Below, piece by piece: positions 1 through 64,000 of a stretch of DNA of 64,000 bases. The translations under genes and the position numbers were made by a program. Each line of letters begins with the position of its first letter. The stretch's first letter is position 1. The DNA is from Eubacterium sp. 14-2 (GTDB lineage: Bacteria; Bacillota; Clostridia; Lachnospirales; Lachnospiraceae). The notes under the pieces were generated by a model. The model searched no databases and was not told where the DNA came from. It was given only the letters and a program-made list of their open reading frames with translations. The stretch is taken from the NCBI RefSeq assembly GCF_000403845.2, contig NZ_KE159568.1, positions 559,725 through 623,724 on the forward strand, in the 5' to 3' direction.

Positions 1-57
1 AAGAGGAGGTGAAAATTTTCAGGATTTTACCATGTCATCCGGCCAGGGCCCTGCAGC

Positions 58-675
58 TTACTCAAACTTCTCTCTCAGCCACTCCAGCAGGGCAGATTTC
101 ACCTTATAATTTTTGTGTTCCATCAGACTTTTATATTCTTCCTGAGTCAGCACCTGCTCCAGCGACTTTTCCGCTTCTTCATCCACCACTTCATAGGTGC
201 TGTTGAAAAAACAGAGATTCGGGTACATGACACACCACCAGTTCTGTCCTTTTCCCTCTCCGATTACCACTTCCAGCGCCTCATATTTTCCTGCCGGAAA
301 GGTATAATTTCCATAGGTTTTTTCCGGAAAATCCACCACTGCCAGTTCAGCCCTGACAGGATAATCATAGCCTTCCTCGCTGATTACCCGCTCTGCTTCT
401 TTTTCAATTCCAAACAGATGATCTGTTATAATCCGGCGGCTTTTTTCAATATCAGACACACCGGAAAGCACCGGCTGCATACTGGCTCCTATGGCGTCCC
501 GCACCTTTAATTTCAGTTCCTGGTCCAGAGGGGCGTCACTGTTTGCCCGCACATGGAACCGGATGATTTTTCCTGCAATTTCCTCTGTCATACTGTGATT
601 TTTATATTGATGATACCCGCAAAGCAGCAGCAGAACTGCTGCCAGAATAATTCCTGTCCTGGTGATTTTTTTCAT
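58..675 (-). CDS. spoIIR: Stage II sporulation protein R (SpoIIR)
   Basis: In the family, SpoIIR is the forespore-made signal protein that crosses into the intermembrane space and activates the SpoIIGA protease, which then processes pro-sigma-E in the mother cell. The 205-aa product has an N-terminal membrane/export segment (about residues 7-22). It carries the family blocks RFHVRANSDAPLDQELKLKV (about 39-58) and GEGKGQNWWCVMYPNLCF (about 139-156). ATG 675 is preceded by AAGGAGAG at good spacing. A sigma-F -10-like GGCAAAACT lies in the 110 bp upstream, but no convincing -35 accompanies it. Length is normal for the family. Confidence 0.95.
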   Translation of the reverse strand: MKKITRTGIILAAVLLLLCGYHQYKNHSMTEEIAGKIIRFHVRANSDAPLDQELKLKVRDAIGASMQPVLSGVSDIEKSRRIITDHLFGIEKEAERVISEEGYDYPVRAELAVVDFPEKTYGNYTFPAGKYEALEVVIGEGKGQNWWCVMYPNLCFFNSTYEVVDEEAEKSLEQVLTQEEYKSLMEHKNYKVKSALLEWLREKFE

Positions 676-785
676 GTCAGATACTCTCCTTAACCAAAAT
701 AGTTTTGCCGGCTAAGGAAAGTATTGACAGAAATTTCCGGTCTATTCCATTAAACAATGTAATTTTTGCCGTCAGTCATGTTTTT

Positions 786-2156
786 TTATTTTTTGTCTGA
801 ACACCTCTTTTCAAAAAAACGGTCAACTTCTTTTTTTACTGCTTCTGCCGGCAGAGTTTTCAGCAGATAACCCTCCGGCTTCAGGGCTATGACTTTCCGC
901 ACACTTTCCTGGTCTACCATGTTTGTGAGAAAAATCACCGGCGTATCCCTGAATTCTTTCTCAGAACGGATCATTTCCAGAACCTGTCTTCCGTTGCAGA
1001 CAGGCATCTCATAATCCAGAAGAACCAGATCCGGCCTGCCCAGGGTAATGGACCTGATTGCGGACATGCCGGATTTCGCTGTGATTATTTCATAATCATT
1101 GTCCAGCAGGCTCTGCATGGCCCTGAGCATAAGTTCCGAATCATCTACCAGAAGAATCTTCTTTTTCCGGCTTACGGTTGCCTTTTCTTTTCTGGCCTGA
1201 CTTAAATATTTCTCCACCTCAGCCATGGCATTCTCCGTAATAATGGCAGCTCCGCCCTCACTGTGTATGGCATCCGATGCAGTCACGCAGCAGGCAAAAT
1301 ATCCCGCCCCTGTATCAAACAGCAGGCTGAACCGGGGGCTCTGTTTCTCGTAAATTCTGTGAAACTGCTCATAGGTCAGAAGCTGTTCTTCTTTTATTTC
1401 AAACTGCTCTGATAAGGGAAAATGCCTGATCACCCGCTCCACAAGCTGTCTCGCCACATATCTCGCCACGTTCATCAGCATAACGCTTACCGCTTCTGCC
1501 TTTAAATCCATAACGCTGCCGATGGTGCTGACAATTACCTGTTCTTCAAAAATCAGGAAGAATTCCAGTTCCTCTTTTTCTTCCGTGCTGTATATCAGAC
1601 GATAGTAAATGCCGTCTCCGAATTTCTCCCCTCCATAGCAATTGCTGACCAGCCGGGAATCAAGCTGAAACATGCTGTACAAAAGACCGGCAATTGTCTG
1701 TCCCATTACAGTCTGTTCTTCTTCCGGCAGAAGATTTTCCCACTGTTTCACCGTTTCCCCGCTCACAATCATCTGATCTTCAACCAAAGTATGTCCGACC
1801 AGCCATCCTGCGCATACGCCGAGAAAATGACTGACGGAACTTTCCGAATAACCTGTCTGCTCCAGTTCCCGCTCAAGGGCAGGAAGGGTTCGCTCGCGGA
1901 AATTTTTGTGAATACGTCTGTGGGTTGCCAGTCCGGCATAATCAACGGAGTCCATATACTCCTCTTCATCCGCAAAATGCTGAATGGCATGATCTTTAAA
2001 ATATTTTACGGCTTCCTGGCAGACCCAGTGGCTTTTTTCCTCCTGCCGTCCAAAGTCAAATAATTTATTCAAAATGTGGAACAGTTTTTCATGTTCTCTG
2101 TCAATCAGATCTATTCCAATATTATACCTTTCATTCCATACTAATTTATTTCCCAT
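786..2156 (-). CDS. Hemerythrin / CheX-like / response-regulator hybrid protein
   Basis: A soluble three-part protein of about 456 aa. Residues about 1-130 are a bacteriohemerythrin with the iron-ligand pattern (IDREH near the N-terminus, HFADEEEY, HRRIH, HTLVED), predicted to bind O2 or other small ligands at a di-iron site. The middle, about 145-310, is unnamed; alternating strands and STIGSVMDL suggest a CheC/CheX-like fold, which is a guess. Residues about 325-445 are a receiver domain with acidic DDSE, phospho-acceptor Asp in LLDYEMP, Thr in FLTNM and Lys in LLKTLP. There is no DNA-binding output domain. The start ATG 2156 is chosen over an in-frame ATG 30 nt upstream because AGGGGAAAGG precedes it. 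It lies between gerC and spoIIR without obvious coupling. Confidence 0.85.
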   Translation of the reverse strand: MGNKLVWNERYNIGIDLIDREHEKLFHILNKLFDFGRQEEKSHWVCQEAVKYFKDHAIQHFADEEEYMDSVDYAGLATHRRIHKNFRERTLPALERELEQTGYSESSVSHFLGVCAGWLVGHTLVEDQMIVSGETVKQWENLLPEEEQTVMGQTIAGLLYSMFQLDSRLVSNCYGGEKFGDGIYYRLIYSTEEKEELEFFLIFEEQVIVSTIGSVMDLKAEAVSVMLMNVARYVARQLVERVIRHFPLSEQFEIKEEQLLTYEQFHRIYEKQSPRFSLLFDTGAGYFACCVTASDAIHSEGGAAIITENAMAEVEKYLSQARKEKATVSRKKKILLVDDSELMLRAMQSLLDNDYEIITAKSGMSAIRSITLGRPDLVLLDYEMPVCNGRQVLEMIRSEKEFRDTPVIFLTNMVDQESVRKVIALKPEGYLLKTLPAEAVKKEVDRFFEKRCSDKK

Positions 2157-2194
2157 AGGCCTTTCCCCTTTTCTGTTCTGAATCACTGCTTTTA

Positions 2195-2220
2195 AAATGG
2201 TAAGTAACCATTTCTTTATT
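2195..2220 (-). terminator. Weak hairpin between gerC and hemerythrin hybrid
   Basis: AAATGGT and ACCATTT form a 7-bp stem with a short loop in the gap between the end of gerC and the downstream hemerythrin gene. The following T-tract is poor, so termination is tentative. Confidence 0.3.
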
Positions 2221-2286
2221 TTATTCCAGCACAGAAAAAAGTCCCCTTTTTCTTACGTCTTTTTCCCCTTTTCCAGGAAATTTTCT

Positions 2287-3438
2287 TTATTCCCGGTTCA
2301 GCAGGGAAATGTCCACCTGAAACACCTGCCGCACCTGCCTGTTATAGGTGTCCGGAAAATCTCTGTACATTTTATAGAGTTCCCTGTTCTGGGACCCCAG
2401 GGAAATATAACTGTTGGTCATGTCGATACCGTATTCCTGCCTCAGCCTTTCTGCAGTTTCCATAAGCTCCGCTGTCAGCTGCTTTTCTGTTTTCCGTTCT
2501 AACTGGTACTGCTCCGAGACAGAATTTATCTGACCGCCTTTGATTCTGCCCCGGCCTGAAACAGATACGGTGACCACCGGAGTCTCTCCCTCCAGTTCTA
2601 TGGTTTTGTGTACCCGGATATCGGAAATTTCCATCACCGCATTTCGGGAAATCTCACAGGTAAATTTATTCAGAAGATTCTGGCTCAGACAGGCTTCCAT
2701 GGCCTCCTCCACCGAAATCGTCCCTTCATAATGAAAATTCGACACCGCCCCGTATGCTGTGATTACAGGACGGTTCCCCTGTTCCGTCAGCACCGGAATC
2801 AGCAGCAGCTCGTTCTGATTGTGCCACTGGTTCATGAGATTTCCCACTGTGGCAATTTTATTCTGTTTAAAATCCTTCTGGCTTTCCAGCATTTCCTCCA
2901 GATAAGTTCCCATGGATCCTTCCGTTTCCGCCGTAAGGCTCAGAATCTCTGCCGCAGAACTGCTGCCAATCAGCAGGCTGGTATTTCTGGCGGAGGCTTC
3001 CCGCTGTTCCCAGGCCATCAGAAGAGCCCGAAGCTGCACCGTATCCGAAAAAATATTTTCTCCTAACACCACTGCTTTCATATGGTTATAGTCCAGTACC
3101 CGGTTGGTGTTATTTTCATAGGATTTCTCCACATGGTAAATATCCGTCCCTTCCAGAGACAGTCCCATGGCGGTCTCCACAGTCCTGCCCTTCTCTGAAA
3201 TCTGCGCCAGATCCGGAAAATCAAAGCTCACCACCAGATTCCGCGGTTCCTCAGCCTTTCCCTGAAACACCTCCTGAACCTGATCTTCCTCCGGTTCTGC
3301 CGGTTCCTCATTTTCTTCCTGCAAATCAATTCCCACAGCCAGGGGAAAACTCCGATGCTCCAGCTCTGTGGCGGAACATCCTGTCCAGCCGGCTGTCATA
3401 ATCAGAAAAAGCGCCAGTACCAGACCTTTTTTCAGCAT
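2287..3438 (-). CDS. gerC: Ger(x)C family spore germination lipoprotein
   Basis: C-subunit of a GerA-type germinant receptor, anchored to the outer face of the spore inner membrane. The 383-aa product begins with a lipoprotein signal (hydrophobic 4-18, lipobox ending WTGC with Cys21). The N-terminal LAVGIDL block and the C-terminal region ending in YNRQVRQVFQVDISL are typical of the family. The start overlaps the end of gerB by 7 nt, and GGAGGAG precedes the ATG. It is the last gene of the three-gene ger operon. Residues about 38-55 form a Glu-rich insertion. Confidence 0.93.
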   Translation of the reverse strand: MLKKGLVLALFLIMTAGWTGCSATELEHRSFPLAVGIDLQEENEEPAEPEEDQVQEVFQGKAEEPRNLVVSFDFPDLAQISEKGRTVETAMGLSLEGTDIYHVEKSYENNTNRVLDYNHMKAVVLGENIFSDTVQLRALLMAWEQREASARNTSLLIGSSSAAEILSLTAETEGSMGTYLEEMLESQKDFKQNKIATVGNLMNQWHNQNELLLIPVLTEQGNRPVITAYGAVSNFHYEGTISVEEAMEACLSQNLLNKFTCEISRNAVMEISDIRVHKTIELEGETPVVTVSVSGRGRIKGGQINSVSEQYQLERKTEKQLTAELMETAERLRQEYGIDMTNSYISLGSQNRELYKMYRDFPDTYNRQVRQVFQVDISLLNRE

Positions 3439-4547
3439 GATTCTTTCTCCTCCTTTTTACTTTCCCAATGTGTTCTGAGATGATGAACCAGTAAAAGTAT
3501 CAGTAAAATCGCCACCATGCCGGGCAGTACAATCCATTTCTGATAAATTTCATATACTTCCATCAGAAAGGGCTGCTGAAAAAATCCGATTCCGATAAAA
3601 AATGCCAGGGGCAGAGAAATACACATGCTGTACCGGTTTCCGGATTCATGGAACAGTTCCTTCAAAATCAGAGTGCTTTGAAACACCCCTGTATGGAGCA
3701 GGGCAAACAATGCAAAAAACCACACGGTGGTCATCATCACATCCTGTCTGGTGAAAAATCCTCCTGGCAGATTTACCATACTCATCAATGTAATAACCGG
3801 GCGCTTCAGCACGCCCATGGTATTCTGTCCAAACACCCCCAGCAGAATCAGATAAATCAGTCCGTTCATCAGGGTAACAGCAATAAGAGCTCTTTTTCCG
3901 ACGGCTGCAAGTTTCTCTTCCTGTCTGCAGAAAGGCTTTAAAAACAAAAGGGCTGTCAGAGGCAGCAGAAAAATACCGCTGGCAATGGTCCCACGAAGCA
4001 AATCTTCCCCGCCGGAATAAAAGACAGGAGCCCAGTAATCTGTCCGAACCTCCCGAAATGCCAGAATCAGCATGACCAGCAGAGGAATCCCCAGAAACCA
4101 GAAAATAATTTCATAAACTCTGGCTCTGCCTTCAATGCCGCGAACGGTTCCATAAGCCGCAAGGGCCAGCAGCAGCAGATTCACCCAGAATTCCGAACCT
4201 TCCGGCAGCAGCCATACCAGTACCAGCAAAGAAGTCTGATACAGCACAAATCCGCAGAGAGTGATAAAATACAGAAAATAGAAAACCATAAAAATATCTC
4301 CCACCAGTTCTCCTGCGGTATCTTTCATATAGCTGTAGTAATTTTCTTTTACATACTGCAGGTTTTTCCCCATCAGCCAGAGCAGTACAAGCCCTCCTGC
4401 CATTCCCAGAATCAGGCAGATCAGACCATCCGCCCCGGTCATGGAAGCAAGAATTCCCGGAAGCATCAGGCTGCTCATTCCGAAAATATCCAGAATCAGA
4501 AGCCGTCTTACCTGACGTAATGATATTTTCCGATTATCTGCAAACAT
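3432..4547 (-). CDS. gerB: GerB-type spore germination permease
   Basis: Integral membrane B-subunit (371 aa) of a GerA-type receptor, related to the APC amino-acid permease superfamily and thought to bind the germinant. About ten hydrophobic segments run from residue 15 to 360. The N-terminal block ISLRQVRRLLILDIFG and the early SLMLPG motif are typical. ATG 4547 follows AAGGAGG. It sits 24 nt after gerA and overlaps gerC. Confidence 0.93.
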   Translation of the reverse strand: MFADNRKISLRQVRRLLILDIFGMSSLMLPGILASMTGADGLICLILGMAGGLVLLWLMGKNLQYVKENYYSYMKDTAGELVGDIFMVFYFLYFITLCGFVLYQTSLLVLVWLLPEGSEFWVNLLLLALAAYGTVRGIEGRARVYEIIFWFLGIPLLVMLILAFREVRTDYWAPVFYSGGEDLLRGTIASGIFLLPLTALLFLKPFCRQEEKLAAVGKRALIAVTLMNGLIYLILLGVFGQNTMGVLKRPVITLMSMVNLPGGFFTRQDVMMTTVWFFALFALLHTGVFQSTLILKELFHESGNRYSMCISLPLAFFIGIGFFQQPFLMEVYEIYQKWIVLPGMVAILLILLLVHHLRTHWESKKEEKESC

Positions 4548-4571
4548 AGAACATAACCTCCTTGTGAATCC

Positions 4572-6071
4572 TCACTGTTTTTTTTCTTCCTGTTTCAGCT
4601 TCAGTCTGGTACGGGCCCCGTCTCTGGTGTAGATGGGCCTCTTTTTCAGAAAATCCAGGGGCAGACGCAGAAAGGTATCCCGTTCGTCCCGGTATCCGTT
4701 CAAATCTGCTCCCACAAAAGGCGCCAGATAGGGAATGCCAAAGCTCTCCAGATGAGACAGATGTATCAGCACGTACAGTATTCCTGCCAGAAAACCGAAA
4801 AATCCCAGATACCCGCACAGAAATATAAACAGAAATTTCAGGATACGGAATGCAGTGGCAAATTCCTCATTGGGTACTGCGAAGGAACAAAGGGCTGTCA
4901 ATGCCACCACAATTACCACAATAGGGCTTACTATATTGGCGTCCACCGCAGCCTGTCCGATAATCAGGCCTCCCACAATCCCTATGGTATTTCCATTTGC
5001 CCCCGGAAGCCGGACTCCTGCTTCCCGCAGCAGCTCAAAGGCCAGTTCCATCAGCAGAATTTCCACCACTGCCGGAAAAGGAACTCCCTGCCTTGCCGCC
5101 GCCAGTGACAGCAGCAGATCCGTAGGCAGAATCTGGGTGTGGAAATTGGTCATGGCCAGATACAGTCCCGGAAACGTCATGGCCAGAAAGGAAGCCAGAT
5201 AACGGAGCATTCTTGTAAAAGAAGCAATTTCCCAGCGGCTGTAATAATCATCGCTGGTCTGGATAAAGGTATTATAGGTGGCCGGGAGAATCAGAGCTAC
5301 CGGGGAATTATCTGACAGCAGTACAATTCTCCCCTCCAGAATGGCCATGGCTGCCCGGTCCGGCCGCTGGGTGGTCTGAAACTGCGGAAAGGGGGAATAC
5401 TTTCTCTTTTCTGTAAGCTGTTCAATAATCCCGCTGTCCAGGGCCCCGTCTATTTCAAATTCCCCCAGACGCTTTTCCACTTCTTCCAGCATACCGGGGT
5501 AAATCAGATCTTTCATATATACCAGATCTACATTGGTGTGAGTGCGTTTTCCCGCAAAACTCTCTTTTACCTTTACATGGGGACTGCGGAGACGTTTTCG
5601 GATCAGAGCCGTATTCAGCTTGACGGATTCTGAAAATCCCTCATTGGAACCTCGAATTACCTTCTCAGACTCCGTTTCATATACGCCTCTGCCAGGATAC
5701 CCCTTATCCGGAATCTTCAGGGCTTTTCCATACCCTTCCAGGAAAAACAGAGCGTCTCCCGTCAGCATACCCTGAGCCGCATCCTCTATGGTTTCAAATG
5801 GATCCGAATCAGAAATATCCTGCACATTCTGTTTTACATAAGAGACAAGGTCCTCTTCCGGCAGCTCCCGCAGTGTCTGAAGTATCTTTCCCACAGCCGA
5901 ATCCTTCCAGTCCACGCTGCTGACCGACACTTCTATATAGGCAATATAGCACTCTTTTTCCAGCTTCTTTCCTACCTTTATTTTCCGCTTTTTAATATCT
6001 GCGCAGTCAGAAAAAAGCGTCTCAAAATTCCGGATATTCTCCTGTAAATCCGGGGTAATCTCCATTGGCAT
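4572..6071 (-). CDS. gerA: GerA-type spore germination protein, A subunit
   Basis: A-subunit (499 aa, normal length) of a nutrient germinant receptor. The N-terminal soluble domain (about 1-280) includes the family's short motifs DCADIKKRKI and IPDKGYPGRGVYETESEKVI. The C-terminal half holds 4-5 membrane segments with the conserved block RAAMAILEGRIVLLSDNSPV and FGIPYLAPF near the end. ATG 6071 has AAGGAGA. It is the first gene of the gerABC operon, expected from family knowledge to be sigma-G dependent; no clear sigma-G promoter was seen. Confidence 0.95.
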   Translation of the reverse strand: MPMEITPDLQENIRNFETLFSDCADIKKRKIKVGKKLEKECYIAYIEVSVSSVDWKDSAVGKILQTLRELPEEDLVSYVKQNVQDISDSDPFETIEDAAQGMLTGDALFFLEGYGKALKIPDKGYPGRGVYETESEKVIRGSNEGFSESVKLNTALIRKRLRSPHVKVKESFAGKRTHTNVDLVYMKDLIYPGMLEEVEKRLGEFEIDGALDSGIIEQLTEKRKYSPFPQFQTTQRPDRAAMAILEGRIVLLSDNSPVALILPATYNTFIQTSDDYYSRWEIASFTRMLRYLASFLAMTFPGLYLAMTNFHTQILPTDLLLSLAAARQGVPFPAVVEILLMELAFELLREAGVRLPGANGNTIGIVGGLIIGQAAVDANIVSPIVVIVVALTALCSFAVPNEEFATAFRILKFLFIFLCGYLGFFGFLAGILYVLIHLSHLESFGIPYLAPFVGADLNGYRDERDTFLRLPLDFLKKRPIYTRDGARTRLKLKQEEKKQ

Positions 6072-6127
6072 AATCGTTCTCCTTCTGATTTCTTCTCTGC
6101 ACCGGCAGGCTGCAGCAAAACAAATAT

Positions 6128-6162
6128 AAAAAGGACAGGCCTGAGGCCTACCCTTTTCTTAC
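6128..6162 (-). terminator. Rho-independent terminator after GntR gene
   Basis: On the minus strand AAAAGGGTAGGCCT pairs with AGGCCTGTCCTTTT (12 of 14 positions), continuing into TTTTTATATTT. It separates the ispE-gntR unit from the ger operon. Confidence 0.75.
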
Positions 6163-6195
6163 CATTCCTGTATATCATTTCCCGGATTTTCCTTT

Positions 6196-6870
6196 TTATT
6201 CCTGTTCCTGAATAATATTTTTCACTACCAGTTCCTGGTTCATCACATGATGGCTTACGATTTCCACCACTGTTTCCTTATCTTTACGTTTCAGCCCCTC
6301 GTAGATTTTTTCATGCTCTTCAATCAGTCTGGGATAAACTGTGTCATTTTTCAGATACTCCACCCGGTAACGGTACATCTGCTCCCGCAGATTATTGAGC
6401 ATGTTTACCAGTTTGGGATTATCTGCCGCCTGATAAATGGTGTCATGGAACTCCACATCTGCCTGGGCAATCTTTTTCACATCCCTGCTTCTCGTACTTT
6501 CTTCAAAATTTTTAAGAGCCCCATAAATCTGTTCCAGGGATTCTTCCGTCATGTTATCACATGCCAGCCCCACTGCCAGCTCGTCCAGGGCCTTCCGAAT
6601 CTGCAGAACATCCTCCATATCCTTTTCCGTCATTCTGGCAACCTCCGCTCCTTTTCTTGGCATGGTCACCGCCAGACCTTCCAGCTCCAGCATACGGATG
6701 GCTTCCCGGATGGGCGTGCGGCTGACCCCCAGTTTTGAGGCAAGCTGCAGTTCCATCAGACGTTCCCCCGGTTTCAGTTCCCCTTTCAGAATAGCCTCCC
6801 GTAAAGTCTGAAACACCACATCCCGCAGGGGAAGATATGCATTCATATTTAATTCCAGCCTGTCTGTCAT
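6196..6870 (-). CDS. GntR family regulator, FadR/FCD subfamily
   Basis: A 224-aa DNA-binding regulator. Residues about 10-75 are the GntR winged helix (LGVSRTPIREAIRMLELEG). Residues about 85-215 are an all-helical FCD effector domain with the metal-site residues Asp/His in the segment EFHDTIYQAADN and His in EIVSHHVMNQE. FCD members usually sense small organic acids; the ligand here is unknown. It begins 3 nt after the ispE stop, so the two are very probably co-transcribed and translationally linked. No operator was identified. Confidence 0.88.
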   Translation of the reverse strand: MTDRLELNMNAYLPLRDVVFQTLREAILKGELKPGERLMELQLASKLGVSRTPIREAIRMLELEGLAVTMPRKGAEVARMTEKDMEDVLQIRKALDELAVGLACDNMTEESLEQIYGALKNFEESTRSRDVKKIAQADVEFHDTIYQAADNPKLVNMLNNLREQMYRYRVEYLKNDTVYPRLIEEHEKIYEGLKRKDKETVVEIVSHHVMNQELVVKNIIQEQE

Positions 6871-6873
6871 TTT

Positions 6874-7770
6874 CTACTCCTCTTTTCCTGTATGCTCTGT
6901 GCGAAATGTATTATAAATATCTGTCAGATACACCTGTTTTGCCAGGGTCCCTTCCCGCAGTGCCTGGCAGGTCTGCTCCGCTTTCTCTTTATTATCAAAC
7001 AGTCCGAACACTGTGGGGCCGCTCCCGCTCATCATGGCGTTGAGGGCTCCGCCGGCTTTCATTTCCTCTTTGATACGTGCAATTACCGGATAGTGGGGAA
7101 TGGTAACGCTTTCCAGCACATTTCCCATATGGGCGGCCACCTGATGCAGGTCTCCCTCCTCCAGTCCTTTTATTATTCTGTCAATATCCGGATGAACCGT
7201 ATGCTCCCCCAGATTCAGATTTTCATATACAAATTTCGTGGATACACTGATGGGAGGCCTTGCAATCACCACCTGGCATTCCGGCATGGGAGGCAGTGCG
7301 GACAGCTGCTCGCCGATTCCTTCCGCCAGAGCCGTCCCCCGCATAATACAGTAAGGCACGTCCGCGCCAATCCGAACTCCCAGCTTCATCAGTTCCTCTC
7401 TGGAAAGCTGCAGCTGAAACATCCGGTTCATTCCATATAATACGGCCGCCGCATCGGAGCTTCCTCCTGCCATGCCTGCAGCCACCGGGATAAACTTCCG
7501 GAGGCTGATCACCATCCCGCTTTTTAAATCAAATTCGTCCTGAAGAAGTTTTGCCGCCTGATAAACCAGATTATTCTCATTCGCAGGCAGATAATACAGA
7601 TTCGTCTTAACCTGAATTCCCGGCCTGTCCGTCTTTTTTAATATGAGCCTGTCATACAGCCTTATGGTCTGCATAACCATCTTTACTTCGTGATACCCGT
7701 CTTCCCTGCGTCTGAGCACATCCAGCCCCAGATTTATCTTTGCCAGAGCTTTTAATCTTAATTCCTTCAT
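6874..7770 (-). CDS. ispE: 4-diphosphocytidyl-2-C-methyl-D-erythritol kinase (IspE)
   Basis: GHMP kinase of the MEP isoprenoid pathway that phosphorylates the 2-hydroxyl of CDP-methylerythritol with ATP. The 298-aa product has KINLGLDV at the N-terminus, the ATP-binding glycine/serine motif AAGMAGGSSDAAAV (about 93-106), and the C-terminal SGSGPTVFGLF. The start is set at ATG 7770, preceded by CAGGAG; an in-frame ATG at 7797 lacks such a site. It is co-directional with the GntR gene 3 nt downstream. Confidence 0.95.
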   Translation of the reverse strand: MKELRLKALAKINLGLDVLRRREDGYHEVKMVMQTIRLYDRLILKKTDRPGIQVKTNLYYLPANENNLVYQAAKLLQDEFDLKSGMVISLRKFIPVAAGMAGGSSDAAAVLYGMNRMFQLQLSREELMKLGVRIGADVPYCIMRGTALAEGIGEQLSALPPMPECQVVIARPPISVSTKFVYENLNLGEHTVHPDIDRIIKGLEEGDLHQVAAHMGNVLESVTIPHYPVIARIKEEMKAGGALNAMMSGSGPTVFGLFDNKEKAEQTCQALREGTLAKQVYLTDIYNTFRTEHTGKEE

Positions 7771-7899
7771 AGCATTTCTCCTGTATTTTGTATACATACT
7801 TTCTGTTATAAGTTAAACATTTTTTACCGGAAAAGTCAATAATTTCCGAATAATAGCAGCTTTTTTGTCGCATTTTGACAGATTTTTTTATGTGTTGTC

Positions 7900-7928
7900 T
7901 TGCATAATAAAATTCTTCCTGTTATACT
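7900..7928 (+). promoter_or_regulatory. Sigma-A-type promoter of the chemoreceptor-PhnD gene
   Basis: TTGCAT, a 17-bp spacer, then TATACT. It predicts a start near 7935. Two further TGGTATAAT extended -10-like strings lie downstream (7935-7942 and 8007-8014), so additional starts are possible. Confidence 0.55.
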
Positions 7929-7934
7929 TTATTT

Positions 7935-8032
7935 GGTATAATATCTGCTGGTATTATGCTGCCGGACAGATGCTGGTTCACATATCACAGAACAATGCAC
8001 CATCCTGGTATAATGTCAGCAGATGTTATACC
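7935..8032 (+). other. Candidate structured 5' leader (long-range inverted repeat)
   Basis: The 16 bases at 7935-7950 (GGTATAATATCTGCTG) are complementary to 8017-8032 (CAGCAGATGTTATACC) with one mismatch. They enclose about 66 nt that hold smaller stems, such as GTTC...GAAC near 7976-7994. The left arm coincides with the predicted mRNA 5' end, and the right arm ends 53 nt before the start codon. This could be a regulatory RNA domain, or a pair of binding sites in DNA. It was not matched to any riboswitch consensus I know. Confidence 0.4.
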
Positions 8033-8085
8033 GTCCGAACAGACACAGGTTATGAAACCACACTATCAGGAAGGGACTGAGACAT

Positions 8086-9873
8086 TTGTTTAAGAATTTT
8101 TTAGCAAAATCACAGCAGCCGGAGCCCGTAATCAATGAGCCGTCCAGAACTGAATCTGCAGGAAATGAACTCTCCGTGGCAGAACATGAACGTATCATTA
8201 CCGAAATCAGCGACATGATGGAGACCCTTGGATTTGATACGGAACATCTGCTCTGGATTGCCAAACAAAATAAAGAAGCATTTTCCACCCTCGTAAACAA
8301 TAATCAGAAAATTGCCGATTCTTCTGCTGAAAATCTGGAACAGGCCACTTTTGTGGAGGAAAAAATTCAGCAGGTCAACCAGAACAGCGAGACCATGAAC
8401 GAACATATCCGGCTGGTGGAAGAAAAAGCAGATGCTATTTTAAAAAACATCACGGAAAAAAATGAAACCATCAAAGAAACCTATCACATGCTTCATGATT
8501 TGAATGAAACACTTCGGATTACTCAGGAAACCAATCTGAAGCTGCTGGAATCTTCCCAGAACATTCACAAAATCGTGGAGTACATTAAGAATATCTCAGA
8601 GGAAACCACCCTTTTATCCTTAAATGCTTCCATCACTGCCGCCCATGCAGGAGAAGCCGGCAAAGCCTTCGCCATTGTGGCCGGGGAAGTGGGAAAACTT
8701 TCCGATGAGACAGATTCCTTTATCAATGAAATTGAAGAAATTGTAAAGGAACTGGAAGAAAATATTCAGAGCAGCCATGAATCCACCAAACATTCCGAGG
8801 ACTCTATTCAGAAGCTGAACGGATTTGTGGAAAGTACGGTGAACATCCTTACCGGAACCCATGAATCCCTGACAGATATCAAGCGCAATATGGGCAATCT
8901 GACTGCTGTTTCCCAGACCAATGTGGAGGTATCCTCAGACGTGACAGATGCTCTGGGCAAACTGACAGATACGATTTCCACCTCTGCCAACCAGTCCCAT
9001 GATTCCATAGCGTTGATTGCCCAGCATCAGAAAAAAACGGAAACCCTGCTGTCCTGCTGCGACAATATCAGCTCCATGTGTGAAAATCTTCAATACAGCA
9101 TGTGTACCATCAAAAATGAAAATGAGGTTGTTATCGGTATCAATCCTTTTACCTCCCCTAATGATATCAGGAACATGTATCAGCCGGTGCTGGCCCGTAT
9201 CTTTGAAGGTCTGGGATTAAAAGTGAAAATTATCATTGTAAAGGACTACCTTTCTCTGGGAGACCAGATTCAGAAGGGTACCATTGACGGAGGATGGTTC
9301 TCGCCTTTTGCCTATATCACTGCTGCTGAGATGACCCCATTAATTCCCATTGCCACTCCGCTGATTAACGGCAAGGATTATTATAACGGTTATATTATTA
9401 CCAGAAATGACTCCGGTATAGAAACTCTGGAAGATTTACCTGGCAGAACTTTTGCCTATGTGGATAAAAACAGCGCTTCCGGTTATCTGTACGCAAGACA
9501 CAGTATCAAAGAGGCAGGCCTTGATCCGGAATCTGTTTTTTCCAGCGTTTCCTTTGCAGGCAGCCACGACCAGGTGATTCAGGGTGTGCTGAACGGCGAA
9601 TTTGACGCAGGCGCCACCTATAACGAAGCCTATGAAAAAATGCAGAAATCAGGAACTGACATGTCCGGCATCAATATTATTTCCATTACCGGAAATATCC
9701 AGAAAGACGCCATTGCGTTCAGTAAAAATATGGACCCGGAACGAATTGAGCTTTTGAAAAAAGCCTTCACCAGTTTTACAGACTTTTCCGGTATTACCAC
9801 TCCTGTTACCGGTTTTGTGGAAGCCAGAGACAGCAATTATGACCTGATCCGCCAGGTACAAAATGCAAAATGA
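8086..9873 (+). CDS. Soluble methyl-accepting signalling domain fused to PhnD-like binding domain
   Basis: A 595-aa protein. Residues about 25-340 are a long helical region with an MCP signalling hairpin (tip segment [20 protein letters not shown], then [20 protein letters not shown]). Residues about 345-590 resemble the phosphonate/phosphite binding-protein family (PhnD-like), with [32 protein letters not shown] and the ligand-loop-like [12 protein letters not shown]. No signal peptide, transmembrane segment or HAMP domain is visible, so both halves should be cytoplasmic. The canonical tip EAAR is ITAAH here, which puts doubt on ordinary CheA/CheW coupling. TTG 8086 is chosen because AGGAAGGGAC lies about 10 nt upstream and no ATG fits. 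No che genes are nearby. Confidence 0.8.
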
Positions 9874-9886
9874 TCAGAAAAAGTGT

Positions 9887-9912
9887 TAATTTTTTCCCTG
9901 GATTTCCGATAT
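9887..9912 (+). promoter_or_regulatory. Sigma-D (sigma-28)-like promoter
   Basis: TAAT, a 14-bp spacer, then TCCGATAT, against the motility sigma consensus TAAA-N15-GCCGATAT. It lies upstream of the 204-aa gene. Confidence 0.55.
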
Positions 9913-9946
9913 AATTGTTGAGGAATCAAAAGTTATGGATAACCAC

Positions 9947-9992
9947 TTATTGCTCCGAGCTTTAAATGTTTTCAGGCCTTTCGGAGTAATAA
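9947..9992 (+). other. Leader hairpin of the 204-aa gene
   Basis: TTATTGCTCCGA (9947-9958) pairs with TCGGAGTAATAA (9981-9992), 11 of 12 positions, with a 22-nt loop. It lies in the 5' leader just before the ribosome site GGGAGGG and may protect or regulate the mRNA. Confidence 0.5.
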
Positions 9993-10014
9993 AATACCAG
10001 GGAGGGACAAAACT

Positions 10015-10629
10015 ATGAGCGTAAACAGTGTGAATAGTGTAAACAGCAGTGCTGCGGCTTATACCGCACCCGTTCAGCAGAATACGGTCAAAGCTGCTGA
10101 GAATACGGAATCTTCCAAAAATACCGCCGCTGATAAAGGCGTTGTATATGAGAAGAGCAATGAAACCAAAACTTCTGCTAAAAACAGCATTTATTCCAAA
10201 GATGAAATCGTTGCACGCATGAAGAGAGATACGGAAACCAGAACTGCCCAGCTCAGAAGTCTGGTAGAGAAAATGATGACCAGCCAGGGAACCAAAATCG
10301 GCCAGGCCGATGATATGTGGAAGTTCCTTGCAAGCGGTAAATATACCGTAAGCGCTGACGTAAAAGCTCAGGCGCAGGCTGACATTGCAGAAGACGGATA
10401 CTGGGGCGTTGAACAGACTTCCGAACGTATTGTGGAATTTGCAAAAGCTCTCACCGGCGGCGATACTTCCAAAATTGAAGAAATGAAAGCTGCTTTTGAA
10501 AAGGGCTTCAAGGCTGCTACCGGAGCATGGGGCTCCAAACTGCCTGACATTTCTCAGAGAACATATGACGCAGTTATGGATAAATTTGATGACTGGGCAG
10601 GCAAGAAAACAGAAGACGCAGAGGCTTAA
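10015..10629 (+). CDS. Uncharacterised 204-aa soluble protein
   Basis: I do not recognise a named family. The N-terminal ~60 residues are low-complexity and rich in Ser, Asn, Ala and Lys (SVNSVNSVNSS, then TAPVQQNTVKAAENTESS), which looks disordered. Residues about 60-200 are a helical, charged domain with MKRDTETRTAQLRSLVEKMM, a Gly/Ser/Thr patch and a Trp-containing C-terminal part (AATGAWGSKLPDISQRTYDA). There is no signal peptide or membrane segment. Its codons look like those of a highly expressed gene. A sigma-D-like promoter, a leader hairpin, a strong ribosome site and a strong terminator make it a monocistronic, probably abundant product linked to motility control; that link is inference. 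Confidence 0.8.
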   Translation: MSVNSVNSVNSSAAAYTAPVQQNTVKAAENTESSKNTAADKGVVYEKSNETKTSAKNSIYSKDEIVARMKRDTETRTAQLRSLVEKMMTSQGTKIGQADDMWKFLASGKYTVSADVKAQAQADIAEDGYWGVEQTSERIVEFAKALTGGDTSKIEEMKAAFEKGFKAATGAWGSKLPDISQRTYDAVMDKFDDWAGKKTEDAEA

Positions 10630-10655
10630 GTTTCTGCTATATCAAACAGCACTTC

Positions 10656-10690
10656 AAAGGAGAAATCGGAGTTCCGGTTTCTCCTTTTTA
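10656..10690 (+). terminator. Rho-independent terminator
   Basis: AAAGGAGAAA pairs with TTTCTCCTTT, extended by CGG/CCG near the loop, followed by TTTTTATTT. It lies 26 nt after the 204-aa gene. Confidence 0.9.
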
Positions 10691-10786
10691 TTTCCCAGGG
10701 CCTTCCCTGCTTCCTGTCCTCCGCCACAGCGGCAGAAAGGCTGCATCTCTTTTAACAGAATTTTCACAGCATTTCCCGTCTGACTA

Positions 10787-10795
10787 TGCTATAAT
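10787..10795 (+). promoter_or_regulatory. Extended -10 promoter of antiporter gene
   Basis: TGCTATAAT (TGN plus TATAAT). A clear -35 is absent, as is common for extended -10 promoters. Confidence 0.45.
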
Positions 10796-10845
10796 AGAAA
10801 TGTATTTTCGAAATTTTCAATTCATTACAGAAAGGACGAATCTTT

Positions 10846-12435
10846 ATGGCGATTATGCTTCTTTTGTGCTGCGCCGTCATCCTCTCCTGTATCATCGCGA
10901 ACCGTTTTTCCAGTAAATTCGGTATGCCTGCACTGCTTTGCTTCATGGCACTTGGTATGATATTCGGCTCTGACGGACTCTTAAAAATTTCTTTTAACGA
11001 CTATACCATGACAGAACAGCTATGCACTGTGGCTCTGATATTCATTATGTTTTACGGCGGCTTCGGTACAAAATGGCAGACTGCCAGGCCCGTAGCTGTG
11101 AAAGCCACCATACTTTCCACCCTGGGCGTTGTCATTACCGCGCTGCTCACCTGCTGGTTCTGCTATGGAATCCTGCATTTTTCCTGGTCTGAGAGTTTTC
11201 TGATCGGCGCTGTCTTAAGCTCCACGGACGCCGCTTCGGTATTTTCCATTCTCCGCTCCAAAAATCTGAACCTGAAAAACGCTACAGCCCCGCTTCTGGA
11301 AATTGAAAGCGGAAGTAATGACCCCATGGCCTACATGCTTACCATGATTGCTCTGGCCATGATTTCCGGCAGCAGCAGCACTCCCATTCCTGTCATGATG
11401 TTCACTCAGATAGTATTCGGTGCGGCAATCGGAATTTTTAACGCTTTTGTGGGGATTGCGGTACTTCAGAAAGGAGACATTGTCTCAGAGGGAATGGACA
11501 CGGTTTTCGTAATCGCTCTGGCACTGCTGTCTTACGCTTTTCCCACCGTAATTGGCGGAAACGGCTATTTAAGCGTGTATCTGACCGGAATTATCCTCGG
11601 CAACAGCCCTATCAGCAATAAAATTACACTGGTACATTTTTTCGATGGAATCAACGGACTGGCTCAGATACTGATTTTCTTCCTGCTGGGACTTCTGGCA
11701 TTTCCCCACCGCCTGCCGGAAATTTTTCTTCCCTCCCTGGCCATTGCCGTTTTCCTCACCTTTGCGGCCCGGCCTGCAGCTGTATTTCTGCTGATGCTCC
11801 CTTTCCGCCCCTCTCTGCGGCAGTGTGTCCTGATTTCCTGGTCAGGGCTGCGCGGCGCTGCTTCCATCGTATTTGCCATTATGGTAATCGCCAGCGGCGT
11901 CAGCCTGGAACACGACCTGTTCCACATTGTATTTTTCATTTCCATGCTCTCAGTGGCCATTCAGGGCTCTCTGCTTCCTCTGGCCGCCCGCAAACTGGAT
12001 ATGGTGGACAATACTTCTGATATCCGTAAAACATTCAACGACTATCAGGATGATTCGGAGCTGACTCTGATGCGCATGTACATACCAAAGGGACATAACT
12101 GGGAAAACCGTCTGGTTGAGGAAGTAAGTTTTCCCACCGGCTCTCTTGCCCTGATGATAAAGCGGGAAAACGAAACTCTGATTCCCCGCGGCAACACGCG
12201 GATTCACGCCGAGGACACTCTGATATTGAGCGTACCGGCCTACCACAGCGAAAATGACGGCAAACTGAAAGAAATCCAGATTACCCTTACCCATCCCTGG
12301 TGCGGAAAATGCATTGCGGAACTGGAACTGCCGGACCATCTTCTCATTGCCCTGATTAAGCGGAGAGATGAAAATCTGATTCCCCAGGGAAGCACTCGGA
12401 TTTATACCGGAGACCGGGTTGTCATTTATAAATAG
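10846..12435 (+). CDS. Potassium/proton antiporter, CPA1 family with two RCK-C domains
   Basis: A 529-aa membrane antiporter resembling NhaP2/CvrA. Residues about 1-385 hold about 12 membrane segments with family motifs GADPL-like SSTDAASVFSIL (about 124-135) and ESGSNDPMAYMLT (about 155-167). Residues about 400-470 and 475-529 are two TrkA-C (RCK-C) modules, each with a repeated pattern (LIKRENETLIPRGNTRIHAED and LIKRRDENLIPQGSTRIYTGD), so the tail is an internal duplication. Expected role: K+ or Na+ extrusion against protons, gated by a nucleotide. ATG 10846 follows GAAAGGAC. Confidence 0.88.
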   Translation: MAIMLLLCCAVILSCIIANRFSSKFGMPALLCFMALGMIFGSDGLLKISFNDYTMTEQLCTVALIFIMFYGGFGTKWQTARPVAVKATILSTLGVVITALLTCWFCYGILHFSWSESFLIGAVLSSTDAASVFSILRSKNLNLKNATAPLLEIESGSNDPMAYMLTMIALAMISGSSSTPIPVMMFTQIVFGAAIGIFNAFVGIAVLQKGDIVSEGMDTVFVIALALLSYAFPTVIGGNGYLSVYLTGIILGNSPISNKITLVHFFDGINGLAQILIFFLLGLLAFPHRLPEIFLPSLAIAVFLTFAARPAAVFLLMLPFRPSLRQCVLISWSGLRGAASIVFAIMVIASGVSLEHDLFHIVFFISMLSVAIQGSLLPLAARKLDMVDNTSDIRKTFNDYQDDSELTLMRMYIPKGHNWENRLVEEVSFPTGSLALMIKRENETLIPRGNTRIHAEDTLILSVPAYHSENDGKLKEIQITLTHPWCGKCIAELELPDHLLIALIKRRDENLIPQGSTRIYTGDRVVIYK

Positions 12436-12513
12436 CTGAATTATCCTGTCCGGATGAAAAAAGAATCCGCTCCGGAATAACAGCAGCAGGATACATTACA
12501 TCCGTTCTCCCAC

Positions 12514-12557
12514 AAAAATTACAGGCACCCTCTTAAGAAGGCGCCTGTAATCTTTTC
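12514..12557. terminator. Bidirectional terminator between antiporter and secDF
   Basis: ATTACAGGC and GCCTGTAAT, with inner CC/GG pairs, form a stem flanked by AAAA on the left and TCTTTT on the right. It serves the convergent genes on both sides. Confidence 0.85.
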
Positions 12558-12573
12558 TGAAAAGATATTCTAT

Positions 12574-14718
12574 TTATTTCTTTGCAAATCTTACTTTAAA
12601 CACGTACCACAGCGCTCCCGTAATACATACGGAGGAATAAGCACCGCAGACAATACCTGCCATCAGCGGAAGGGCAAACTCCCGGATGGAGCTGACGCCC
12701 AGAATAAACAGCACAAATACCATAATAAAGGTAGTCAGTGAAGTATTGATACTTCTGGACAATGTCTGGGTAATACTCCGGTCGGCAATTTCCATCAGGC
12801 TGTCCGGATCCTTTTTTCTGGCTCCGCCAAGATTCTCACGGATACGGTCGAAAATAACAATGGTGGCATTGATGGAATATCCTACGATAGTCAGCATACA
12901 TGCAATAAAGGTATTTCCTACGGAAGTTCTTACAATGGCATAAAATGCCAGCACTACCAGCACATCGTGCAGAAGGGCGATAACAGCGCTTCCCGCAAAA
13001 CGGATGTCTTTAAACCGGAACCAGATATAAATCAGCATAAATACTGTGGCAATTGCCACTGCCCAGATTGCGTCTGATTTCATCTCATTACTTACGGTTG
13101 AGCTGATATTTTCTGCAATAATTCCGTCTTCACTGACTCCAAACTGTTCAATCAAAGCCTGATTCAGAGATTCACGCTCTGCCAGTTCCAGGGAACGTGT
13201 CTTGATTACCACCTGACTGGTGCCTTCAATTTTCTGAGTCTGGACATTGGGATCTCCTGTGACTTCTTCCACAACCGGAACAATCTTCTCATCAATTTCA
13301 TTGATGGAATAATCTTCATTAAAGGTAACCGTGGTGGAGGTTCCTCCTACAAAATCCAGACTGTAATTTAAAATATTTCCGTCTTTGGATTTGTTGATTC
13401 CCATTCCAACAGCTCCTGCCAGAATCAGCAGCCCTGATATGGCAAAAAATAACACACGTTTGCGCAGGAACTGAACGGTCTTGCGCTCTTTGGTGGCGCC
13501 ATAGAATTTCGCATCCTGAACCCCCAGGGCATAGAAGCATTTCATCAGCCAGCGGGTAATTACCAGAGCGGTAAACATGGACAGCACAATACCGATTCCC
13601 AGTGTATAGGCAAAGCCTTTGACGGAACCGGATCCGCGGGTTCCCAGCACCACTGCTGCAATCAGGGTAGTAATATTACCGTCCAGAATAGCGGAAAGGG
13701 CTTTGGCATATCCGATTTTAATGGCGGAATTTACAGTTTTTCCTGCGCCGATTTCTTCACGAATACGGGCAAATATAATAACGTTTGCGTCCACCGCCAT
13801 ACCAATGGACAGAATAATACCTGCGATACCGGGCAGGGTCAGGGTAATGTCAAATATCCACAGGGCCCATACCGTCAGCGCAGAATAGAGCACCAGCGCA
13901 ATGCTGGCAGTAAATCCGGGTACACGATACATAATCATCATAAACAGCATAACCAGGAGCAGACCGATTAATGCCGCTTTCAGACTGGTGGAAATGGCTT
14001 CTTCTCCCAGCTGAGCGCCTACCACTTTGGAATGGAGTTCTTCCAGCTCCAGAGACAGAGAACCGATACGGATGGTAGAAGCCAGTTCTTCTGCCGCCTC
14101 AAAACTTTCCATATTGTCAATCTGGGCTTTTCCTCCGGTGATTGCCTCATCCACACCAGGCGCGCTGATGGTCTGTCCATCATAAACGATAGGCATTGTT
14201 TTGCCCACATTGTCCTCAGTGGCTTTGGCAAATTTTTCGGCCCCTTCATCTGTCAGGGTCAGCTCTACCACATACTGGCGTGCCCCCATATTGTCGTTAT
14301 AGGTGCCTGCCTGCGCGCTTTTAATATCTGTTCCTGTCACAAGGGTTTCCCCTGCTTCATTCTGGAATTCCAGAGAGCCTGGCTTTCCAAGTTCCTCCAG
14401 AATCTCATTTGCATCGGAAACACCGGGAATTTCTATATTAATCCGGTTATTTCCTTCCTGATATACGGTAGATTCCGTGCTGTAAGTTTCCACACGCTTC
14501 TGCAGCTTGTAGACAGTATCCTTCATATCCTCCGCCGATGGATTGTCTTCCACCGCCTGGTAAGTGATGCTGACACCGCCTGCAAGATCCAGTCCCAGCC
14601 TGATATTACGGTTCTCACCTACGCCAACCGTTGAGATAATGGTTCCTGCATACCAGGTCATGGCTGCCATAACTGCCAGAATCAGAACCAGTATCCCTGT
14701 CGCTTTACTTTTCTTCAT
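12574..14718 (-). CDS. secDF: Fused protein-export subunits SecD-SecF
   Basis: A 714-aa single-chain SecDF that uses the proton gradient to help SecYEG pull exported proteins out. The SecD half (about 1-420) has the start motif RLGLDLAGGVSITYQ and GMAVDANVIIFARIREE; the SecF half (about 430-714) has LDFVGGTSTTVTF and GYSINATIVIFDRIREN. About 12 membrane segments and two extracytoplasmic domains are seen. The start is ATG 14718 with AGAGGAAA upstream, not the in-frame ATG at 14793 that would overlap scfB. It follows scfB on the same strand with a 55-nt gap, the usual clostridial arrangement. Confidence 0.95.
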   Translation of the reverse strand: MKKSKATGILVLILAVMAAMTWYAGTIISTVGVGENRNIRLGLDLAGGVSITYQAVEDNPSAEDMKDTVYKLQKRVETYSTESTVYQEGNNRINIEIPGVSDANEILEELGKPGSLEFQNEAGETLVTGTDIKSAQAGTYNDNMGARQYVVELTLTDEGAEKFAKATEDNVGKTMPIVYDGQTISAPGVDEAITGGKAQIDNMESFEAAEELASTIRIGSLSLELEELHSKVVGAQLGEEAISTSLKAALIGLLLVMLFMMIMYRVPGFTASIALVLYSALTVWALWIFDITLTLPGIAGIILSIGMAVDANVIIFARIREEIGAGKTVNSAIKIGYAKALSAILDGNITTLIAAVVLGTRGSGSVKGFAYTLGIGIVLSMFTALVITRWLMKCFYALGVQDAKFYGATKERKTVQFLRKRVLFFAISGLLILAGAVGMGINKSKDGNILNYSLDFVGGTSTTVTFNEDYSINEIDEKIVPVVEEVTGDPNVQTQKIEGTSQVVIKTRSLELAERESLNQALIEQFGVSEDGIIAENISSTVSNEMKSDAIWAVAIATVFMLIYIWFRFKDIRFAGSAVIALLHDVLVVLAFYAIVRTSVGNTFIACMLTIVGYSINATIVIFDRIRENLGGARKKDPDSLMEIADRSITQTLSRSINTSLTTFIMVFVLFILGVSSIREFALPLMAGIVCGAYSSVCITGALWYVFKVRFAKK

Positions 14719-14773
14719 GACTTTTTCCTCTCTTAGATTTCTTATTCTGCCGCCTTTGCTTTTTCCGCCTGAT

Positions 14774-16135
14774 TCAGCAGGTTTCTTCCGCAAGCGCCGC
14801 TTTTATCATAATTGCGCATTCAATCCGCTTTTTCTGCAGTTCGCAACCGATATCATAAGCATCTGTAATACTTCCGTGAAAATTCCAGGAATTGGCAGCA
14901 CAGCCGCCGCTGCAGTAAAACTTCGCAAAACAGTTCCTGCATTTTTCCTTTGCATACACATTACAGCTTTTAAACTCCTTCTGAAGCTGAAGATTCTTTA
15001 CGCCTTCCGTCACATTTCCCATGAGAAATTCTTCATTTCCCACAAACTGATGGCAGGGGTACAAATCTCCCCAGGGAGTCACCGCCAGATATTCTGTTCC
15101 GGAACCGCAGCCGGACAGACGTTTTGCCACACAGGGCCCGCCTTCCAGATCTATCATAAAATGAAAGAAATGAAAACCTCTGTTTTCTTTCTGGCGCCTG
15201 ATTAATTCCTGAGCCAGCCTGTCATATTCTTCAAACAGTCTGGGCAGATCTTCTTCCTGCAGAGCATAGCTTTCTGTGGGTTCTGCCACCACAGGCTCCA
15301 CGGAAATCTGCCGGAATCCCAGATCCGCCAGATGAAGCACATCTTCGGAAAAATCCAGGTTATTGTGGGTAAATGTTCCCCGCACATAGTATTTTTCCTG
15401 ATTTCTGCTCTCTGCAAATTTCTGAAATTTCGGTACTATCAAATCATAGCTGCCCGCCCCTTTTCGGAAAGGCCGCATTCTGTCGTTTACCTCTTTGCGC
15501 CCGTCAATGCTCAGTACCACATTTGCCATTTCCTGATTGGCAAATTCCATGATTTCATCATTCAGCAGTACACCGTTGGTAGTCAGGGTAAACCGGAAAT
15601 TCTTATTGTGAATTTTCTCCTGCTCTCTTCCATATGCTACCAGCTTCTTTACCACCTCAAAATTCATCAAAGGTTCACCGCCGAAAAAGTCCACTTCCAG
15701 GTTCCGGCGGTTTCCGGAATTTTTAATCAGAAAATCAAGGGCAGCTTTTCCCACTTCATAAGACATGACTGCTCTTCTTCCGTGGTATTCCCCTTCCTCC
15801 GCAAAGCAATAACGGCAGGCCAGGTTGCAGTCATGGGCAATATGCAGACACAGGGCTTTTACCACCGTGGGACGATCCTGAAACTGCCCCATGTAATCCT
15901 CATATTCGTCTTTCGTAAACAATTGCTGTTCTTCAGCCAGAGTCCTGACTTCTTCGTATCCTTCTGCAATCTCGGCTTCCGGATAGTCCCGGCCCAGACG
16001 GGAAATAATTTCTTCTCTGGTGCAGGCTTCAAACAGGGGAATCATATCATAAACCATGTCATCCACCACATGTACCGCACCGCTGTTGACGTCCAGAACA
16101 ATATTGTAACCGTTGTTTTTATACTGATGAACCAC
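14774..16135 (-). CDS. scfB: Radical SAM SCIFF peptide maturase (ranthipeptide thioether synthase)
   Basis: A 453-aa radical SAM/SPASM enzyme that in the family installs thioether cross-links from the cysteines of the SCIFF precursor. The N-terminal ~85 residues look like a PqqD-type peptide-recognition element. The radical-SAM [4Fe-4S] motif is CNLACRYC (about 109-116). C-terminal SPASM cysteines occur in CVAKRLSGCGSG, YPCHQF, CRNCFAKFYCSGGC and later Cys. GTG 16135 is used, with AGAGAGGAA about 6 nt upstream. Its substrate scfA lies 169 nt upstream on the same strand. Confidence 0.95.
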   Translation of the reverse strand: MVHQYKNNGYNIVLDVNSGAVHVVDDMVYDMIPLFEACTREEIISRLGRDYPEAEIAEGYEEVRTLAEEQQLFTKDEYEDYMGQFQDRPTVVKALCLHIAHDCNLACRYCFAEEGEYHGRRAVMSYEVGKAALDFLIKNSGNRRNLEVDFFGGEPLMNFEVVKKLVAYGREQEKIHNKNFRFTLTTNGVLLNDEIMEFANQEMANVVLSIDGRKEVNDRMRPFRKGAGSYDLIVPKFQKFAESRNQEKYYVRGTFTHNNLDFSEDVLHLADLGFRQISVEPVVAEPTESYALQEEDLPRLFEEYDRLAQELIRRQKENRGFHFFHFMIDLEGGPCVAKRLSGCGSGTEYLAVTPWGDLYPCHQFVGNEEFLMGNVTEGVKNLQLQKEFKSCNVYAKEKCRNCFAKFYCSGGCAANSWNFHGSITDAYDIGCELQKKRIECAIMIKAALAEETC

Positions 16136-16304
16136 TGCCAGTTCCTCTCTTTCCGTATGTAATCCCGGCGTCTCACAGGCCCATGGCCATCAACGCACAA
16201 ATGACCGCTCGTTGATTGCGAACGGTCCATGCTTACATTCTTATGCTCTTCGGGCGCCTGTCCTGGCTGCCCATCCCCTGACGGGAACATAATTCTGCCG
16301 GAAA
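16136..16304 (-). other. Structured scfA-scfB intergenic spacer
   Basis: Non-coding spacer. On the minus strand GACCGTTCG can pair with CGAGCGGTC (around 16203-16229, one internal mismatch). The overlapping AATCAACG can instead pair with downstream CGTTGAT (around 16189-16196), so two alternative hairpins are possible. Neither is followed by a U-tract. Confidence 0.35.
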
Positions 16305-16445
16305 TTATTTATGCTCACAGCTCTGGTTTCCTACGGTACAGCTTGTCTTGCATGCAGACTGGCATGAGGTCTGGCATTCTCCGCAGCCGCCTCTTTTTAC
16401 TGTGTTCTGTAATCTTTTTGTATTTAATGTTTTTACATGTTTCAT
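16305..16445 (-). CDS. scfA: Six-cysteine ranthipeptide precursor SCIFF
   Basis: A 46-aa ribosomal peptide precursor, beginning MKHVKTLNTK and ending in CEHK. It has six cysteines, at residues 21, 24, 28, 32, 36 and 43, in the last 26 residues. This is the signature of SCIFF (six cysteines in forty-five residues), which is near-universal in Clostridia. The leader half is basic; the core starts after GG (19-20). ATG 16445 follows AAAGGAAG at normal spacing. The product should be modified by ScfB next door to carry Cys-to-alpha/gamma-carbon thioethers. Work in some clostridia links SCIFF to cell-density signalling; its role here is unknown. Confidence 0.96.
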   Translation of the reverse strand: MKHVKTLNTKRLQNTVKRGGCGECQTSCQSACKTSCTVGNQSCEHK

Positions 16446-16492
16446 AAAAATACTTCCTTTCTGTTCTTAGAAATTTTCAGGGGCAATTTCAG

Positions 16493-16670
16493 GTTTGCCG
16501 GGCCCCTCCTCATGGCAAATCCATCAGGGCTCCTCCCGGCTTTGCCGGGCCCCTCCTCATGGCAAATCCTCATGGCAAATCCATCAGGGCTCCTCCCGGC
16601 TTTGCCGGGCCCCTCCGGTAAAACCATCAGGGCTCCTCCCAACTTCGTTGGGCCCCTCCTCATGGCAAAG
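16493..16670 (-). repeat. Tandem hairpin repeats in the scfA 5' leader
   Basis: Three copies, plus a 5'-truncated fourth next to scfA, of a unit built from GGGCTCCTCC, a hairpin, GGGCCCCTCC and TCATGGCAAATCCATCA (plus-strand reading). Hairpins are at 16535-16549 and 16595-16609 (CCCGGC-TTT-GCCGGG) and 16638-16652 (CCCAAC-TTC-GTTGGG). The third keeps pairing through two compensatory G-C to A-T changes. Copy spacing is 60 and 43 bp, so the array is not coding. It lies between the predicted scfA promoter and scfA. Confidence 0.85.
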
Positions 16671-16697
16671 TATATCACACTTTTTTGTGGATGAAAA
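16669..16697 (-). promoter_or_regulatory. Extended -10 promoter upstream of scfA
   Basis: On the minus strand: TTTTCA (16692-16697), a 17-bp spacer, then TATACT (16669-16674) with the extension TGA before it. It overlaps the end of the kinase gene and predicts a leader of about 215 nt that includes the tandem hairpin repeats. Confidence 0.55.
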
Positions 16698-16701
16698 GCA
16701 T

Positions 16702-17961
16702 TTATTTCAAAAATTCCACGGAAGCCTTAAACTGGTCGCAGTCGATCTTCACATCAAAGGTGCCGCCCAGTGCGGCTGTATAAGTGTTTACAATGGCAAG
16801 GCCCAGTCCATTGCCTTCGGTGGTTCTGGACTCATCTCCTCTGGCAAACCGCTCCACAATCTGCTCTCTGGTAAAATTCATCTGATAACTGGAGGTATTG
16901 GTAATTTCAAACCGTACTTTCTGCCCGGTCTCTTCCGTGCTTCCTTCTTCTTTTACGTGGATGACTGAGGATTTCATAAAAATTCTGGTGTATTCCTGGG
17001 AATATTTCAATGCATTTTCCACAAGATTCTGAAAAATACGGTACATGTAGCTGCTGTCTGCTATAAAATCTGTGGGTTCTTCTGTCAGCATCACCACAAA
17101 CTCTCTGCCGCTCTCTGCTATACGGTCTCCCATATCTGCCTGCACCTGCTCAATCAGACAGTTCATTTCCATCTGTTCCATGTGAAGTTCCACATTTCCG
17201 CTGCTGGTTTTGGCCAGATCAAACAGACTGTCAATCATTTCCTTTAATTTCTGCGCTTTTCTGGAAAGAACTTCCAGATAATCAGCCACCACGTCGCTCA
17301 GTTCTTCTTTTTTCATCAGTTCGAGATAACCCACCATGGAGGTCAGAGGTGTTTTCAAATCATGGGACACATTAGAAATCAGATCCACTTTCATCTGTTC
17401 ACTGCGTAATGCGGTTTCCAGGCTTATCTGATTAATCTGTTCCAGATTTTCCATATAGAGCTTCAGCTTTTTTTTCATATAGAAACTGATGACAAGGTTA
17501 CTCACAATCCACTGAATCAGTACAGTTCCCACAGGAATATAAGCTGCACTCAGATTTCCGAACAGCCAGGTATGGTTCAGTCTGTAACGAAAATTTTTTA
17601 CCGCTATAAAAAGCCCAACTGCTGCAATAATTCCTGTCGCCAGCTTCAGTTTATGCTGTTTTCTTTCCCATTCCTGAAAAAACTGTTCCGACTGAACCTG
17701 CCAGTTTTTATTGAAATACCGCAGTCCAAACTGAAGTATTCCTGTCACACCTGCAGCAAAGCAGAAGTTCATCACACCTCCCCTGCCCAGATTGTATTCT
17801 GTGGTCATATACCGATAACTCAACATATCCGTCAGCATCATAGTCCCCAGTACAATACCCAAAATCCCCGGAATCAGAAATATTTCATCTTTTTTTAATA
17901 TTTTCTGAAGCAGCTTTTTCAGCTTCCTGCTGATTTCAGTATTTTTCCATTTTGTACCCAA
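16702..17961 (-). CDS. Sensor histidine kinase, VanS-like
   Basis: A 419-aa membrane kinase. Four hydrophobic segments lie within residues about 28-165, with almost no extracellular sensor domain, so it probably senses the membrane or a partner. HisKA phospho-His is in NVSHDLKTPLTSM (about 200-212). ATP-binding boxes are NLVENALKYS and GNGLGLAIVNTY. TTG 17961 is the start, inside the end of the response-regulator gene (26-nt overlap), with GGTGG upstream. It forms a two-component pair with the regulator before it. Confidence 0.9.
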   Translation of the reverse strand: MGTKWKNTEISRKLKKLLQKILKKDEIFLIPGILGIVLGTMMLTDMLSYRYMTTEYNLGRGGVMNFCFAAGVTGILQFGLRYFNKNWQVQSEQFFQEWERKQHKLKLATGIIAAVGLFIAVKNFRYRLNHTWLFGNLSAAYIPVGTVLIQWIVSNLVISFYMKKKLKLYMENLEQINQISLETALRSEQMKVDLISNVSHDLKTPLTSMVGYLELMKKEELSDVVADYLEVLSRKAQKLKEMIDSLFDLAKTSSGNVELHMEQMEMNCLIEQVQADMGDRIAESGREFVVMLTEEPTDFIADSSYMYRIFQNLVENALKYSQEYTRIFMKSSVIHVKEEGSTEETGQKVRFEITNTSSYQMNFTREQIVERFARGDESRTTEGNGLGLAIVNTYTAALGGTFDVKIDCDQFKASVEFLK

Positions 17962-18640
17962 TGCCCCACACCACCTTTACATATTTTGGATTTTTCGGAT
18001 CAATTTCCAGTTTCTCCCGGATATGGCGGATATGTACCATCACCGTATTTTCCACGGTATAGCTGGCCACTTCTTTCCAGACCTTCTCATAAATCTTTTC
18101 TGCAGAAAATACCTGCCCCGGATGTTCCATCAAAAGCTCCAGAATTTTATATTCTGTGGCTGTCAGCTTTACCTCCGCTCCGTCCACAACCGCTTTTTTA
18201 CTTTTCCGATCCAGCACCAGACTGCCATTTACAATCTGGTCTTCCTGAGCCTTTGGTGCACCGCCTCCCCAGGTATGATAGCGCCGAAGCTGGGCTGCCA
18301 CTCTGGCTGCCAGTTCCGCCGGATTGTAAGGCTTGGCAATATAGTCGTCCGCCCCCATCACAAGGCCGGAAACCTTGTCGCTCTCCTCGGTTTTCGCCGA
18401 CAGAATAATTACGGGAATCCTGTTGGTCTCCCTGATTTTCATCAGAGCCGACAGCCCGTTTAACCGGGGCATCATCACATCCAGCAGAATCAGATCCACC
18501 GTATGTTCCTTTAATACTTCCAGAGCCTCCAGTCCGTCATATGCTTTCAGAATCCGATAACCTTCGTATTCCAGGAGCTTTCCCAGAGAAAACACAATCT
18601 CTTTGTTGTCATCCACTACCAAAATGGTCTGTTGTTCCAT
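17936..18640 (-). CDS. OmpR/PhoB family response regulator, VanR-like
   Basis: A 234-aa DNA-binding regulator. The receiver domain (about 1-120) has DDN at 10-12, phospho-Asp in LILLDVMMP (about 54), Thr/Ser in ILSAKTEE and Lys in DYIAKPYNP. The winged-helix domain (about 135-232) has TATEYKILELLMEHPGQVFS and HIRHIREKLE. It is paired with the overlapping histidine kinase. Possible self-regulation: two TTAAGA hexamers with 11-bp period stand upstream of its promoter. Confidence 0.93.
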   Translation of the reverse strand: MEQQTILVVDDNKEIVFSLGKLLEYEGYRILKAYDGLEALEVLKEHTVDLILLDVMMPRLNGLSALMKIRETNRIPVIILSAKTEESDKVSGLVMGADDYIAKPYNPAELAARVAAQLRRYHTWGGGAPKAQEDQIVNGSLVLDRKSKKAVVDGAEVKLTATEYKILELLMEHPGQVFSAEKIYEKVWKEVASYTVENTVMVHIRHIREKLEIDPKNPKYVKVVWGIGYKMEKY

Positions 18641-18690
18641 GTCTTTTTTCTCCTTGCATTTCCAAATCTCACTTTTATCATACAGACATT

Positions 18691-18742
18691 ATAATAATGA
18701 TTTCAAAAATAAAACTCAATTAATTTCTTAAAAAAATCTTAA
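18691..18742 (-). promoter_or_regulatory. Promoter and possible direct-repeat operator of the two-component operon
   Basis: On the minus strand: TTGAGT (18714-18719), a 17-bp spacer, TATTAT (18691-18696). Just upstream are two TTAAGA hexamers, at 18726-18731 and 18737-18742, separated by 5 bp. Hexamers with an 11-bp period are the usual site form for OmpR-type regulators. The AT-rich context makes chance possible. Confidence 0.45.
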
Positions 18743-18775
18743 TCCTGACCGGAACAGACTTTTGACACCCTAATC

Positions 18776-18886
18776 TTATAAGATAAAAAAGAATGCGCCG
18801 CAATAAACATCAACCCCGCGAGCTGCGCATCATTGTTTTTTTCTTCTATAGGAAATCCAACGGAATTTCCTATAGAAGAAAAAAGC
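18776..18886 (-). repeat. Terminator-linked palindromic element, copy A
   Basis: It contains a perfect 20-bp-arm palindrome (18837-18856 with 18865-18884) whose core reads TTCTATAGGAAAT. Next to it is a second hairpin (ATGCGC...GCGCAT, 18793-18830) followed on the minus strand by TTTTTTATCTTATAAG. Copies B-F elsewhere in the window share these blocks. Confidence 0.75.
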
Positions 18887-18911
18887 GGAAACATATCAGA
18901 GACATGTTTCC
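18875..18911 (-). terminator. Terminator after TIGR04086 gene
   Basis: On the minus strand GGAAACAT pairs with ATGTTTCC, followed by GCTTTTTTCTTC. The T-tract is shared with the end of repeat copy A. Confidence 0.85.
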
Positions 18912-18939
18912 ACTCTTTCCAGATCATTTATGTCTGAAT

Positions 18940-19347
18940 TCAGCTTGCCATCCCGCCGGTCATCCCTGATGCTGTGCAGAGCACCAGGGTGGTGGCAAAC
19001 CGCGACAAATCCATATTGATTCCTTTCTGAAATACCACAGAGCCCAGTACCAGAATCAGAAAATAGCAGGCGCCCATGGTCATTCCCCACAGAAACCGTT
19101 TTTGTTTCATAACCTTTCCGCTCAAAAATCCCCCTGTAAATCCTGATAATACATAAATCAGGACAATCCCAATAGAAACAACGCTTTCACTGAGCTGCAT
19201 TTTATAGAGCATGGCAGAGAGAATCAGCAGCAGGGCTCCCGTCACCATATACATAACCAGCAGAATTTTCAATATGGACAATACAGAAATATTCGGTTTG
19301 TTTTCCCCCTTCCCTTTGGCCGAGGCCTTCCATAGTTTCTTTTCCAT
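18940..19347 (-). CDS. TIGR04086 family membrane protein
   Basis: A 135-aa protein with four hydrophobic segments (about 24-50, 57-78, 84-108, 115-133) after a basic N-terminus. The Gly-rich segment LSGFTGGFLSGKVMKQKRFLWG and the end SGMTGG fit the clostridial TIGR04086/YrzE-like family, often found beside the SCIFF and secDF genes, as here. Function is unknown. It has its own terminator. Confidence 0.8.
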   Translation of the reverse strand: MEKKLWKASAKGKGENKPNISVLSILKILLVMYMVTGALLLILSAMLYKMQLSESVVSIGIVLIYVLSGFTGGFLSGKVMKQKRFLWGMTMGACYFLILVLGSVVFQKGINMDLSRFATTLVLCTASGMTGGMAS

Positions 19348-19468
19348 CCCTTTTCCTCCCTCCTGTGGATGTCCTTTTGATTCTATGATATTTTATTCCC
19401 GACCGTTTAAAACTATTCCTGCGAAGAAAAGGGATTTCTAAATTTTTCCTGAATTTTCAGGGAATTCC

Positions 19469-19497
19469 TTGCAAAATCCTCCTGTATCCGGTATATT
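19469..19497 (+). promoter_or_regulatory. Sigma-A promoter of the CorC-type gene
   Basis: TTGCAA, a 17-bp spacer, then TATATT, located 25 nt before the start codon. Confidence 0.65.
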
Positions 19498-19521
19498 AAT
19501 GTATTGAAAGGAGAGATGTAC

Positions 19522-20790
19522 TTGGACTCAGGTGACGTCATACAATTAATTATCATTATTATCTTATTAATGTTATCTGCATTTTTTTCTTCTGCAGAAA
19601 CAGCTTTGACCACTTCTAATAAAATCCGTCTCAGAAGCATGGCGGAAGAAGGTAACAAACGGGCGAAAAAGGTACTGGAGATTACAGATGACTCCGGTAA
19701 AATGCTCAGCGCCATACTGATTGGAAACAATATCGTAAATTTGTCCTCCGCTTCTCTGGCCACCACCCTTGCCACAAAGATTTTCGGCAATGCGGGCGCC
19801 GGAATTGCCACAGGTATTCTGACGGTACTGGTACTGATTTTCGGTGAAATTTCACCCAAAACTTTTGCCACCATCCATGCGGATAAAATTTCCCTGGCCT
19901 ATGCAGGCACAATCAGCGGACTTATGAAACTGCTCACTCCTGTTATTTTTGTTATTAATAAGCTGGCACTCGGTTTTCTGATTCTGCTGCGTGTGGATGC
20001 TTCCGGCGCTCAGAACACCATGACAGAAGACGAACTCCGCACTATTGTGGATGTAAGCCATGAAGAGGGAGTAATTGAAACAGAAGAACGGGAAATGATT
20101 AACAATGTGTTTGATTTCGGCGATGCCCAGGCAAAAGAGGTTATGGTACCCCGTATTGATATGACATTTGCTGATATTAACAGCACTTATCAGGAATTGC
20201 TGGACATTTTCCGTGAAGATAAATTTACCCGGCTTCCGGTGTTTGAAGATTCTACAGACAATGTGGTGGGTATTATCAATATGAAAGACCTTCTTCTCTA
20301 TGAAGATAAAGACCATTTTTCCATCCGCAACATTATGCGAAAGCCCTATTATACTTATGAGCATAAAAATACTGCGGAGCTCCTGTTGGAAATGCGTAAA
20401 TCATCCATCAATATTGCCATTGTGCTGGACGAATACGGAGCAACTGCAGGGTTAATCACGTTAGAGGATCTGCTGGAAGAAATTGTAGGAGAAATCCGGG
20501 ATGAATACGACATGGATGAAGAAGATCCTGTCCAGAAAATCAGTGAACTGGAATATATGATACAGGGTTCTCTGAATCTCAACGACCTGCATGACATTCT
20601 GAATCTGGATCTGGTATCTGACAATTATGATTCGGTTGGCGGTTACGTTATCGGTCTTTTGGATCATCTGCCCACACCGGGCGAATCTGTCACCACGCCG
20701 GAAGGTCTGTTTTTCCGGGTTGAAGATATGGATAAAAACCGGATCAGCAAAATTTTCGTGCGGCTTCCGGAGCCATCCAAAGAAGAATAA
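19522..20790 (+). CDS. CNNM/CorC (HlyC) family membrane protein with CBS pair
   Basis: A 422-aa protein. Residues about 1-185 form the DUF21 (CNNM) membrane domain with 3-4 helices (FFSSAETALTTSNKIRLR, IFGEISPKTFA). Residues about 200-325 are two CBS domains (EVMVPRIDMTFADIN, IAIVLDEYGATAGLITLEDL). Residues about 340-422 are the CorC/HlyC associated domain. Relatives move Mg2+/Co2+ or Na+. TTG 19522 is preferred: AAAGGAGAG lies 8 nt upstream, whereas ATG 19516 would sit directly on that site. Confidence 0.9.
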   Translation: MDSGDVIQLIIIIILLMLSAFFSSAETALTTSNKIRLRSMAEEGNKRAKKVLEITDDSGKMLSAILIGNNIVNLSSASLATTLATKIFGNAGAGIATGILTVLVLIFGEISPKTFATIHADKISLAYAGTISGLMKLLTPVIFVINKLALGFLILLRVDASGAQNTMTEDELRTIVDVSHEEGVIETEEREMINNVFDFGDAQAKEVMVPRIDMTFADINSTYQELLDIFREDKFTRLPVFEDSTDNVVGIINMKDLLLYEDKDHFSIRNIMRKPYYTYEHKNTAELLLEMRKSSINIAIVLDEYGATAGLITLEDLLEEIVGEIRDEYDMDEEDPVQKISELEYMIQGSLNLNDLHDILNLDLVSDNYDSVGGYVIGLLDHLPTPGESVTTPEGLFFRVEDMDKNRISKIFVRLPEPSKEE

Positions 20791-20845
20791 AAAGGATTCT
20801 GCTTTACAGAAATCATGTGATTTCATATTTCATGGTAAAACAGTA

Positions 20846-20901
20846 TTACCCGTTTAATAAAAAAGCTCCGCCCGTGGCGGAGTTTTTTATTAAACGGGTA
20901 A
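20846..20901. terminator. Bidirectional terminator
   Basis: A long palindrome TTACCCGTTTAATAAAAAA / TTTTTTATTAAACGGGTAA with the inner stem CTCCGCC-cgt-GGCGGAG. It serves the convergent CorC-type gene and sfsA; the last codons of sfsA lie inside it. Confidence 0.92.
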
Positions 20902-21618
20902 CAGTCTGACTTCCACAGGCCTGTCCAGCCATATTTCATCCTCTGTAACTCTGCAGTCCCAGGCCAGAACACCCACTCCGGCTTTCTGTACCTGCCGCAG
21001 TGTCTCTCCAAACTCAGGATGGGTTCGGTCATTGGGCTCAAAATACCGGATTCCCTTCATCTGAATTACAAACAGGATATAGCTCTCATATCCCTCTCTG
21101 ACTGCCCGTTCCAGTTCCAGCATATGCCTGATCCCCCGTTCTGTGGGCGCATCGGGAAATCTTGCAATTCCATCTTCTTCCAGTGTAACGCCTTTTACTT
21201 CTATAAAAATTTTTCTCGCTTTTTCCTGTCCTGCTTCCACATAAAAATCTATTCTGGAGCTGCCATATCTGCATTCCGGTTTTATATAAGTAATATCTGA
21301 AAATGGAAAGTCCTCTCCTTCTTTCCTGCGGGCGTACCCTCCCTGTTTCAGCCACTCCCCCACTGCCCTGTTGGGCGCCTGGGAATCCATGTTAATCAGA
21401 GTTTCTCCTTTTCTGACAGTAATCAGATCCCAGGCTGTTTTACGGTTGGGATTATCGCTTTTATCCAGCCATACGGCTGCCCCCGGAACGAGAAGTTCCC
21501 GGCATCTTCCGGTATTTTTTACATGGCATGTTTCCATTCGGCCTTCCAGTTCCACCAGAGCTGCAAAGCGGTTGAGACGTTTCTCAAAACGCCCCGGAAC
21601 AATCTGTGTATATTTCAT
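20890..21618 (-). CDS. sfsA: SfsA family nuclease (sugar fermentation stimulation protein)
   Basis: A 242-aa protein with an N-terminal OB-like part (GRFEKRLNRFAALVELEGR, HVKNTGRCRELLVPGA) and a PD-(D/E)xK-type part (CRYGSSRIDFYVE, then FIEVKGVTLE, about 115-150). E. coli SfsA was named for a sugar-fermentation effect, and family members are now described as nucleic-acid binding or nucleases. ATG 21618 is preferred because GGAG lies 6 nt upstream; the ATG at 21630 overlaps that site. It stands alone. Confidence 0.92.
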   Translation of the reverse strand: MKYTQIVPGRFEKRLNRFAALVELEGRMETCHVKNTGRCRELLVPGAAVWLDKSDNPNRKTAWDLITVRKGETLINMDSQAPNRAVGEWLKQGGYARRKEGEDFPFSDITYIKPECRYGSSRIDFYVEAGQEKARKIFIEVKGVTLEEDGIARFPDAPTERGIRHMLELERAVREGYESYILFVIQMKGIRYFEPNDRTHPEFGETLRQVQKAGVGVLAWDCRVTEDEIWLDRPVEVRLLPV

Positions 21619-21677
21619 CTCAATCTCCATTTTGACCCCGGACCGTCAGGATACCCCGAAAAAGGCTGTGTCCTGTT

Positions 21678-24185
21678 TCAGTCGCCGGGCTCCTGAATCT
21701 GCTTTTCATCCGGAATCCATTTTTTCAGAATCCGGTAAATATCTTTTAAATCAATGGGCTTTGCAATATGTCCATTCATGCCCGCCTGCCTTGCTTTGAG
21801 CACATCGCTGGAAAATGCATTTGCACTCATGGCCACAATGGGAATGATTCTGGCGTCTCCCCGGTTCATCTGCCGGATAGCCCTGGTCATCTCATGCCCG
21901 TCCATTTCCGGCATCTGCACATCGCTCAGAATGATATCGAAATAATTTTCCGGATTTTCCGCAAATTTTTCAATCCCTTCTTTTCCATTCCAGGCGATTT
22001 CAAGTTCTGCCCCGGTAATTCCCAGCAGTTCCTGTGCAATCTCCATATTCAGCTCGTTATCCTCCACCAGAAGAATCCGTACCTCGCCATTTTTGAACTG
22101 GACAGGCTTCCCGGCATCTGTCTCAGACACTTCTGTGGATTCCGGTTCTTCTATCACCTCATTCTGCAGGGGCAGACGTATGATAAAGGTACTTCCCTCT
22201 CCCGGAAAACTGATAATTTCTATGGTTCCGCCCATCATGCTCACAATATTTTTCGTAATGGCCATTCCAAGGCCTGTGCCTTCAATTCCGCCTGTCTGTC
22301 CTGTATCTCCCCGTTCAAAGGGCACAAATATTTTTTCCTGAATTTCCCTGGTCATTCCAATTCCGTTGTCCATACAGTAAAATTCATAAAACCGCCGGTC
22401 GCCTCTCCGGTTTTCTGTCTCTTCCACGCACAGACTGATACTACCGCCCTCCGGTGTAAACTTTATGGCGTTGCCCAGCACATTGGTCAGTATCTGCTGA
22501 ATACGCAGACTGTCAGAAACCACCATTTCATGGGAAATCGAATCAATGTCCAGGGTCATCTCCTGATTTTTAGCAGCAGCCTGTACCTGCATTACAGCTC
22601 CCGCTTCCTGCAGAAGGGTTCTGAGATTAAAAGGTTCCTCATTCAGAACCACATGGCCGCTCTCAATTTTTGACATATCCAGTACATCATTAATCAGGCT
22701 TTTCAGGTGCATGGAAGACAGTTCTATCTTGTGAATACAGTCCTTTAACCGCTCCGGATTATCCAGATTCATTCTGGCAATGGTGGTCATTCCCACAATG
22801 GCATTCATGGGCGTGCGCATATCATGGCTCATATTGGACAAAAACCTGCTCTTGGCCCGGCTTGCATTTTTCACCTGCAGAAGAGATGTTTCCAGCGCTT
22901 CCCGCTGATGAATTTCCTTCGTCTTATCTGTAATCACAACAATCCTGTAATTTCCCCCGCCTCCGGATCTGACATAAATATGAATGCCGAATTCCCGCTG
23001 CTCCCCGGTATGGGGATTGGTAATTCTCCGCTGAAACTGGTAATCCTGACTTTGTTTTATTTCCTCAATGTCCACCTGGTTTTCCAGAAGCCACTTTTCA
23101 ATCAGCCCCTGCTGCTGACGGATTGCCTCCGGGGAATACCCCATAATCCGGCCTGCATTGTTGCTGATATACTCCAGCTCCCCGGTATCCTCATTCTGCA
23201 TAATGAAAATCTCATCCACCATATCTGTCATCCAGCTGAAAGCAGACTGACGTTTCTTATATTCCCGGCTTCCTTTCCACCAGAATAATATAATTACTAC
23301 TGTGTACACCAGAATTTTGCTTAACAGCGCCACCATGGAAATCCGATAACACTCCACCACATTGGTGCGGATGGCCAGACTCCAGTTACTGTTGCGGATG
23401 GGAATGCTTTTTACATACTGAAGTTTTCCTCCGTACAATTTCCAGTAGGAAACTTTTTCCCGGTTCTCCATGGCCTCCCTGATTTCCTCTCCCCCTTTGC
23501 TGACCCAGTCGTTTAATTTAAAATTATCATCAAAGCTCTGGCCTCTGGCTTTTATATTGGCATGGGCCGCCGCCAGAAATCTGCTGTCATACATACAGAA
23601 ATAAAATTTTCCGTCAATGGAATCTCCCTCAATAATATTCTGCATATAGTCAAAATAAACGGAAACCTCAACAGCCCCGCTCCATTCTCCGGTATTGTCG
23701 TTAAAAACAGGCTGCCACACGGTAAAAATCTGAATATTTTCACCCTCTTTCGCCTGATAAATATCTGTCAGCACCTTTCTGCGGCTTTCCTTTAATTCCT
23801 GAAATATGGCAGAATCACTGATATTTTCGGTTCCCTCCCGATTGGTGGAAGCATATGTTCCTTCCGCATCCACAACTCCAATAGCATAGAGCCCGTATAC
23901 TTCCGCAAAAGATTTCAGGCCTTTTACTTTTTCCTCAAGTGCTCCCTGTGTATTCTGCATCCTGTCATTTTCTGCAATGGAACCCGCCAGATTCCATACG
24001 TTGCTCATATATTCGGCAATTTTGCTCTCTGTCAGCCCGGTCTGGTTACTTACGCTCTCTTCCATAATGTCATAGGTGGAAATTGCAGTGACCGCAATAT
24101 CAAACAAAGCCAGCAGCACGCAAAGCAGCTGTACCAGATGATAGGCTGAATAGGGTATCCTCCGCTTCTTTCTGTAACTCTTCAC
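21678..24185 (-). CDS. Hybrid sensor histidine kinase with Cache, PAS and receiver domains
   Basis: An 835-aa membrane protein. TM1 is about 13-37, an extracellular dCache-like sensor about 40-285 (ANIKARGQSFDDNFKL), and TM2 about 288-307. A PAS-like region spans about 320-430 (MQNEDTGELEYISNNAGRIM). HisKA has SNMSHDMRTPMNAIVGM (about 450-465), and ATP-binding boxes are NVLGNAIKF, DNGIGM and GTGLGMAI. A C-terminal receiver (about 700-822) has phospho-Asp in IILSDVQMPEMDG. There is no DNA-binding output, so it probably relays through another partner. GTG 24185 follows AGGGGGAACGGAA. Confidence 0.92.
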   Translation of the reverse strand: MKSYRKKRRIPYSAYHLVQLLCVLLALFDIAVTAISTYDIMEESVSNQTGLTESKIAEYMSNVWNLAGSIAENDRMQNTQGALEEKVKGLKSFAEVYGLYAIGVVDAEGTYASTNREGTENISDSAIFQELKESRRKVLTDIYQAKEGENIQIFTVWQPVFNDNTGEWSGAVEVSVYFDYMQNIIEGDSIDGKFYFCMYDSRFLAAAHANIKARGQSFDDNFKLNDWVSKGGEEIREAMENREKVSYWKLYGGKLQYVKSIPIRNSNWSLAIRTNVVECYRISMVALLSKILVYTVVIILFWWKGSREYKKRQSAFSWMTDMVDEIFIMQNEDTGELEYISNNAGRIMGYSPEAIRQQQGLIEKWLLENQVDIEEIKQSQDYQFQRRITNPHTGEQREFGIHIYVRSGGGGNYRIVVITDKTKEIHQREALETSLLQVKNASRAKSRFLSNMSHDMRTPMNAIVGMTTIARMNLDNPERLKDCIHKIELSSMHLKSLINDVLDMSKIESGHVVLNEEPFNLRTLLQEAGAVMQVQAAAKNQEMTLDIDSISHEMVVSDSLRIQQILTNVLGNAIKFTPEGGSISLCVEETENRRGDRRFYEFYCMDNGIGMTREIQEKIFVPFERGDTGQTGGIEGTGLGMAITKNIVSMMGGTIEIISFPGEGSTFIIRLPLQNEVIEEPESTEVSETDAGKPVQFKNGEVRILLVEDNELNMEIAQELLGITGAELEIAWNGKEGIEKFAENPENYFDIILSDVQMPEMDGHEMTRAIRQMNRGDARIIPIVAMSANAFSSDVLKARQAGMNGHIAKPIDLKDIYRILKKWIPDEKQIQEPGD

Positions 24186-24309
24186 TTCCGTTCCCCCTGC
24201 TTTCTTCCTTTATAATAGAAAATGATACCACATTTTTCCGATTTTTTCCATGGAAACTTACATAGCCTGGCACCGCTCCATTCCGGGGAAACCTGCGCAT
24301 ATTATTTTT

Positions 24310-24499
24310 ATCTTACAGGAAAGATACTTTCATGCTTTAGCGTGACAAGGTCTTTCCTGTAAGAGAACAAAGAATCCTGCTTTGCAGGATTCTCCGCCTG
24401 CGGCGGGTCGCTTTAGCGACATATTTCTTTTCCGCCGCAGTGTGATAATTGTCTTTTATTCTATAGGAAATCCAGAGGAATTTCCTATAGAATAAAAAA
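24310..24499 (-). repeat. Terminator-linked palindromic element, copy B (double)
   Basis: This fills most of the 365-bp gap 24186-24550. One hairpin has perfect arms CTTACAGGAAAGA and TCTTTCCTGTAAG around an inner hairpin TCATGC-TTTA-GCGTGA (24311-24358). A second has TCTATAGGAAAT with ATTTCCTATAGA (about 24460-24490). Between them are GAATCCTGC/GCAGGATTC, the block GTCGCTTTAGCGAC and a GCCGC stem. The left end joins the glgP terminator T-tract. Confidence 0.8.
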
Positions 24500-24533
24500 G
24501 GCGGCTTCAAACCATCTCTGATTTGAAACCGCC
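24491..24533 (-). terminator. Terminator after glgP
   Basis: On the minus strand GGCGG-TTTCAAA pairs with TTTGAA-CCGCC, followed by TTTTTTATTC. The T-tract is the first part of repeat copy B. Confidence 0.9.
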
Positions 24534-24550
24534 CTGCTGTCTCACAGGAA

Positions 24551-26812
24551 TTATTTTAATTTCCAGATATCTTTGTTGTATTCTGCAATGGTTCGGTCGG
24601 ATGAGAAGAATCCTGCCTTTGCTGTATTTACCAGCATTTTCTTCGCCCATGCAGTTCTGTTTTCATAATCTTTGTAGATTTCTTCTTTTTTGGCTGCATA
24701 ATCTTTATAATCCAGAAGCGTCATAAACCAGTCTTTGTTCAGCAGCTCATGATAGAGGCGCTCCAGATGTTCTCTGTGGCCCACTTTCATCATTTCCTCA
24801 CTTACAATAAAGTCCACAGCCTCTTTGATATCCTCATCTTCTTCATAGAATTTCCGGGAAACGTAATCGCCTTTTTCATAATGTTCGATAACGGTGTCGG
24901 AGCTTTCTCCGAAAATGTAGATATTTTCCTCACCTACCAGATCTGCAATTTCCACATTGGCTCCGTCCATGGTTCCAAGCGTTACGGCACCGTTCAGCAT
25001 GAACTTCATGTTTCCGGTTCCGGATGCTTCTTTGGAAGCCAGTGAAATCTGCTCGGAAATATCGCAGGCCGGAATCAGCTTTTCCGCATTGGTTACGTTG
25101 TAGTTTTCCACCATCACCACTTTCAGGTAAGGACTTACCTCCGGGTCATTGTTTACCAGTTCCTGCAGGCACAGAATCAGATGGATAATGTCTTTTGCAA
25201 TGGTATAGGCCGGAGCTGCCTTTGCACCGAAAATGACAGTGATGGGAGTAGCCGGTTTCTTTCCTTTTTTAATTTCCAGATATTTGTGAATCACATGCAA
25301 TGCGTTCATCTGCTGGCGTTTGTACTCATGAAGACGTTTAATCTGAATATCAAAAACAGAATGCTCATCCAGTTCCACGCCCTGCTTTTCTTTCAGGTAT
25401 GCCACAAGATTTTTCTTGTTTTCCTGTTTGATTTCCAACAGTCTGTTCAGGACTTTTTCATCATCGGCAAAGGAAAGAAGTTTCTCCAGTTCGTCTGCAT
25501 TTTTGTGCCAGCCTGTTCCGATAACTTCATCCAGATAGTGGCTTAATCCTTTATTACAGTGCATCAGCCAGCGGCGGAAGGTAATTCCGTTGGTCTTGTT
25601 GTTGAACTTCTCCGGATACAGTTTATAGAAGTTATTCAGTTCGTTTTTCTTCAAAATCTCAGTGTGCAGGTATGCCACACCGTTTACGCTGAAACCATAG
25701 TGAATGTCCATATTTGCCATATGTACCAGGTTTCCCTCGTCAATAATGGCTACGGATCTGTCGTCAAACCTGTCTTTTACAATGGTATCCAGTTCACGGA
25801 TAATGGGCATCAGCTGAGGTACTGCCCGGTTCAGGTAGTCCATGGGCCATTTTTCCAGCGCCTCTGCCAGAATGGTATGGTTGGTGTATGCACAGGTTTT
25901 CGACACAATATCAATGGCGTCATTCATACGGATGCCACGTTCCATCAGCAGACGGATTAACTCCGGAATTACCATACTTGGATGGGTATCGTTAATCTGG
26001 ATTGCCGCATAGTCCGGTAAATCGTAGAGTTTACATCCCTTTGCCTCGCACTCGGAAAGAATCAGGCGTGCCGCGTTGCTTACCATAAAATACTGCTGAT
26101 ACACACGCAGAAGACGTCCTGCATCATCGGAATCATCCGGATACAAAAACAGCGTCAGGTTCTTCATAATATCGCCCTTGTTGAAACTGATTCCGTCTCC
26201 TACCAGATTTTCATCTACCGTTTCAATGTCAAACAAATGCAGCTTGTTGGTTCTGTTTTCAAATCCCGTTACATCCAGGTCATACATTCTGGACTGTACG
26301 GTAAATCCTCCGAACTGTACGGGATAGGTCACGTCAGTTCTGGTAAGCCAGCTCTCTGCTTCCATCCACGGATTTTTGTTTTCTTTCTGCAGACGGTTCT
26401 CAAACGTCTGTAAAAACAGGCCGAAATGGTAATTCAGGCCGATTCCGTCTCCGTTCATTCCAAGGGTTGCCATGGAATCCAGGAAACATGCTGCCAGACG
26501 TCCCAGTCCTCCGTTTCCCAGAGAAGGTTCCGGCTCCACCTGTTCAATCAGGCTGATATCTTTGCCATACTGCGCCAGCATTTCTGCCACTTCATCGTAA
26601 ATTCCCAGGTTAATCAGATTATTGGACAACAGTTTTCCAATCAGAAATTCTGCGGAAATATAATAGATTTTTTTCTTTCCTTCCTGGCTCTCTTTTTCTT
26701 TTGCCATATCTTTTACGATGCCCAGAAGGCCGTAATAAATCTGCTCATTGGTGCAGGCCGCAATATTGTTGCAGCATTTCTGTTCCAGCAATTCTCTTAC
26801 ATTCACACTCAT
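24551..26812 (-). CDS. glgP: Glycogen/starch phosphorylase
   Basis: A 753-aa PLP enzyme that releases glucose-1-phosphate from alpha-1,4-glucan ends. Motifs seen: [19 protein letters not shown] (about 105-123), NYHFGLF, and the PLP-lysine region [19 protein letters not shown] (about 620-638). Length is slightly short for the family but fits clostridial GlgP. The start is ATG 26812 with AGGAGGAAG; an in-frame ATG at 26845 has none. A small hairpin CCGGCAG...CTGCCGG (26857-26876) lies in its leader. It is divergent from an AraC regulator. Confidence 0.96.
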
Positions 26813-27021
26813 TCTTTCTTCCTCCTGCCTGTTTCCCGGCTCCATAACAGTGTTTGCCGGCAGCCCTTCCTGCCGGACGGTATCTGAACTTTTTATGTTT
26901 CGGAATCTCTGTTTTCAGGTTGCCCGAAATTTCTCCCGCTTATTCCGAATCCTTATGTAAATCCTTCCTGTGTTTCGTTTTATTTCACAACCAGAGTATA
27001 ACTCCATTTCCCACATTTTTC

Positions 27022-27051
27022 TTGCAGTATGATGGCAAAATATAGTACAAT
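27022..27051 (+). promoter_or_regulatory. Promoter of the AraC gene
   Basis: TTGCAG, an 18-bp spacer, then TACAAT. Confidence 0.5.
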
Positions 27052-27083
27052 ACTATCAAAAAAAGAAAAAATGGTGGTATCAT

Positions 27084-27956
27084 ATGAACATTCTGGAATA
27101 TGAAAACACACAGGAAACAAAATCTCACGGACAGGATAACTTCCCTTTTAATATCTATCTGTGCAGCATTCCCCTGGATTTTTCCATGGTGCCTCTTCAC
27201 TGGCACAACGATATGGAAATCATCTATATAAAAAAAGGACAGGGGCAGGTTACCCTGGATCTCTGGCCTCTTCCGGTGCGGGAAGGGGATATTGTGGTGG
27301 TTCCGCCAGGGCAGCTTCACGCCATCGAACAGCGCGAGGATTTTTCCATGGAGTACGAAAATATCATTTTCAGACTGGATATGCTGATGGCTCCTCAGGG
27401 TGATGAATGTACGGAAAAATTTTTCCAGCCGCTGATGCAGGGTCAGCTTTTGTTCCCGAATCATTTTTCCCCGGATTCCTGCCTGTATCCCGCCCTTTCC
27501 CGGTGCCTCAATGCCATGGATGAAATCTGCCGGACCTTTGAATACGGCTATCAGCTTGCCGTCAAAGGACAGCTGTTTTCCTTTTTCTACACCCTGTTTT
27601 CCTCCTCGTCTCCTCCGCCCCGCCGAAAACACAGGTCGCTGGATCGTCTGAAGGATATTCTGAAATATGTGGAAACCAGTTACAGCGAAAAAATTACCAT
27701 AGAGGACGCTGCGGGTATCTGCGGATTCAGCCAGTCTCATTTTATGAAATTTTTCAAATCCAGTATGGGGGTTTCCTTTACTGATTACCTGAACGATTAC
27801 CGGCTGACCATGGCGGCCAGAATGCTGGTCTCTTCCTCTGATTCCATTGCCAGCATCGCTCCGGAAACGGGGTTTGAAAACCTTTCTTATTTTAATCGGA
27901 TTTTCAAACGAAAATACGGATGTACACCCACTGCTTTCCGGGCGGGCAGCCCGTAA
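27084..27956 (+). CDS. AraC family regulator with cupin sensor domain
   Basis: A 290-aa transcription factor. The N-terminal cupin (about 20-150) has VPLHWHNDMEIIYIKKG with the likely ligand-site histidines. The C-terminal double helix-turn-helix (about 185-288) has EDAAGICGFSQSHFMKFFK and YFNRIFKRKYGCTPTAFR. Such proteins usually activate sugar-use genes. It is divergent from glgP, so that is the nearest possible target, but no operator was identified. Confidence 0.9.
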   Translation: MNILEYENTQETKSHGQDNFPFNIYLCSIPLDFSMVPLHWHNDMEIIYIKKGQGQVTLDLWPLPVREGDIVVVPPGQLHAIEQREDFSMEYENIIFRLDMLMAPQGDECTEKFFQPLMQGQLLFPNHFSPDSCLYPALSRCLNAMDEICRTFEYGYQLAVKGQLFSFFYTLFSSSSPPPRRKHRSLDRLKDILKYVETSYSEKITIEDAAGICGFSQSHFMKFFKSSMGVSFTDYLNDYRLTMAARMLVSSSDSIASIAPETGFENLSYFNRIFKRKYGCTPTAFRAGSP

Positions 27957-27986
27957 CTATTATCGTGACTGATTCGCTATTCCTTA

Positions 27987-28015
27987 TTGACAAATTTTTG
28001 TCAAAGTTATATATT
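27987..28015 (+). promoter_or_regulatory. Promoter with palindromic operator-like site, crotonase gene
   Basis: TTGACA, a 17-bp spacer, then TATATT. An 18-bp palindrome TTGACAAA-TT-TTTGTCAA (27987-28004) covers the -35 and part of the spacer, in a position suited for repression. It differs from the Rex consensus. Confidence 0.6.
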
Positions 28016-28067
28016 AAAGGTATCAGAAAACACCAATATTACATAATTTTTTAGGAGGTTTTTACCC

Positions 28068-28862
28068 ATGAACAATTTAAAACTGGACGTAGCAGATCAG
28101 ATTGCTGTTTTGACCATCAGCAGACCCGGAGCATTAAACGCTCTGAACAGTGAAACACTGGATGAACTGAATGTAGCACTGACCGAAATTGAAGCAAGAG
28201 ACGACGTGAAGGTTGTAATCCTGACCGGCGGCCCGGACAAGAAAGACAACCCCTACAAATCTTTCGTGGCAGGCGCTGACATTGCTGAAATGGTAAACTT
28301 CTCTGCTGCTGAAGCACGGGCATTCGGTATGAGAGCTGCTGAGCCTTTCTTCAAACTGATGAACATGCGTCAGGTTACCATCGCTGCTGTAAACGGATTC
28401 GCTCTGGGCGGCGGATGTGAAATCGCCATGGCATGTGATATCCGTATCGCTGCTGAAAACGCTACTTTTGCTCAGCCGGAAACCGGCCTTGGCATTATCC
28501 CCGGATTCGGCGGAACCCAGAGACTTGCACGTCTGGTTGGCATGGGCCGTGCAAAAGAACTTATCTTCACCTGCGACAACATTGACGCTGCAGAGGCATA
28601 CAGAATCGGCCTTGTGAACAAAGTGGTTGCAAAAGAAGAATTAATGGACACCGCTAAGAAGATGGCTTCCAAAATCATTTCCAAAGGAAGCTATGCTGTT
28701 TCCATCGCAAAAGCTGCCATCAACAACGGATATGATATGGATATTAAAAATGCAGTTGAAATGGAAGCAAACCTGTTTGGTATTACCTGCTCTACCCATG
28801 ACAAGACAGAAGGCATGACTGCTTTCCTTGAAAGAAGAGCTGCAGATCTGACAGATTTCTGA
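28068..28862 (+). CDS. crt: Short-chain enoyl-CoA hydratase (crotonase)
   Basis: A 264-aa crotonase-fold enzyme. By family it hydrates crotonyl-CoA to 3-hydroxybutyryl-CoA in the butyrate route. Oxyanion-hole and catalytic blocks are present: KSFVAGADIAEM (about 64-75), NGFALGGGCEIAMACDIRIA (about 107-126, catalytic Glu) and QPETGLGIIPGFGGTQRL (second Glu). A very strong ribosome site (AGGAGG) and codons typical of high expression suggest an abundant protein. Its usual partners (bcd, etfAB, hbd, thl) are not in this window. Confidence 0.9.
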   Translation: MNNLKLDVADQIAVLTISRPGALNALNSETLDELNVALTEIEARDDVKVVILTGGPDKKDNPYKSFVAGADIAEMVNFSAAEARAFGMRAAEPFFKLMNMRQVTIAAVNGFALGGGCEIAMACDIRIAAENATFAQPETGLGIIPGFGGTQRLARLVGMGRAKELIFTCDNIDAAEAYRIGLVNKVVAKEELMDTAKKMASKIISKGSYAVSIAKAAINNGYDMDIKNAVEMEANLFGITCSTHDKTEGMTAFLERRAADLTDF

Positions 28863-28878
28863 TTATTACGTTCAAAGA

Positions 28879-28934
28879 CAGCGGGGCTGTTGCAAAACAG
28901 ATGAGTAATCATCTATGGAGCAACAGCTCCGCTT
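28879..28934. terminator. Terminator between crt and EIIC genes
   Basis: GCGGGGCTGTTGC pairs with GCAACAGCTCCGC (one mismatch), followed by TTTT on the plus strand. It lies between convergent genes. Confidence 0.85.
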
Positions 28935-28946
28935 TTCTGTTCTGTA

Positions 28947-30017
28947 CTATTCCTCTGCTTTTAAAATCATCGTAATGAGAAAAGAGGCCGCAAACGCCAC
29001 CAGGCAGCTCAGCACATACATTCCGAACCCCTCCCCGTAAAATACCGGAAAGGTCACAAGGCTGGGGAAAGCAAAAGACATGGCCTGAGCGCCGGAAAGC
29101 CCGGCCAGCGCACCTCCGATACCGCCGCCAATACAGACACCCGCCATTGGTTTTTTCCGGGGAAGGCTTACCCCGAACAATGCCGGCTCCGTAATGCCAA
29201 ACAGCGCGGACAGCATGGCGGAACCGCAAATGGACTGAAAGGCTCTGTCTTTGCTTTTCAAAAGAACTGCAAATACGGCTCCGGCCTGGGAAAATGCCGC
29301 CGGCCCCATCAATGCCAGTACCGTATCGGAGCCGTTTATCATAATATTGTTCATGGCAATCAGGATAAAACTCCACTGGAAACCAAAAATCACCATAGGC
29401 TGGGTAAATGCTCCCAGAAAAATTCCCGCCGCCACCGGAGACAGTCCGTATACTTTCTCATACCCAACAGCCAGCACATCTCCTGTTACCGCGCCCATGG
29501 GCCCGAACAGAGCCAGCGTCGCCAGTCCCACCAGCAACACCGATATCAGGGGAACTGCGAATCCCTTTATCATCTCCGGAATCACTTTGTTCAGAAACTC
29601 TTCCACAAAATGCAAAAGCCCCACTGCCAGAATAATGGGAATTACACTGGAATGATAGGTAACGCCCCGCAGCGGCAGTCCCAGAAAATGAATGGTATTC
29701 CCCTGTTCCAGAACTGTGGTAAGGGAAGGGTATAACAAAATTCCCGCAATTACAACAGCAGTGAACTGATTTGCACCAAATTTCCCGGCAGCGGTAAAAG
29801 CCAGCAGCATGGGCAGAAAATAAAACAGGCTGTCCGCCATGGCATTCAGTACCAGATATGTTTCACTGTCCGCCTGAATCCAATCTGAAGCTGCCAGGAT
29901 AACCAGTGCTCCTTTCAGAATTCCGGCTGCACTCATTAAATTTACAATGGGCAGAAAAATCCCTGCCACCCCGTCAATCAGAACTGCTGCCACTGATTTT
30001 TTCTTTTTTTCTTCCAT
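28947..30017 (-). CDS. Orphan PTS transporter EIIC subunit, glucose superfamily
   Basis: A 356-aa membrane protein of about ten helices. It has the EIIC signature ITEPALFGVSLPRKKP (about 290-305) and the early GVAGIFLPIVNLMSAAGIL. There is no fused or adjacent EIIA or EIIB domain, which the family needs to phosphorylate its sugar. ATG 30017 follows AGAGGAGG, and the gene starts 10 nt after the threonine aldolase stop, so the pair is an operon. It could borrow EIIA/B from another system, or have become a non-phosphorylating carrier. The substrate cannot be told. Confidence 0.87.
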   Translation of the reverse strand: MEEKKKKSVAAVLIDGVAGIFLPIVNLMSAAGILKGALVILAASDWIQADSETYLVLNAMADSLFYFLPMLLAFTAAGKFGANQFTAVVIAGILLYPSLTTVLEQGNTIHFLGLPLRGVTYHSSVIPIILAVGLLHFVEEFLNKVIPEMIKGFAVPLISVLLVGLATLALFGPMGAVTGDVLAVGYEKVYGLSPVAAGIFLGAFTQPMVIFGFQWSFILIAMNNIMINGSDTVLALMGPAAFSQAGAVFAVLLKSKDRAFQSICGSAMLSALFGITEPALFGVSLPRKKPMAGVCIGGGIGGALAGLSGAQAMSFAFPSLVTFPVFYGEGFGMYVLSCLVAFAASFLITMILKAEE

Positions 30018-30027
30018 CTTTCCTCCT

Positions 30028-31056
30028 CTATTCCAGAATTTCTCCCAGTTTTTCAATATCTTCTTTCACAGTGGACCAGCCTGTTGCCAGCCTTACCACC
30101 GTATGGGTATCATCCGCCTTTTCCCAGAAACTGACTGCGACCTGCTCTTTGAGTTTTTCCAGACTGCTGTTTTCCAGAATAATGAACTGCTGATTGGTTG
30201 GAGATTCCAGGTAGAACACACAGCCTTTTTCCTTTAACTTCTTTTTCAAAAGTTCCGCCATCTCAATTACATGGCTGCTGATTTCAAAATACAGATTATC
30301 TGTAAATAAGGTGTCAAACTGGATGCCTGGCAGACGCCCCTTTGCCAGCAGGGCGCCATGCTGCTTCATAACCGTCAGAAAATGTCCGGGGCTATTTTCG
30401 TCGGGAAATACCACTGCTTCTCCACACAATGCCCCCATTTTGGTGCCGCCGATATAAAATACGTCGCAGATCCGGGCAATATCCTCCAGCGTCATATCGC
30501 TTTCCCGGCTCATAAGCCCATATCCCAGACGGGCCCCGTCCAGATAGAGGGGAATCCCGTAACTATGGCAGATTTCCCCTGTCATCTCCAGTTCTTCTCT
30601 GCTGTAAAGGGTTCCGTATTCTGTGGGATGGGAAAGGTACACCATCCCCGGAAAGACCATGTGCTGGTGGGTCTCATCCTGATAAAATTTTTCCAGATAA
30701 CTCTTTAGTTCTTCCGGATGGATCTTTCCCTGATGGCCCGGCAGCGTAAGCACCTTGTGGCCGGTGTATTCAATGGCTCCTGCCTCATGGACACCGATAT
30801 GACCCGTCTCAGCCGCCAGAACTCCTTCGTAGCTGCGGAGCATGGAGGAAATTACAACTGCGTTTGTCTGGGTTCCGCCTGCCAGAAAGTAAATATCCGC
30901 CTCCGGCGCACCGCAGGCTTTTCTGATTTTTTCACATGCACTTTTACAGTACGGGTCTGCCCCGTAGCCGGACGCCGGTTCCAGATTGGTTTCCGCCAGT
31001 TTTTTCAGAATATCGGGATGTGCTCCCGTTGTATAATCATTTTCAAAAGAAATCAT
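30028..31056 (-). CDS. ltaE: Low-specificity L-threonine aldolase
   Basis: A 342-aa fold-type I PLP enzyme that splits L-threonine/allo-threonine to glycine and acetaldehyde. Seen: NDYTTGAHP at the N-terminus, LAGGTQTNA (about 57), the Asp-containing PLYLDGARLGYG (about 170) and the PLP-lysine motif YIGGTKMGALCGE (about 199-211). ATG 31056 follows AGGAGGG; an in-frame ATG at 31104 lacks a site. It is the first gene of a pair with the orphan EIIC and divergent from proC. Confidence 0.92.
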   Translation of the reverse strand: MISFENDYTTGAHPDILKKLAETNLEPASGYGADPYCKSACEKIRKACGAPEADIYFLAGGTQTNAVVISSMLRSYEGVLAAETGHIGVHEAGAIEYTGHKVLTLPGHQGKIHPEELKSYLEKFYQDETHQHMVFPGMVYLSHPTEYGTLYSREELEMTGEICHSYGIPLYLDGARLGYGLMSRESDMTLEDIARICDVFYIGGTKMGALCGEAVVFPDENSPGHFLTVMKQHGALLAKGRLPGIQFDTLFTDNLYFEISSHVIEMAELLKKKLKEKGCVFYLESPTNQQFIILENSSLEKLKEQVAVSFWEKADDTHTVVRLATGWSTVKEDIEKLGEILE

Positions 31057-31085
31057 GGTTCCCTCCTGTAATAAATTTCTATCAC

Positions 31086-31114
31086 TTGCACAATGGTCCC
31101 TCACCTGCTATGAT
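31086..31114 (+). promoter_or_regulatory. Promoter of proC
   Basis: TTGCAC, a 17-bp spacer, then TATGAT, 26 nt before the start codon. Confidence 0.6.
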
Positions 31115-31140
31115 ATAGTGAAACAGGGAGGTTTCAGACT

Positions 31141-31953
31141 ATGAATAAAACAATTGGATTTATCGGAGGCGGAAACATGGCCAGCGCCATCATCGGCGGA
31201 ATCCTGAATTCCGGCCTCACTTCAGAAGACCATATCATTGCCACCGCCAGAACAGAACGCACTCTGCTGTCTTTGCAGGAACGCTTTCAGATCCGCACCA
31301 CCAGGAGCAATCCGGAAGCTGCCAGCTTGTCGGACATCCTGTTTCTGGCAGTCAAGCCCCATCTTTTTCCGGAAATAATTGCAGAAATCAGAGACAGTAT
31401 CCCAAAACACGCCATTCTGGTATCCATCGCTGCCGGACAGTCCCTGGACGCCATAGAAGGTTTTTTCAAAAAACCCGTCAAACTGGTCCGGGCCATGCCC
31501 AATACCCCGGCTCTGGTGGGAGAAGCCATGAGCGCTCTGTGCCCCAACGAAAATATCTCCCAGTCTGAGCTGTCAGAAATAAGTTCCATTTTCAACAGCT
31601 TTGGCGTCTGTGAAATTGTTCCGGAATCCATGATGGATACTGTAGTGGGCGTATCGGGTTCTTCCCCTGCCTGTGTATTTCTGTTTCTGGAAGCCATGGC
31701 GGACGCGGCTGTGGCAGACGGGATGCCCCGGTCCCAGGCATATAAATTTGCTGCCCAGGCAGTCCTTGGGTCTGCCAGAATGGTTCTGGAAACAGGCTCT
31801 CATCCCGGCGTATTAAAAGACGCTGTCTGCTCTCCCGGAGGCACCACCATAGAAGCTGTGGCCGTCCTGGAAAATCAGGGCCTGCGCGGTGCGGTTATCA
31901 CAGCCCAGCGGGCCTGTGTGGAAAAATCCAGAGAAATGGGCAGGAAAAAATAA
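31141..31953 (+). CDS. proC: Pyrroline-5-carboxylate reductase
   Basis: A 270-aa NAD(P)H-dependent enzyme for the last step of proline synthesis. The N-terminal Rossmann motif is GFIGGGNMASAIIGG (about 6-20). The family block VRAMPNTPALVGEAM (about 117-131) and the C-terminal SPGGTTIEAVAVLE (about 230-243) are present. AGGGAGG precedes ATG 31141. Confidence 0.96.
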   Translation: MNKTIGFIGGGNMASAIIGGILNSGLTSEDHIIATARTERTLLSLQERFQIRTTRSNPEAASLSDILFLAVKPHLFPEIIAEIRDSIPKHAILVSIAAGQSLDAIEGFFKKPVKLVRAMPNTPALVGEAMSALCPNENISQSELSEISSIFNSFGVCEIVPESMMDTVVGVSGSSPACVFLFLEAMADAAVADGMPRSQAYKFAAQAVLGSARMVLETGSHPGVLKDAVCSPGGTTIEAVAVLENQGLRGAVITAQRACVEKSREMGRKK

Positions 31954-31995
31954 TAAAAATCCTGCATTTGACGGGGCTGTACAGAATACAGCATA

Positions 31996-33093
31996 TCATT
32001 CTCTTTGCTTTTCTCTGTCAGGCTGACTTTTTTCTTTTTCCGGCATCAGAAATGCGCAGAGCAGTTCCAGATTTACTTCTGAAATATCCGGCTTCACCGG
32101 ATACTGTATTACGCAGCCCCGCAGCTCCATTCCGTGGATTCCTTTTCCTTTTGCTGCCCTTCCTGCCAGGAAAAAGGCAGTCGCTCCATCCCCTTCTTTT
32201 ATTTTCTGTTTTTCCTGAAGCTGTTCTCTGGTATAAAACTCCAGAGAGGCTTCCTCACATTCATATTCCACCACCAGATTCCTCATGCCCTGAGGACAGA
32301 TTTCCTCCAGATGATTCAGAAACATCTGATACTCTTTTTCGTCGGACAAAATCCCCTGTTCCAACATTTCGTCGTATTTTGCCTTTTTCTCCGTCCAGCT
32401 GTCTTCCACTCTTATGTTATTAATATAATATGTAATTTCCCGCTGCTGAACCGATTCGGCTCCCCACTCCCGTCTGTCTGGAATTTTCATGGAAAAAGTC
32501 TGTTTTCTGCCGGACTGTTTTCCCACATGCAGTTTCATTTTTCGCTTTACCGGCACATGATAATAACGCTTTTCTTCCAGAAATTCCAGACATGCAAATT
32601 CCTGTTGGGAAAAAGGGATGGTTTCGTATTCCCCTTCCAGCTCCATGGCAGTGCACTGAATCCCGGAAAGTTTCCTGGTCTCTAAAAATCCAAAGGACAT
32701 GTTCTGTGACAGAAGATAATACAGCAGCATCCTTCCCTCCAGATTATATTCTGCCAGAACTCCGCTGCTGCCGGACTGAAAATGATATTCCCTGCCTGCC
32801 ACCCGGATCCCCCGAATAACCTCCATCACGCCTGCTTCCTGAAGTTCCACGTTTGCCAGCAGTTCTTCCCTTTTCGTAAGGGTTCCCTTTCTTCGTTTCC
32901 TCTCCAGTTTCATGCGTTTTTCCATGTGTTCATCAGGATCTTCCCCTTCAGAAAATAAATAAAACATCAGATTTTTTCCACGTCTGCATACTCCTGCCGC
33001 CAGTACCGGAATACCTGCCGCCTCCAGTTCCAGCCCCGGAAGCAGGGTTTCTTCAAATGCAGGCATGCAGGAACGGATTGCCTGTATATTCAT
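31996..33093 (-). CDS. Uncharacterised 365-aa soluble protein
   Basis: I do not recognise a named domain. It is rich in charged residues with no signal peptide or membrane helix. The N-terminal half (about 1-170) alternates beta-like segments with a basic stretch (KLERKRRKGTLTKREE). The C-terminal part (about 225-345) looks like a compact domain with YYINNIRVEDSW, NLVVEYECEEASLEFYTREQ and ELRGCVIQYPVKPD. The tail is lysine- and glutamate-rich. ATG 33093 has GGAGGAAA; a longer in-frame ATG at 33120 has none. It is convergent with proC, with no operon partner. Confidence 0.75.
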   Translation of the reverse strand: MNIQAIRSCMPAFEETLLPGLELEAAGIPVLAAGVCRRGKNLMFYLFSEGEDPDEHMEKRMKLERKRRKGTLTKREELLANVELQEAGVMEVIRGIRVAGREYHFQSGSSGVLAEYNLEGRMLLYYLLSQNMSFGFLETRKLSGIQCTAMELEGEYETIPFSQQEFACLEFLEEKRYYHVPVKRKMKLHVGKQSGRKQTFSMKIPDRREWGAESVQQREITYYINNIRVEDSWTEKKAKYDEMLEQGILSDEKEYQMFLNHLEEICPQGMRNLVVEYECEEASLEFYTREQLQEKQKIKEGDGATAFFLAGRAAKGKGIHGMELRGCVIQYPVKPDISEVNLELLCAFLMPEKEKSQPDREKQRE

Positions 33094-33227
33094 AATTTCC
33101 TCCAATCTGCGCATTTTCAACTCTTTTCAGTATACCGGATTATCCGAAAAAACACAATCTTTTCCATGCCTGCGGAAAAGTAACGTATTTTCTCATTTTA
33201 TCTGATAAAATTTTGTAGCTTTTTCCA

Positions 33228-33256
33228 TTGTCAGTAAACAGATTTCTTTTTATAAT
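33228..33256 (+). promoter_or_regulatory. Promoter of the GH13 amylase gene
   Basis: TTGTCA, a 17-bp spacer, then TATAAT. Confidence 0.65.
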
Positions 33257-33332
33257 GAAGTTATCTTGTTTCACCTGGAAAATTCTGACTGTTACGGGAT
33301 GATTACTTATTATAGAAAGGAGCTTATTGATT

Positions 33333-34643
33333 ATGTGGGCTTATGAAAGTGTGTTTTACCAGATCTATCCTCTGGGATTTTGCGGCGCTCCCTTTGAAAA
33401 TGACGGAGTGGCAGAACATCGTATTTTAAAAGTCGCAGACTGGATTCCCCATCTGGAAAAACTGGGCGTCAGCGCCATCTATTTTTCTCCGCTGTTTGAA
33501 TCGGATACCCATGGCTACAATGCCAGAGATTACCGGAAAGTGGATGTACGTCTGGGCACGAACGAAGATTTTAAGGAGGTTTGCGACGCTCTTCACAAGG
33601 CAGATATCCGCGTGGTGCTGGACGGTGTGTTCAATCATGCAGGCCGGGGATTTTTTGCATTCCAGGACGTCCTTAAAAACCGGGAAAATTCCCGCTACAG
33701 GGACTGGTTCCATATTGATTTCCACGGAAATTCCAACTACAATGACGGATTGTGGTATGAGGGCTGGGAAGGCAATTATGACCTGGTAAAATTAAATCTC
33801 AGAAATGAAGAGGTCATTCAGTATCTTCTGGAAAGTGTCAGCCAGTGGGTAAAGGAATGGGATATTGACGGACTGCGCCTGGATGTGGCTTACTGTCTGG
33901 ATCATGATTTTGTACGGAGACTGCGCGGCCACTGCGACAGCCTGAAAGAAGACTTTTTCCTGGTGGGAGAAATGCTTCACGGAGATTACAACCAGCTGGT
34001 AAACGACGCCATGCTCCACTCTGCCACCAACTACGAGTGTTACAAGGGACTGCACTCCAGTTTCAATTCCATGAATATGTTTGAAATCAACCACTCTCTG
34101 CTGCGGCAGTTCGGACCGGAAAACTGGACCCTCTACCGTGGAAAACATCTTTTGAGCTTTGTGGACAACCATGACGTTTCCAGAATCTCCACTATTCTGG
34201 GAAATAAATCTCATCTTCCTCTGATTTATGCGCTGTGTTTCGGTATGCCGGGCATCCCCTGCGTATATTACGGCAGTGAATGGGGAGCAGAAGGGGATAA
34301 GAAAAACGGAGATCCCTCTCTGCGTCCTTCTTTTGACAAACCGGAATGGAATGAACTGACAGACTGGATTGCAAAACTGACTGCTGCAAAAAAGGAATCC
34401 AATGCCCTGAATTATGGAGATTTCCGCTCCGTTGTACTGACTAACAAACAATGTATCTTTGAGCGGAAAACGGATACGGAACGGGTACTGGTTGCCATCA
34501 ATGCAGACAGTGAACCCTATACCGCCCACTTTGACGCCGGCTGCGGTATGGCTGAAGATCTGATTACCGGACAGCCCCACGATTTCGGCGGCGGAAGCGA
34601 ACTTCCTCCTTACAGCGCTTATTTCTGGAAATGTGAAAAATAA
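33333..34643 (+). CDS. Intracellular alpha-amylase family (GH13) enzyme
   Basis: A 436-aa glycoside hydrolase without a signal peptide, acting on alpha-glucans, maltodextrins or cyclodextrins. Conserved GH13 regions: DGVFNHAGRG (region I), DGLRLDVAYCLD (nucleophile Asp), FLVGEMLHGD (acid/base Glu) and LSFVDNHDVSR (transition-state Asp). It lacks the N-terminal domain found in many neopullulanases. ATG 33333 is 10 nt after AAAGGAG; a TTG at 33327 is too close to that site. It probably supplies oligosaccharide ends to the glycogen phosphorylase seen elsewhere in the window. Confidence 0.9.
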   Translation: MWAYESVFYQIYPLGFCGAPFENDGVAEHRILKVADWIPHLEKLGVSAIYFSPLFESDTHGYNARDYRKVDVRLGTNEDFKEVCDALHKADIRVVLDGVFNHAGRGFFAFQDVLKNRENSRYRDWFHIDFHGNSNYNDGLWYEGWEGNYDLVKLNLRNEEVIQYLLESVSQWVKEWDIDGLRLDVAYCLDHDFVRRLRGHCDSLKEDFFLVGEMLHGDYNQLVNDAMLHSATNYECYKGLHSSFNSMNMFEINHSLLRQFGPENWTLYRGKHLLSFVDNHDVSRISTILGNKSHLPLIYALCFGMPGIPCVYYGSEWGAEGDKKNGDPSLRPSFDKPEWNELTDWIAKLTAAKKESNALNYGDFRSVVLTNKQCIFERKTDTERVLVAINADSEPYTAHFDAGCGMAEDLITGQPHDFGGGSELPPYSAYFWKCEK

Positions 34644-34665
34644 AACAGGCTCTGCCATGCAAAAA

Positions 34666-34709
34666 CAAACCGTTCAGGTCCCTCATGAATGAGGGACCTG
34701 AACGGTTTG
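34666..34709 (-). terminator. Perfect 21-bp hairpin, probable terminator for ThrE-like gene
   Basis: Arms of 21 bases (34666-34686 and 34689-34709) start CAAACCGTTCAGGTCC, with a two-base loop. On the minus strand it is followed by TTTTTG, so it ends minus-strand transcripts. It joins repeat copy F. Confidence 0.75.
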
Positions 34710-34763
34710 CTGGGCCGAGTGCGGTCGCTTTAGCGACATCTTCTATTCACACGAGTCCGCCTG
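34700..34763 (-). repeat. Terminator-linked palindromic element, copy F (partial)
   Basis: It shares with copy C the block CAGGTC / AACGGTTTGCTG / GTGCGGTCGCTTTAGCGAC / ATCTTCTATTC / ACGAG in the same order and orientation. It contains the hairpin GTCGC-TTTA-GCGAC. The TATAGGAAA core is absent. Confidence 0.75.
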
Positions 34764-34805
34764 CCCACAGCAGTAAACTCCATGCTGCTGCCATAAATCC
34801 CATAT

Positions 34806-35252
34806 TTATTTCTTCCATATTTTCCTCAGCTGGTTAAACCAGCTCTGGGGAAGTATCAGCCCGAAAATCATCCCCAGCACAATGGCTCCGGCAATTTTAA
34901 ACGTCTCAATCCCTTTTGCCATGCACTGTTCCAGATCGTTCATAATCAGATAATATGACGTATAGTAAATACCTGCCCCAGGCACCAGAGTAAAAATTCC
35001 TGTGATCAGAAATACGGTGCCGGGCATTTTCCGAATCGCCGACAGCAGCCTTGCCACAAGGGTAAGCACCAGAGTGGCCCACATGGAGGCAACTGTAATG
35101 CCCGTGCCATGGGCGACACAAAAAAGATACACCATCCAGCCAATGGCTCCGTTTACCGCACAGAGCAGATATTCTGACCGTGGTACATGAAATAATACTG
35201 CAAATGCCATGGTAGCAGCCATGGACACCAGAACCTGATCCATCACAGCCAC
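34806..35252 (-). CDS. Threonine/serine exporter family protein, ThrE_2-type half
   Basis: A 148-aa membrane protein with about five helices. Motifs PGTVFLITGIFTLVPGAGIYYTSYYL (residues about 83-108) resemble the C-terminal half of ThrE-type amino-acid exporters. In many Firmicutes ThrE is split into two genes; the other half lies just upstream (35287-36066). ATG 35252 follows GGAGGTGG. Expected role: export of threonine/serine. Confidence 0.88.
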   Translation of the reverse strand: MAVMDQVLVSMAATMAFAVLFHVPRSEYLLCAVNGAIGWMVYLFCVAHGTGITVASMWATLVLTLVARLLSAIRKMPGTVFLITGIFTLVPGAGIYYTSYYLIMNDLEQCMAKGIETFKIAGAIVLGMIFGLILPQSWFNQLRKIWKK

Positions 35253-35286
35253 CTCCTGATTCGCTTTTTCAAAATTTTTCCCTGTC

Positions 35287-36066
35287 TCACAGCGCCAGTG
35301 TCCCTCCCCATAAAAGCTGAAATATCTTGATGGCGCCTCCTACTCCAATGGCAATACACATACCGGTGAGCAGCGCGTCAATCATGCGGATGCTTCCTGA
35401 CAGATAATCTCCGCTGAATAAATCCCGGATTCCCGTGGTCAGAGCCACCCCAGGCACCAGCGGAATAATGCCGCCGATAATAATTTTATCTGATAAAATC
35501 CCGGCCCCCGCCACATACAGAATCAGGCTTCCTGTGGTCACAATGGCGCTTCCCATAATATTCATGATAAATCTGGAAGCATGATGTCTGGCTGCCAGAA
35601 TTAAAAACACTTCCAGCAGAATTCCCAGAAAAAAGCACACCATACTGTCATAGGGCCTGCCGCCCAGCAGATAACAGAATCCTGCGCTGCCTGTGGCACA
35701 GGCAAAAATCATCGCCAGATTTCCGGTACCGGAAGCATTCCGATACTGTTCTAACTTCTCATATGCCTCTGTTATTGTACAGCTTTTCTCACAGATTTCT
35801 CTGGACAGCTGATTCATCTGGGCAACCCGTTCCAGATTCACCTCTCCTATGGGAACATAGCGCACCATGCTGCCTGCATCTTTTCGCTGTTCATATACAG
35901 TGGCAAAAATTCCGTTTGTAATTACAAACACATGATAATCTTCTATTCCATAAGCCTCCAGAATGCGGCTCACCGTTTCCTGCACACGATAAATTTCCCC
36001 TCCGCTTTTCAGAAGAATTTCTCCCACGGATATGGCAAGATTTAAAATTGTTTTACTTTCCGGCAT
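35287..36066 (-). CDS. Threonine/serine exporter family protein, ThrE (DUF1212)-type half
   Basis: A 259-aa protein with a cytoplasmic N-terminal domain (ISVGEILLKSGGEIYRVQET, about 10-29) and about five C-terminal helices (IIGGIIPLVPGVALTTGIRD, about 195-214). It pairs with the shorter ThrE_2-type gene 34 nt downstream. ATG 36066 follows TGGAGGAAAG. Confidence 0.88.
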   Translation of the reverse strand: MPESKTILNLAISVGEILLKSGGEIYRVQETVSRILEAYGIEDYHVFVITNGIFATVYEQRKDAGSMVRYVPIGEVNLERVAQMNQLSREICEKSCTITEAYEKLEQYRNASGTGNLAMIFACATGSAGFCYLLGGRPYDSMVCFFLGILLEVFLILAARHHASRFIMNIMGSAIVTTGSLILYVAGAGILSDKIIIGGIIPLVPGVALTTGIRDLFSGDYLSGSIRMIDALLTGMCIAIGVGGAIKIFQLLWGGTLAL

Positions 36067-36165
36067 GGTCTTTCCTCCAGATAAATATTCCGTATGAAAG
36101 TATAGCAATATTCCAGCGTTCTGTAAACAGAAATTTTCATATCCGGACCTGAAATCTTATCAGAT

Positions 36166-37794
36166 TTATCCGGAAATCTTTTCTTTATAATGCCGCTCCA
36201 GGCTTTTTAATATTCCCAGAAACAGAAAAAGACTCGGTGTAAGGAACACAGTTGGATTATTGACCATGCCCTGGGCCATATAGCTGCACAGCATTACGGT
36301 TCCCATCATCATAATCGGACAGCTGCGGGCCATTTTTCCGGCATCGGCCGCAGTGCTGATTAGCAGTCCGAAATAACTGACTGCACCTGTAATTCCGGTT
36401 ATGGATAAAAACAGAAGCCATTCATTGTGGGGATCCACGATACGCCCCCCATAAGCCGCCAGTTCCTCTCCCTGGTACTGATACAGAAACTGATGGAAAC
36501 AGTTGGGCCCCCAGCCCACAAGTTTCCTGCCAGGGGACAGTTTACTCCATGCTGTTACGGTATGCCGCCAGATTAATCCACGCTCGCTTCCAAATTCATC
36601 CTGCAGCTTTAAGCTGTTCATCCACTGCCAGATACCCGCCCATTGTTTTTCCTCCATGAGATTTGCAGCTGCCGCCAGCACGATACCGGTTCCGGCTGCT
36701 GCTGCCAGCATGGCAAACAGAACATTTCTGATTTTTTTCCAGGGCAGTTTCCTTTTTTTCCTTTCTGCCAGCTTCACCAGGAACAGCAATAAAATCAATA
36801 TTGCTCCTTCTGTCAGCAGTACCATGGGTCGTATCATCAGATTCTGCAGCTGCTGCCCTGAAAACAGCTGGCTCATAAAGGCTTTTGTATTTCCTTCCTG
36901 CCACATGAGCAATGTCAGCTTCAGCAGCAGGCCGCTCGTCCAGAACAGCAGGCACAGTTCCAGAAACCTTACCATATGCTTACTGTCTTTCATGGAAAAC
37001 CACAGCATTGCCAGAAAAGCGGCGCCGATACCCAGAATCCAGCTTGCGGCATTTGTGGTATAAGCACCATAAAAGCCCAGAACCAGAAACACACCGTAAC
37101 CTGTTTTTGAAAAACAGGTTTCTGACAGACAGTACAGTACCATTCCAACGGGAAGAATCATACAGTAATAGCCAGAACAGACATTGATGTTTCCAATAGT
37201 AGTCAGAAAAGAGCCCATCTGTCCCGGATCCATATCGTCCCACATATGAAATACATTGACGCCCCAGAACTGAAAAATACCCAGCAGCAGCACCGCTCCG
37301 TTGGAAATCAGAAAAATCCATACTGTCTGGATACCTGGCTGAAAATATTTACCCAGAATCACAGATACAGCCACACAGAGCAGAAACACTCTGGCCCCCA
37401 GCATTCTGGCGTCTGTTCCATAAAAAGATTCTGACGGGTCCAAAGAACAGATGGTGGAAAGTATAATCGCCAGCGTAAACGCTCCCATAAACCAGGCTGC
37501 TGCCGGTATTTTACGCAGTCCCTCTTTTCTGAGGCTGACTGTCCGCCTTTTTACTTCTCCTGAAATTTTCCGGTTCTGCAGCCAGCCAATTGCCGCAAAT
37601 ATAAGCGTCAGAACTGTCAGTAACGCAGCGCAGATATTAAAAAACAGTAATTTTGCATTTGCAATGTTAAAATAGCCATCCTGGTAAAAAAGCGGAAACA
37701 GACCTGTCATACAGATTACAAAAAGTCCTGCCGCCCCTTTTTGCAGTTCAGCTATTATGTCTGTATTCTGCTTTTGCTTTGCTTTTTGCCTCAT
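36166..37794 (-). CDS. O-antigen ligase / polymerase-like (Wzy) membrane protein
   Basis: A 542-aa protein with about 11-12 membrane helices. The family-typical features are a large loop with LVGWGPNCFHQFLYQYQGEE and, after it, VDPHNEWLLFLSITGITGAV, whose His is conserved in the O-antigen ligase family. In Gram-positives such proteins polymerise or attach cell-surface polysaccharide, but no glycosyltransferase genes lie beside it. ATG 37794 follows AGGAGAA; a longer in-frame ATG (37866) has no ribosome site. Confidence 0.85.
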   Translation of the reverse strand: MRQKAKQKQNTDIIAELQKGAAGLFVICMTGLFPLFYQDGYFNIANAKLLFFNICAALLTVLTLIFAAIGWLQNRKISGEVKRRTVSLRKEGLRKIPAAAWFMGAFTLAIILSTICSLDPSESFYGTDARMLGARVFLLCVAVSVILGKYFQPGIQTVWIFLISNGAVLLLGIFQFWGVNVFHMWDDMDPGQMGSFLTTIGNINVCSGYYCMILPVGMVLYCLSETCFSKTGYGVFLVLGFYGAYTTNAASWILGIGAAFLAMLWFSMKDSKHMVRFLELCLLFWTSGLLLKLTLLMWQEGNTKAFMSQLFSGQQLQNLMIRPMVLLTEGAILILLLFLVKLAERKKRKLPWKKIRNVLFAMLAAAAGTGIVLAAAANLMEEKQWAGIWQWMNSLKLQDEFGSERGLIWRHTVTAWSKLSPGRKLVGWGPNCFHQFLYQYQGEELAAYGGRIVDPHNEWLLFLSITGITGAVSYFGLLISTAADAGKMARSCPIMMMGTVMLCSYMAQGMVNNPTVFLTPSLFLFLGILKSLERHYKEKISG

Positions 37795-37923
37795 TTCTTT
37801 TCTCCTGTAATGAAGAACAAAATGGCACCTGAGCAGTTTTCTGCCCAGGCGCCGGTCTGGTTTCATACTATATCGTAATTATAAAGCAACACATTACTTC
37901 CTGTTTGTCAATACCGGAAAATA

Positions 37924-38478
37924 TTATTCTGTTCCTTCGAATATCTCTGACAATGTCATTGTTATATGCGGAAAACCCTTCAAACGTATCAGTGTATCTG
38001 CATTGTAATCTTCCTCTTCCCTGTCACTCTGCAGAATATAACTGTGTTCCAGCACATATTTTCCATTTTTCAGATAATATATCTCAACTGCTCCCTGAGG
38101 AGATACAATCCAGTATTCTTCCACTCCGGCAGCTTCATAAATATCTTTTTTCTCTGTCCGGTCTCTTTTCGCACTTGACGGACTCAGCGTTTCCAGTACA
38201 AATCCGGGAACACCACTGTAAGTTCCCCCTTTTAAGTGCTTTCTGTCACATAGAACCATCACATCCGGACATACATAATCATCACTGACTTCCGGATGAT
38301 ATCTGAAATCCAGATTTTCAATGGATACAATACATATGCTCCCCTTTAGTCCCTGCTTTATTGCTGTGTGAATATTGCTGTTGATAATCCCGTGCTGATA
38401 GCTGGGAGCCGGTGACATATCATAAATCACACCATTAATCTTTTCCTCTTTTTTCCGCTCAAATTCTGCCAGTCCCAT
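37924..38478 (-). CDS. Uma2 family (DUF820) restriction-endonuclease-fold protein
   Basis: A 184-aa PD-(D/E)xK-type protein. Seen: VCPDVMVLCDRKHL, FVLETLSPSSAKRDRTEKKDIY and the family tag GVEEYWIVSPQG (about 127-138). The biological role of Uma2 proteins is largely unknown, and many are carried by mobile or redundant loci. ATG 38478 with AAAGGTG upstream is preferred. It stands alone, without a partner toxin/antitoxin-like gene. Confidence 0.88.
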   Translation of the reverse strand: MGLAEFERKKEEKINGVIYDMSPAPSYQHGIINSNIHTAIKQGLKGSICIVSIENLDFRYHPEVSDDYVCPDVMVLCDRKHLKGGTYSGVPGFVLETLSPSSAKRDRTEKKDIYEAAGVEEYWIVSPQGAVEIYYLKNGKYVLEHSYILQSDREEEDYNADTLIRLKGFPHITMTLSEIFEGTE

Positions 38479-38525
38479 ACCATCACACCTTTCCGGTCCC
38501 ATTTTTCATGCATGCAGGGGGCTTT

Positions 38526-39371
38526 CTAAATCTCCAGCTTCTTCCCCGCCTCTGCCAAAACACAGCTTTCTCCCAAAGCCTCTTTTACAGCGGCAGCCGC
38601 CAACAGACCGGTACAGTGCAGAGGAACCACCAAATCCGCCTCCAGTTCTTTCAGATAACTGACTGTTTCCTGCAGACGCCTGCTGCTGCAGCCTTTCAGG
38701 TGCATTCCGGCCACCAGACTGTGAATTCTTTCACCTGGAAATGTTTCCTGCACATAGTTCAGACAATTTACGATTCCCGCATGAGCACAGCCCGAAAACA
38801 CACAGAGTCCCTGGGATTCCCGGATTACCAGAAGCTGCTCGTCTTCCATGGTATCACGTTTTGGTTCGGCTCCCGGATGCGTCTCTTTCCAGAAAGTCGC
38901 AGGTATCTTTTCAAAATCCGTTTTACGCGGAATGGAAGACAGAAGATAAACATGCTCCGAAACAGCATGGCATGGTTCCTCTGTCAGAACCAGACCTGCC
39001 TTTTCCTTCATCCAGCGTTCCGCTTCTTCCGGAATACCGCTGAACAGCATGTGTCCCGTTAAGGGATGGCTGGAATATTTCCGCTCAAACCCTTTCCGAT
39101 TCATGTAAACAGGAACCGGAGAACCCTCCGGCCACTTTTTTGCCCAGTCTTTCATACCGCCGCAATGGTCGTAATGGCCGTGGCTTAAAATAATCCCCTC
39201 CAGCTGCTCCAGATTTTCCTTCATTTTCACTGCATTCTGCAGAAACACTCCGCTCTGCCCCGTATCAAACAGCCAGGTCTTTCCTGCTGTTTCAATCAGC
39301 AGGGACAATCCGTGCTCTGCCAGAAATTCCCGCTTATAAACTGTATTTTCCGTCAGAACTGTTACTTTCAT
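38526..39371 (-). CDS. MBL-fold metallo-hydrolase
   Basis: A 281-aa metallo-beta-lactamase-fold enzyme with the metal motif SHGHYDHCGG (HxHxDH, about 67-76) and further metal residues in FSGCAHAGIVN and PLHCTGL. It resembles the group that includes the archaeal RFA-P synthase-like hydrolases. The substrate is unknown. It starts 1 nt after the alarmone-synthetase stop with AGAAGGG, so the two are an operon and translationally coupled. Confidence 0.88.
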   Translation of the reverse strand: MKVTVLTENTVYKREFLAEHGLSLLIETAGKTWLFDTGQSGVFLQNAVKMKENLEQLEGIILSHGHYDHCGGMKDWAKKWPEGSPVPVYMNRKGFERKYSSHPLTGHMLFSGIPEEAERWMKEKAGLVLTEEPCHAVSEHVYLLSSIPRKTDFEKIPATFWKETHPGAEPKRDTMEDEQLLVIRESQGLCVFSGCAHAGIVNCLNYVQETFPGERIHSLVAGMHLKGCSSRRLQETVSYLKELEADLVVPLHCTGLLAAAAVKEALGESCVLAEAGKKLEI

Positions 39372-39372
39372 T

Positions 39373-40026
39373 TTACCCTTCTTTTTCTCTCTGTTCTTCT
39401 TTGGCCTGAATAATTGCTTCATTCAGAGAAAGCATTTTTGCATCCAGCATGGACACAATTCCGGCACATTCCCTCAAATCCCGGCTGATATATTCCGGGG
39501 CATTTCCCTCAAATTTATAATAAATCTTATGCTCCAGACTTGCCCAGAAATCCATGGCAATGGTTCTGATCTGGATTTCCACTCTGGTATCCACCACCCC
39601 GTCCGTAAGAAATATGGGCACTGTCACCAGCATATGATAGCTTTTATAGCCGCTGTCTTTGGGATTCTTAATATAATCTTTAATGGAAACAACGGTCAGA
39701 TCATTCTGTCTTCCAATCATTTCCGCCAGCCGGTAAATATCGGAAGTAAACGAACATACAATCCGGATTCCTGCAATATCATTCACATGGTTTACCATAT
39801 TTTCAATGGTACTTTCATATCCATGGCGTTTCAGCTTCTTCACAATGCTCTCCGGTGATTTGATTCTGGATTTCACATATTCAATGGGATTGTATTTATG
39901 TACGTGGCGGAATTCATCGTTCAGAATATCCACCTTGGTTCCCACTTCTTTCAAAGCCGAATTATATAAGAAAATAACTGTCTCCCAGCTTGTCACACCT
40001 TCGTTCAGTTTCAGGGGCACTTCCAT
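39373..40026 (-). CDS. Small alarmone synthetase (RelP/RelQ-type GTP pyrophosphokinase)
   Basis: A 217-aa (p)ppGpp synthetase made of the RelA/SpoT synthetase domain only, with no hydrolase, TGS or ACT part. Motifs: YVKSRIKSPESIVKKLKRHG (about 49-68), NDIAGIRIVCSF (about 86-97), GYKSYHMLV and the catalytic VEIQIRTIAMDFWASLEHKI (about 152-171). It is followed by the coupled MBL hydrolase. Family members raise pppGpp/ppGpp under cell-envelope stress. Confidence 0.93.
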   Translation of the reverse strand: MEVPLKLNEGVTSWETVIFLYNSALKEVGTKVDILNDEFRHVHKYNPIEYVKSRIKSPESIVKKLKRHGYESTIENMVNHVNDIAGIRIVCSFTSDIYRLAEMIGRQNDLTVVSIKDYIKNPKDSGYKSYHMLVTVPIFLTDGVVDTRVEIQIRTIAMDFWASLEHKIYYKFEGNAPEYISRDLRECAGIVSMLDAKMLSLNEAIIQAKEEQREKEG

Positions 40027-40062
40027 TTTCTTTTTCTTTCCATCCTTTCTGCCGGAATTTTC

Positions 40063-41361
40063 TCAGGACGTCCGGGAGCCCTGTTCCAGCATTTTCTCAA
40101 TTGTTACCAGTTTAACACAGATTACAAAAATATCTGTTGCGATTTTCAGATCCTCCAGCGTGGGATAAGTAGGCGCAATACGGATTGTGGTGTCGCGGGG
40201 ATCCTTTCCATAAGGATAAGGCGCTCCGGCAGGGGTCATGGTCACTCCGGCTTTTTTCGCTTTTGCCACAATGGCTTTTGCACAGCCTTCTAACGCTTCA
40301 AACGCAATAAAGTAACCGCCTTTGGGTGCAATCCAGGTACCTGCATCTCTGCCCTTCAATTCCTGTTCAAAGGTATCAATAATCATTTCAAATTTAGGGC
40401 GCAGGATGTCCGCATGTTTCCTCATATGCTCGGTCATACCGTAAATATCCCCGAAAAATCTCACATGACGAAGCTGGTTCACCTTGTCATGGCCGATGGT
40501 TGCCACCCGCATCTGTTCCCGGATTTCCACCAGGTTATTGGCAGATGCCGCAATTGCCGCCACACCGGAACCAGGAAAACTGATTTTGGAGGTGGAGCAG
40601 AATTTATAAACCATGTCCGGATTGCCTGCACGTTTGCATTCTGCCAGAATTTCCACCAGGTTATCCTGATCAATATCATATAGATGATGAACGCCATAAG
40701 CGTTATCCCAGTAAATACGAAAATCTTTGGCCGCCGGTTTCAGTCTTGCAAAGCGGCGTACCGTTTCATCAGAATAGGTGATTCCCTGAGGATTTGAGTA
40801 TTTCGGAACACACCAGATTGCCTTAATGGCTTCATCTTTGCTCACAAGATCCTCCACCATATCCATATCGGGTCCGGTGGGCAGCATGGGCACATTAATC
40901 ATCTCTATACCGAAATATTCCGTTATGGTAAAATGTCTGTCATATCCCGGTACCGGACACAGAAACTTTACTTTATCCAGCTTGCACCAGGGGGTATTTC
41001 CCATAACACCGTGGGTCATGGACCGTGAAACTGTATCGTACATAATATTCAGGCTGGAATTTCCGTAAATAATAATATTGTCAGGATGACATTCAATCAT
41101 GTCACCCAGAAGCACTTTCGCTTCCTGAATCCCGTCCAGTACCCCGTAATTCCGGCAGTCTGTTCCGTCTTCACAGGTCAGGTCCATGTTGCTGTTCAAT
41201 ACATTCATCATTTCCATGGACAAATCCAACTGCTCTGCGGAAGGTTTTCCTCTGGACATATCCAGCTTCAGCCCGCTTTTGGCATATTTGCGGTAAGCTG
41301 CTTCCAAAGACGCTTTTTCCTTTAACAATTCTTCTCTGCTCATTTCCTGATATGACTGCAT
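40063..41361 (-). CDS. Aspartate aminotransferase, class I subgroup (PF12897-like)
   Basis: A 432-aa fold-type I PLP aminotransferase. The N-terminus KLDMSRGKPSAEQLDLS, the middle WCVPKYSNPQGITYSDETV, and FCSTSKISFPGSGVA with the PLP lysine (about 250) match the subgroup typified by Corynebacterium AspT. Likely reaction: aspartate with 2-oxoglutarate to oxaloacetate and glutamate. CAGGAGG lies before ATG 41361. It is downstream of rarA but has its own promoter. Confidence 0.9.
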   Translation of the reverse strand: MQSYQEMSREELLKEKASLEAAYRKYAKSGLKLDMSRGKPSAEQLDLSMEMMNVLNSNMDLTCEDGTDCRNYGVLDGIQEAKVLLGDMIECHPDNIIIYGNSSLNIMYDTVSRSMTHGVMGNTPWCKLDKVKFLCPVPGYDRHFTITEYFGIEMINVPMLPTGPDMDMVEDLVSKDEAIKAIWCVPKYSNPQGITYSDETVRRFARLKPAAKDFRIYWDNAYGVHHLYDIDQDNLVEILAECKRAGNPDMVYKFCSTSKISFPGSGVAAIAASANNLVEIREQMRVATIGHDKVNQLRHVRFFGDIYGMTEHMRKHADILRPKFEMIIDTFEQELKGRDAGTWIAPKGGYFIAFEALEGCAKAIVAKAKKAGVTMTPAGAPYPYGKDPRDTTIRIAPTYPTLEDLKIATDIFVICVKLVTIEKMLEQGSRTS

Positions 41362-41429
41362 ATCTGATTCCTCCTGAATTTCCAGTTTACAAAATTATCT
41401 GATTTATCTGTCTTTTCTCAACCTTCCCT

Positions 41430-41458
41430 ATTATGCACCATTCTTCCCGGATTGTAAA
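41430..41458 (-). promoter_or_regulatory. Promoter of the aminotransferase gene
   Basis: On the minus strand: TTTACA (41453-41458), a 17-bp spacer, then CATAAT (41430-41435). Confidence 0.6.
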
Positions 41459-41555
41459 GCATTTTCTTTCACAAATTTACATCTGTCCGCATAACAGAGA
41501 CTTTTCAGAAGATTTCACAGTACCTGGCTTTCTTTCAGATACCCCGGCAACTTCA

Positions 41556-42884
41556 CTACGGTTCCTGTCTCTCTTTCAGATACGTCAGCCATGATTTTAT
41601 CTCTTTTTCGTATCCATTTTCCGTTGGTTCGTAAAAGCAGGCTTCTGTCAGCCCATCCGGAAGGTACTGCTGTTTTACATAGTGGTCAGGAAAATCATGG
41701 GCGTAAAGATATCCCTGTCCATGGCCCAGCTTTCCCGCTCCTCTGTAATGAGAATCCTGCAGATGTACCGGAACCTGAGCTGTTCTGGTGTTTTTCACTG
41801 CCTCCATGGCGCTCCCAATTGCCAGACAGGAGGCATTGCTTTTGGGGGCGCTGGCCACATAGGTTACAGCCTGGGAAAGGATAAGCTGTGCTTCCGGCAT
41901 TCCCACCCGTTCCACTGCCTGGGCGGCGCTGACGGCAACCGTCAGTGCGTTTGGATCTGCATTTCCCACGTCTTCGGAGGCACATATCATAATCCGTCTG
42001 GCAATAAACTTAATATCTTCTCCGGCGTAGAGCATTCTGGCCAGATAGTAAACTGCCGCATCCGGGTCGGAACCCCGCATACTCTTGATAAAAGCAGAAA
42101 TGGTATCGTAATGGTTATCTCCTGTTTTATCGTAACGAACCACCCGTTTCTGAATACATTCAGAAGCCGCCTCAAGGGTAATGTGTATTTTTCCGTCTTC
42201 TCCCCTGGGTGTAGTGAGAATCCCAAGCTCTATGGCTGTCAGCGCCGCTCTGGCATCCCCGTTCGCCACATCTGCCAGAAATTCAAGGGCTTCTTCTTCC
42301 AGCACCGCCTGATAACTTCCCATCCCCTTCTCCTGGTCAGTGACAGCCCGCTGCAGAATCTTCCTGATATCTTCTTTTTCCAGAGGCTTTAACTCAAAAA
42401 TAATGGAACGGGACAAAAGCGCCCCGTTTACCTCAAAATACGGATTTTCCGTGGTGGCTCCTATCAGAATAACGGTACCATCCTCCACAAAAGGCAGAAG
42501 ATAATCCTGCTGGGACTTATTGAAACGGTGAATTTCATCAATAAACAGTATTGTCCTTTTCCCATACATCCCCTGATTGTCTTTTGCCTGTTTTACTACC
42601 TCCTCCATGTCCTTTTTCCCTGCGGAGGTTGCATTTATCTGGGTGAATTCCGCACTGGTGGTATTGGCAATCACTTTCGCCAGCGTGGTCTTTCCGGTTC
42701 CCGGGGGCCCGTAAAAAATCACGGAGCTGAGTTTGTCTGCCTGTATGGCCCGGTACAGCAGCTTATCTTTTCCTATAATATGCTGCTGGCCCGCCACTTC
42801 TTCCAATCTGACGGGCCGCAGGCGGCTTGCCAGAGGAGCTTCCTTTTCCTGATTCTGCTCCCTCATATAATCGAATAAGTCCAT
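41556..42884 (-). CDS. rarA: Replication-associated recombination protein A (RarA/MgsA)
   Basis: A 442-aa AAA+ ATPase of the clamp-loader clade that acts at stalled replication forks. Walker A is FYGPPGTGKTTLAKVIA (about 50-66), Walker B is ILFIDEIHRFNKSQQDYLL (about 103-121), and sensor 1 is IGATTENP. The C-terminal tetramerisation part holds MRGSDPDAAVYYLARML and GYLYAHDFP. ATG 42884 follows GAGGAGG; the longer open frame upstream would overlap the deacetylase gene. Confidence 0.95.
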   Translation of the reverse strand: MDLFDYMREQNQEKEAPLASRLRPVRLEEVAGQQHIIGKDKLLYRAIQADKLSSVIFYGPPGTGKTTLAKVIANTTSAEFTQINATSAGKKDMEEVVKQAKDNQGMYGKRTILFIDEIHRFNKSQQDYLLPFVEDGTVILIGATTENPYFEVNGALLSRSIIFELKPLEKEDIRKILQRAVTDQEKGMGSYQAVLEEEALEFLADVANGDARAALTAIELGILTTPRGEDGKIHITLEAASECIQKRVVRYDKTGDNHYDTISAFIKSMRGSDPDAAVYYLARMLYAGEDIKFIARRIMICASEDVGNADPNALTVAVSAAQAVERVGMPEAQLILSQAVTYVASAPKSNASCLAIGSAMEAVKNTRTAQVPVHLQDSHYRGAGKLGHGQGYLYAHDFPDHYVKQQYLPDGLTEACFYEPTENGYEKEIKSWLTYLKERQEP

Positions 42885-42945
42885 GTTGCATTCCTCCTCT
42901 GTACATATTATACCATTTTCCGACTTATTCGTCACCTGTTTCCGG

Positions 42946-43773
42946 CTATTCAAAGATAAGTTCATCCACCGTCACAAACTCATATCCCTGGCTTTGCAGG
43001 GTATCTATAATTTCCATGGCAGCAGTTACTGAAGTTTCATATCCGTCATGCATGAGTATAATATCATTTTCATGAAGATTTTTCATGGCCCGGTTCACAA
43101 TATTACTGTGATTCTGGCTGGACCAGTCCAACGTATCCACATCCCAGAGTACCTCCACCATATTCACCTCACCGTCCAGTTTCTCATGCCAGTCTCCAAA
43201 AGGCGGGCGCAGATAGGAAGGATACACCCCTGTAATGGCATAAATCAGTTCATTTGTCCTGGTCACCTGGCTGCATGCCTGCTCCATGGGCAGTTTGCTC
43301 AGCTGCTCATGTTTATAGGAATGATTTCCGATCAGATGGCCTTCCTCCTGAATCTGTTTTACAATTTCCGGATATTTTTCCACTTCCTCTCCCAGCAGGA
43401 AAAACGTGGCCTTTACATTCCGCTCTTTCAGGGCCTCCAGCATTTCCGGTGTATACTGGGGATGGGGCCCGTCATCAAAAGTAAGAGCAATCTTTTTCTT
43501 CTCGTCTCCGGCACGTTCCGGTGATTCCTGGGGTACCTCTCCCTGGGATTCTCCCACATTTTCCTGACTTTGTGCAGCCTGGGATTCCTGATGATTCCGG
43601 CTCCAGGCCATCAGCTGCCATTCTTCCCGTATTGTCTTTCCTCTGCCGGCTCCGCATACCACAGACAGCAGGATGATACAGAGACATAACAGGTCAAATC
43701 TGAGGCATTTTTCCCGAAAACGCAGTTTTTTCCATCTGCTCCCCATATGATTCCAGATATTTTTTCCGCTCAT
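42946..43773 (-). CDS. Polysaccharide deacetylase family protein (membrane-anchored)
   Basis: A 275-aa NodB-domain protein with an N-terminal membrane anchor (about 25-42), then a linker rich in Gln, Glu and Ser. Catalytic motifs: ALTFDDGPHPQYTP (about 92-105, metal/catalytic Asp), HSYKHEQL (metal His pair), RPPFGDWH and ILMHDGYE. It probably removes acetyl groups from cell-wall glycan outside the cell. GGAG lies 10 nt before ATG 43773. Confidence 0.9.
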   Translation of the reverse strand: MSGKNIWNHMGSRWKKLRFREKCLRFDLLCLCIILLSVVCGAGRGKTIREEWQLMAWSRNHQESQAAQSQENVGESQGEVPQESPERAGDEKKKIALTFDDGPHPQYTPEMLEALKERNVKATFFLLGEEVEKYPEIVKQIQEEGHLIGNHSYKHEQLSKLPMEQACSQVTRTNELIYAITGVYPSYLRPPFGDWHEKLDGEVNMVEVLWDVDTLDWSSQNHSNIVNRAMKNLHENDIILMHDGYETSVTAAMEIIDTLQSQGYEFVTVDELIFE

Positions 43774-43864
43774 CTACTGAACACTCCAAAGAAGTTTCCT
43801 TAAAATATATGATGGCAGGGGTGAAAATTATCAATGCTTTTATGTGATATGCAGCTTCTGACAG

Positions 43865-45283
43865 CTATTGTTCCAGTTTCCGGTAAATCTCCCTGGTTTC
43901 CGCTCCGTCCCCGCTGCCCAGCAGATACCACCTGTTCTCTCTGGTCATAATCAGGAGAAAGGGCGGCTCCTGGGGATTCAGACACACCTCCATGCTCTGT
44001 TCCAGGCTTCTGCTGTAAAAATCTCCTTTTTTCAGGGTATCCATGCCGGTTCCGCTGGTTTTTCTGATGTCCGGTTCCTCCTCCAGCAGTGTTACCTGTT
44101 CCATATCCTTTTTTTCAATGCGGCAGTTTTCTCCCACATGAACTGACGTCAGCACCTCTCCCTCATAGTTCAGAGACACAGGCGTAAATTCATCCAGAAT
44201 AACCCATCTGCAAACCATAAACCCTCCCAGAATCAGAGCTGCCATGATCAGTAAGATTCCGTATTTCATAACCGGTTTCGCCATATTCCCGGTAACGCCC
44301 AGGCCGGCTCTGGCCTCCACCATGGATCTGTTATCATTTCTGTTATAATAAAATATGCCCCAGATCCAGTATTCATCCTCATCTTCCTGGCATATGGTTT
44401 CCTGCTCCAGATATTTTCTGCTGTTTTTCTCCATCAGGCTCCAGCAGTAAAAGCACAGTCCCAGAGCAGTTAATCCGTACACCAGGCTGGCAGTCATTGC
44501 TGCCGGAAGAAACTGTTCGGAAGGGGCATGAAAGGAAAACAGCATACTCCAGTTAAAAAGACCGGTTCCCCAGGCCAGGGCAGCACAGAGCCAGCTCCAG
44601 TGATACCGGCGCACCTGTGCAATCTGCAGATTAACCCGGCTGCTGCAGGTAAACACCCTGGTTTTCTGTTTATTCCAGACATAAAGAAACAGAGGAAACA
44701 GCAAAGCTGCCATTCCCAGAGACAGAAAAGTCATCTCTCTGACCCATAAGTCTGCTGAATCGGCCTCATTTCTCAAACCGGGAAGAAACAGTTCCGCCAG
44801 GGCAGGAGCCAGTGCAAACAGACAGCCGCTCCACAGGGTTTTCCGAAAAAAGAGCGGTTTCTCCACTGCGGCCGCTGTCACATCCACCAGAACTCCGCTC
44901 CCGGTCTGCCCCTGTTCCTCCTCCGGCAATGACGCAAGATACTCCCGCTTCTGCTCCATCATTCTCCCATGGGCCCGGACATAGGGCACATACATCAGAA
45001 CAATTACCAGAAACATCCAGACCATCTGCCCGGTAATCACCAGTGACTCATGGTTCGGAATCAGTGTCACCAGAAACAGAAGGAAACTGATCAATCCCAG
45101 CCGGTTCAGTTCTTTTTCCTCTTTTTTTCTTATTTCCTGTACCTTAAGACTGTCTCCGGCTCCTTTCCACAAAGTAACTCCATACTGCAGGCCTGCCTTT
45201 TCCTTCCGGATGAACCGGGCCGCTCCGTACAGAATGGGCAGTATGGGCAGCATACAGACTGCCATAATAATTTTCGTTGTCAT
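43865..45283 (-). CDS. DUF5808-type multi-pass membrane protein
   Basis: A 472-aa protein with about nine hydrophobic segments. The block YWIWGIFYYNRNDNRSMVEA followed by RAGLGVTGN (about 324-352) is the DUF5808 signature, usually attached to DUF1648-like membrane proteins. The extracytoplasmic C-terminal part (about 375-470) is hydrophilic. Its ribosome site GGGAGG lies in the last codons of the upstream GntR gene (3-nt gap), so the two are translationally coupled and the GntR protein probably controls it. Confidence 0.85.
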   Translation of the reverse strand: MTTKIIMAVCMLPILPILYGAARFIRKEKAGLQYGVTLWKGAGDSLKVQEIRKKEEKELNRLGLISFLLFLVTLIPNHESLVITGQMVWMFLVIVLMYVPYVRAHGRMMEQKREYLASLPEEEQGQTGSGVLVDVTAAAVEKPLFFRKTLWSGCLFALAPALAELFLPGLRNEADSADLWVREMTFLSLGMAALLFPLFLYVWNKQKTRVFTCSSRVNLQIAQVRRYHWSWLCAALAWGTGLFNWSMLFSFHAPSEQFLPAAMTASLVYGLTALGLCFYCWSLMEKNSRKYLEQETICQEDEDEYWIWGIFYYNRNDNRSMVEARAGLGVTGNMAKPVMKYGILLIMAALILGGFMVCRWVILDEFTPVSLNYEGEVLTSVHVGENCRIEKKDMEQVTLLEEEPDIRKTSGTGMDTLKKGDFYSRSLEQSMEVCLNPQEPPFLLIMTRENRWYLLGSGDGAETREIYRKLEQ

Positions 45284-45286
45284 AAG

Positions 45287-45652
45287 CTACCTCCCGTAAA
45301 TCTTCCCACAGAGTTCCAGAAATTCCTGTCTGGATATGCCTGCAATCTTTGCTTCCGCAATCAGCAGCTCCAGCTCTTTCCCTATCTCATGCTCTAATGC
45401 CTCTTTCCTGCCTCTGGCACATTGCACAACCGCTCCGCTGCGCCTGTCTGTAATAATATATCCTTCCTGTTTCAGGAGCTGATAGGCTTTGTTCACTGTC
45501 ATTGTATTGACTCCGATTTCACCGGCAAGGGCCCGTATGGTGGGAAGTCTGTCACCATCCTTAAAGGTTCCGTCTGCCACTGCCTGCACAATCTGATCTC
45601 TGATCTGCTGATAAATGGGCACGCTTCCGGCAAAATCCAGTTTCATAATCAC
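45287..45652 (-). CDS. GntR family regulator, YtrA subfamily
   Basis: A small (about 121 aa) regulator: the winged helix (about 5-75) with IYQQIRDQIVQAV and LAGEIGVNTMTVNKAYQLLK, then a short helical tail. YtrA-type proteins are usually encoded first in operons of membrane or ABC-transport genes that they repress. GTG 45652 is chosen, with GGAGGTG upstream; ATG 45646 is two codons later. A near-ideal palindromic operator overlaps its -10 box. Confidence 0.88.
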   Translation of the reverse strand: MIMKLDFAGSVPIYQQIRDQIVQAVADGTFKDGDRLPTIRALAGEIGVNTMTVNKAYQLLKQEGYIITDRRSGAVVQCARGRKEALEHEIGKELELLIAEAKIAGISRQEFLELCGKIYGR

Positions 45653-45673
45653 AGTTTCGTTCACCTCCCCTGC

Positions 45674-45718
45674 CTTATTTGTATTATCTATTATAATACA
45701 AATAAGGCAGTAAAACAA
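45674..45718 (-). promoter_or_regulatory. Promoter and autoregulatory operator of the YtrA-type gene
   Basis: On the minus strand: TTGTTT (45713-45718), a 17-bp spacer, TATAAT (45690-45695). Perfect 13-base arms CTTATTTGTATTA (45674-45686) and TAATACAAATAAG (45694-45706) enclose 7 bp and cover the -10. The -35 touches the end of repeat copy C. Confidence 0.8.
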
Positions 45719-45925
45719 GGTCTTTCCTATAGAAGAACAAAGCGGACAGGTCCGCAGGGGCTCCCTGAATTCCCCACTCATGAAAGACCTGGACGGTTTG
45801 CTGCGCCGTGTGCGGTCGCTTTAGCGACATCTTCTATTCGCACGAGCGCGCATAATTGTCTTTTCTCTTACAGGAAATGCTTTCACACGTTAGTGTGACA
45901 AGGTATTTCCTATAAGATAAAAAAT
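45714..45925 (-). repeat. Terminator-linked palindromic element, copy C (double)
   Basis: The longest copy, filling most of the gene-free stretch 45719-46113. From left: TCTTTCCTATAGAAG, hairpin GCGGAC-AG-GTCCGC, the AACGGT/GACCT region also in copy F, GTCGC-TTTA-GCGAC, GCACGAGCGCGCATAATTGTC, then CTTACAGGAAAT...ATTTCCTATAAG around the inner hairpin TCACAC-GTTA-GTGTGA. The right end merges with a terminator T-tract. Bases 45960-46113 show no feature beyond AT-rich DNA. Confidence 0.85.
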
Positions 45926-45954
45926 GGACTACCCGATTTAAAATCGGGCAATCC
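45917..45954 (-). terminator. Terminator downstream of KilA-N gene
   Basis: On the minus strand GGATTGCCCGATTT pairs with AAATCGGGTAGTCC (12 of 14), followed by ATTTTTTATC. It lies about 160 nt after the KilA-N stop. Confidence 0.8.
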
Positions 45955-46113
45955 GTCTATAGGAGCAAAAGTAGTAAACTGGCAGTAAAATCTACCCTTT
46001 TCTTCCTGGAAGTGCCTGAAACACTGCATTTAAACCACTTTTTGAAAATATTTAAAGTTTCAGGTTTGTAACATATATCCAGACTAAATAGTAGTTAAAC
46101 GTCATATTATATA

Positions 46114-46956
46114 TCACTTTTCCTCAATCAATTTTATCTGTTCCGCCGCATTAAGAACATGCAACTGATACTCTGCAATTTCCTTTAAAATCTGAAATCT
46201 TTCTTCCTTATTTCTGCCTTCACGAATCATTTGTGCGTTATGTGTTTCCAAATTAGACAAAACTGTAAGTTCATTTATGGAAGCAAAATCTCTTACGTTA
46301 TTCTTTTTTGCCAATTCAGGATTTTTATCCCTCCATGCTTTTGCCGTAAATCCGAACAATGCAACATTCAAAATATCCGCTTCCTCTGCATATACCAGCC
46401 ACTCCAGATTTTCTTTATAATTTTCTGATGGGATCAGGTAATTTTTAACCGCATCTGTTTGAATCAGATAATTATTTTTAGACAGAAATCTTTTTTCATC
46501 CCACTCAATTTTCTTTGCATCATTCTCAACTTCTTTCAGCCTTTGAAATTCTTTGATCAAATATAGTTTAAAAACAGGGCTGATCGCTGAAGCAAATTCA
46601 AATGCAATATCTTTATGCGCATATGTTCCTCCATATTTTCCACGTTTCACAAATAATCCTGTCGCTTCTGTTTTTTCAATCCATTCTGAAACACTAAGTA
46701 CAAATGTATGTAAACCTGCTTCATTTTTAAAGTGGTCGAATTCGACTACTTTAAAAGCAGGATTATAGATTTGTTCCCACGTACCTAAAAATTCCAAAGT
46801 TGCTCTGTTTCGCATCCAGTTTTTTATAACATCTGCTCCTCGTGACTCACCAACTTTGGCTTTTGCAATATCAGTAATACAGATATAATCATCAAAATTT
46901 TCCTCTGAAACAGTAATATTGATGTTTTGCACCACAATTACTTTATTTTTTCCCAT
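46114..46956 (-). CDS. KilA-N domain protein, phage-type
   Basis: A 280-aa DNA-binding-type protein. Residues about 15-130 match the KilA-N fold seen in phage and large DNA virus proteins (YICITDIAKAK, IKNWMRNRATLEFLGTWEQI, GKYGGTYAHKDIAFEFASAI). The C-terminal part is helical with EYQLHVLNAAEQIKLIEE at the end. The gene is visibly more AT-rich than its neighbours, and it is bracketed by copies of the dispersed repeat. It is a likely horizontally acquired single gene. ATG 46956 follows GGAGGAG. Confidence 0.88.
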   Translation of the reverse strand: MGKNKVIVVQNINITVSEENFDDYICITDIAKAKVGESRGADVIKNWMRNRATLEFLGTWEQIYNPAFKVVEFDHFKNEAGLHTFVLSVSEWIEKTEATGLFVKRGKYGGTYAHKDIAFEFASAISPVFKLYLIKEFQRLKEVENDAKKIEWDEKRFLSKNNYLIQTDAVKNYLIPSENYKENLEWLVYAEEADILNVALFGFTAKAWRDKNPELAKKNNVRDFASINELTVLSNLETHNAQMIREGRNKEERFQILKEIAEYQLHVLNAAEQIKLIEEK

Positions 46957-47037
46957 CCTTCTCCTCCCATATAGCACTGATTAAAATCTTATTACTCATG
47001 TAGAAGTATATCACATCATTTTTACTTTTTCAATTAA

Positions 47038-47091
47038 TGACAAACGTTAGCGTAACTGGGTCTTCCTGTGAGATAAAAAAACAACCGTCTC
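47038..47091 (-). repeat. Terminator-linked palindromic element, copy D (short)
   Basis: It contains AAACGTTAGCGTAACTGGGTC followed by TTCCTGTGAGATAAAAAAA, matching the right half of copies C and E. The left half is missing. The A-run (T-run on the minus strand) joins the terminator of the small membrane-protein gene. Confidence 0.65.
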
Positions 47092-47112
47092 CGCAAAATA
47101 CGAAAACGGTTG
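47084..47112 (-). terminator. Terminator after the opp operon
   Basis: On the minus strand CAACCGT pairs with ACGGTTG, followed by TTTTTTTATC. Confidence 0.75.
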
Positions 47113-47131
47113 GCAACTGTTTACTTTTTAT

Positions 47132-47332
47132 TTATGTCCAGACCAGCAGAAGCAGGCCTATAAGCAGACCTCCGCCAATGAGGTACACACTTCCGATTAA
47201 CAGAGCGCTTTTCAGGGCTCCCAGGGCAACCCATCGCTTCTCTTCTTTTGTCAGCTGAAGCTCCGGCTGTTCCTGCTCCGGTCGTTCTCCTGAATCATAA
47301 ATAATTCCATTGTGTTCTTCCTGTTCTGTCAC
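47132..47332 (-). CDS. Small membrane protein at the end of the opp operon
   Basis: A 66-aa protein of unknown family. An acidic, Gln/Glu-rich N-terminus (about 1-28) is followed by LTKEEKRWVALGALKSALL and two closely spaced hydrophobic stretches (about 36-66, YLIGGGLLIGLLLLVW). GTG 47332 follows AAGGAGG by 11 nt; a GTG at 47344 overlaps that site. It begins about 50 nt after oppF and shares its terminator, so it is probably co-transcribed. Confidence 0.65.
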   Translation of the reverse strand: MTEQEEHNGIIYDSGERPEQEQPELQLTKEEKRWVALGALKSALLIGSVYLIGGGLLIGLLLLVWT

Positions 47333-47382
47333 TGTGCACCTCACCTCCTTCTGCTGTCATTCTGTTCGGGGATACCTGTTTC

Positions 47383-48405
47383 CTATTTGTCATAAAGATG
47401 GCAGACCACATAATGTCCCGGTTCTACTTCACGCTGAACGGGAACTTCCTTTTTGCACTTCTCCATGCAATGGGCACAGCGGGTATGGAATTTGCACCCT
47501 TCCGGCGGATTTGCAGGAGAGGGAATGGAACCTTTCAGTACAATCCGTTCCTTCTTCACCTTCGGGTCAGGAACGGGAATGGCAGAAAACAAAGCCTTTG
47601 TATAAGGATGAAGGGGATTTTTAAAAATATCCTCCGTTTCACCATACTCCACCAGATTTCCGAGGTACATAACGCCTACCGTATCAGAAATATGTTCCAC
47701 CACCGACAGGTCATGGGAGATAAACAGGTAGGTCAGCTTATACTGCTCCTGCAGTTCTTTCAGCAGGTTGATAATCTGTGCCTGAATGGACACATCCAGC
47801 GCCGACACAGGCTCGTCACAGACGATAAATTCCGGATTTAATGCCAGCGCACGGGCAATGCAGATACGCTGACGCTGCCCGCCGGAAAATTCGTGGGGAT
47901 ACCGCTCCTTATGGAAGGGCTGTAATCCGCAGTTGTCCATAACTTTATCAATATAATCGTTAAATTCGCCCTTTGACACCAGATTGTGTTCTCTGACCGC
48001 CTCGCCTATAATTTCTCCAACAGGCAGACGGGGAGACAGGCTGGAAAAAGGGTCCTGGAAAATAATCTGCATTTTCGTACGCATGGTGCGCATTTCCGCA
48101 TTGGAAAAGTCATACACTTCTTTTCCGTTAAACAGCACCTGGCCTCCGGTCTTCTCTCCGGCAAGACGGAGAATGGTTCGCCCGGTAGTGGTTTTTCCGC
48201 AGCCGGATTCTCCCACTAGCCCCATGGTTGTACCGCGTTTCAGATTAAAAGTAACGCCGTCCACAGCTTTCACATGCCCTGTCACTCTGGAGACCATCCC
48301 GCTCTTAATGGGAAAATATTTTTTCAGATGGTTCACCATCAGAATATACTGGTCGTCATAGATCAGGGGCTCCAATGCAGTTTCTGTTATTTTTCTGTCA
48401 GCCAT
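47383..48405 (-). CDS. oppF: Oligopeptide ABC transporter ATP-binding protein OppF
   Basis: A 340-aa ABC ATPase. Walker [19 protein letters not shown] (about 62-79), signature FSGGQRQRICIARAL, Walker B FIVCDEPVSALD and switch His in ISHDLSVV. The C-terminal oligopeptide/dipeptide extension has the [4Fe-4S]-type cysteines GCKFHTRCAHCMEKCKKE. The ATG follows directly on the oppD stop. It couples ATP hydrolysis to import through OppBC. Confidence 0.96.
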   Translation of the reverse strand: MADRKITETALEPLIYDDQYILMVNHLKKYFPIKSGMVSRVTGHVKAVDGVTFNLKRGTTMGLVGESGCGKTTTGRTILRLAGEKTGGQVLFNGKEVYDFSNAEMRTMRTKMQIIFQDPFSSLSPRLPVGEIIGEAVREHNLVSKGEFNDYIDKVMDNCGLQPFHKERYPHEFSGGQRQRICIARALALNPEFIVCDEPVSALDVSIQAQIINLLKELQEQYKLTYLFISHDLSVVEHISDTVGVMYLGNLVEYGETEDIFKNPLHPYTKALFSAIPVPDPKVKKERIVLKGSIPSPANPPEGCKFHTRCAHCMEKCKKEVPVQREVEPGHYVVCHLYDK

Positions 48406-49554
48406 TTACTGTTCCCCCTTTCCATTGGAATACCGGTAACAGCTTACCCTGTGGGTTTCGGAAAGTCTGATTTCCGGCGGATATGCTCCGCTGCAGCCCT
48501 CCACACACATTTCACATCTGTCCTTAAAATAGCAGTAATTGGGCATATTTACAGGATTGGGCACTTTTCCGGGGATGGAATAAAGTTTGTCCACCTGTTT
48601 TCCAACTACCGGTTTGGAAGCCATCAGGCCAATGGTATAGGGATGAGACGGATGTTCAAAAATCTCCTCTGCAGTTCCCTTTTCCACTACTCTTCCTGCA
48701 TACATAACCACCACATAATCTGCCATTTCCGCAATCACGCCCAAATCATGGGTAATCAGCATAATGGAAGAATTGATACTGTCTTTTAACTGACGCAGTA
48801 AATCCAGAATCTGCGCCTGAATCGTCACGTCCAGAGCCGTGGTGGGTTCATCTGCTATGATAACTCTTGGATTGCATGCCAGAGCCATGGCAATCATAAC
48901 ACGCTGGCGCATACCGCCGGACAGCTCGTGGGGGAACATATTGTATACACCCTTGCTGTTGGCAATTCCCACTGTTTCCAGCAGTTTAATGGTACGCTCT
49001 TTGATTTCTTCCGGCGTCTTTTTCTCCTCATTGTGAAGCAGGCTTATCTCGTCCACCTGTCTGCCGATACGGAACACCGGATTCAGACTGGTCATGGGCT
49101 CCTGGAAAATCATGGAAACATAATTTCCCCGGAGAGTCTGCATTACTTCCTGAGGCGTTTTGATCACATCATAGGCTTTGTCACCCAGATTCAGGCGGAT
49201 TTCTCCTTCCACCGTCTGTCCCTGGGGACGCTGTACCAGCTGCATCAGTGACAGGCTGGTGACAGATTTACCGCATCCGGATTCTCCCACCACACCTACG
49301 GTTTTTCCAATCGGAACGTCAAAGGTTACACCGTCCACACTTTTCACTACTCCGGTATCTGTAAAGAAATAAGTATGCAGATTGTCAAATTCCACTGCAT
49401 TTTCCGAATCCCGCATGGTAGTCAGATATTCTGATTCCGGCACATTTTTCCGTTTTCGCTTTTTTTCATATTCATCGGTAATTTTACGGTTCTCTTTTGA
49501 AATCCGGCGGGATTCTTTCGCCGAGAGATATCCTTCTGATTTTTTCCTGGCCAT
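48406..49554 (-). CDS. oppD: Oligopeptide ABC transporter ATP-binding protein OppD
   Basis: A 382-aa ABC ATPase with a basic N-terminal extension of about 50 residues ([20 protein letters not shown]) before the usual start. Walker [19 protein letters not shown], signature [15 protein letters not shown], Walker [13 protein letters not shown], switch ITHDLGVI. C-terminal cysteines ([15 protein letters not shown]) as in OppF. GGGAGGAAAG precedes ATG 49554. Confidence 0.96.
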
Positions 49555-49568
49555 CGTTCTTTCCTCCC

Positions 49569-51119
49569 TTACCGTTTCATTTTCGGGTCAAACGCATCGC
49601 GCAGACCGTCACCTACAAAGTTGAAGCCCAGTACGGCAATCAACAGACAGATACCGGCGGGAATCCACACAAACCAATAATGGGTCATAACGTATGCATC
49701 GTTGACATCCGTAATAATATTTCCCCAGGAAGCAAAGGGGAATTTTACACCGATTCCCAGGAAAGACAGCGTTGCTTCCATAATGATTGTGGAACCAAGA
49801 CTCATGGTACAGGTTACAATCAGCTGAGGAATAACGTTTGGAATCAGATGCTTGAAAATACGTCTGCTTACCCGGATTCCGCAGGCTTCTGTGGCAGTCA
49901 TGAATTCCTGTTCACGCAGGGATAAAATCTGTCCCCTGACCAGACGGGTAATAGCCGGCCATCCCAGAAAACCGAGAATCATCATCAGATAAAACATACG
50001 TGTCTGAGGCTCTACTTTCATGGCGTCCATGGCTGAACCCAGAATGATAATCAGAGGCAGGGACGGAATACAGTAGAAAATATCCACAATACGCATAATC
50101 AGGTTATCCACCCATTTTCCGAAATATCCGGCAAGTCCGCCCAGAATCACTCCAATCAGTGTTTCAATAAACACAACAATAAATCCGATAATCAGTGACA
50201 CCCGGCCTCCGTACATCAGACGGGTCAGCATGTCCATACCATTGGTATCTGTTCCCAGCCAGTGTGCTTTGCCCGGTTTGGCATAACTGTCATACACATA
50301 GGTCTCTTTTCCCTGGCGCACGGACCAGTTCATGGTTGTGGGGTCATAGGTAACTTCATAGCTGTACTCTGTTCCATCTTCATCCACAAACACAAATTCT
50401 TCTTCCTCTGCATTGATAGAGGCTTCCAGCTCTTCCTTGAAGGTACGGCTGATTTCCACTCCGTTCTCTACCGGAGATACCACAAACCGGCTGATATAGC
50501 CTCTGACTGTATCTCCTTCCAGAATGTTGCTGTCCTCATCCAGGGTATAAGAAGCGCCGCCTGACTCAAAAGAAGTCTCTCCGTTGGTGCAGGCTTTCAG
50601 CGCACTGAATTTCAAATCAAAGGGAATCTCCTCCCCTTCTGCATTTACAATATCTTTAAAGGCAATCGCCAGCATGGTTCCTTCGGATGAAATGGAATAG
50701 AAATCCGTTCCCTCCTCAGTCACCTCGTAGGTAACGTCCTTATATTCAAAAGTATTTTCTTTCTTCTGATATGCAAGCTGGAATTTTGCCTGCAGCACAC
50801 TGTCGAATTTCTGTCCGTCCGCTGCAGTATAACGGAAATCATCGTTGCGCACAACGCCTGCAAATTCCTTCATCTGGCTTTCATAGCGATAAAACTGCTG
50901 ATCCTGCCCGTAAGGGCTGATCAGTCCGCCAATAAAGGAAAATACAAACATAACCAGCAGCATGATCATGCCCAGAACTGCCAGCCGGTTCCTGAAAAAC
51001 CGCTTTACCACCAGGGCTCCCGGTGAAAGAACCTTCACACGTCTGTCGTCATTCAGGGAATAGGAAACTTCTTCATTTGCTTCATCTTTTACATTTACTT
51101 CATCTCTTTTATCGTCCAT
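49569..51119 (-). CDS. oppC: Oligopeptide ABC permease OppC with large extracytoplasmic insertion
   Basis: A 516-aa inner-membrane permease, where usual OppC proteins are about 300. TM1 is about 47-68. After SPYGQDQQF comes an extra region of about 200 residues (about 75-280) that is acidic, rich in strands and placed outside the membrane. The normal permease then resumes at HWLGTDTNGMDMLTRLMYGG with five helices and the EAA-type loop (EFMTATEACGIRVSRRIFKH). Within the insertion two segments (FEYKDVTYEVTEEGTDFYSI and EYSYEVTYDPTTMNWSV) look like distant repeats. It lies between oppB and oppD. Confidence 0.93.
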   Translation of the reverse strand: MDDKRDEVNVKDEANEEVSYSLNDDRRVKVLSPGALVVKRFFRNRLAVLGMIMLLVMFVFSFIGGLISPYGQDQQFYRYESQMKEFAGVVRNDDFRYTAADGQKFDSVLQAKFQLAYQKKENTFEYKDVTYEVTEEGTDFYSISSEGTMLAIAFKDIVNAEGEEIPFDLKFSALKACTNGETSFESGGASYTLDEDSNILEGDTVRGYISRFVVSPVENGVEISRTFKEELEASINAEEEEFVFVDEDGTEYSYEVTYDPTTMNWSVRQGKETYVYDSYAKPGKAHWLGTDTNGMDMLTRLMYGGRVSLIIGFIVVFIETLIGVILGGLAGYFGKWVDNLIMRIVDIFYCIPSLPLIIILGSAMDAMKVEPQTRMFYLMMILGFLGWPAITRLVRGQILSLREQEFMTATEACGIRVSRRIFKHLIPNVIPQLIVTCTMSLGSTIIMEATLSFLGIGVKFPFASWGNIITDVNDAYVMTHYWFVWIPAGICLLIAVLGFNFVGDGLRDAFDPKMKR

Positions 51120-51136
51120 TTCAACTACCCCCTTCC

Positions 51137-52123
51137 CTAAGCAAAACGTACCCGCGGGTCTACCACTGCATACAGAATATCAGAAATCAGGTTGCCCGTC
51201 AGGGTCAGAATCGCCATAAAAGTCATGTAGAACATGGAAAATGGAATATCTCCAATCCGCATGGCCTCATAGGAGGTAAATCCGATACCCGGAATGGAAA
51301 ACAGTGTCTCTGTAATCAGCGCTCCGGAAAACAGGCCGGGCAGAGAGCCTCCTACAATTGTTACCAGGGGAATCAGGGTATTTCGAAATGCATGCTGATA
51401 AATAACGGTTTTTTCAGACAGACCTTTGGCTCTGGCAGTCCTGATATAATCCGCATTCAGCACTTCCAGCATATTCGTACGGGTATAACGCATCAGAGAA
51501 CCGATGGATACAATAACAATAGTGGCAATGGGAAGCACCAGATGATTTGCCTTATCCAGGAACTGGCCCATGGCATCGAGCTGTGCATAATCCCTGCCCA
51601 CCAGACCGAACAAGTCAAACCAGCCCAGTTTTACAGAGAAAATCAGTTTTAAAATTGTGGCAAAAAAGAACGTGGGCAGTGAAATACCAATCAATGCTCC
51701 TGCAGTAATGGCATAATCTGTACGGGAATACTGTTTTGTTGCGGCAATCACACCAAGGGGAATGGCGATGATAAGCTGCAGCAGAAATGCAATTGCTCCC
51801 ATAATAAAGGAAAGCCAGACTACATCGCCAAATTTCTGAAGTACCGGTACAGTATATTTCCAGCTGTCACCAAAATTTCCGTGAATGGCGTCTCCCAGCC
51901 AGGTGAGATAGCCAGGTAAGATGCTTTTATCAAGACCGTAAGATGCATTCAACTGAGCCAGCCATTCCTCATAAGGTTTTGCGCCAGGTTTCATTGCCAG
52001 CTGCATGGCCATATTTTCCACATAGGAAGCGGGCAGACAGCGCAGCAATGAGTAAATAATAAAAGTAACGCAAAACAAAATCATCACAGACAAAAGCAGT
52101 CTCTTAATGATGTACTTTCGCAT
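51137..52123 (-). CDS. oppB: Oligopeptide ABC permease OppB
   Basis: A 328-aa permease with six helices, of normal length. N-terminus RKYIIKRLLLSVMILF, EAA-type loop DYIRTARAKGLSEKTVIYQH (about 226-245), and the end VVDPRVRFA typical of OppB/DppB. GAGAGGAA lies upstream. 17 nt separate it from oppC. Confidence 0.96.
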   Translation of the reverse strand: MRKYIIKRLLLSVMILFCVTFIIYSLLRCLPASYVENMAMQLAMKPGAKPYEEWLAQLNASYGLDKSILPGYLTWLGDAIHGNFGDSWKYTVPVLQKFGDVVWLSFIMGAIAFLLQLIIAIPLGVIAATKQYSRTDYAITAGALIGISLPTFFFATILKLIFSVKLGWFDLFGLVGRDYAQLDAMGQFLDKANHLVLPIATIVIVSIGSLMRYTRTNMLEVLNADYIRTARAKGLSEKTVIYQHAFRNTLIPLVTIVGGSLPGLFSGALITETLFSIPGIGFTSYEAMRIGDIPFSMFYMTFMAILTLTGNLISDILYAVVDPRVRFA

Positions 52124-52201
52124 ACGGTTATCATTCCTCTCTATAGATTGAAAGGAACCGATTCACCATGGGAGCGGTTCCTTTCAGTATGTGTGATTGT
52201 A

Positions 52202-54529
52202 TTATTTTATGGAAATGTTTTCGATTTCATTCACCCAGTTCCAATATGGTGTCATATCGCTTGGGAAACTGGAAGTATCCACACGTTCGGTAGAAACTGC
52301 GTATGCATCAGAACGCTGATAAATCGGTATTTCCACACCCCAGTCCATAATGATTTCCATAGCTGCCTTGTACAGTCCTTTACGATAAGACTGCTCGGTA
52401 GACTGACGTGCATCCATAATCAGAGTATCCAGTTCTTCATCATTAACCTTGTAGTAGTTGGTAGTTCCTTCACTGTGATACAACTGGAACATATCCGGGT
52501 CACTGGACGCCTGCCATGCAGCACACCACAGTTCAGATACGCCGGACTGATATGCTGCATACAAATCTGCCGGATTTGAAATATCATTTACAGTTAAAGT
52601 AAAGCCTAATTCCGCGAAAGCATCCGCTGCATTTTTCAGAACCAGGAAAGTAGGATGGTCTCCCTGTCCATTTCCACCCACATCTACGGTGTACTCTAAT
52701 TTTGCACCTTCCGGAGCTGCGGTCAGTTTTCCGTCTGCTACTGTATAGCCTGCTGCTTCAAAGAATTTGAGAGCTGTTTCTTTTGCCACTGCATATTTTT
52801 CTTCTGCTTTTGTATCAGCAGTATAAATGGAGTTGCCTTCCGGGTCTACGGAATAAGCTACGGTATATCCGTCGTCTGTTACCTGAGGAGCTGCCCAGGA
52901 AGTATTGGAAATCGGATAGTTAATTACGGTAGCAGTATCTCCATAATAAGAATCAATTCCTTCGTCACGGTAAGCAGCAATTAAAGTTGCAATTGCTTTC
53001 CGCAGGTTTTTGGAAGCGTCAGAAGCCGGGTCATTTCCAACTTTAACGTTATCTGCAGAAATTCCCACATAACCATATCCGCGGTAGTCAATAAGTTTTG
53101 TTGTGATTACGCTTCCTTCAAAAGAATCATCTCCGCCGTTAAGTTCTGCAATCTGATTTGCGGTTTCTGTTGAATAGGAAGGAGTTGCAATATCAAGGTC
53201 TCCGGTAGAAAGACCATTTAACATATCTGCTTCTTTTGTTTCTTTTAAGTTCAGGTTCTTTACCTTAGGCTCACCTTTATAATATTTGGGGTTTGCTTCC
53301 AGGTAAACAACACCGTCTGCTGAGTCTTTAAATACATAGGGGCCTGCACCCACAGGTGTTGTGGTCTTGTCACGGATAATACTCAGATCTCCTTTCGGGA
53401 ATCCGAATTTGTGGTTCTCATAATCATACTGTGCTTCGTCTCCATAGTAATGAAGAGGTGCAACCGGATAATTGAACTGATAAATCATGGTAGCATCCAG
53501 TTCTGTAGCAGTAACTTTCATGGAATAATCATCAATACGTTCAATTCCCTCAATATAATCTGCAGATTCGCCGGTTTCCACACCTACTGCATAGTTCTCA
53601 TAGCCTTCCATCAAATCAAACAGACTGGAGCCTGCTGTCTCAGTTTCAGACATGGTAGGAATATCCCATTCATATTTTTCACACAGAGCATTGAACAGAT
53701 CTGCTGTGGTTGCTCCGTCTGCAAGGCCTTCCACGCCCCATGCTGCTCCTGCTTTGGCAACTTCGCCTTCTGCACATTCTCCTGCTGCCACACAGTAATC
53801 TACGATTTCCTGTGCAAATGCTGCTCCTGCTTTATCCAGGCTTTCCCAGAATGCGGTCTGTGTTGCTTCATCCCAGTTTGTAAAATCTGTATTGTCGCGG
53901 CCTGCTTTTACCATCAGGTTAAACAGTGTTTCCATACCGCTCCTGTATGCTTCCAGTCCTTTGATCGGAAGAGAATACATAGTAGTGGAACCATCATAGG
54001 ACGGGTCCATATATACATACAGACTGAAAATCGCATCATCTATGTCAACAGGAGTTCCGTCGGAAAATACCAGGTCGTCACGCATCTTCACTTCGTATGT
54101 CACAGTACCGTCTTCATTCTCGGTAACAGTGATATTGGAAGGTCCGGTATAGGTGTACTCTGTTCCGTTGTACTCTCTTGTCTCTCCCTCAATTCCGTTC
54201 AGAACCGGGTTAGCCACACGATCCAGATACATGAGCATAAGCTGAGTCATGTCTGCACCAACTGTCATGTCATCCGCATTCTGAGCAAAGAACGGAGAGA
54301 ATTTGTTTTCAAAACCGGTAACAGACACTACCATGGTTCCGTCTGTTCTGCCTTCTGCAGAACTGTCATCCTCTTCTTTTTTGTCAGTATCAGTGTTTGC
54401 ATCACTTTCGCTCTTTGTGTCATTTTCGGCAGGTTTGTTTCCGCCATCGTTTTTCTGGCAGGCAGTGAGCATGCTGCCGCACAGAGCCAGTCCTAAAAGC
54501 AGGGCCAGCAGTTTCTTGCTTTTTTTCAT
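52202..54529 (-). CDS. oppA: Oligopeptide-binding lipoprotein OppA, enlarged
   Basis: A 775-aa extracellular solute-binding protein (family 5) with a lipoprotein signal ([11 protein letters not shown], Cys24) and an Asp/Glu/Lys-rich linker. The SBP motifs include [40 protein letters not shown] and the C-terminal [19 protein letters not shown]. The usual length is about 540-600. An extra stretch of about 110-130 residues (about 205-330; Ala/Glu-rich, from [10 protein letters not shown] to [15 protein letters not shown]) accounts for much of the excess. It is the first gene of the operon, with AGGAGG before the ATG and a strong promoter upstream. Confidence 0.95.
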
Positions 54530-54573
54530 ACAATTTCCTCCTTTTCTTCTGAGTCCTGGCAGACAGGTTTCTA

Positions 54574-54625
54574 TATTATGTATGTAGTTACAACTACATA
54601 CATAAAGGAGGGTACCCTCCTTTTG
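54574..54625 (-). promoter_or_regulatory. Palindromes in the opp leader
   Basis: A perfect palindrome TATGTATGTAGTT / AACTACATACATA (54575-54602) is followed by AAGGAGGGTACCCTCCTTTT (54604-54623). Both lie in the predicted 150-nt leader of oppA and could be an operator and an attenuator-like hairpin. Confidence 0.6.
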
Positions 54626-54687
54626 CGCGCCTTTGTTCTGCCGTCTTATGCTTTATTTTAACATAGATTTTGACTCAATATGTAAAC

Positions 54688-54716
54688 ATTATATATTTCT
54701 TCTGATTATTTGTCAA
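54688..54716 (-). promoter_or_regulatory. Consensus sigma-A promoter of the opp operon
   Basis: On the minus strand TTGACA (54711-54716), a 17-bp spacer, TATAAT (54688-54693). Both hexamers are perfect. Confidence 0.85.
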
Positions 54717-54758
54717 TTTGAACCTTATATTTCCAGGATATTTTTATTTAAGTTCAGC

Positions 54759-54886
54759 CATAGCCTGCCTCCGGGCGAATCATGCTCGCAGGAATGAGCA
54801 CACGATGCAGGCTATGAGCGGAGCGCCTGTTTCCGGGCGAATCATGCTCGCATGAATGAGCGCACGGTGCAGGCTATGAGCGGAGC
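54759..54886 (-). repeat. Two tandem copies of a 62-bp palindromic repeat
   Basis: Copies start at 54771 and 54833 with CCGGGCGAATCATGCTCGCA and end in GCAGGCTATGAGCGGAGC. CATAGCCTGC (54759-54768) pairs with GCAGGCTATG (54807-54816), and TGCTC with GAGCA inside. It lies directly after the stop of the 182-aa gene. It is unrelated in sequence to copies A-F. Confidence 0.8.
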
Positions 54887-54888
54887 TC

Positions 54889-55437
54889 TTAGGCATTTTT
54901 CTCCCACTCCAGTTTCCTGAGCCGCCGGCTCATCTGAAATGAAGCTGTAAATACCCCACACTCCAGCAGGAGAAATGCCGCAAATCCAGCTGTTTTCCCT
55001 TCCAGACCATTCCTGACAGCAAAAATCAGTTCTCCGGCCAGAGATACCCCGCTGCAGATACATGCAAATATGGCCCGTCCGGGAATCTGCCCCACACTGG
55101 CCTTCCACACATAGGCTCTCACCGGATTGCCTCCTGCACTGAGCCTGCAAAGCCCCCAGCAGACACTGATACCTGCAATCAGATTCACTACATAAGGAAG
55201 AATCACATAGGCACAGTTGATGGAACCCGGCGCCTCCACACTTCCTGCCGCTGCCAGAGAACCCATCAGCACAGTACACAGGCCCCAGAGTTTCGCCAGT
55301 TCCCGGCGCCTTTCCTGCTCTGTGCCCTGCCAGGCATACAGTTCTCCCCTGTATTCATAGTTTCCTTCCTGATTTTTCTGAAATGATTCCAGATACGCTC
55401 TGCGGTTCTTTTTTTTCTCTGTTTTCTTCTCTGCCAT
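54889..55437 (-). CDS. Uncharacterised 182-aa membrane protein
   Basis: No family recognised. The N-terminus is very basic (KKTEKKKNRRAYLESFQKN), with GNYEYRGELYAWQG and a charged helix (TEQERRRELAKLW). Four hydrophobic segments follow (about 50-66, 75-99, 118-138, 147-167), and the tail is basic. GGAAGG precedes ATG 55437, which is 20 nt after the MATE stop, so it is the second gene of that operon. Confidence 0.75.
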   Translation of the reverse strand: MAEKKTEKKKNRRAYLESFQKNQEGNYEYRGELYAWQGTEQERRRELAKLWGLCTVLMGSLAAAGSVEAPGSINCAYVILPYVVNLIAGISVCWGLCRLSAGGNPVRAYVWKASVGQIPGRAIFACICSGVSLAGELIFAVRNGLEGKTAGFAAFLLLECGVFTASFQMSRRLRKLEWEKNA

Positions 55438-55457
55438 ATTCCGAATCCTTCCCTGTA

Positions 55458-56813
55458 CTACTGTTGTTTCACTCTCTCCGGAACCGGAAAAGCCCGGAGT
55501 TTCCAGACATAAACCCCTGTATATACGGCCATAATCCCGGACACAGCCGGAGCCACACATCCAATCAGCGCAAGATTGCCTGGCATATTCCGGCACATCA
55601 GATATATCAGAGGCATACGCAGGGCCAGGGCGCCAAAACAGCAGCTTACCATGGTAAATACCGTAAGCCCCCGTCCATTCAGATATCCATTCATGCAAAA
55701 TACAAATACCACAAATATGTAATCAAAGCTGCAGGTACGGAAAAATGGAATGCCCGCTTCCATGATAGCCATATCTTTTGAAAAAATGCCAATCATGGTC
55801 TTTGGCCATAACTGAGCCCAGAAAAAAAAGGCTGCAGAAAAAGGCAGCGCTGCCGCCATTCCCGTCACAAGCGCCTGCTGCATTCTCCGATATTTTCCCG
55901 CACCGTAATTCTGCGCCACCACAGAAGACAGAGCGCTTGCTGCAGAAGTGGCCGGCAGCATTGCAAAAATATCATACTTACTGGCAATCCCCACTGCAGA
56001 AGCCGCGGCGACTCCCAGTGCATTGGTCACCGACGTAAGATACAGAAATGACAGGCGCACCATACATTCCTGCAGAGAAATGGGAATGCCCACCCTCAGA
56101 AGTTCCCTGACCTTCTCCCTGTATATCCTGAATTCTGACAGACGAAATGAAAAAATAAAGTTTTTTCTGTTCAGATAAACTGCCGCCCATACCATACTGA
56201 ACCCCTGAGACAGCACTGTTGCCAGGGCAGCGCCTTTCACACCCAGATTCAGATACCGGATGAAAAAAATATCTCCGGCCACATTGCCTGCCCCGGCCAC
56301 AGCCACAAACAGCAGAGGTTTTCCTGAATCTCCATATCCCCGCAAAACAGCGCTGATCCCATTATAACCGCAGATAAACACTACCCCCGCTCCGCAGACC
56401 CGGACATATTCTCCGGCCGAAACGAAAGATTCTTCCGGTGTTTTCAGAAGGGTCAGCACCCAGTCGGCAGATACCAGCATCAGCCCTGTAATCAGAAGCC
56501 CTGCTGCAACAAACAGGCAGAGACTGGTACTGATGGTCCTTTTCACTTCCTCCGGCTCTTTGCGTCCCGCGTATTTTCCCACGGTAACGGTGGCTCCCAG
56601 AGTCAGCCCGGAAATCATGCAGGTAACAATCTGGGTCACCTGGCTTCCGGTGGAAACCGCCGCAATGGCTTCCGGAGGACAGTACCAGCCGATGATCATC
56701 AAATCCACAGCCCCGTACAGAGCCTGTATCAGATTGGCTCCCAGAAAGGGCAGGGAAAAAAACAGCACTGTCCGTATAATATTTCCTTCTGTCAGATCAT
56801 ATTTCTGCTCCAT
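55458..56813 (-). CDS. MATE family efflux transporter
   Basis: A 451-aa multidrug/toxin extrusion-type antiporter with 12 hydrophobic segments. The N-terminal LPFLGANLIQALYGAVDLMIIGWY and QVTQIVTCMISGLTLGATVTVG are typical of the DinF/NorM-like branch. The substrate is unknown. GGTGG precedes ATG 56813. It is transcribed with the 182-aa gene, from a leader containing a long hairpin. Confidence 0.92.
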   Translation of the reverse strand: MEQKYDLTEGNIIRTVLFFSLPFLGANLIQALYGAVDLMIIGWYCPPEAIAAVSTGSQVTQIVTCMISGLTLGATVTVGKYAGRKEPEEVKRTISTSLCLFVAAGLLITGLMLVSADWVLTLLKTPEESFVSAGEYVRVCGAGVVFICGYNGISAVLRGYGDSGKPLLFVAVAGAGNVAGDIFFIRYLNLGVKGAALATVLSQGFSMVWAAVYLNRKNFIFSFRLSEFRIYREKVRELLRVGIPISLQECMVRLSFLYLTSVTNALGVAAASAVGIASKYDIFAMLPATSAASALSSVVAQNYGAGKYRRMQQALVTGMAAALPFSAAFFFWAQLWPKTMIGIFSKDMAIMEAGIPFFRTCSFDYIFVVFVFCMNGYLNGRGLTVFTMVSCCFGALALRMPLIYLMCRNMPGNLALIGCVAPAVSGIMAVYTGVYVWKLRAFPVPERVKQQ

Positions 56814-56835
56814 ATACTTACCACCGCCCGATTGT

Positions 56836-56888
56836 CTGCAGGAGATTCAGATGTCAGAATCACTCTTCTGACACCTGAATCCCTGCAG
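56836..56888 (-). other. Long hairpin in the MATE leader
   Basis: CTGCAGG/GATTCAG/TGTCAGAA (56836-56859) pairs with TTCTGACA/CTGAATC/CCTGCAG (56866-56888) over 22-23 positions with one bulge and one mismatch. It lies between promoter and ribosome site, ending 23 nt before the start codon. Confidence 0.7.
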
Positions 56889-56936
56889 GCATTTATGATT
56901 GGTATCCGATACCTGTCCCTTTGCCCTCAGGGCATA

Positions 56937-56964
56937 TTATTACATCTGCCCGGAACAAAGTCAA
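56937..56964 (-). promoter_or_regulatory. Promoter of the MATE operon
   Basis: On the minus strand: TTGACT (56959-56964), a 16-bp spacer, then TAATAA. Confidence 0.5.
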
Positions 56965-57014
56965 CCGGATTTAAAAATCTGCCTCCTTAATCTGCAGGTT
57001 CTTTATTTCCGTGG

Positions 57015-59612
57015 TCAGTTTCGGTGGGTGCGGGAACTATGGCCAACCAGCGCACCATTTTCCACATCAATTACAATGGTATCTCCCGCTCTTACCTCAT
57101 CTGCCAGAATCAGTTTCGCTGCAAGAGTCTCCACTGTCTTCTGAAGATAACGCTTCAGGGGCCTTGCGCCATATACCGGATCGTATCCATGCTCCACTGC
57201 AAATTCCTGCCCGGCCTGAGTCAGTTCCACAGACACTTCCCTGTCCACCAGACGCCGGTTTAAATCCGCCAGCAGCAGGTGAATAATATTCCCAATATCA
57301 CTTTTATTCAGCGGTTTAAACAGGATAATTTCATCCAGCCGGTTCAAAAACTCCGGCCTGAAATTGTTCTGAAGTTCATTCATCACTGCTGTTTCACATT
57401 CCGGCCTGATTTCCCCGTTCTCTTCAATCCCTTCCAGCAGACAGGAGGAACCAAGGTTGGACGTCATAATTAATATGGTGTTTTTAAAATCCACGGTACG
57501 TCCCTGGGAATCGGTGATACGTCCGTCGTCCAGAACCTGAAGCAGTACGTTAAACACATCGGGATGGGCCTTCTCCACCTCGTCAAACAGCACCACGGAA
57601 TAGGGCTTCCGGCGCACTGCCTCTGTGAGCTGTCCGCCTTCCTCATACCCCACATATCCGGGAGGGGCCCCGATCAGACGGGATACTGAGTATTTCTCCA
57701 TGTACTCGCTCATATCCAGCCTTACCATGTTGTTCTCGTCATCAAAAAGACTGGCAGCCAGTGCTTTGGCCAGTTCTGTTTTGCCCACGCCGGTGGGCCC
57801 AAGGAACAGAAAAGAACCAATGGGTTTGCCGGGATCCTTGATACCTGCTTTGGAACGGATGATAGCCTCTGTCACTTTTGTAACGCCTTCTTCCTGGCCA
57901 ATCACGCGTTTGTGCAGCTCTTCATCCAGATGAAGGGTCTTGTTCCGCTCGCTTTCCGTGAGCTTTGCCACAGGTATTCCGGTCCACCGGGAAATGATTT
58001 TCGCAATTTCCTCTTCGCTGACATTCTCATGCACCAGGCTTAAATCTTTCTTTTTTACCTGCTCTTCTTCCAGCTCAAGCTGTCGTTTCAGCTCCGGCAT
58101 TTTTCCGTACTGCAGTTCCGCCGCCTTTTCCAGATCATAATTCTGCTGTGCCATGGCAATTTCCTTGTTAAGGGCTTCCAGTTCCTCCCGGAGCTTCTGT
58201 ACTTTTTCCACAGAGCTTTTTTCATTGTCCCACTGGGCTTTCCGGGACTGAAATTCATTTTTCAGATCTGCCAGCTCTTTCTGCAGAGTTTCCAGGCGGT
58301 CTTTGCTGAGCCGGTCTTCTTCCTTTTTCAGGGCGGCTTCCTCAATTTCCATCTGCATCACCCGCCGCTGCAGTTCATCCAGCTCTGTGGGCATGGAATC
58401 CAGTTCTGTTTTAATCAGAGCACAGGCCTCGTCCACCAGGTCAATGGCTTTATCCGGCAGGAAACGGTCACTGATATAACGATTGGACAGCGTCGCCGCC
58501 GATACCAGGGCAGAATCCGTAATTTTCACACCGTGAAATACCTCGTACCGGTCTTTCAGCCCCCTCAGAATGGAAATGGTATCTTCCACTGTGGGCTCTG
58601 CCACCAGTACCGGCTGGAATCTCCGCTCCAGCGCCGCGTCCTTCTCAATATATTCCCGGTATTCATCCAGCGTGGTGGCTCCGATACAGTGAAGCTCACC
58701 TCTGGCCAGCATGGGTTTCAGCAGCTGGCCTGCATCCATGGCACCGTCTGTTTTTCCTGCTCCCACAATAGTGTGCAACTCGTCAATAAACAGAATGACC
58801 TGACCGTCGCTGCTTTTGATTTCATCCAGTACCGCCTTTAACCGCTCTTCAAATTCACCGCGGTATTTGGCTCCTGCCACCAGCGCACCCATATCCAGCG
58901 CAAACAGCCGCTTGTCTTTCAGTCCTTCCGGCACATCGCCCCGGACAATCCGCTGAGCCAGTCCTTCCACCACAGCGGTTTTACCAACGCCGGGCTCTCC
59001 TATCAGCACCGGATTGTTTTTGGTCTTCCGGGACAGAATACGCACCACATTCCGAATCTCATTGTCCCGGCCAATGACCGGATCCAGTTTCTGCTCTCTG
59101 GCCCGTTCCACCATATCATATCCGTATTTTGCCAGTGTGTCATAGGTAGCTTCCGGATTGTCAGAAACCACTCTCTGATTCCCCCGTACGGTGGCAAGGG
59201 CCTGCAGGAACCGTTCTCTGGTAATCCCGTATTCCCGGAACATTTCTTTCAATGCCTGGTTGGGATATTTCAGCAGCGTCAGGAACAGATGCTCCACCGA
59301 CACATATTCATCTCCCATTTTCCGGGCCTCATCTTCAGCGCTGACCAGCACCTTATTGAGATTCTGCCCCATATATACCTGACCGCCGGATACTTTCACC
59401 CGTTTTGCCAGATGATTTTTTGCATTTTCCGTAAAATGCTCCAGATTGATTTCCATTTTCTCAATCAGTTTGGGAATCAGGCCATCCTCCTGCAAAAGCA
59501 GAGATACCAGAAAATGCTCCTGTTCAATTTCCTGATTGCCGTATTCGTATGCCAGTTTCTCACAGCCATTGATGGCTTCGATTGATTTCTGCGTAAATTT
59601 CTGTATATTCAT
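57015..59612 (-). CDS. clpB: ATP-dependent disaggregase ClpB
   Basis: An 865-aa HSP100 chaperone that, with DnaK, rescues aggregated proteins. Clp-N repeats (about 1-145, [20 protein letters not shown]), AAA1 with [15 protein letters not shown] (about 200-215), a coiled-coil M domain (about 405-530, present, so ClpB and not ClpA), and AAA2 with [15 protein letters not shown] (about 600-614). ATG 59612 follows AAGGAGG; longer frames upstream would cover the CIRCE site. It is controlled by HrcA according to that site. Confidence 0.97.
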
Positions 59613-59772
59613 AAGGGTTCCTCCTTCCCTCACATTACTTCGGCAGGTAAATATCAGACAGACCAGGCAGATAAATGTTACGATATTAACCTCCGGAGTA
59701 ATAGTATGGATAAACAGCCTTCCTGCCATGCAGGGAAAAGCTGCTTTTCTTTTCTGTTCTATTTCATGTATA

Positions 59773-59815
59773 ACAATATCACTTGTTGTTAGCACTGTCA
59801 AGAGGTGAGTGCTAA
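59773..59815 (-). promoter_or_regulatory. CIRCE (HrcA) operator and promoter of clpB
   Basis: TTAGCACTG-N9-GAGTGCTAA (59789-59815) matches the CIRCE consensus except one base (G for C at position 9). On the minus strand TTGACA (59796-59801), a 17-bp spacer, TATTGT (59773-59778) overlaps it. The rest of 59613-59913 shows no gene. Confidence 0.9.
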
Positions 59816-59913
59816 AATTAATTACAAAGAATATTGAAATAAGTTTTTGCATATGCCATAATGCCAACAGGCAAAAAGAAATCACAACTTCCATATCTGG
59901 TTTCATTCTTCAT

Positions 59914-60192
59914 TCAATATTCTGTTTGATTTATGAAACAAAATTCCGGGCAAGCCAATGAGCAACGCCATCTTCCTGGCATAATCTCCAGCCATTGTTC
60001 GTTTGTATACATTTCAGTCTGATACACGCAATGAAACATACCCTTATATTTTTCATACAATGGTTTAAGTTTGTGCGGCTTATCAATACAGGTAATATAG
60101 AAAAGATTGCCTGATTTTAAGTCAGTAACCGCGTTTACTGTATTAGTACGAATATTTGCTATCAGAATTTCCTCCGTCACATTATCAACCAC
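59914..60192 (-). CDS. Short uncharacterised protein or gene fragment
   Basis: A 92-aa frame starting at GTG 60192 with GGAG 5 nt upstream. The sequence (IANIRTNTVNAVTDLKSGNL, LKPLYEKYKGMFHCVYQTEM) looks like a real protein, with aromatic residues and three Cys near the C-terminus (WRCSLACPEFC). No known family was recognised. It could be a stand-alone small protein or the left-over of a longer gene. It is AT-rich compared with its neighbours. Confidence 0.5.
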   Translation of the reverse strand: MVDNVTEEILIANIRTNTVNAVTDLKSGNLFYITCIDKPHKLKPLYEKYKGMFHCVYQTEMYTNEQWLEIMPGRWRCSLACPEFCFINQTEY

Positions 60193-60254
60193 AAATGCTC
60201 CATTATATACAAAATAATCAGCTTATATAACCGGAAACAGGATACTGGTTTAAA

Positions 60255-61046
60255 TCATGGTGCAACCTCTTTCGTGTAATGTACTGTGACCGTCTGATAG
60301 GGAATCTCAATACTGTTCTCTCTGAATCCCTCCACCAGGGCAATCCTGATATCACTGCAGGCTTTAAAACTGTCATTCAGATTTCTGGTCCAGATGGTCG
60401 TTTTCAGTGTAAGGCCATCCGGCGTATAACCGCTGACAGTAACGCTGCTCTTCTCTGTTTCTATGGTCAGTTCATGTTCCTCACATATTTTTTTCATGAC
60501 AGCTACGGCTTTTTCAATGTCTGTGTCATAAGATACTGTAATTTCTATAAAGTTTCCCACATTTTCCGTAAAATTAGTATTGATAATCACTGCTGAATCC
60601 ATAATGGAATTGGGCACAATGCAGCATTCCCCGTTAAACTGCCGGATTACCGTATGACGTATGGTAACATCTGTTACCATACCTTCCGCAAGTACCGTCC
60701 CGCCCTGAAGCACCCTTATTTTTTCATTTACATTATAAGGCCTGGATGCTGAGACAGAAATGCCGCTTATGACATTTGCCAGAGCCTGCTGGGCGGCAAA
60801 AGTTGCAATGGCCACAATCAGGGTACCGCTCTGGAGCAGAGCTTTACTGATATCCTTCGTGATTTCAAACTGCTGAACCAGACTGTAAATGATCACAACA
60901 TCAATCATTACATTGAAAATACTTTTTAAAAACCGCAGATGGATGGCATTTGTCTTTTTTGATACGATTCTGTAAATCAGGTTCACCAGCTGATTCAGGG
61001 CCAGCCCAACCCCTATAAATAAACCTATTTTCACTAAAAAATGCAT
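60255..61046 (-). CDS. Small-conductance mechanosensitive channel, MscS family
   Basis: A 263-aa membrane channel that opens under tension. Three hydrophobic segments (about 4-25, 42-63, 75-105) come first, the last with the pore-helix pattern ATFAAQQALANVISGISVSA. The MscS beta domain follows (about 108-170, VTDVTIRHTVIRQFNGECCI), then an alpha/beta end. GGGAGGAAAG precedes ATG 61046. Single gene. Confidence 0.92.
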   Translation of the reverse strand: MHFLVKIGLFIGVGLALNQLVNLIYRIVSKKTNAIHLRFLKSIFNVMIDVVIIYSLVQQFEITKDISKALLQSGTLIVAIATFAAQQALANVISGISVSASRPYNVNEKIRVLQGGTVLAEGMVTDVTIRHTVIRQFNGECCIVPNSIMDSAVIINTNFTENVGNFIEITVSYDTDIEKAVAVMKKICEEHELTIETEKSSVTVSGYTPDGLTLKTTIWTRNLNDSFKACSDIRIALVEGFRENSIEIPYQTVTVHYTKEVAP

Positions 61047-61075
61047 ACTTTCCTCCCATCATGAATCCTGTCCGA

Positions 61076-61104
61076 TTGCAGCACCCTGGCCCCTGTGGTA
61101 TAAT
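61076..61104 (+). promoter_or_regulatory. Promoter of the SGNH lipoprotein gene
   Basis: TTGCAG, a 17-bp spacer, then TATAAT. Confidence 0.7.
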
Positions 61105-61110
61105 GTCAGC

Positions 61111-61161
61111 ACGGGCATCGGCTTTTCTATCAGGTTATATTATACCTGTCAGAAGGCCCGT
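61111..61161 (+). other. Nested hairpin in the lipoprotein leader
   Basis: ACGGGC (61111-61116) pairs with GCCCGT (61156-61161), enclosing CAGGT (61131-61135) and ACCTG (61144-61148). It begins almost at the predicted transcription start. Function unknown. Confidence 0.45.
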
Positions 61162-61203
61162 CTTCAATCTTTAATTACATTTTATGGAAGGGTGAATAAA
61201 ACC

Positions 61204-62187
61204 ATGAAACAAAATATTTTCAAAACAGACTTTTTTTCAGCTGAAAAACGTAAAAACAGGGCAGGAACCGTTCTGTGCTGTTTTCTGCTTATCCTGGGAC
61301 TTTTTGTGGGAGGATGTTCTGCTCCGGAAAAAAACACAGCCTCCTCTGAACCGTCCGCTCCGGAAGTTTCGGAAGAAACAGACAGTTCTGCCACAGAATC
61401 GGAAGATTCTTCACCGGAAAACTCAGATTATGAAACTTCTGCATCAGAAGATTCCAGTTCATCAGAAGAAGACTTTGACTTCAGCCAGACCTTTGATTTA
61501 AAAGTGCCTGACCCGGCGGCAGGGGAAAATCCCCGCATTCTGTTTGCAGGCAACAGCCACACTTTTACCAACAATTTACCGGACATGTTCAAAGAAGTGG
61601 TCATAGGAATGGGACGCCAGTGTGAAGTACAGGAGCTTTCCGAAGGATATTATACACTGACACAGTTTGCAGACACTTCCGATGAGCTGGGCGCAGCCCT
61701 GAATCAGAAACTGACGGATGAAAACTGGGATTTTGTGATTTTGCAGGAAAATACAAACGACGCATTTTCTTATGCGGAAGAAAACATGCTGCCCGCCGCT
61801 GCTGCTCTGGATGAAAAAATCCGCGCTGCCGGAGGACAGACCGCACTGCTTATGACCTGGACTCCCAAAGACGGAGCCGGCATTATGAGCCCTGAACTGG
61901 TACAGTCTGTTCTGGCAGAGAACACCATGGCAGTTGCCGAAAATCTGAACAGCCTTCTGATTCCAGGAGGAATCGGTTTTATGCGCAGTCTGGAGCAATA
62001 TCCTCAGATTGAGCTCTGGGCAGAAGACGGTATGCATCCTTCGCCCGCAGGCTCCTATCTGGCAGCATGCACCGCATATGCGGTAATTTTCCAGGAATCT
62101 CCTGCAGGCTGCAGCTACACTGCAGATCTGGACAGTGAAACAGCCGCACAGCTTCAGGAACTTGCAGCCGGATTCCTGACAAACTAA
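61204..62187 (+). CDS. SGNH/GDSL-fold lipoprotein (DUF4886-like)
   Basis: A 327-aa exported lipoprotein: the signal ends FVGGCSAP (Cys about 36), followed by a Ser/Glu-rich linker of about 60 residues. The catalytic domain (about 105-325) has RILFAGNSHTFTNNLP (block I Ser), VILQENTNDAF (Asn) and, near the end, EDGMHPSPAGSYL (Asp-x-x-His), as expected of SGNH hydrolases. The substrate is unknown; cell-surface polysaccharide esters are possible. ATG 61204 is preferred with GGAAGGGTG upstream; a GTG at 61192 overlaps that site. Confidence 0.85.
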   Translation: MKQNIFKTDFFSAEKRKNRAGTVLCCFLLILGLFVGGCSAPEKNTASSEPSAPEVSEETDSSATESEDSSPENSDYETSASEDSSSSEEDFDFSQTFDLKVPDPAAGENPRILFAGNSHTFTNNLPDMFKEVVIGMGRQCEVQELSEGYYTLTQFADTSDELGAALNQKLTDENWDFVILQENTNDAFSYAEENMLPAAAALDEKIRAAGGQTALLMTWTPKDGAGIMSPELVQSVLAENTMAVAENLNSLLIPGGIGFMRSLEQYPQIELWAEDGMHPSPAGSYLAACTAYAVIFQESPAGCSYTADLDSETAAQLQELAAGFLTN

Positions 62188-62449
62188 TCCTGCGGCAGTG
62201 TCAGCTGATCATCCCGATAAAATCAGATACCGGTTTCTTTTCCTCTGCTCCCTGGCAGCCTGTACTTTATCGGTAAGAAAATGGAAATTATACAGAAAAC
62301 CAGAACAAATGCAAAATTTTTACATTTTATCTCTCTGCCATCTTGATTCTTCCAGAAAATGGAAGTAGAATAATAGTTAGCGCTGAGCAGGATTCTGTTT
62401 ACATATCAGAATTCTGCCAGCCATTACATTATGTCAAGGAGATGAAATT
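62188..62449 (+). promoter_or_regulatory. Intergenic region with bacteriohemerythrin promoter
   Basis: TTGATT (62343-62348), a 17-bp spacer, TAGAAT (62366-62371) is a candidate promoter. CCGATAAA (near 62214) and TTTATCGG (near 62268) could form a loose stem after the lipoprotein gene. Nothing else is seen. Confidence 0.45.
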
Positions 62450-62851
62450 ATGTACGAAATGAAACCAGAATACTATACTGGTATCGCAGCTATCGACAAA
62501 GAGCACACAAGGCTGTTTGAACTGGCAGAAGAAACGTATCAGTTACTGAACGATGATTTTATCCAGGACAAAACTGACAGCCTGATTCACCTGATTTCCG
62601 AGTTGATTAACTATACCAGAACTCACTTTGCTCATGAAGAGGAATACCAGAAAAGCATAAACTACGCAGGATTGAAAGATCACATGAGCCTCCACCGTAA
62701 ATTTGAAGATAAGCTGATGGAATTCGATCTGGATTCCCTGGGAGATGACTTCAACAGCCAGAATGACACAGTAGAAGAACTTCTGGGATTTCTGACCAAC
62801 TGGCTGGTTACCCATATCATGCAGGTGGATATGCTCTATGTACCGAAATAA
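62450..62851 (+). CDS. Bacteriohemerythrin
   Basis: A 133-aa single-domain hemerythrin. Ligand residues: IDKEHTRLFEL (His), THFAHEEEYQKS (His, Glu), HMSLHRKFE (two His) and HIMQVDML (His, Asp). It binds O2 at a di-iron centre and may serve as an O2 scavenger or sensor in an anaerobe. It is related to the N-terminal domain of the hybrid at the left end of the window. AAGGAGATG precedes the start. Confidence 0.94.
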   Translation: MYEMKPEYYTGIAAIDKEHTRLFELAEETYQLLNDDFIQDKTDSLIHLISELINYTRTHFAHEEEYQKSINYAGLKDHMSLHRKFEDKLMEFDLDSLGDDFNSQNDTVEELLGFLTNWLVTHIMQVDMLYVPK

Positions 62852-62855
62852 TACC

Positions 62856-62943
62856 ATTTGCACGAGCGCGCATATTTGTTTTTATTTTATAGGGAATGCT
62901 TTCACACGTTAGTGTAACAGGGTCTTTCCTGTATGATAAAAAA
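62856..62943 (-). repeat. Terminator-linked palindromic element, copy E
   Basis: GCACGAGCGCGCATATTTGT, then TATAGGGAATGC, the inner hairpin TCACAC-GTTA-GTGTAA, and CTTTCCTGTATGATAAAAAA. It aligns over its whole length with the right half of copy C. The right end joins the T-tract of the PspC gene terminator. Confidence 0.85.
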
Positions 62944-62982
62944 GGATGGCGGTTTCAGAAGATAATCCGCCATCCTTTTTTC
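62936..62982. terminator. Bidirectional terminator, hemerythrin / PspC genes
   Basis: GGATGGCGG (62944-62952) pairs with CCGCCATCC (62967-62975), with TTTTTT on the plus strand and TTTTTTATC on the minus strand. Confidence 0.92.
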
Positions 62983-62994
62983 GTTTACATTCTG

Positions 62995-63180
62995 TTACAT
63001 CTCTTCCGGCATGATGACCGCCGCAATCAGATACACAAAGATCCCGGTTGTGGTACAGCCCAACAGCACAAGCAGCAGGCGGACAATCGTGGGGTCTATG
63101 TTAAAATATTCTCCAATACCCCCGCATACACCGCAGATTACTCTGTTTTTTCGTGACTTATATAATCTTTTCGGTTCCAT
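62995..63180 (-). CDS. PspC domain protein
   Basis: A 61-aa protein: a basic start MEPKRLYKSRKNRVICGVCG with GGIGEYFNIDPTIVRLL, then one membrane helix (about 33-56). It is the PspC fold of phage-shock-type envelope stress proteins. ATG 63180 is chosen because GAGGG lies 7 nt before it; earlier in-frame ATGs lie on or before that site. It follows the DUF4097-type gene by 57 nt, a known pairing in Firmicutes. Confidence 0.9.
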   Translation of the reverse strand: MEPKRLYKSRKNRVICGVCGGIGEYFNIDPTIVRLLLVLLGCTTTGIFVYLIAAVIMPEEM

Positions 63181-63237
63181 ATTCATTCCCTCTTTCTTCA
63201 TTTAAACAACAGTTTCCTTATAGCTTCCGGAAATCCT

Positions 63238-64000
63238 TTACAGTTCCTGGAAAGAAACCTCCACATCTCCCACGCCGCATTCAATTTTCATTTTCCTGCC
63301 TCCAGGATTCTCAATGCTGCGGCTGGATGAAAGGCCGCTATATTCATTCTCTCCAATTTCCAGTCTTCCTACCCCGCACTCGATATCGTAACTGTAATCT
63401 GATTCTTTTCCGGCAGCTTCTACTTCGATGGAGCCCACGCCTCCTTCGATTTCAATTTCCTGCGCCTGGATGAGTTCGGCAGTGAGGGTACCCACACCTC
63501 CGTTCAGATTCAGTTTCTCTGCCTCCAGTTCTGCCAGAATGATCTCTCCCGCATCCACACTCACAGACAGCTCTTTTTCCGCTGTGAGTTTTTCTTCTAT
63601 TTCACACTGCCCTGCCCCTACACTAATACTTATTTTCTCTGCTGTCAATGGCATTTCCGAATAAATACATCCTTTTCCCTGTTTTAAATCAATTTCCTCA
63701 AGCTGCCCCTGTTCCATAAGTTTCCTGGGGAGTTCCAGAGTCACCCGGCTGGAATCACTGTTCCGTATACGTCCGCTGCCTTCATTTTCAATTTCCAGGG
63801 TATTTCCGCTGTTTATACCGGACTGAACCCGATGTCTGTGGTCTTCCCTGCGGTACTGAACAGTTATTCTGACCTCCCTGTCTTCCCAGGGCGCCTCTGT
63901 AATTATCACGCTGCTGTAATCCACATCCAGTTTAATTTTCTTAATATCTTCCCACGGAAAATACGATACCTCCTCATCTGCCGCATCCCAGTCATCTCCT
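63238..64000 (-). CDS. DUF4097-type beta-helix protein, 5' end beyond window
   Basis: The frame stays open to the window edge, so the gene is partial (at least 253 residues shown). The sequence is a series of short beta repeats with recurring Gly-Val-Gly turns (ISVGAGQCEIEE, LNGGVGTLTAEL, IEGGVGSIEVEA, IECGVGRLEIGE, IECGVGDVEVSF), typical of the DUF4097 beta-strand-repeat family. Such proteins accompany PspC and DUF1700 genes and are linked to envelope-stress modules. No signal peptide can be judged because the start is missing. Confidence 0.88.
   Translation of the reverse strand, partial: GDDWDAADEEVSYFPWEDIKKIKLDVDYSSVIITEAPWEDREVRITVQYRREDHRHRVQSGINSGNTLEIENEGSGRIRNSDSSRVTLELPRKLMEQGQLEEIDLKQGKGCIYSEMPLTAEKISISVGAGQCEIEEKLTAEKELSVSVDAGEIILAELEAEKLNLNGGVGTLTAELIQAQEIEIEGGVGSIEVEAAGKESDYSYDIECGVGRLEIGENEYSGLSSSRSIENPGGRKMKIECGVGDVEVSFQEL

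Follow-up and report, generated by a model that had tools for sequence, protein, structure and literature searches.

At six places (A to F) in the window, by which we mean the whole stretch of 64 kb that was analysed, pieces of one repeat family lie on the minus strand. The family has two parts, a palindrome (K) and a downstream module (M):

18885..18913 (-): A, gene-side terminator hairpin of the gene at 18940-19347
18837..18884 (-): A, K palindrome with a short loop, including T-tract and A-tract
18791..18835 (-): A, relic of module M, type 2 (typed by comparison)
18759..18790 (-): A, T-tract and collapsed K (ATCTTATAAGAT), ending in a short leftover from the end of a different element (GATTAGGGTGTCAAAAG, 18759-18775)
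24500..24533 (-): B, gene-side terminator hairpin of the phosphorylase gene at 24551-26845
24454..24499 (-): B, first K palindrome, short loop
24371..24451 (-): B, module M of type 3 (31.7 bits for the model match at 24399-24439) with terminator-like hairpin
24305..24370 (-): B, second K palindrome, long loop
24292..24304 (-): B, first few bases of a truncated module
34711..34761 (-): F, module M on its own, K absent (53.1 bits for the model match at 34713-34761)
34667..34708 (-): F, perfect terminator hairpin of module M, then a TTTGTTTTT-like tail
45926..45954 (-): C, gene-side terminator hairpin of the KilA-N gene at 46114-46977
45861..45924 (-): C, K palindrome, long loop
45802..45852 (-): C, module M with a 51-nt fold, 71.2 bits
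45735..45801 (-): C, tail hairpin of module M, with TTTGTTC at its end
45716..45734 (-): C, left half of another K
47082..47112 (-): D, gene-side terminator hairpin of the ABC transporter gene at 47383-48405
47044..47081 (-): D, T-tract and left half of K
62944..62975 (-): E, terminator hairpin ahead of K, upstream gene at 63238-63924
62879..62943 (-): E, degenerate K, long loop
62860..62878 (-): E, cut-off module

Read on the minus strand, gene-side hairpin, T-tract and core of K follow each other without a gap at A, B, C, D and E. B has two complete palindromes, C has one and the left half of another at its far end, D has a left half only and the copy at E is degenerate. F (34700-34763) consists of a lone module M with its own terminator hairpin; K is absent, and on reading the sequence neither the TCTTAYAGGAAA core nor a separate terminator in front was found there. 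The sequence-only reading had described the same repeat at all six places: this holds for the hairpin, T-tract and core of A to E, and not for F, which is module M without K. The pattern AGGAAA-N4-34-TTTCCT has six exact matches in the window, compared to a mean of 0.37 and a maximum of 3 in 100 shuffles; two of the six (23447 and 45081) fall within long open reading frames and look like chance matches. The window also contains short tandem repeats of about 45-nt units with TCAGGGCTCCTCCC (16477-16672) and two tandem copies of a 62-nt unit (54763-54886).

The genome from which the window is taken (G000; 4.0 Mb, 4 contigs, 99.93% complete) has the same pattern at 177 places, compared to 45 for a reversed control pattern. 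BLAST with the C element as query returned 92 matches at E up to 10, some of which are the other strand of the same palindrome. On contig C1, most strong matches are on the plus strand as far as about 1.73 Mb and on the minus strand from there on, and on C2 most are on the minus strand; this pattern probably reflects the gene strand bias of the replication arms. For the analysis of K we used 58 copies from G000, a sample mainly from contig 1 (one false match, L229 at position 507, was removed from 59); D and E are missing from this set because the K finder requires the conserved core. Twenty-two copies have a short loop, 33 a long loop and three a loop of a third class. The order of the parts is T-tract, four bases, TAYAGGAAA, loop, TTTCCTRTA, four bases and A-rich stretch.

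The two arms of K change together. Core position 3 is a T-A pair in 26 of the 58 copies and a C-G pair in 22; outer position 1 is T-A in 28 and C-G in 23, outer position 2 is C-G in 27 and T-A in 26, and outer position 4 is A-T in 25 and C-G in 18. Over the ten outer arm positions a mean of 8.28 are paired, compared to 6.99 (sd 0.15) after permutation of the right arms across copies, and 13 of the 58 copies are fully paired (permutation mean 2.1, maximum 7 in 5000 permutations). Short K copies from other genomes (n=83) have a mean of 6.18 paired positions compared to 5.33 (sd 0.14) on permutation; three are fully paired, which is no excess (mean 0.67, by chance up to 5). Such likeness of the arms within a copy may result from selection on the hairpin or from template switching in quasi-palindromes, a mechanism that can keep arms alike. 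Further out, there is little pairing beyond T opposite A, and we infer for this reason that the T-tract comes mainly from the target and the A-rich stretch from the element. Single copies hint that the T-tract of the target could be copied into the right arm; this idea is weakened by the G at outer position 7 of the T-tract, which has a C partner in only 3 of 17 copies, and by the bases between T-tract and core, which differ from the unit-less allele. The inner hairpin of the long loop had been described as covarying from the sequence alone. When 29 long-loop copies were parsed, one pair position had changed on both sides (G-C to A-T, three copies) and the remaining changes were one-sided, so that covariation is weak here; the strong covariation is in the K arms and in module M.

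K seems to be also the landing site for a second short element with GATTAGGGTGTCAAAAG ends, found in or beside K arms at L047, L104, L113, L118, L130, L150 and L062. At L047 and L104, CTTATAG or CTATAAG is repeated on both sides of this element; A of the window retains one of its ends only (18759-18775).

An intrinsic terminator, defined as hairpin plus T-tract, precedes 38 of the 42 gene-side K copies and 11 of the 16 module-side copies. The rule is lenient, with 23% of random T-runs passing it (453/2000), but the opposite face of the same K copies has such a structure in only 14 of 58 cases and random positions in 169 of 2000. For short K copies of other genomes (n=80), a terminator was found on the oriented side in 61 cases, on the other side in 38 and on either side in 72. 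The longest open reading frame within 350 nt of gene-side K has the same strand as K in 37 of 42 cases and the other strand in four; in one case there is none. The statement from the sequence alone that every copy follows a minus-strand gene therefore agrees with the list of open reading frames for A to E, and for the genome sample it applies to most copies rather than to all. The link to terminators, which that reading had proposed to check across the genome, is clear in the sample of gene-side copies when compared with random T-runs. F is different: the hairpin of the module is the sole terminator seen behind its gene, and the same place in the related genome G028 has another module-type terminator hairpin.

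Module M is GC-rich, lies behind the A-rich stretch of K and has a 51-nt three-stem fold. The fold tested has three stems, an internal loop that is almost constant and an A-rich linker that stays unpaired on just one side; the alignment comprised 32 sequences derived from 96 distinct regular-expression matches in the fetched loci. Of all cells of this alignment, 98.1% pair. Two-sided changes are found at 7 of the 15 pairs, a number reached by 37 of 500 shuffles, and comprise 54 cells, compared to 18.0 (sd 4.5) in the shuffles and reached by none of the 500. A second set of 34 model matches (30 loci, 31 matches in other genera), in an alignment that had been fitted to the structure, has two-sided changes at 9 of the 15 pairs and in 32 cells; its shuffles average 3.5 pairs and 6.5 cells and never reach the observed values. 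The feature matches no curated Rfam covariance model in the window and in eight loci: the window has no match at gathering score, and the eight loci, searched at E up to 1, gave a single match with an E of 0.5 that falls far short of its gathering score. At the end of complete modules there is a terminator-like hairpin with a T-rich tail, often TTTGTTC, and in chains the next K follows. Cut-off units are numerous, with D, E and F in the window and more in the genome.

With strict filters, a sample of 299 genomes of the family has matches to the M model in 67, or in 66 of 298 genera, and in a sample of the class the model was found in 5 of 391 genomes, all of the same family. The strict short-K pattern was found in at least 92 stretches of named genomes; among the 80 matches listed, many have Lachnospiraceae in their titles and three come from Butyrivibrio isolates, and on the strength of these titles we take the family to be Lachnospiraceae. 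The surroundings of M were analysed for 27 of the 34 model matches (26 in other genera), leaving aside two in L294 (the own genome), the second matches of L299, L300 and L306, and L311 and L319, the latter two because of masked stretches. By the same rule as above, a terminator is in front of M in 18 of the 27, and an inverted repeat with a score of at least 13 lies between terminator and M in 14 of the 27, compared to none of 540 letter shuffles. The palindrome arms vary widely between these loci, and in other genera the order terminator, palindrome, M recurs with arms of unrelated sequence. L301, L313, L321 and others have a terminator and M and no clear K.

Filled and empty sites were compared mainly between G000 and G028, a genome in synteny with the window and for the most part 79-91% identical to it. 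One part differs: positions 1-6086 are 98.8% identical to G028, with the rest at about 79-91%, and probably represent a recent transfer between lineages. There are 18 K copies in 464 kb of G000, 6 in 500 kb of G028 and none in reversed sequence. Nine of the 16 composites of G000 (eight by script, C by reading) and two of the six of G028 were comparable; eight of the nine have no K in G028, and both from G028 are absent from G000. At C2:704155, the two genomes have different composites at the same terminator, and at A, G028 has a different palindromic piece. At C2:625400 and C2:630984 the gap in G028 is filled by other genes or another terminator, which shows the absence of the unit only. At D, C2:546940, C2:690630 and opposite C1:2449755 of G028, the unit-less allele retains hairpin and T-tract with other sequence right behind; a fifth unit-less allele (G017 opposite G005) has kept the hairpin, and the tail behind it is poor in T. 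The block from D to C (45716-47081), including the KilA-N domain gene at 46114-46977, is wholly missing from G028, and at this site the terminator of the ABC transporter gene directly adjoins the promoter-side sequence of a GntR gene.

The gene end in front of B was located in 26 genomes. G000 and G005 each have a K-M unit that points in the direction of the gene, the terminators in front of it being different, and the remaining 24 have no such unit; among these, G012 has a module relic and G003 has a unit that is reversed and at the facing gene. In G028 and G018 the hairpin of G000 is kept and the unit is missing together with the T-tract, and B may therefore have been lost by deletion in these two genomes. 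G018 and G028 are 97-100% alike over an alignment of 189 kb. Their K sites show a single difference, at a place where the sequence of G018 is shorter; this looks as much like a loss as like an insertion, and no new insertion between near-identical strains was caught in this alignment. Neither a target duplication nor a constant right end was demonstrable in these diverged flanks. The comparison shows turnover of sites. The outcomes that the sequence-only reading had named as speaking against it, no link to terminators or plain vertical descent, were both looked for and did not occur.

By the models used, the usual drivers are absent from G000, which has no match to the Y1 transposase (Y1_Tnp, PF01797; E up to 0.001), to the reverse transcriptase (RVT_1, PF00078) or to group II introns (Intron_gpII, RF00029). 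In 29 genomes of the genus, Y1_Tnp is found in 18, RVT_1 in 24 and Intron_gpII in 19. Of the 17 genomes with at least 12 matches to the C element, five have no RVT_1 (G000, G002, G005, G010 and G017) and seven have no Y1 (G000, G002, G009, G010, G012, G018 and G022), although each single absence is weak evidence as several of these genomes are drafts. A Y1 transposase as driver was rejected on its absence from G000 and on six Y1 loci of other genomes, in which a motif search found neither M nor the K palindrome within 1.5 kb on each side; a reverse transcriptase or group II intron was rejected as there is no match in G000. Carriage by phages or plasmids was also rejected: viral contigs had no short K and the C element matched no phage or plasmid record. 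With Y1 transposase and reverse transcriptase both absent from G000, these two obvious drivers are not needed at present, and what remains is a driver that was recently lost or another enzyme.

We consider it probable that the K-M unit, a small non-coding repeat, is a non-autonomous mobile element that inserts directly behind intrinsic terminators and is one member of a family-wide kind. An element that targets terminator T-tracts had been one of two readings offered from the sequence alone and it fits best, given the dispersed and nested copies, the turnover of sites and the unit-less alleles with a terminator; module M, the formation of chains, the distribution across the family and the missing drivers go beyond it. 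The other reading, a host-kept RNA 3'-end module, with K and M in read-through transcripts as a back-up terminator or RNA stabiliser, appears unlikely as the main story because the unit lies past the gene's own terminator, although a secondary role is possible, as at F, where the module's terminator is the only one seen behind the gene. The covarying fold of M that is kept across genera and the terminator-like hairpin at the end of every complete unit are in agreement with such a module; the near-complete turnover of sites at about 80-90% identity and the absence of a K-M unit pointing in the direction of the gene from 24 of the 26 orthologous gene ends are not, and a covarying hairpin could equally serve as a recognition site in DNA.

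Were the copies mere relics, formerly mobile and now inert, the turnover would reflect ongoing deletion. The many cut-off units, in the window (D, E, F) as elsewhere in the genome, and the apparent losses at B and between G018 and G028 would suit this, but four sites of the other genome have hairpin and T-tract followed by unrelated sequence and were most simply never occupied, and in 13 of 58 K copies all ten outer arm positions still pair; we regard pure decay as quite improbable. Even less credible to us is a spread without any transposase, in which T-tracts and palindromes recombine or template-switch and terminators swap their downstream pieces: T-tracts common to element and target, ragged unit ends and arms kept alike within a copy are in line with it, yet it would leave unexplained why K and M have a fixed order and direction and why M has a family-wide fold.

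For a mobile repeat behind terminators, the following course can be proposed. The unit consists of palindrome K, an A-rich stretch with the capacity to pair to the T-tract that precedes K, module M and, at its end, a terminator-like hairpin and T-rich tail. A protein encoded elsewhere would act in trans and recognise K and M as hairpins, and the unit would be joined behind a hairpin and its T's in the direction of the gene; pairing of its A-rich stretch with the T-tract of the target may help in the choice of the site. The unit's own tail has the same form as the target and could receive further units, which would explain the K-M-K-M chains, as each unit ends in a hairpin and tail fit for the next. 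The cost of insertion would be low, since a spare terminator is supplied that can become the terminator of the gene, as F suggests. We take the turnover to reflect insertion for the most part, rather than loss. A broader generalisation is tentative and rather doubtful at present: a family-wide class of mobile DNA that uses terminators as landing sites through M and K, the A-rich foot of K being able to pair with the T-tract, is moved by an enzyme that is neither Y1 nor reverse transcriptase and stacks spare terminators behind host genes.

If the proposal is right, small mobile DNA of a large class would, in this family, have a safe place to settle immediately behind terminators. The repeats would reshape the 3' ends of genes, which bears on terminator prediction, on the annotation of 3'-UTRs and on the comparison of strains. 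The mobiliser would combine enzyme and target in a new way, and a search for it is feasible in genomes that have many copies but few candidate enzymes. The 51-nt module itself provides a covariance model with no Rfam counterpart found here.

No description of the K-M repeat was found in the open-licence PMC literature. Insertion after intrinsic terminators was reportedly described for group IIC introns in a paper of 2007. According to the sections available of a further source, the target of these introns is a terminator stem-loop followed by T's (PMC7161350), and the insertion point of K-M is likewise behind a terminator hairpin and T's; unlike these introns, the K-M unit is short and has neither intron domain V nor a reverse transcriptase, neither of which is present in the genome. 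BOX, RUP and SPRITE of pneumococcus are short dispersed repeats that are regarded as parasitic; BOX is modular and SPRITE is a hairpin with a T-rich tract that resembles a terminator (sections of PMC3049150). They differ from K-M in sequence and fold, by description in these sections rather than by direct alignment, and SPRITE is itself terminator-like, whereas the K-M unit sits behind the terminator of another gene and carries a second one. In a word search of the accessible text, PMC3733652 has no mention of Clostridia, Lachnospiraceae, Firmicutes or terminator, and PMC10969869 none of Firmicutes or Clostridia, with terminators mentioned for SPRITE.

REPINs are palindromic doublets in extragenic space with compensatory hairpin changes and are thought to be moved in trans by RAYT (sections of PMC3116915). 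K resembles them as a palindromic unit dispersed in extragenic space, but the genome of the window has no Y1 transposase and those sections of the source do not mention terminator targeting. MITEs are short, non-coding and mobile in trans; the K-M unit is short and its sites turn over, and its mobility in trans is putative. The halves of K flank M in inverted orientation within chains, the ends of single units differ and the diverged flanks gave no readable duplication; terminal inverted repeats around the whole unit and direct target repeats are not demonstrable here. We do not file K-M under REPINs, group IIC introns or MITEs, because the defining driver is absent or a target duplication is not demonstrable. 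QMITE2 of Coxiella, a MITE of 150-190 bp that is often behind genes and serves as landing site for another element (sections of PMC5896051), resembles the K-M unit in length and in its position behind genes, and the K-M unit also appears to be a landing site.
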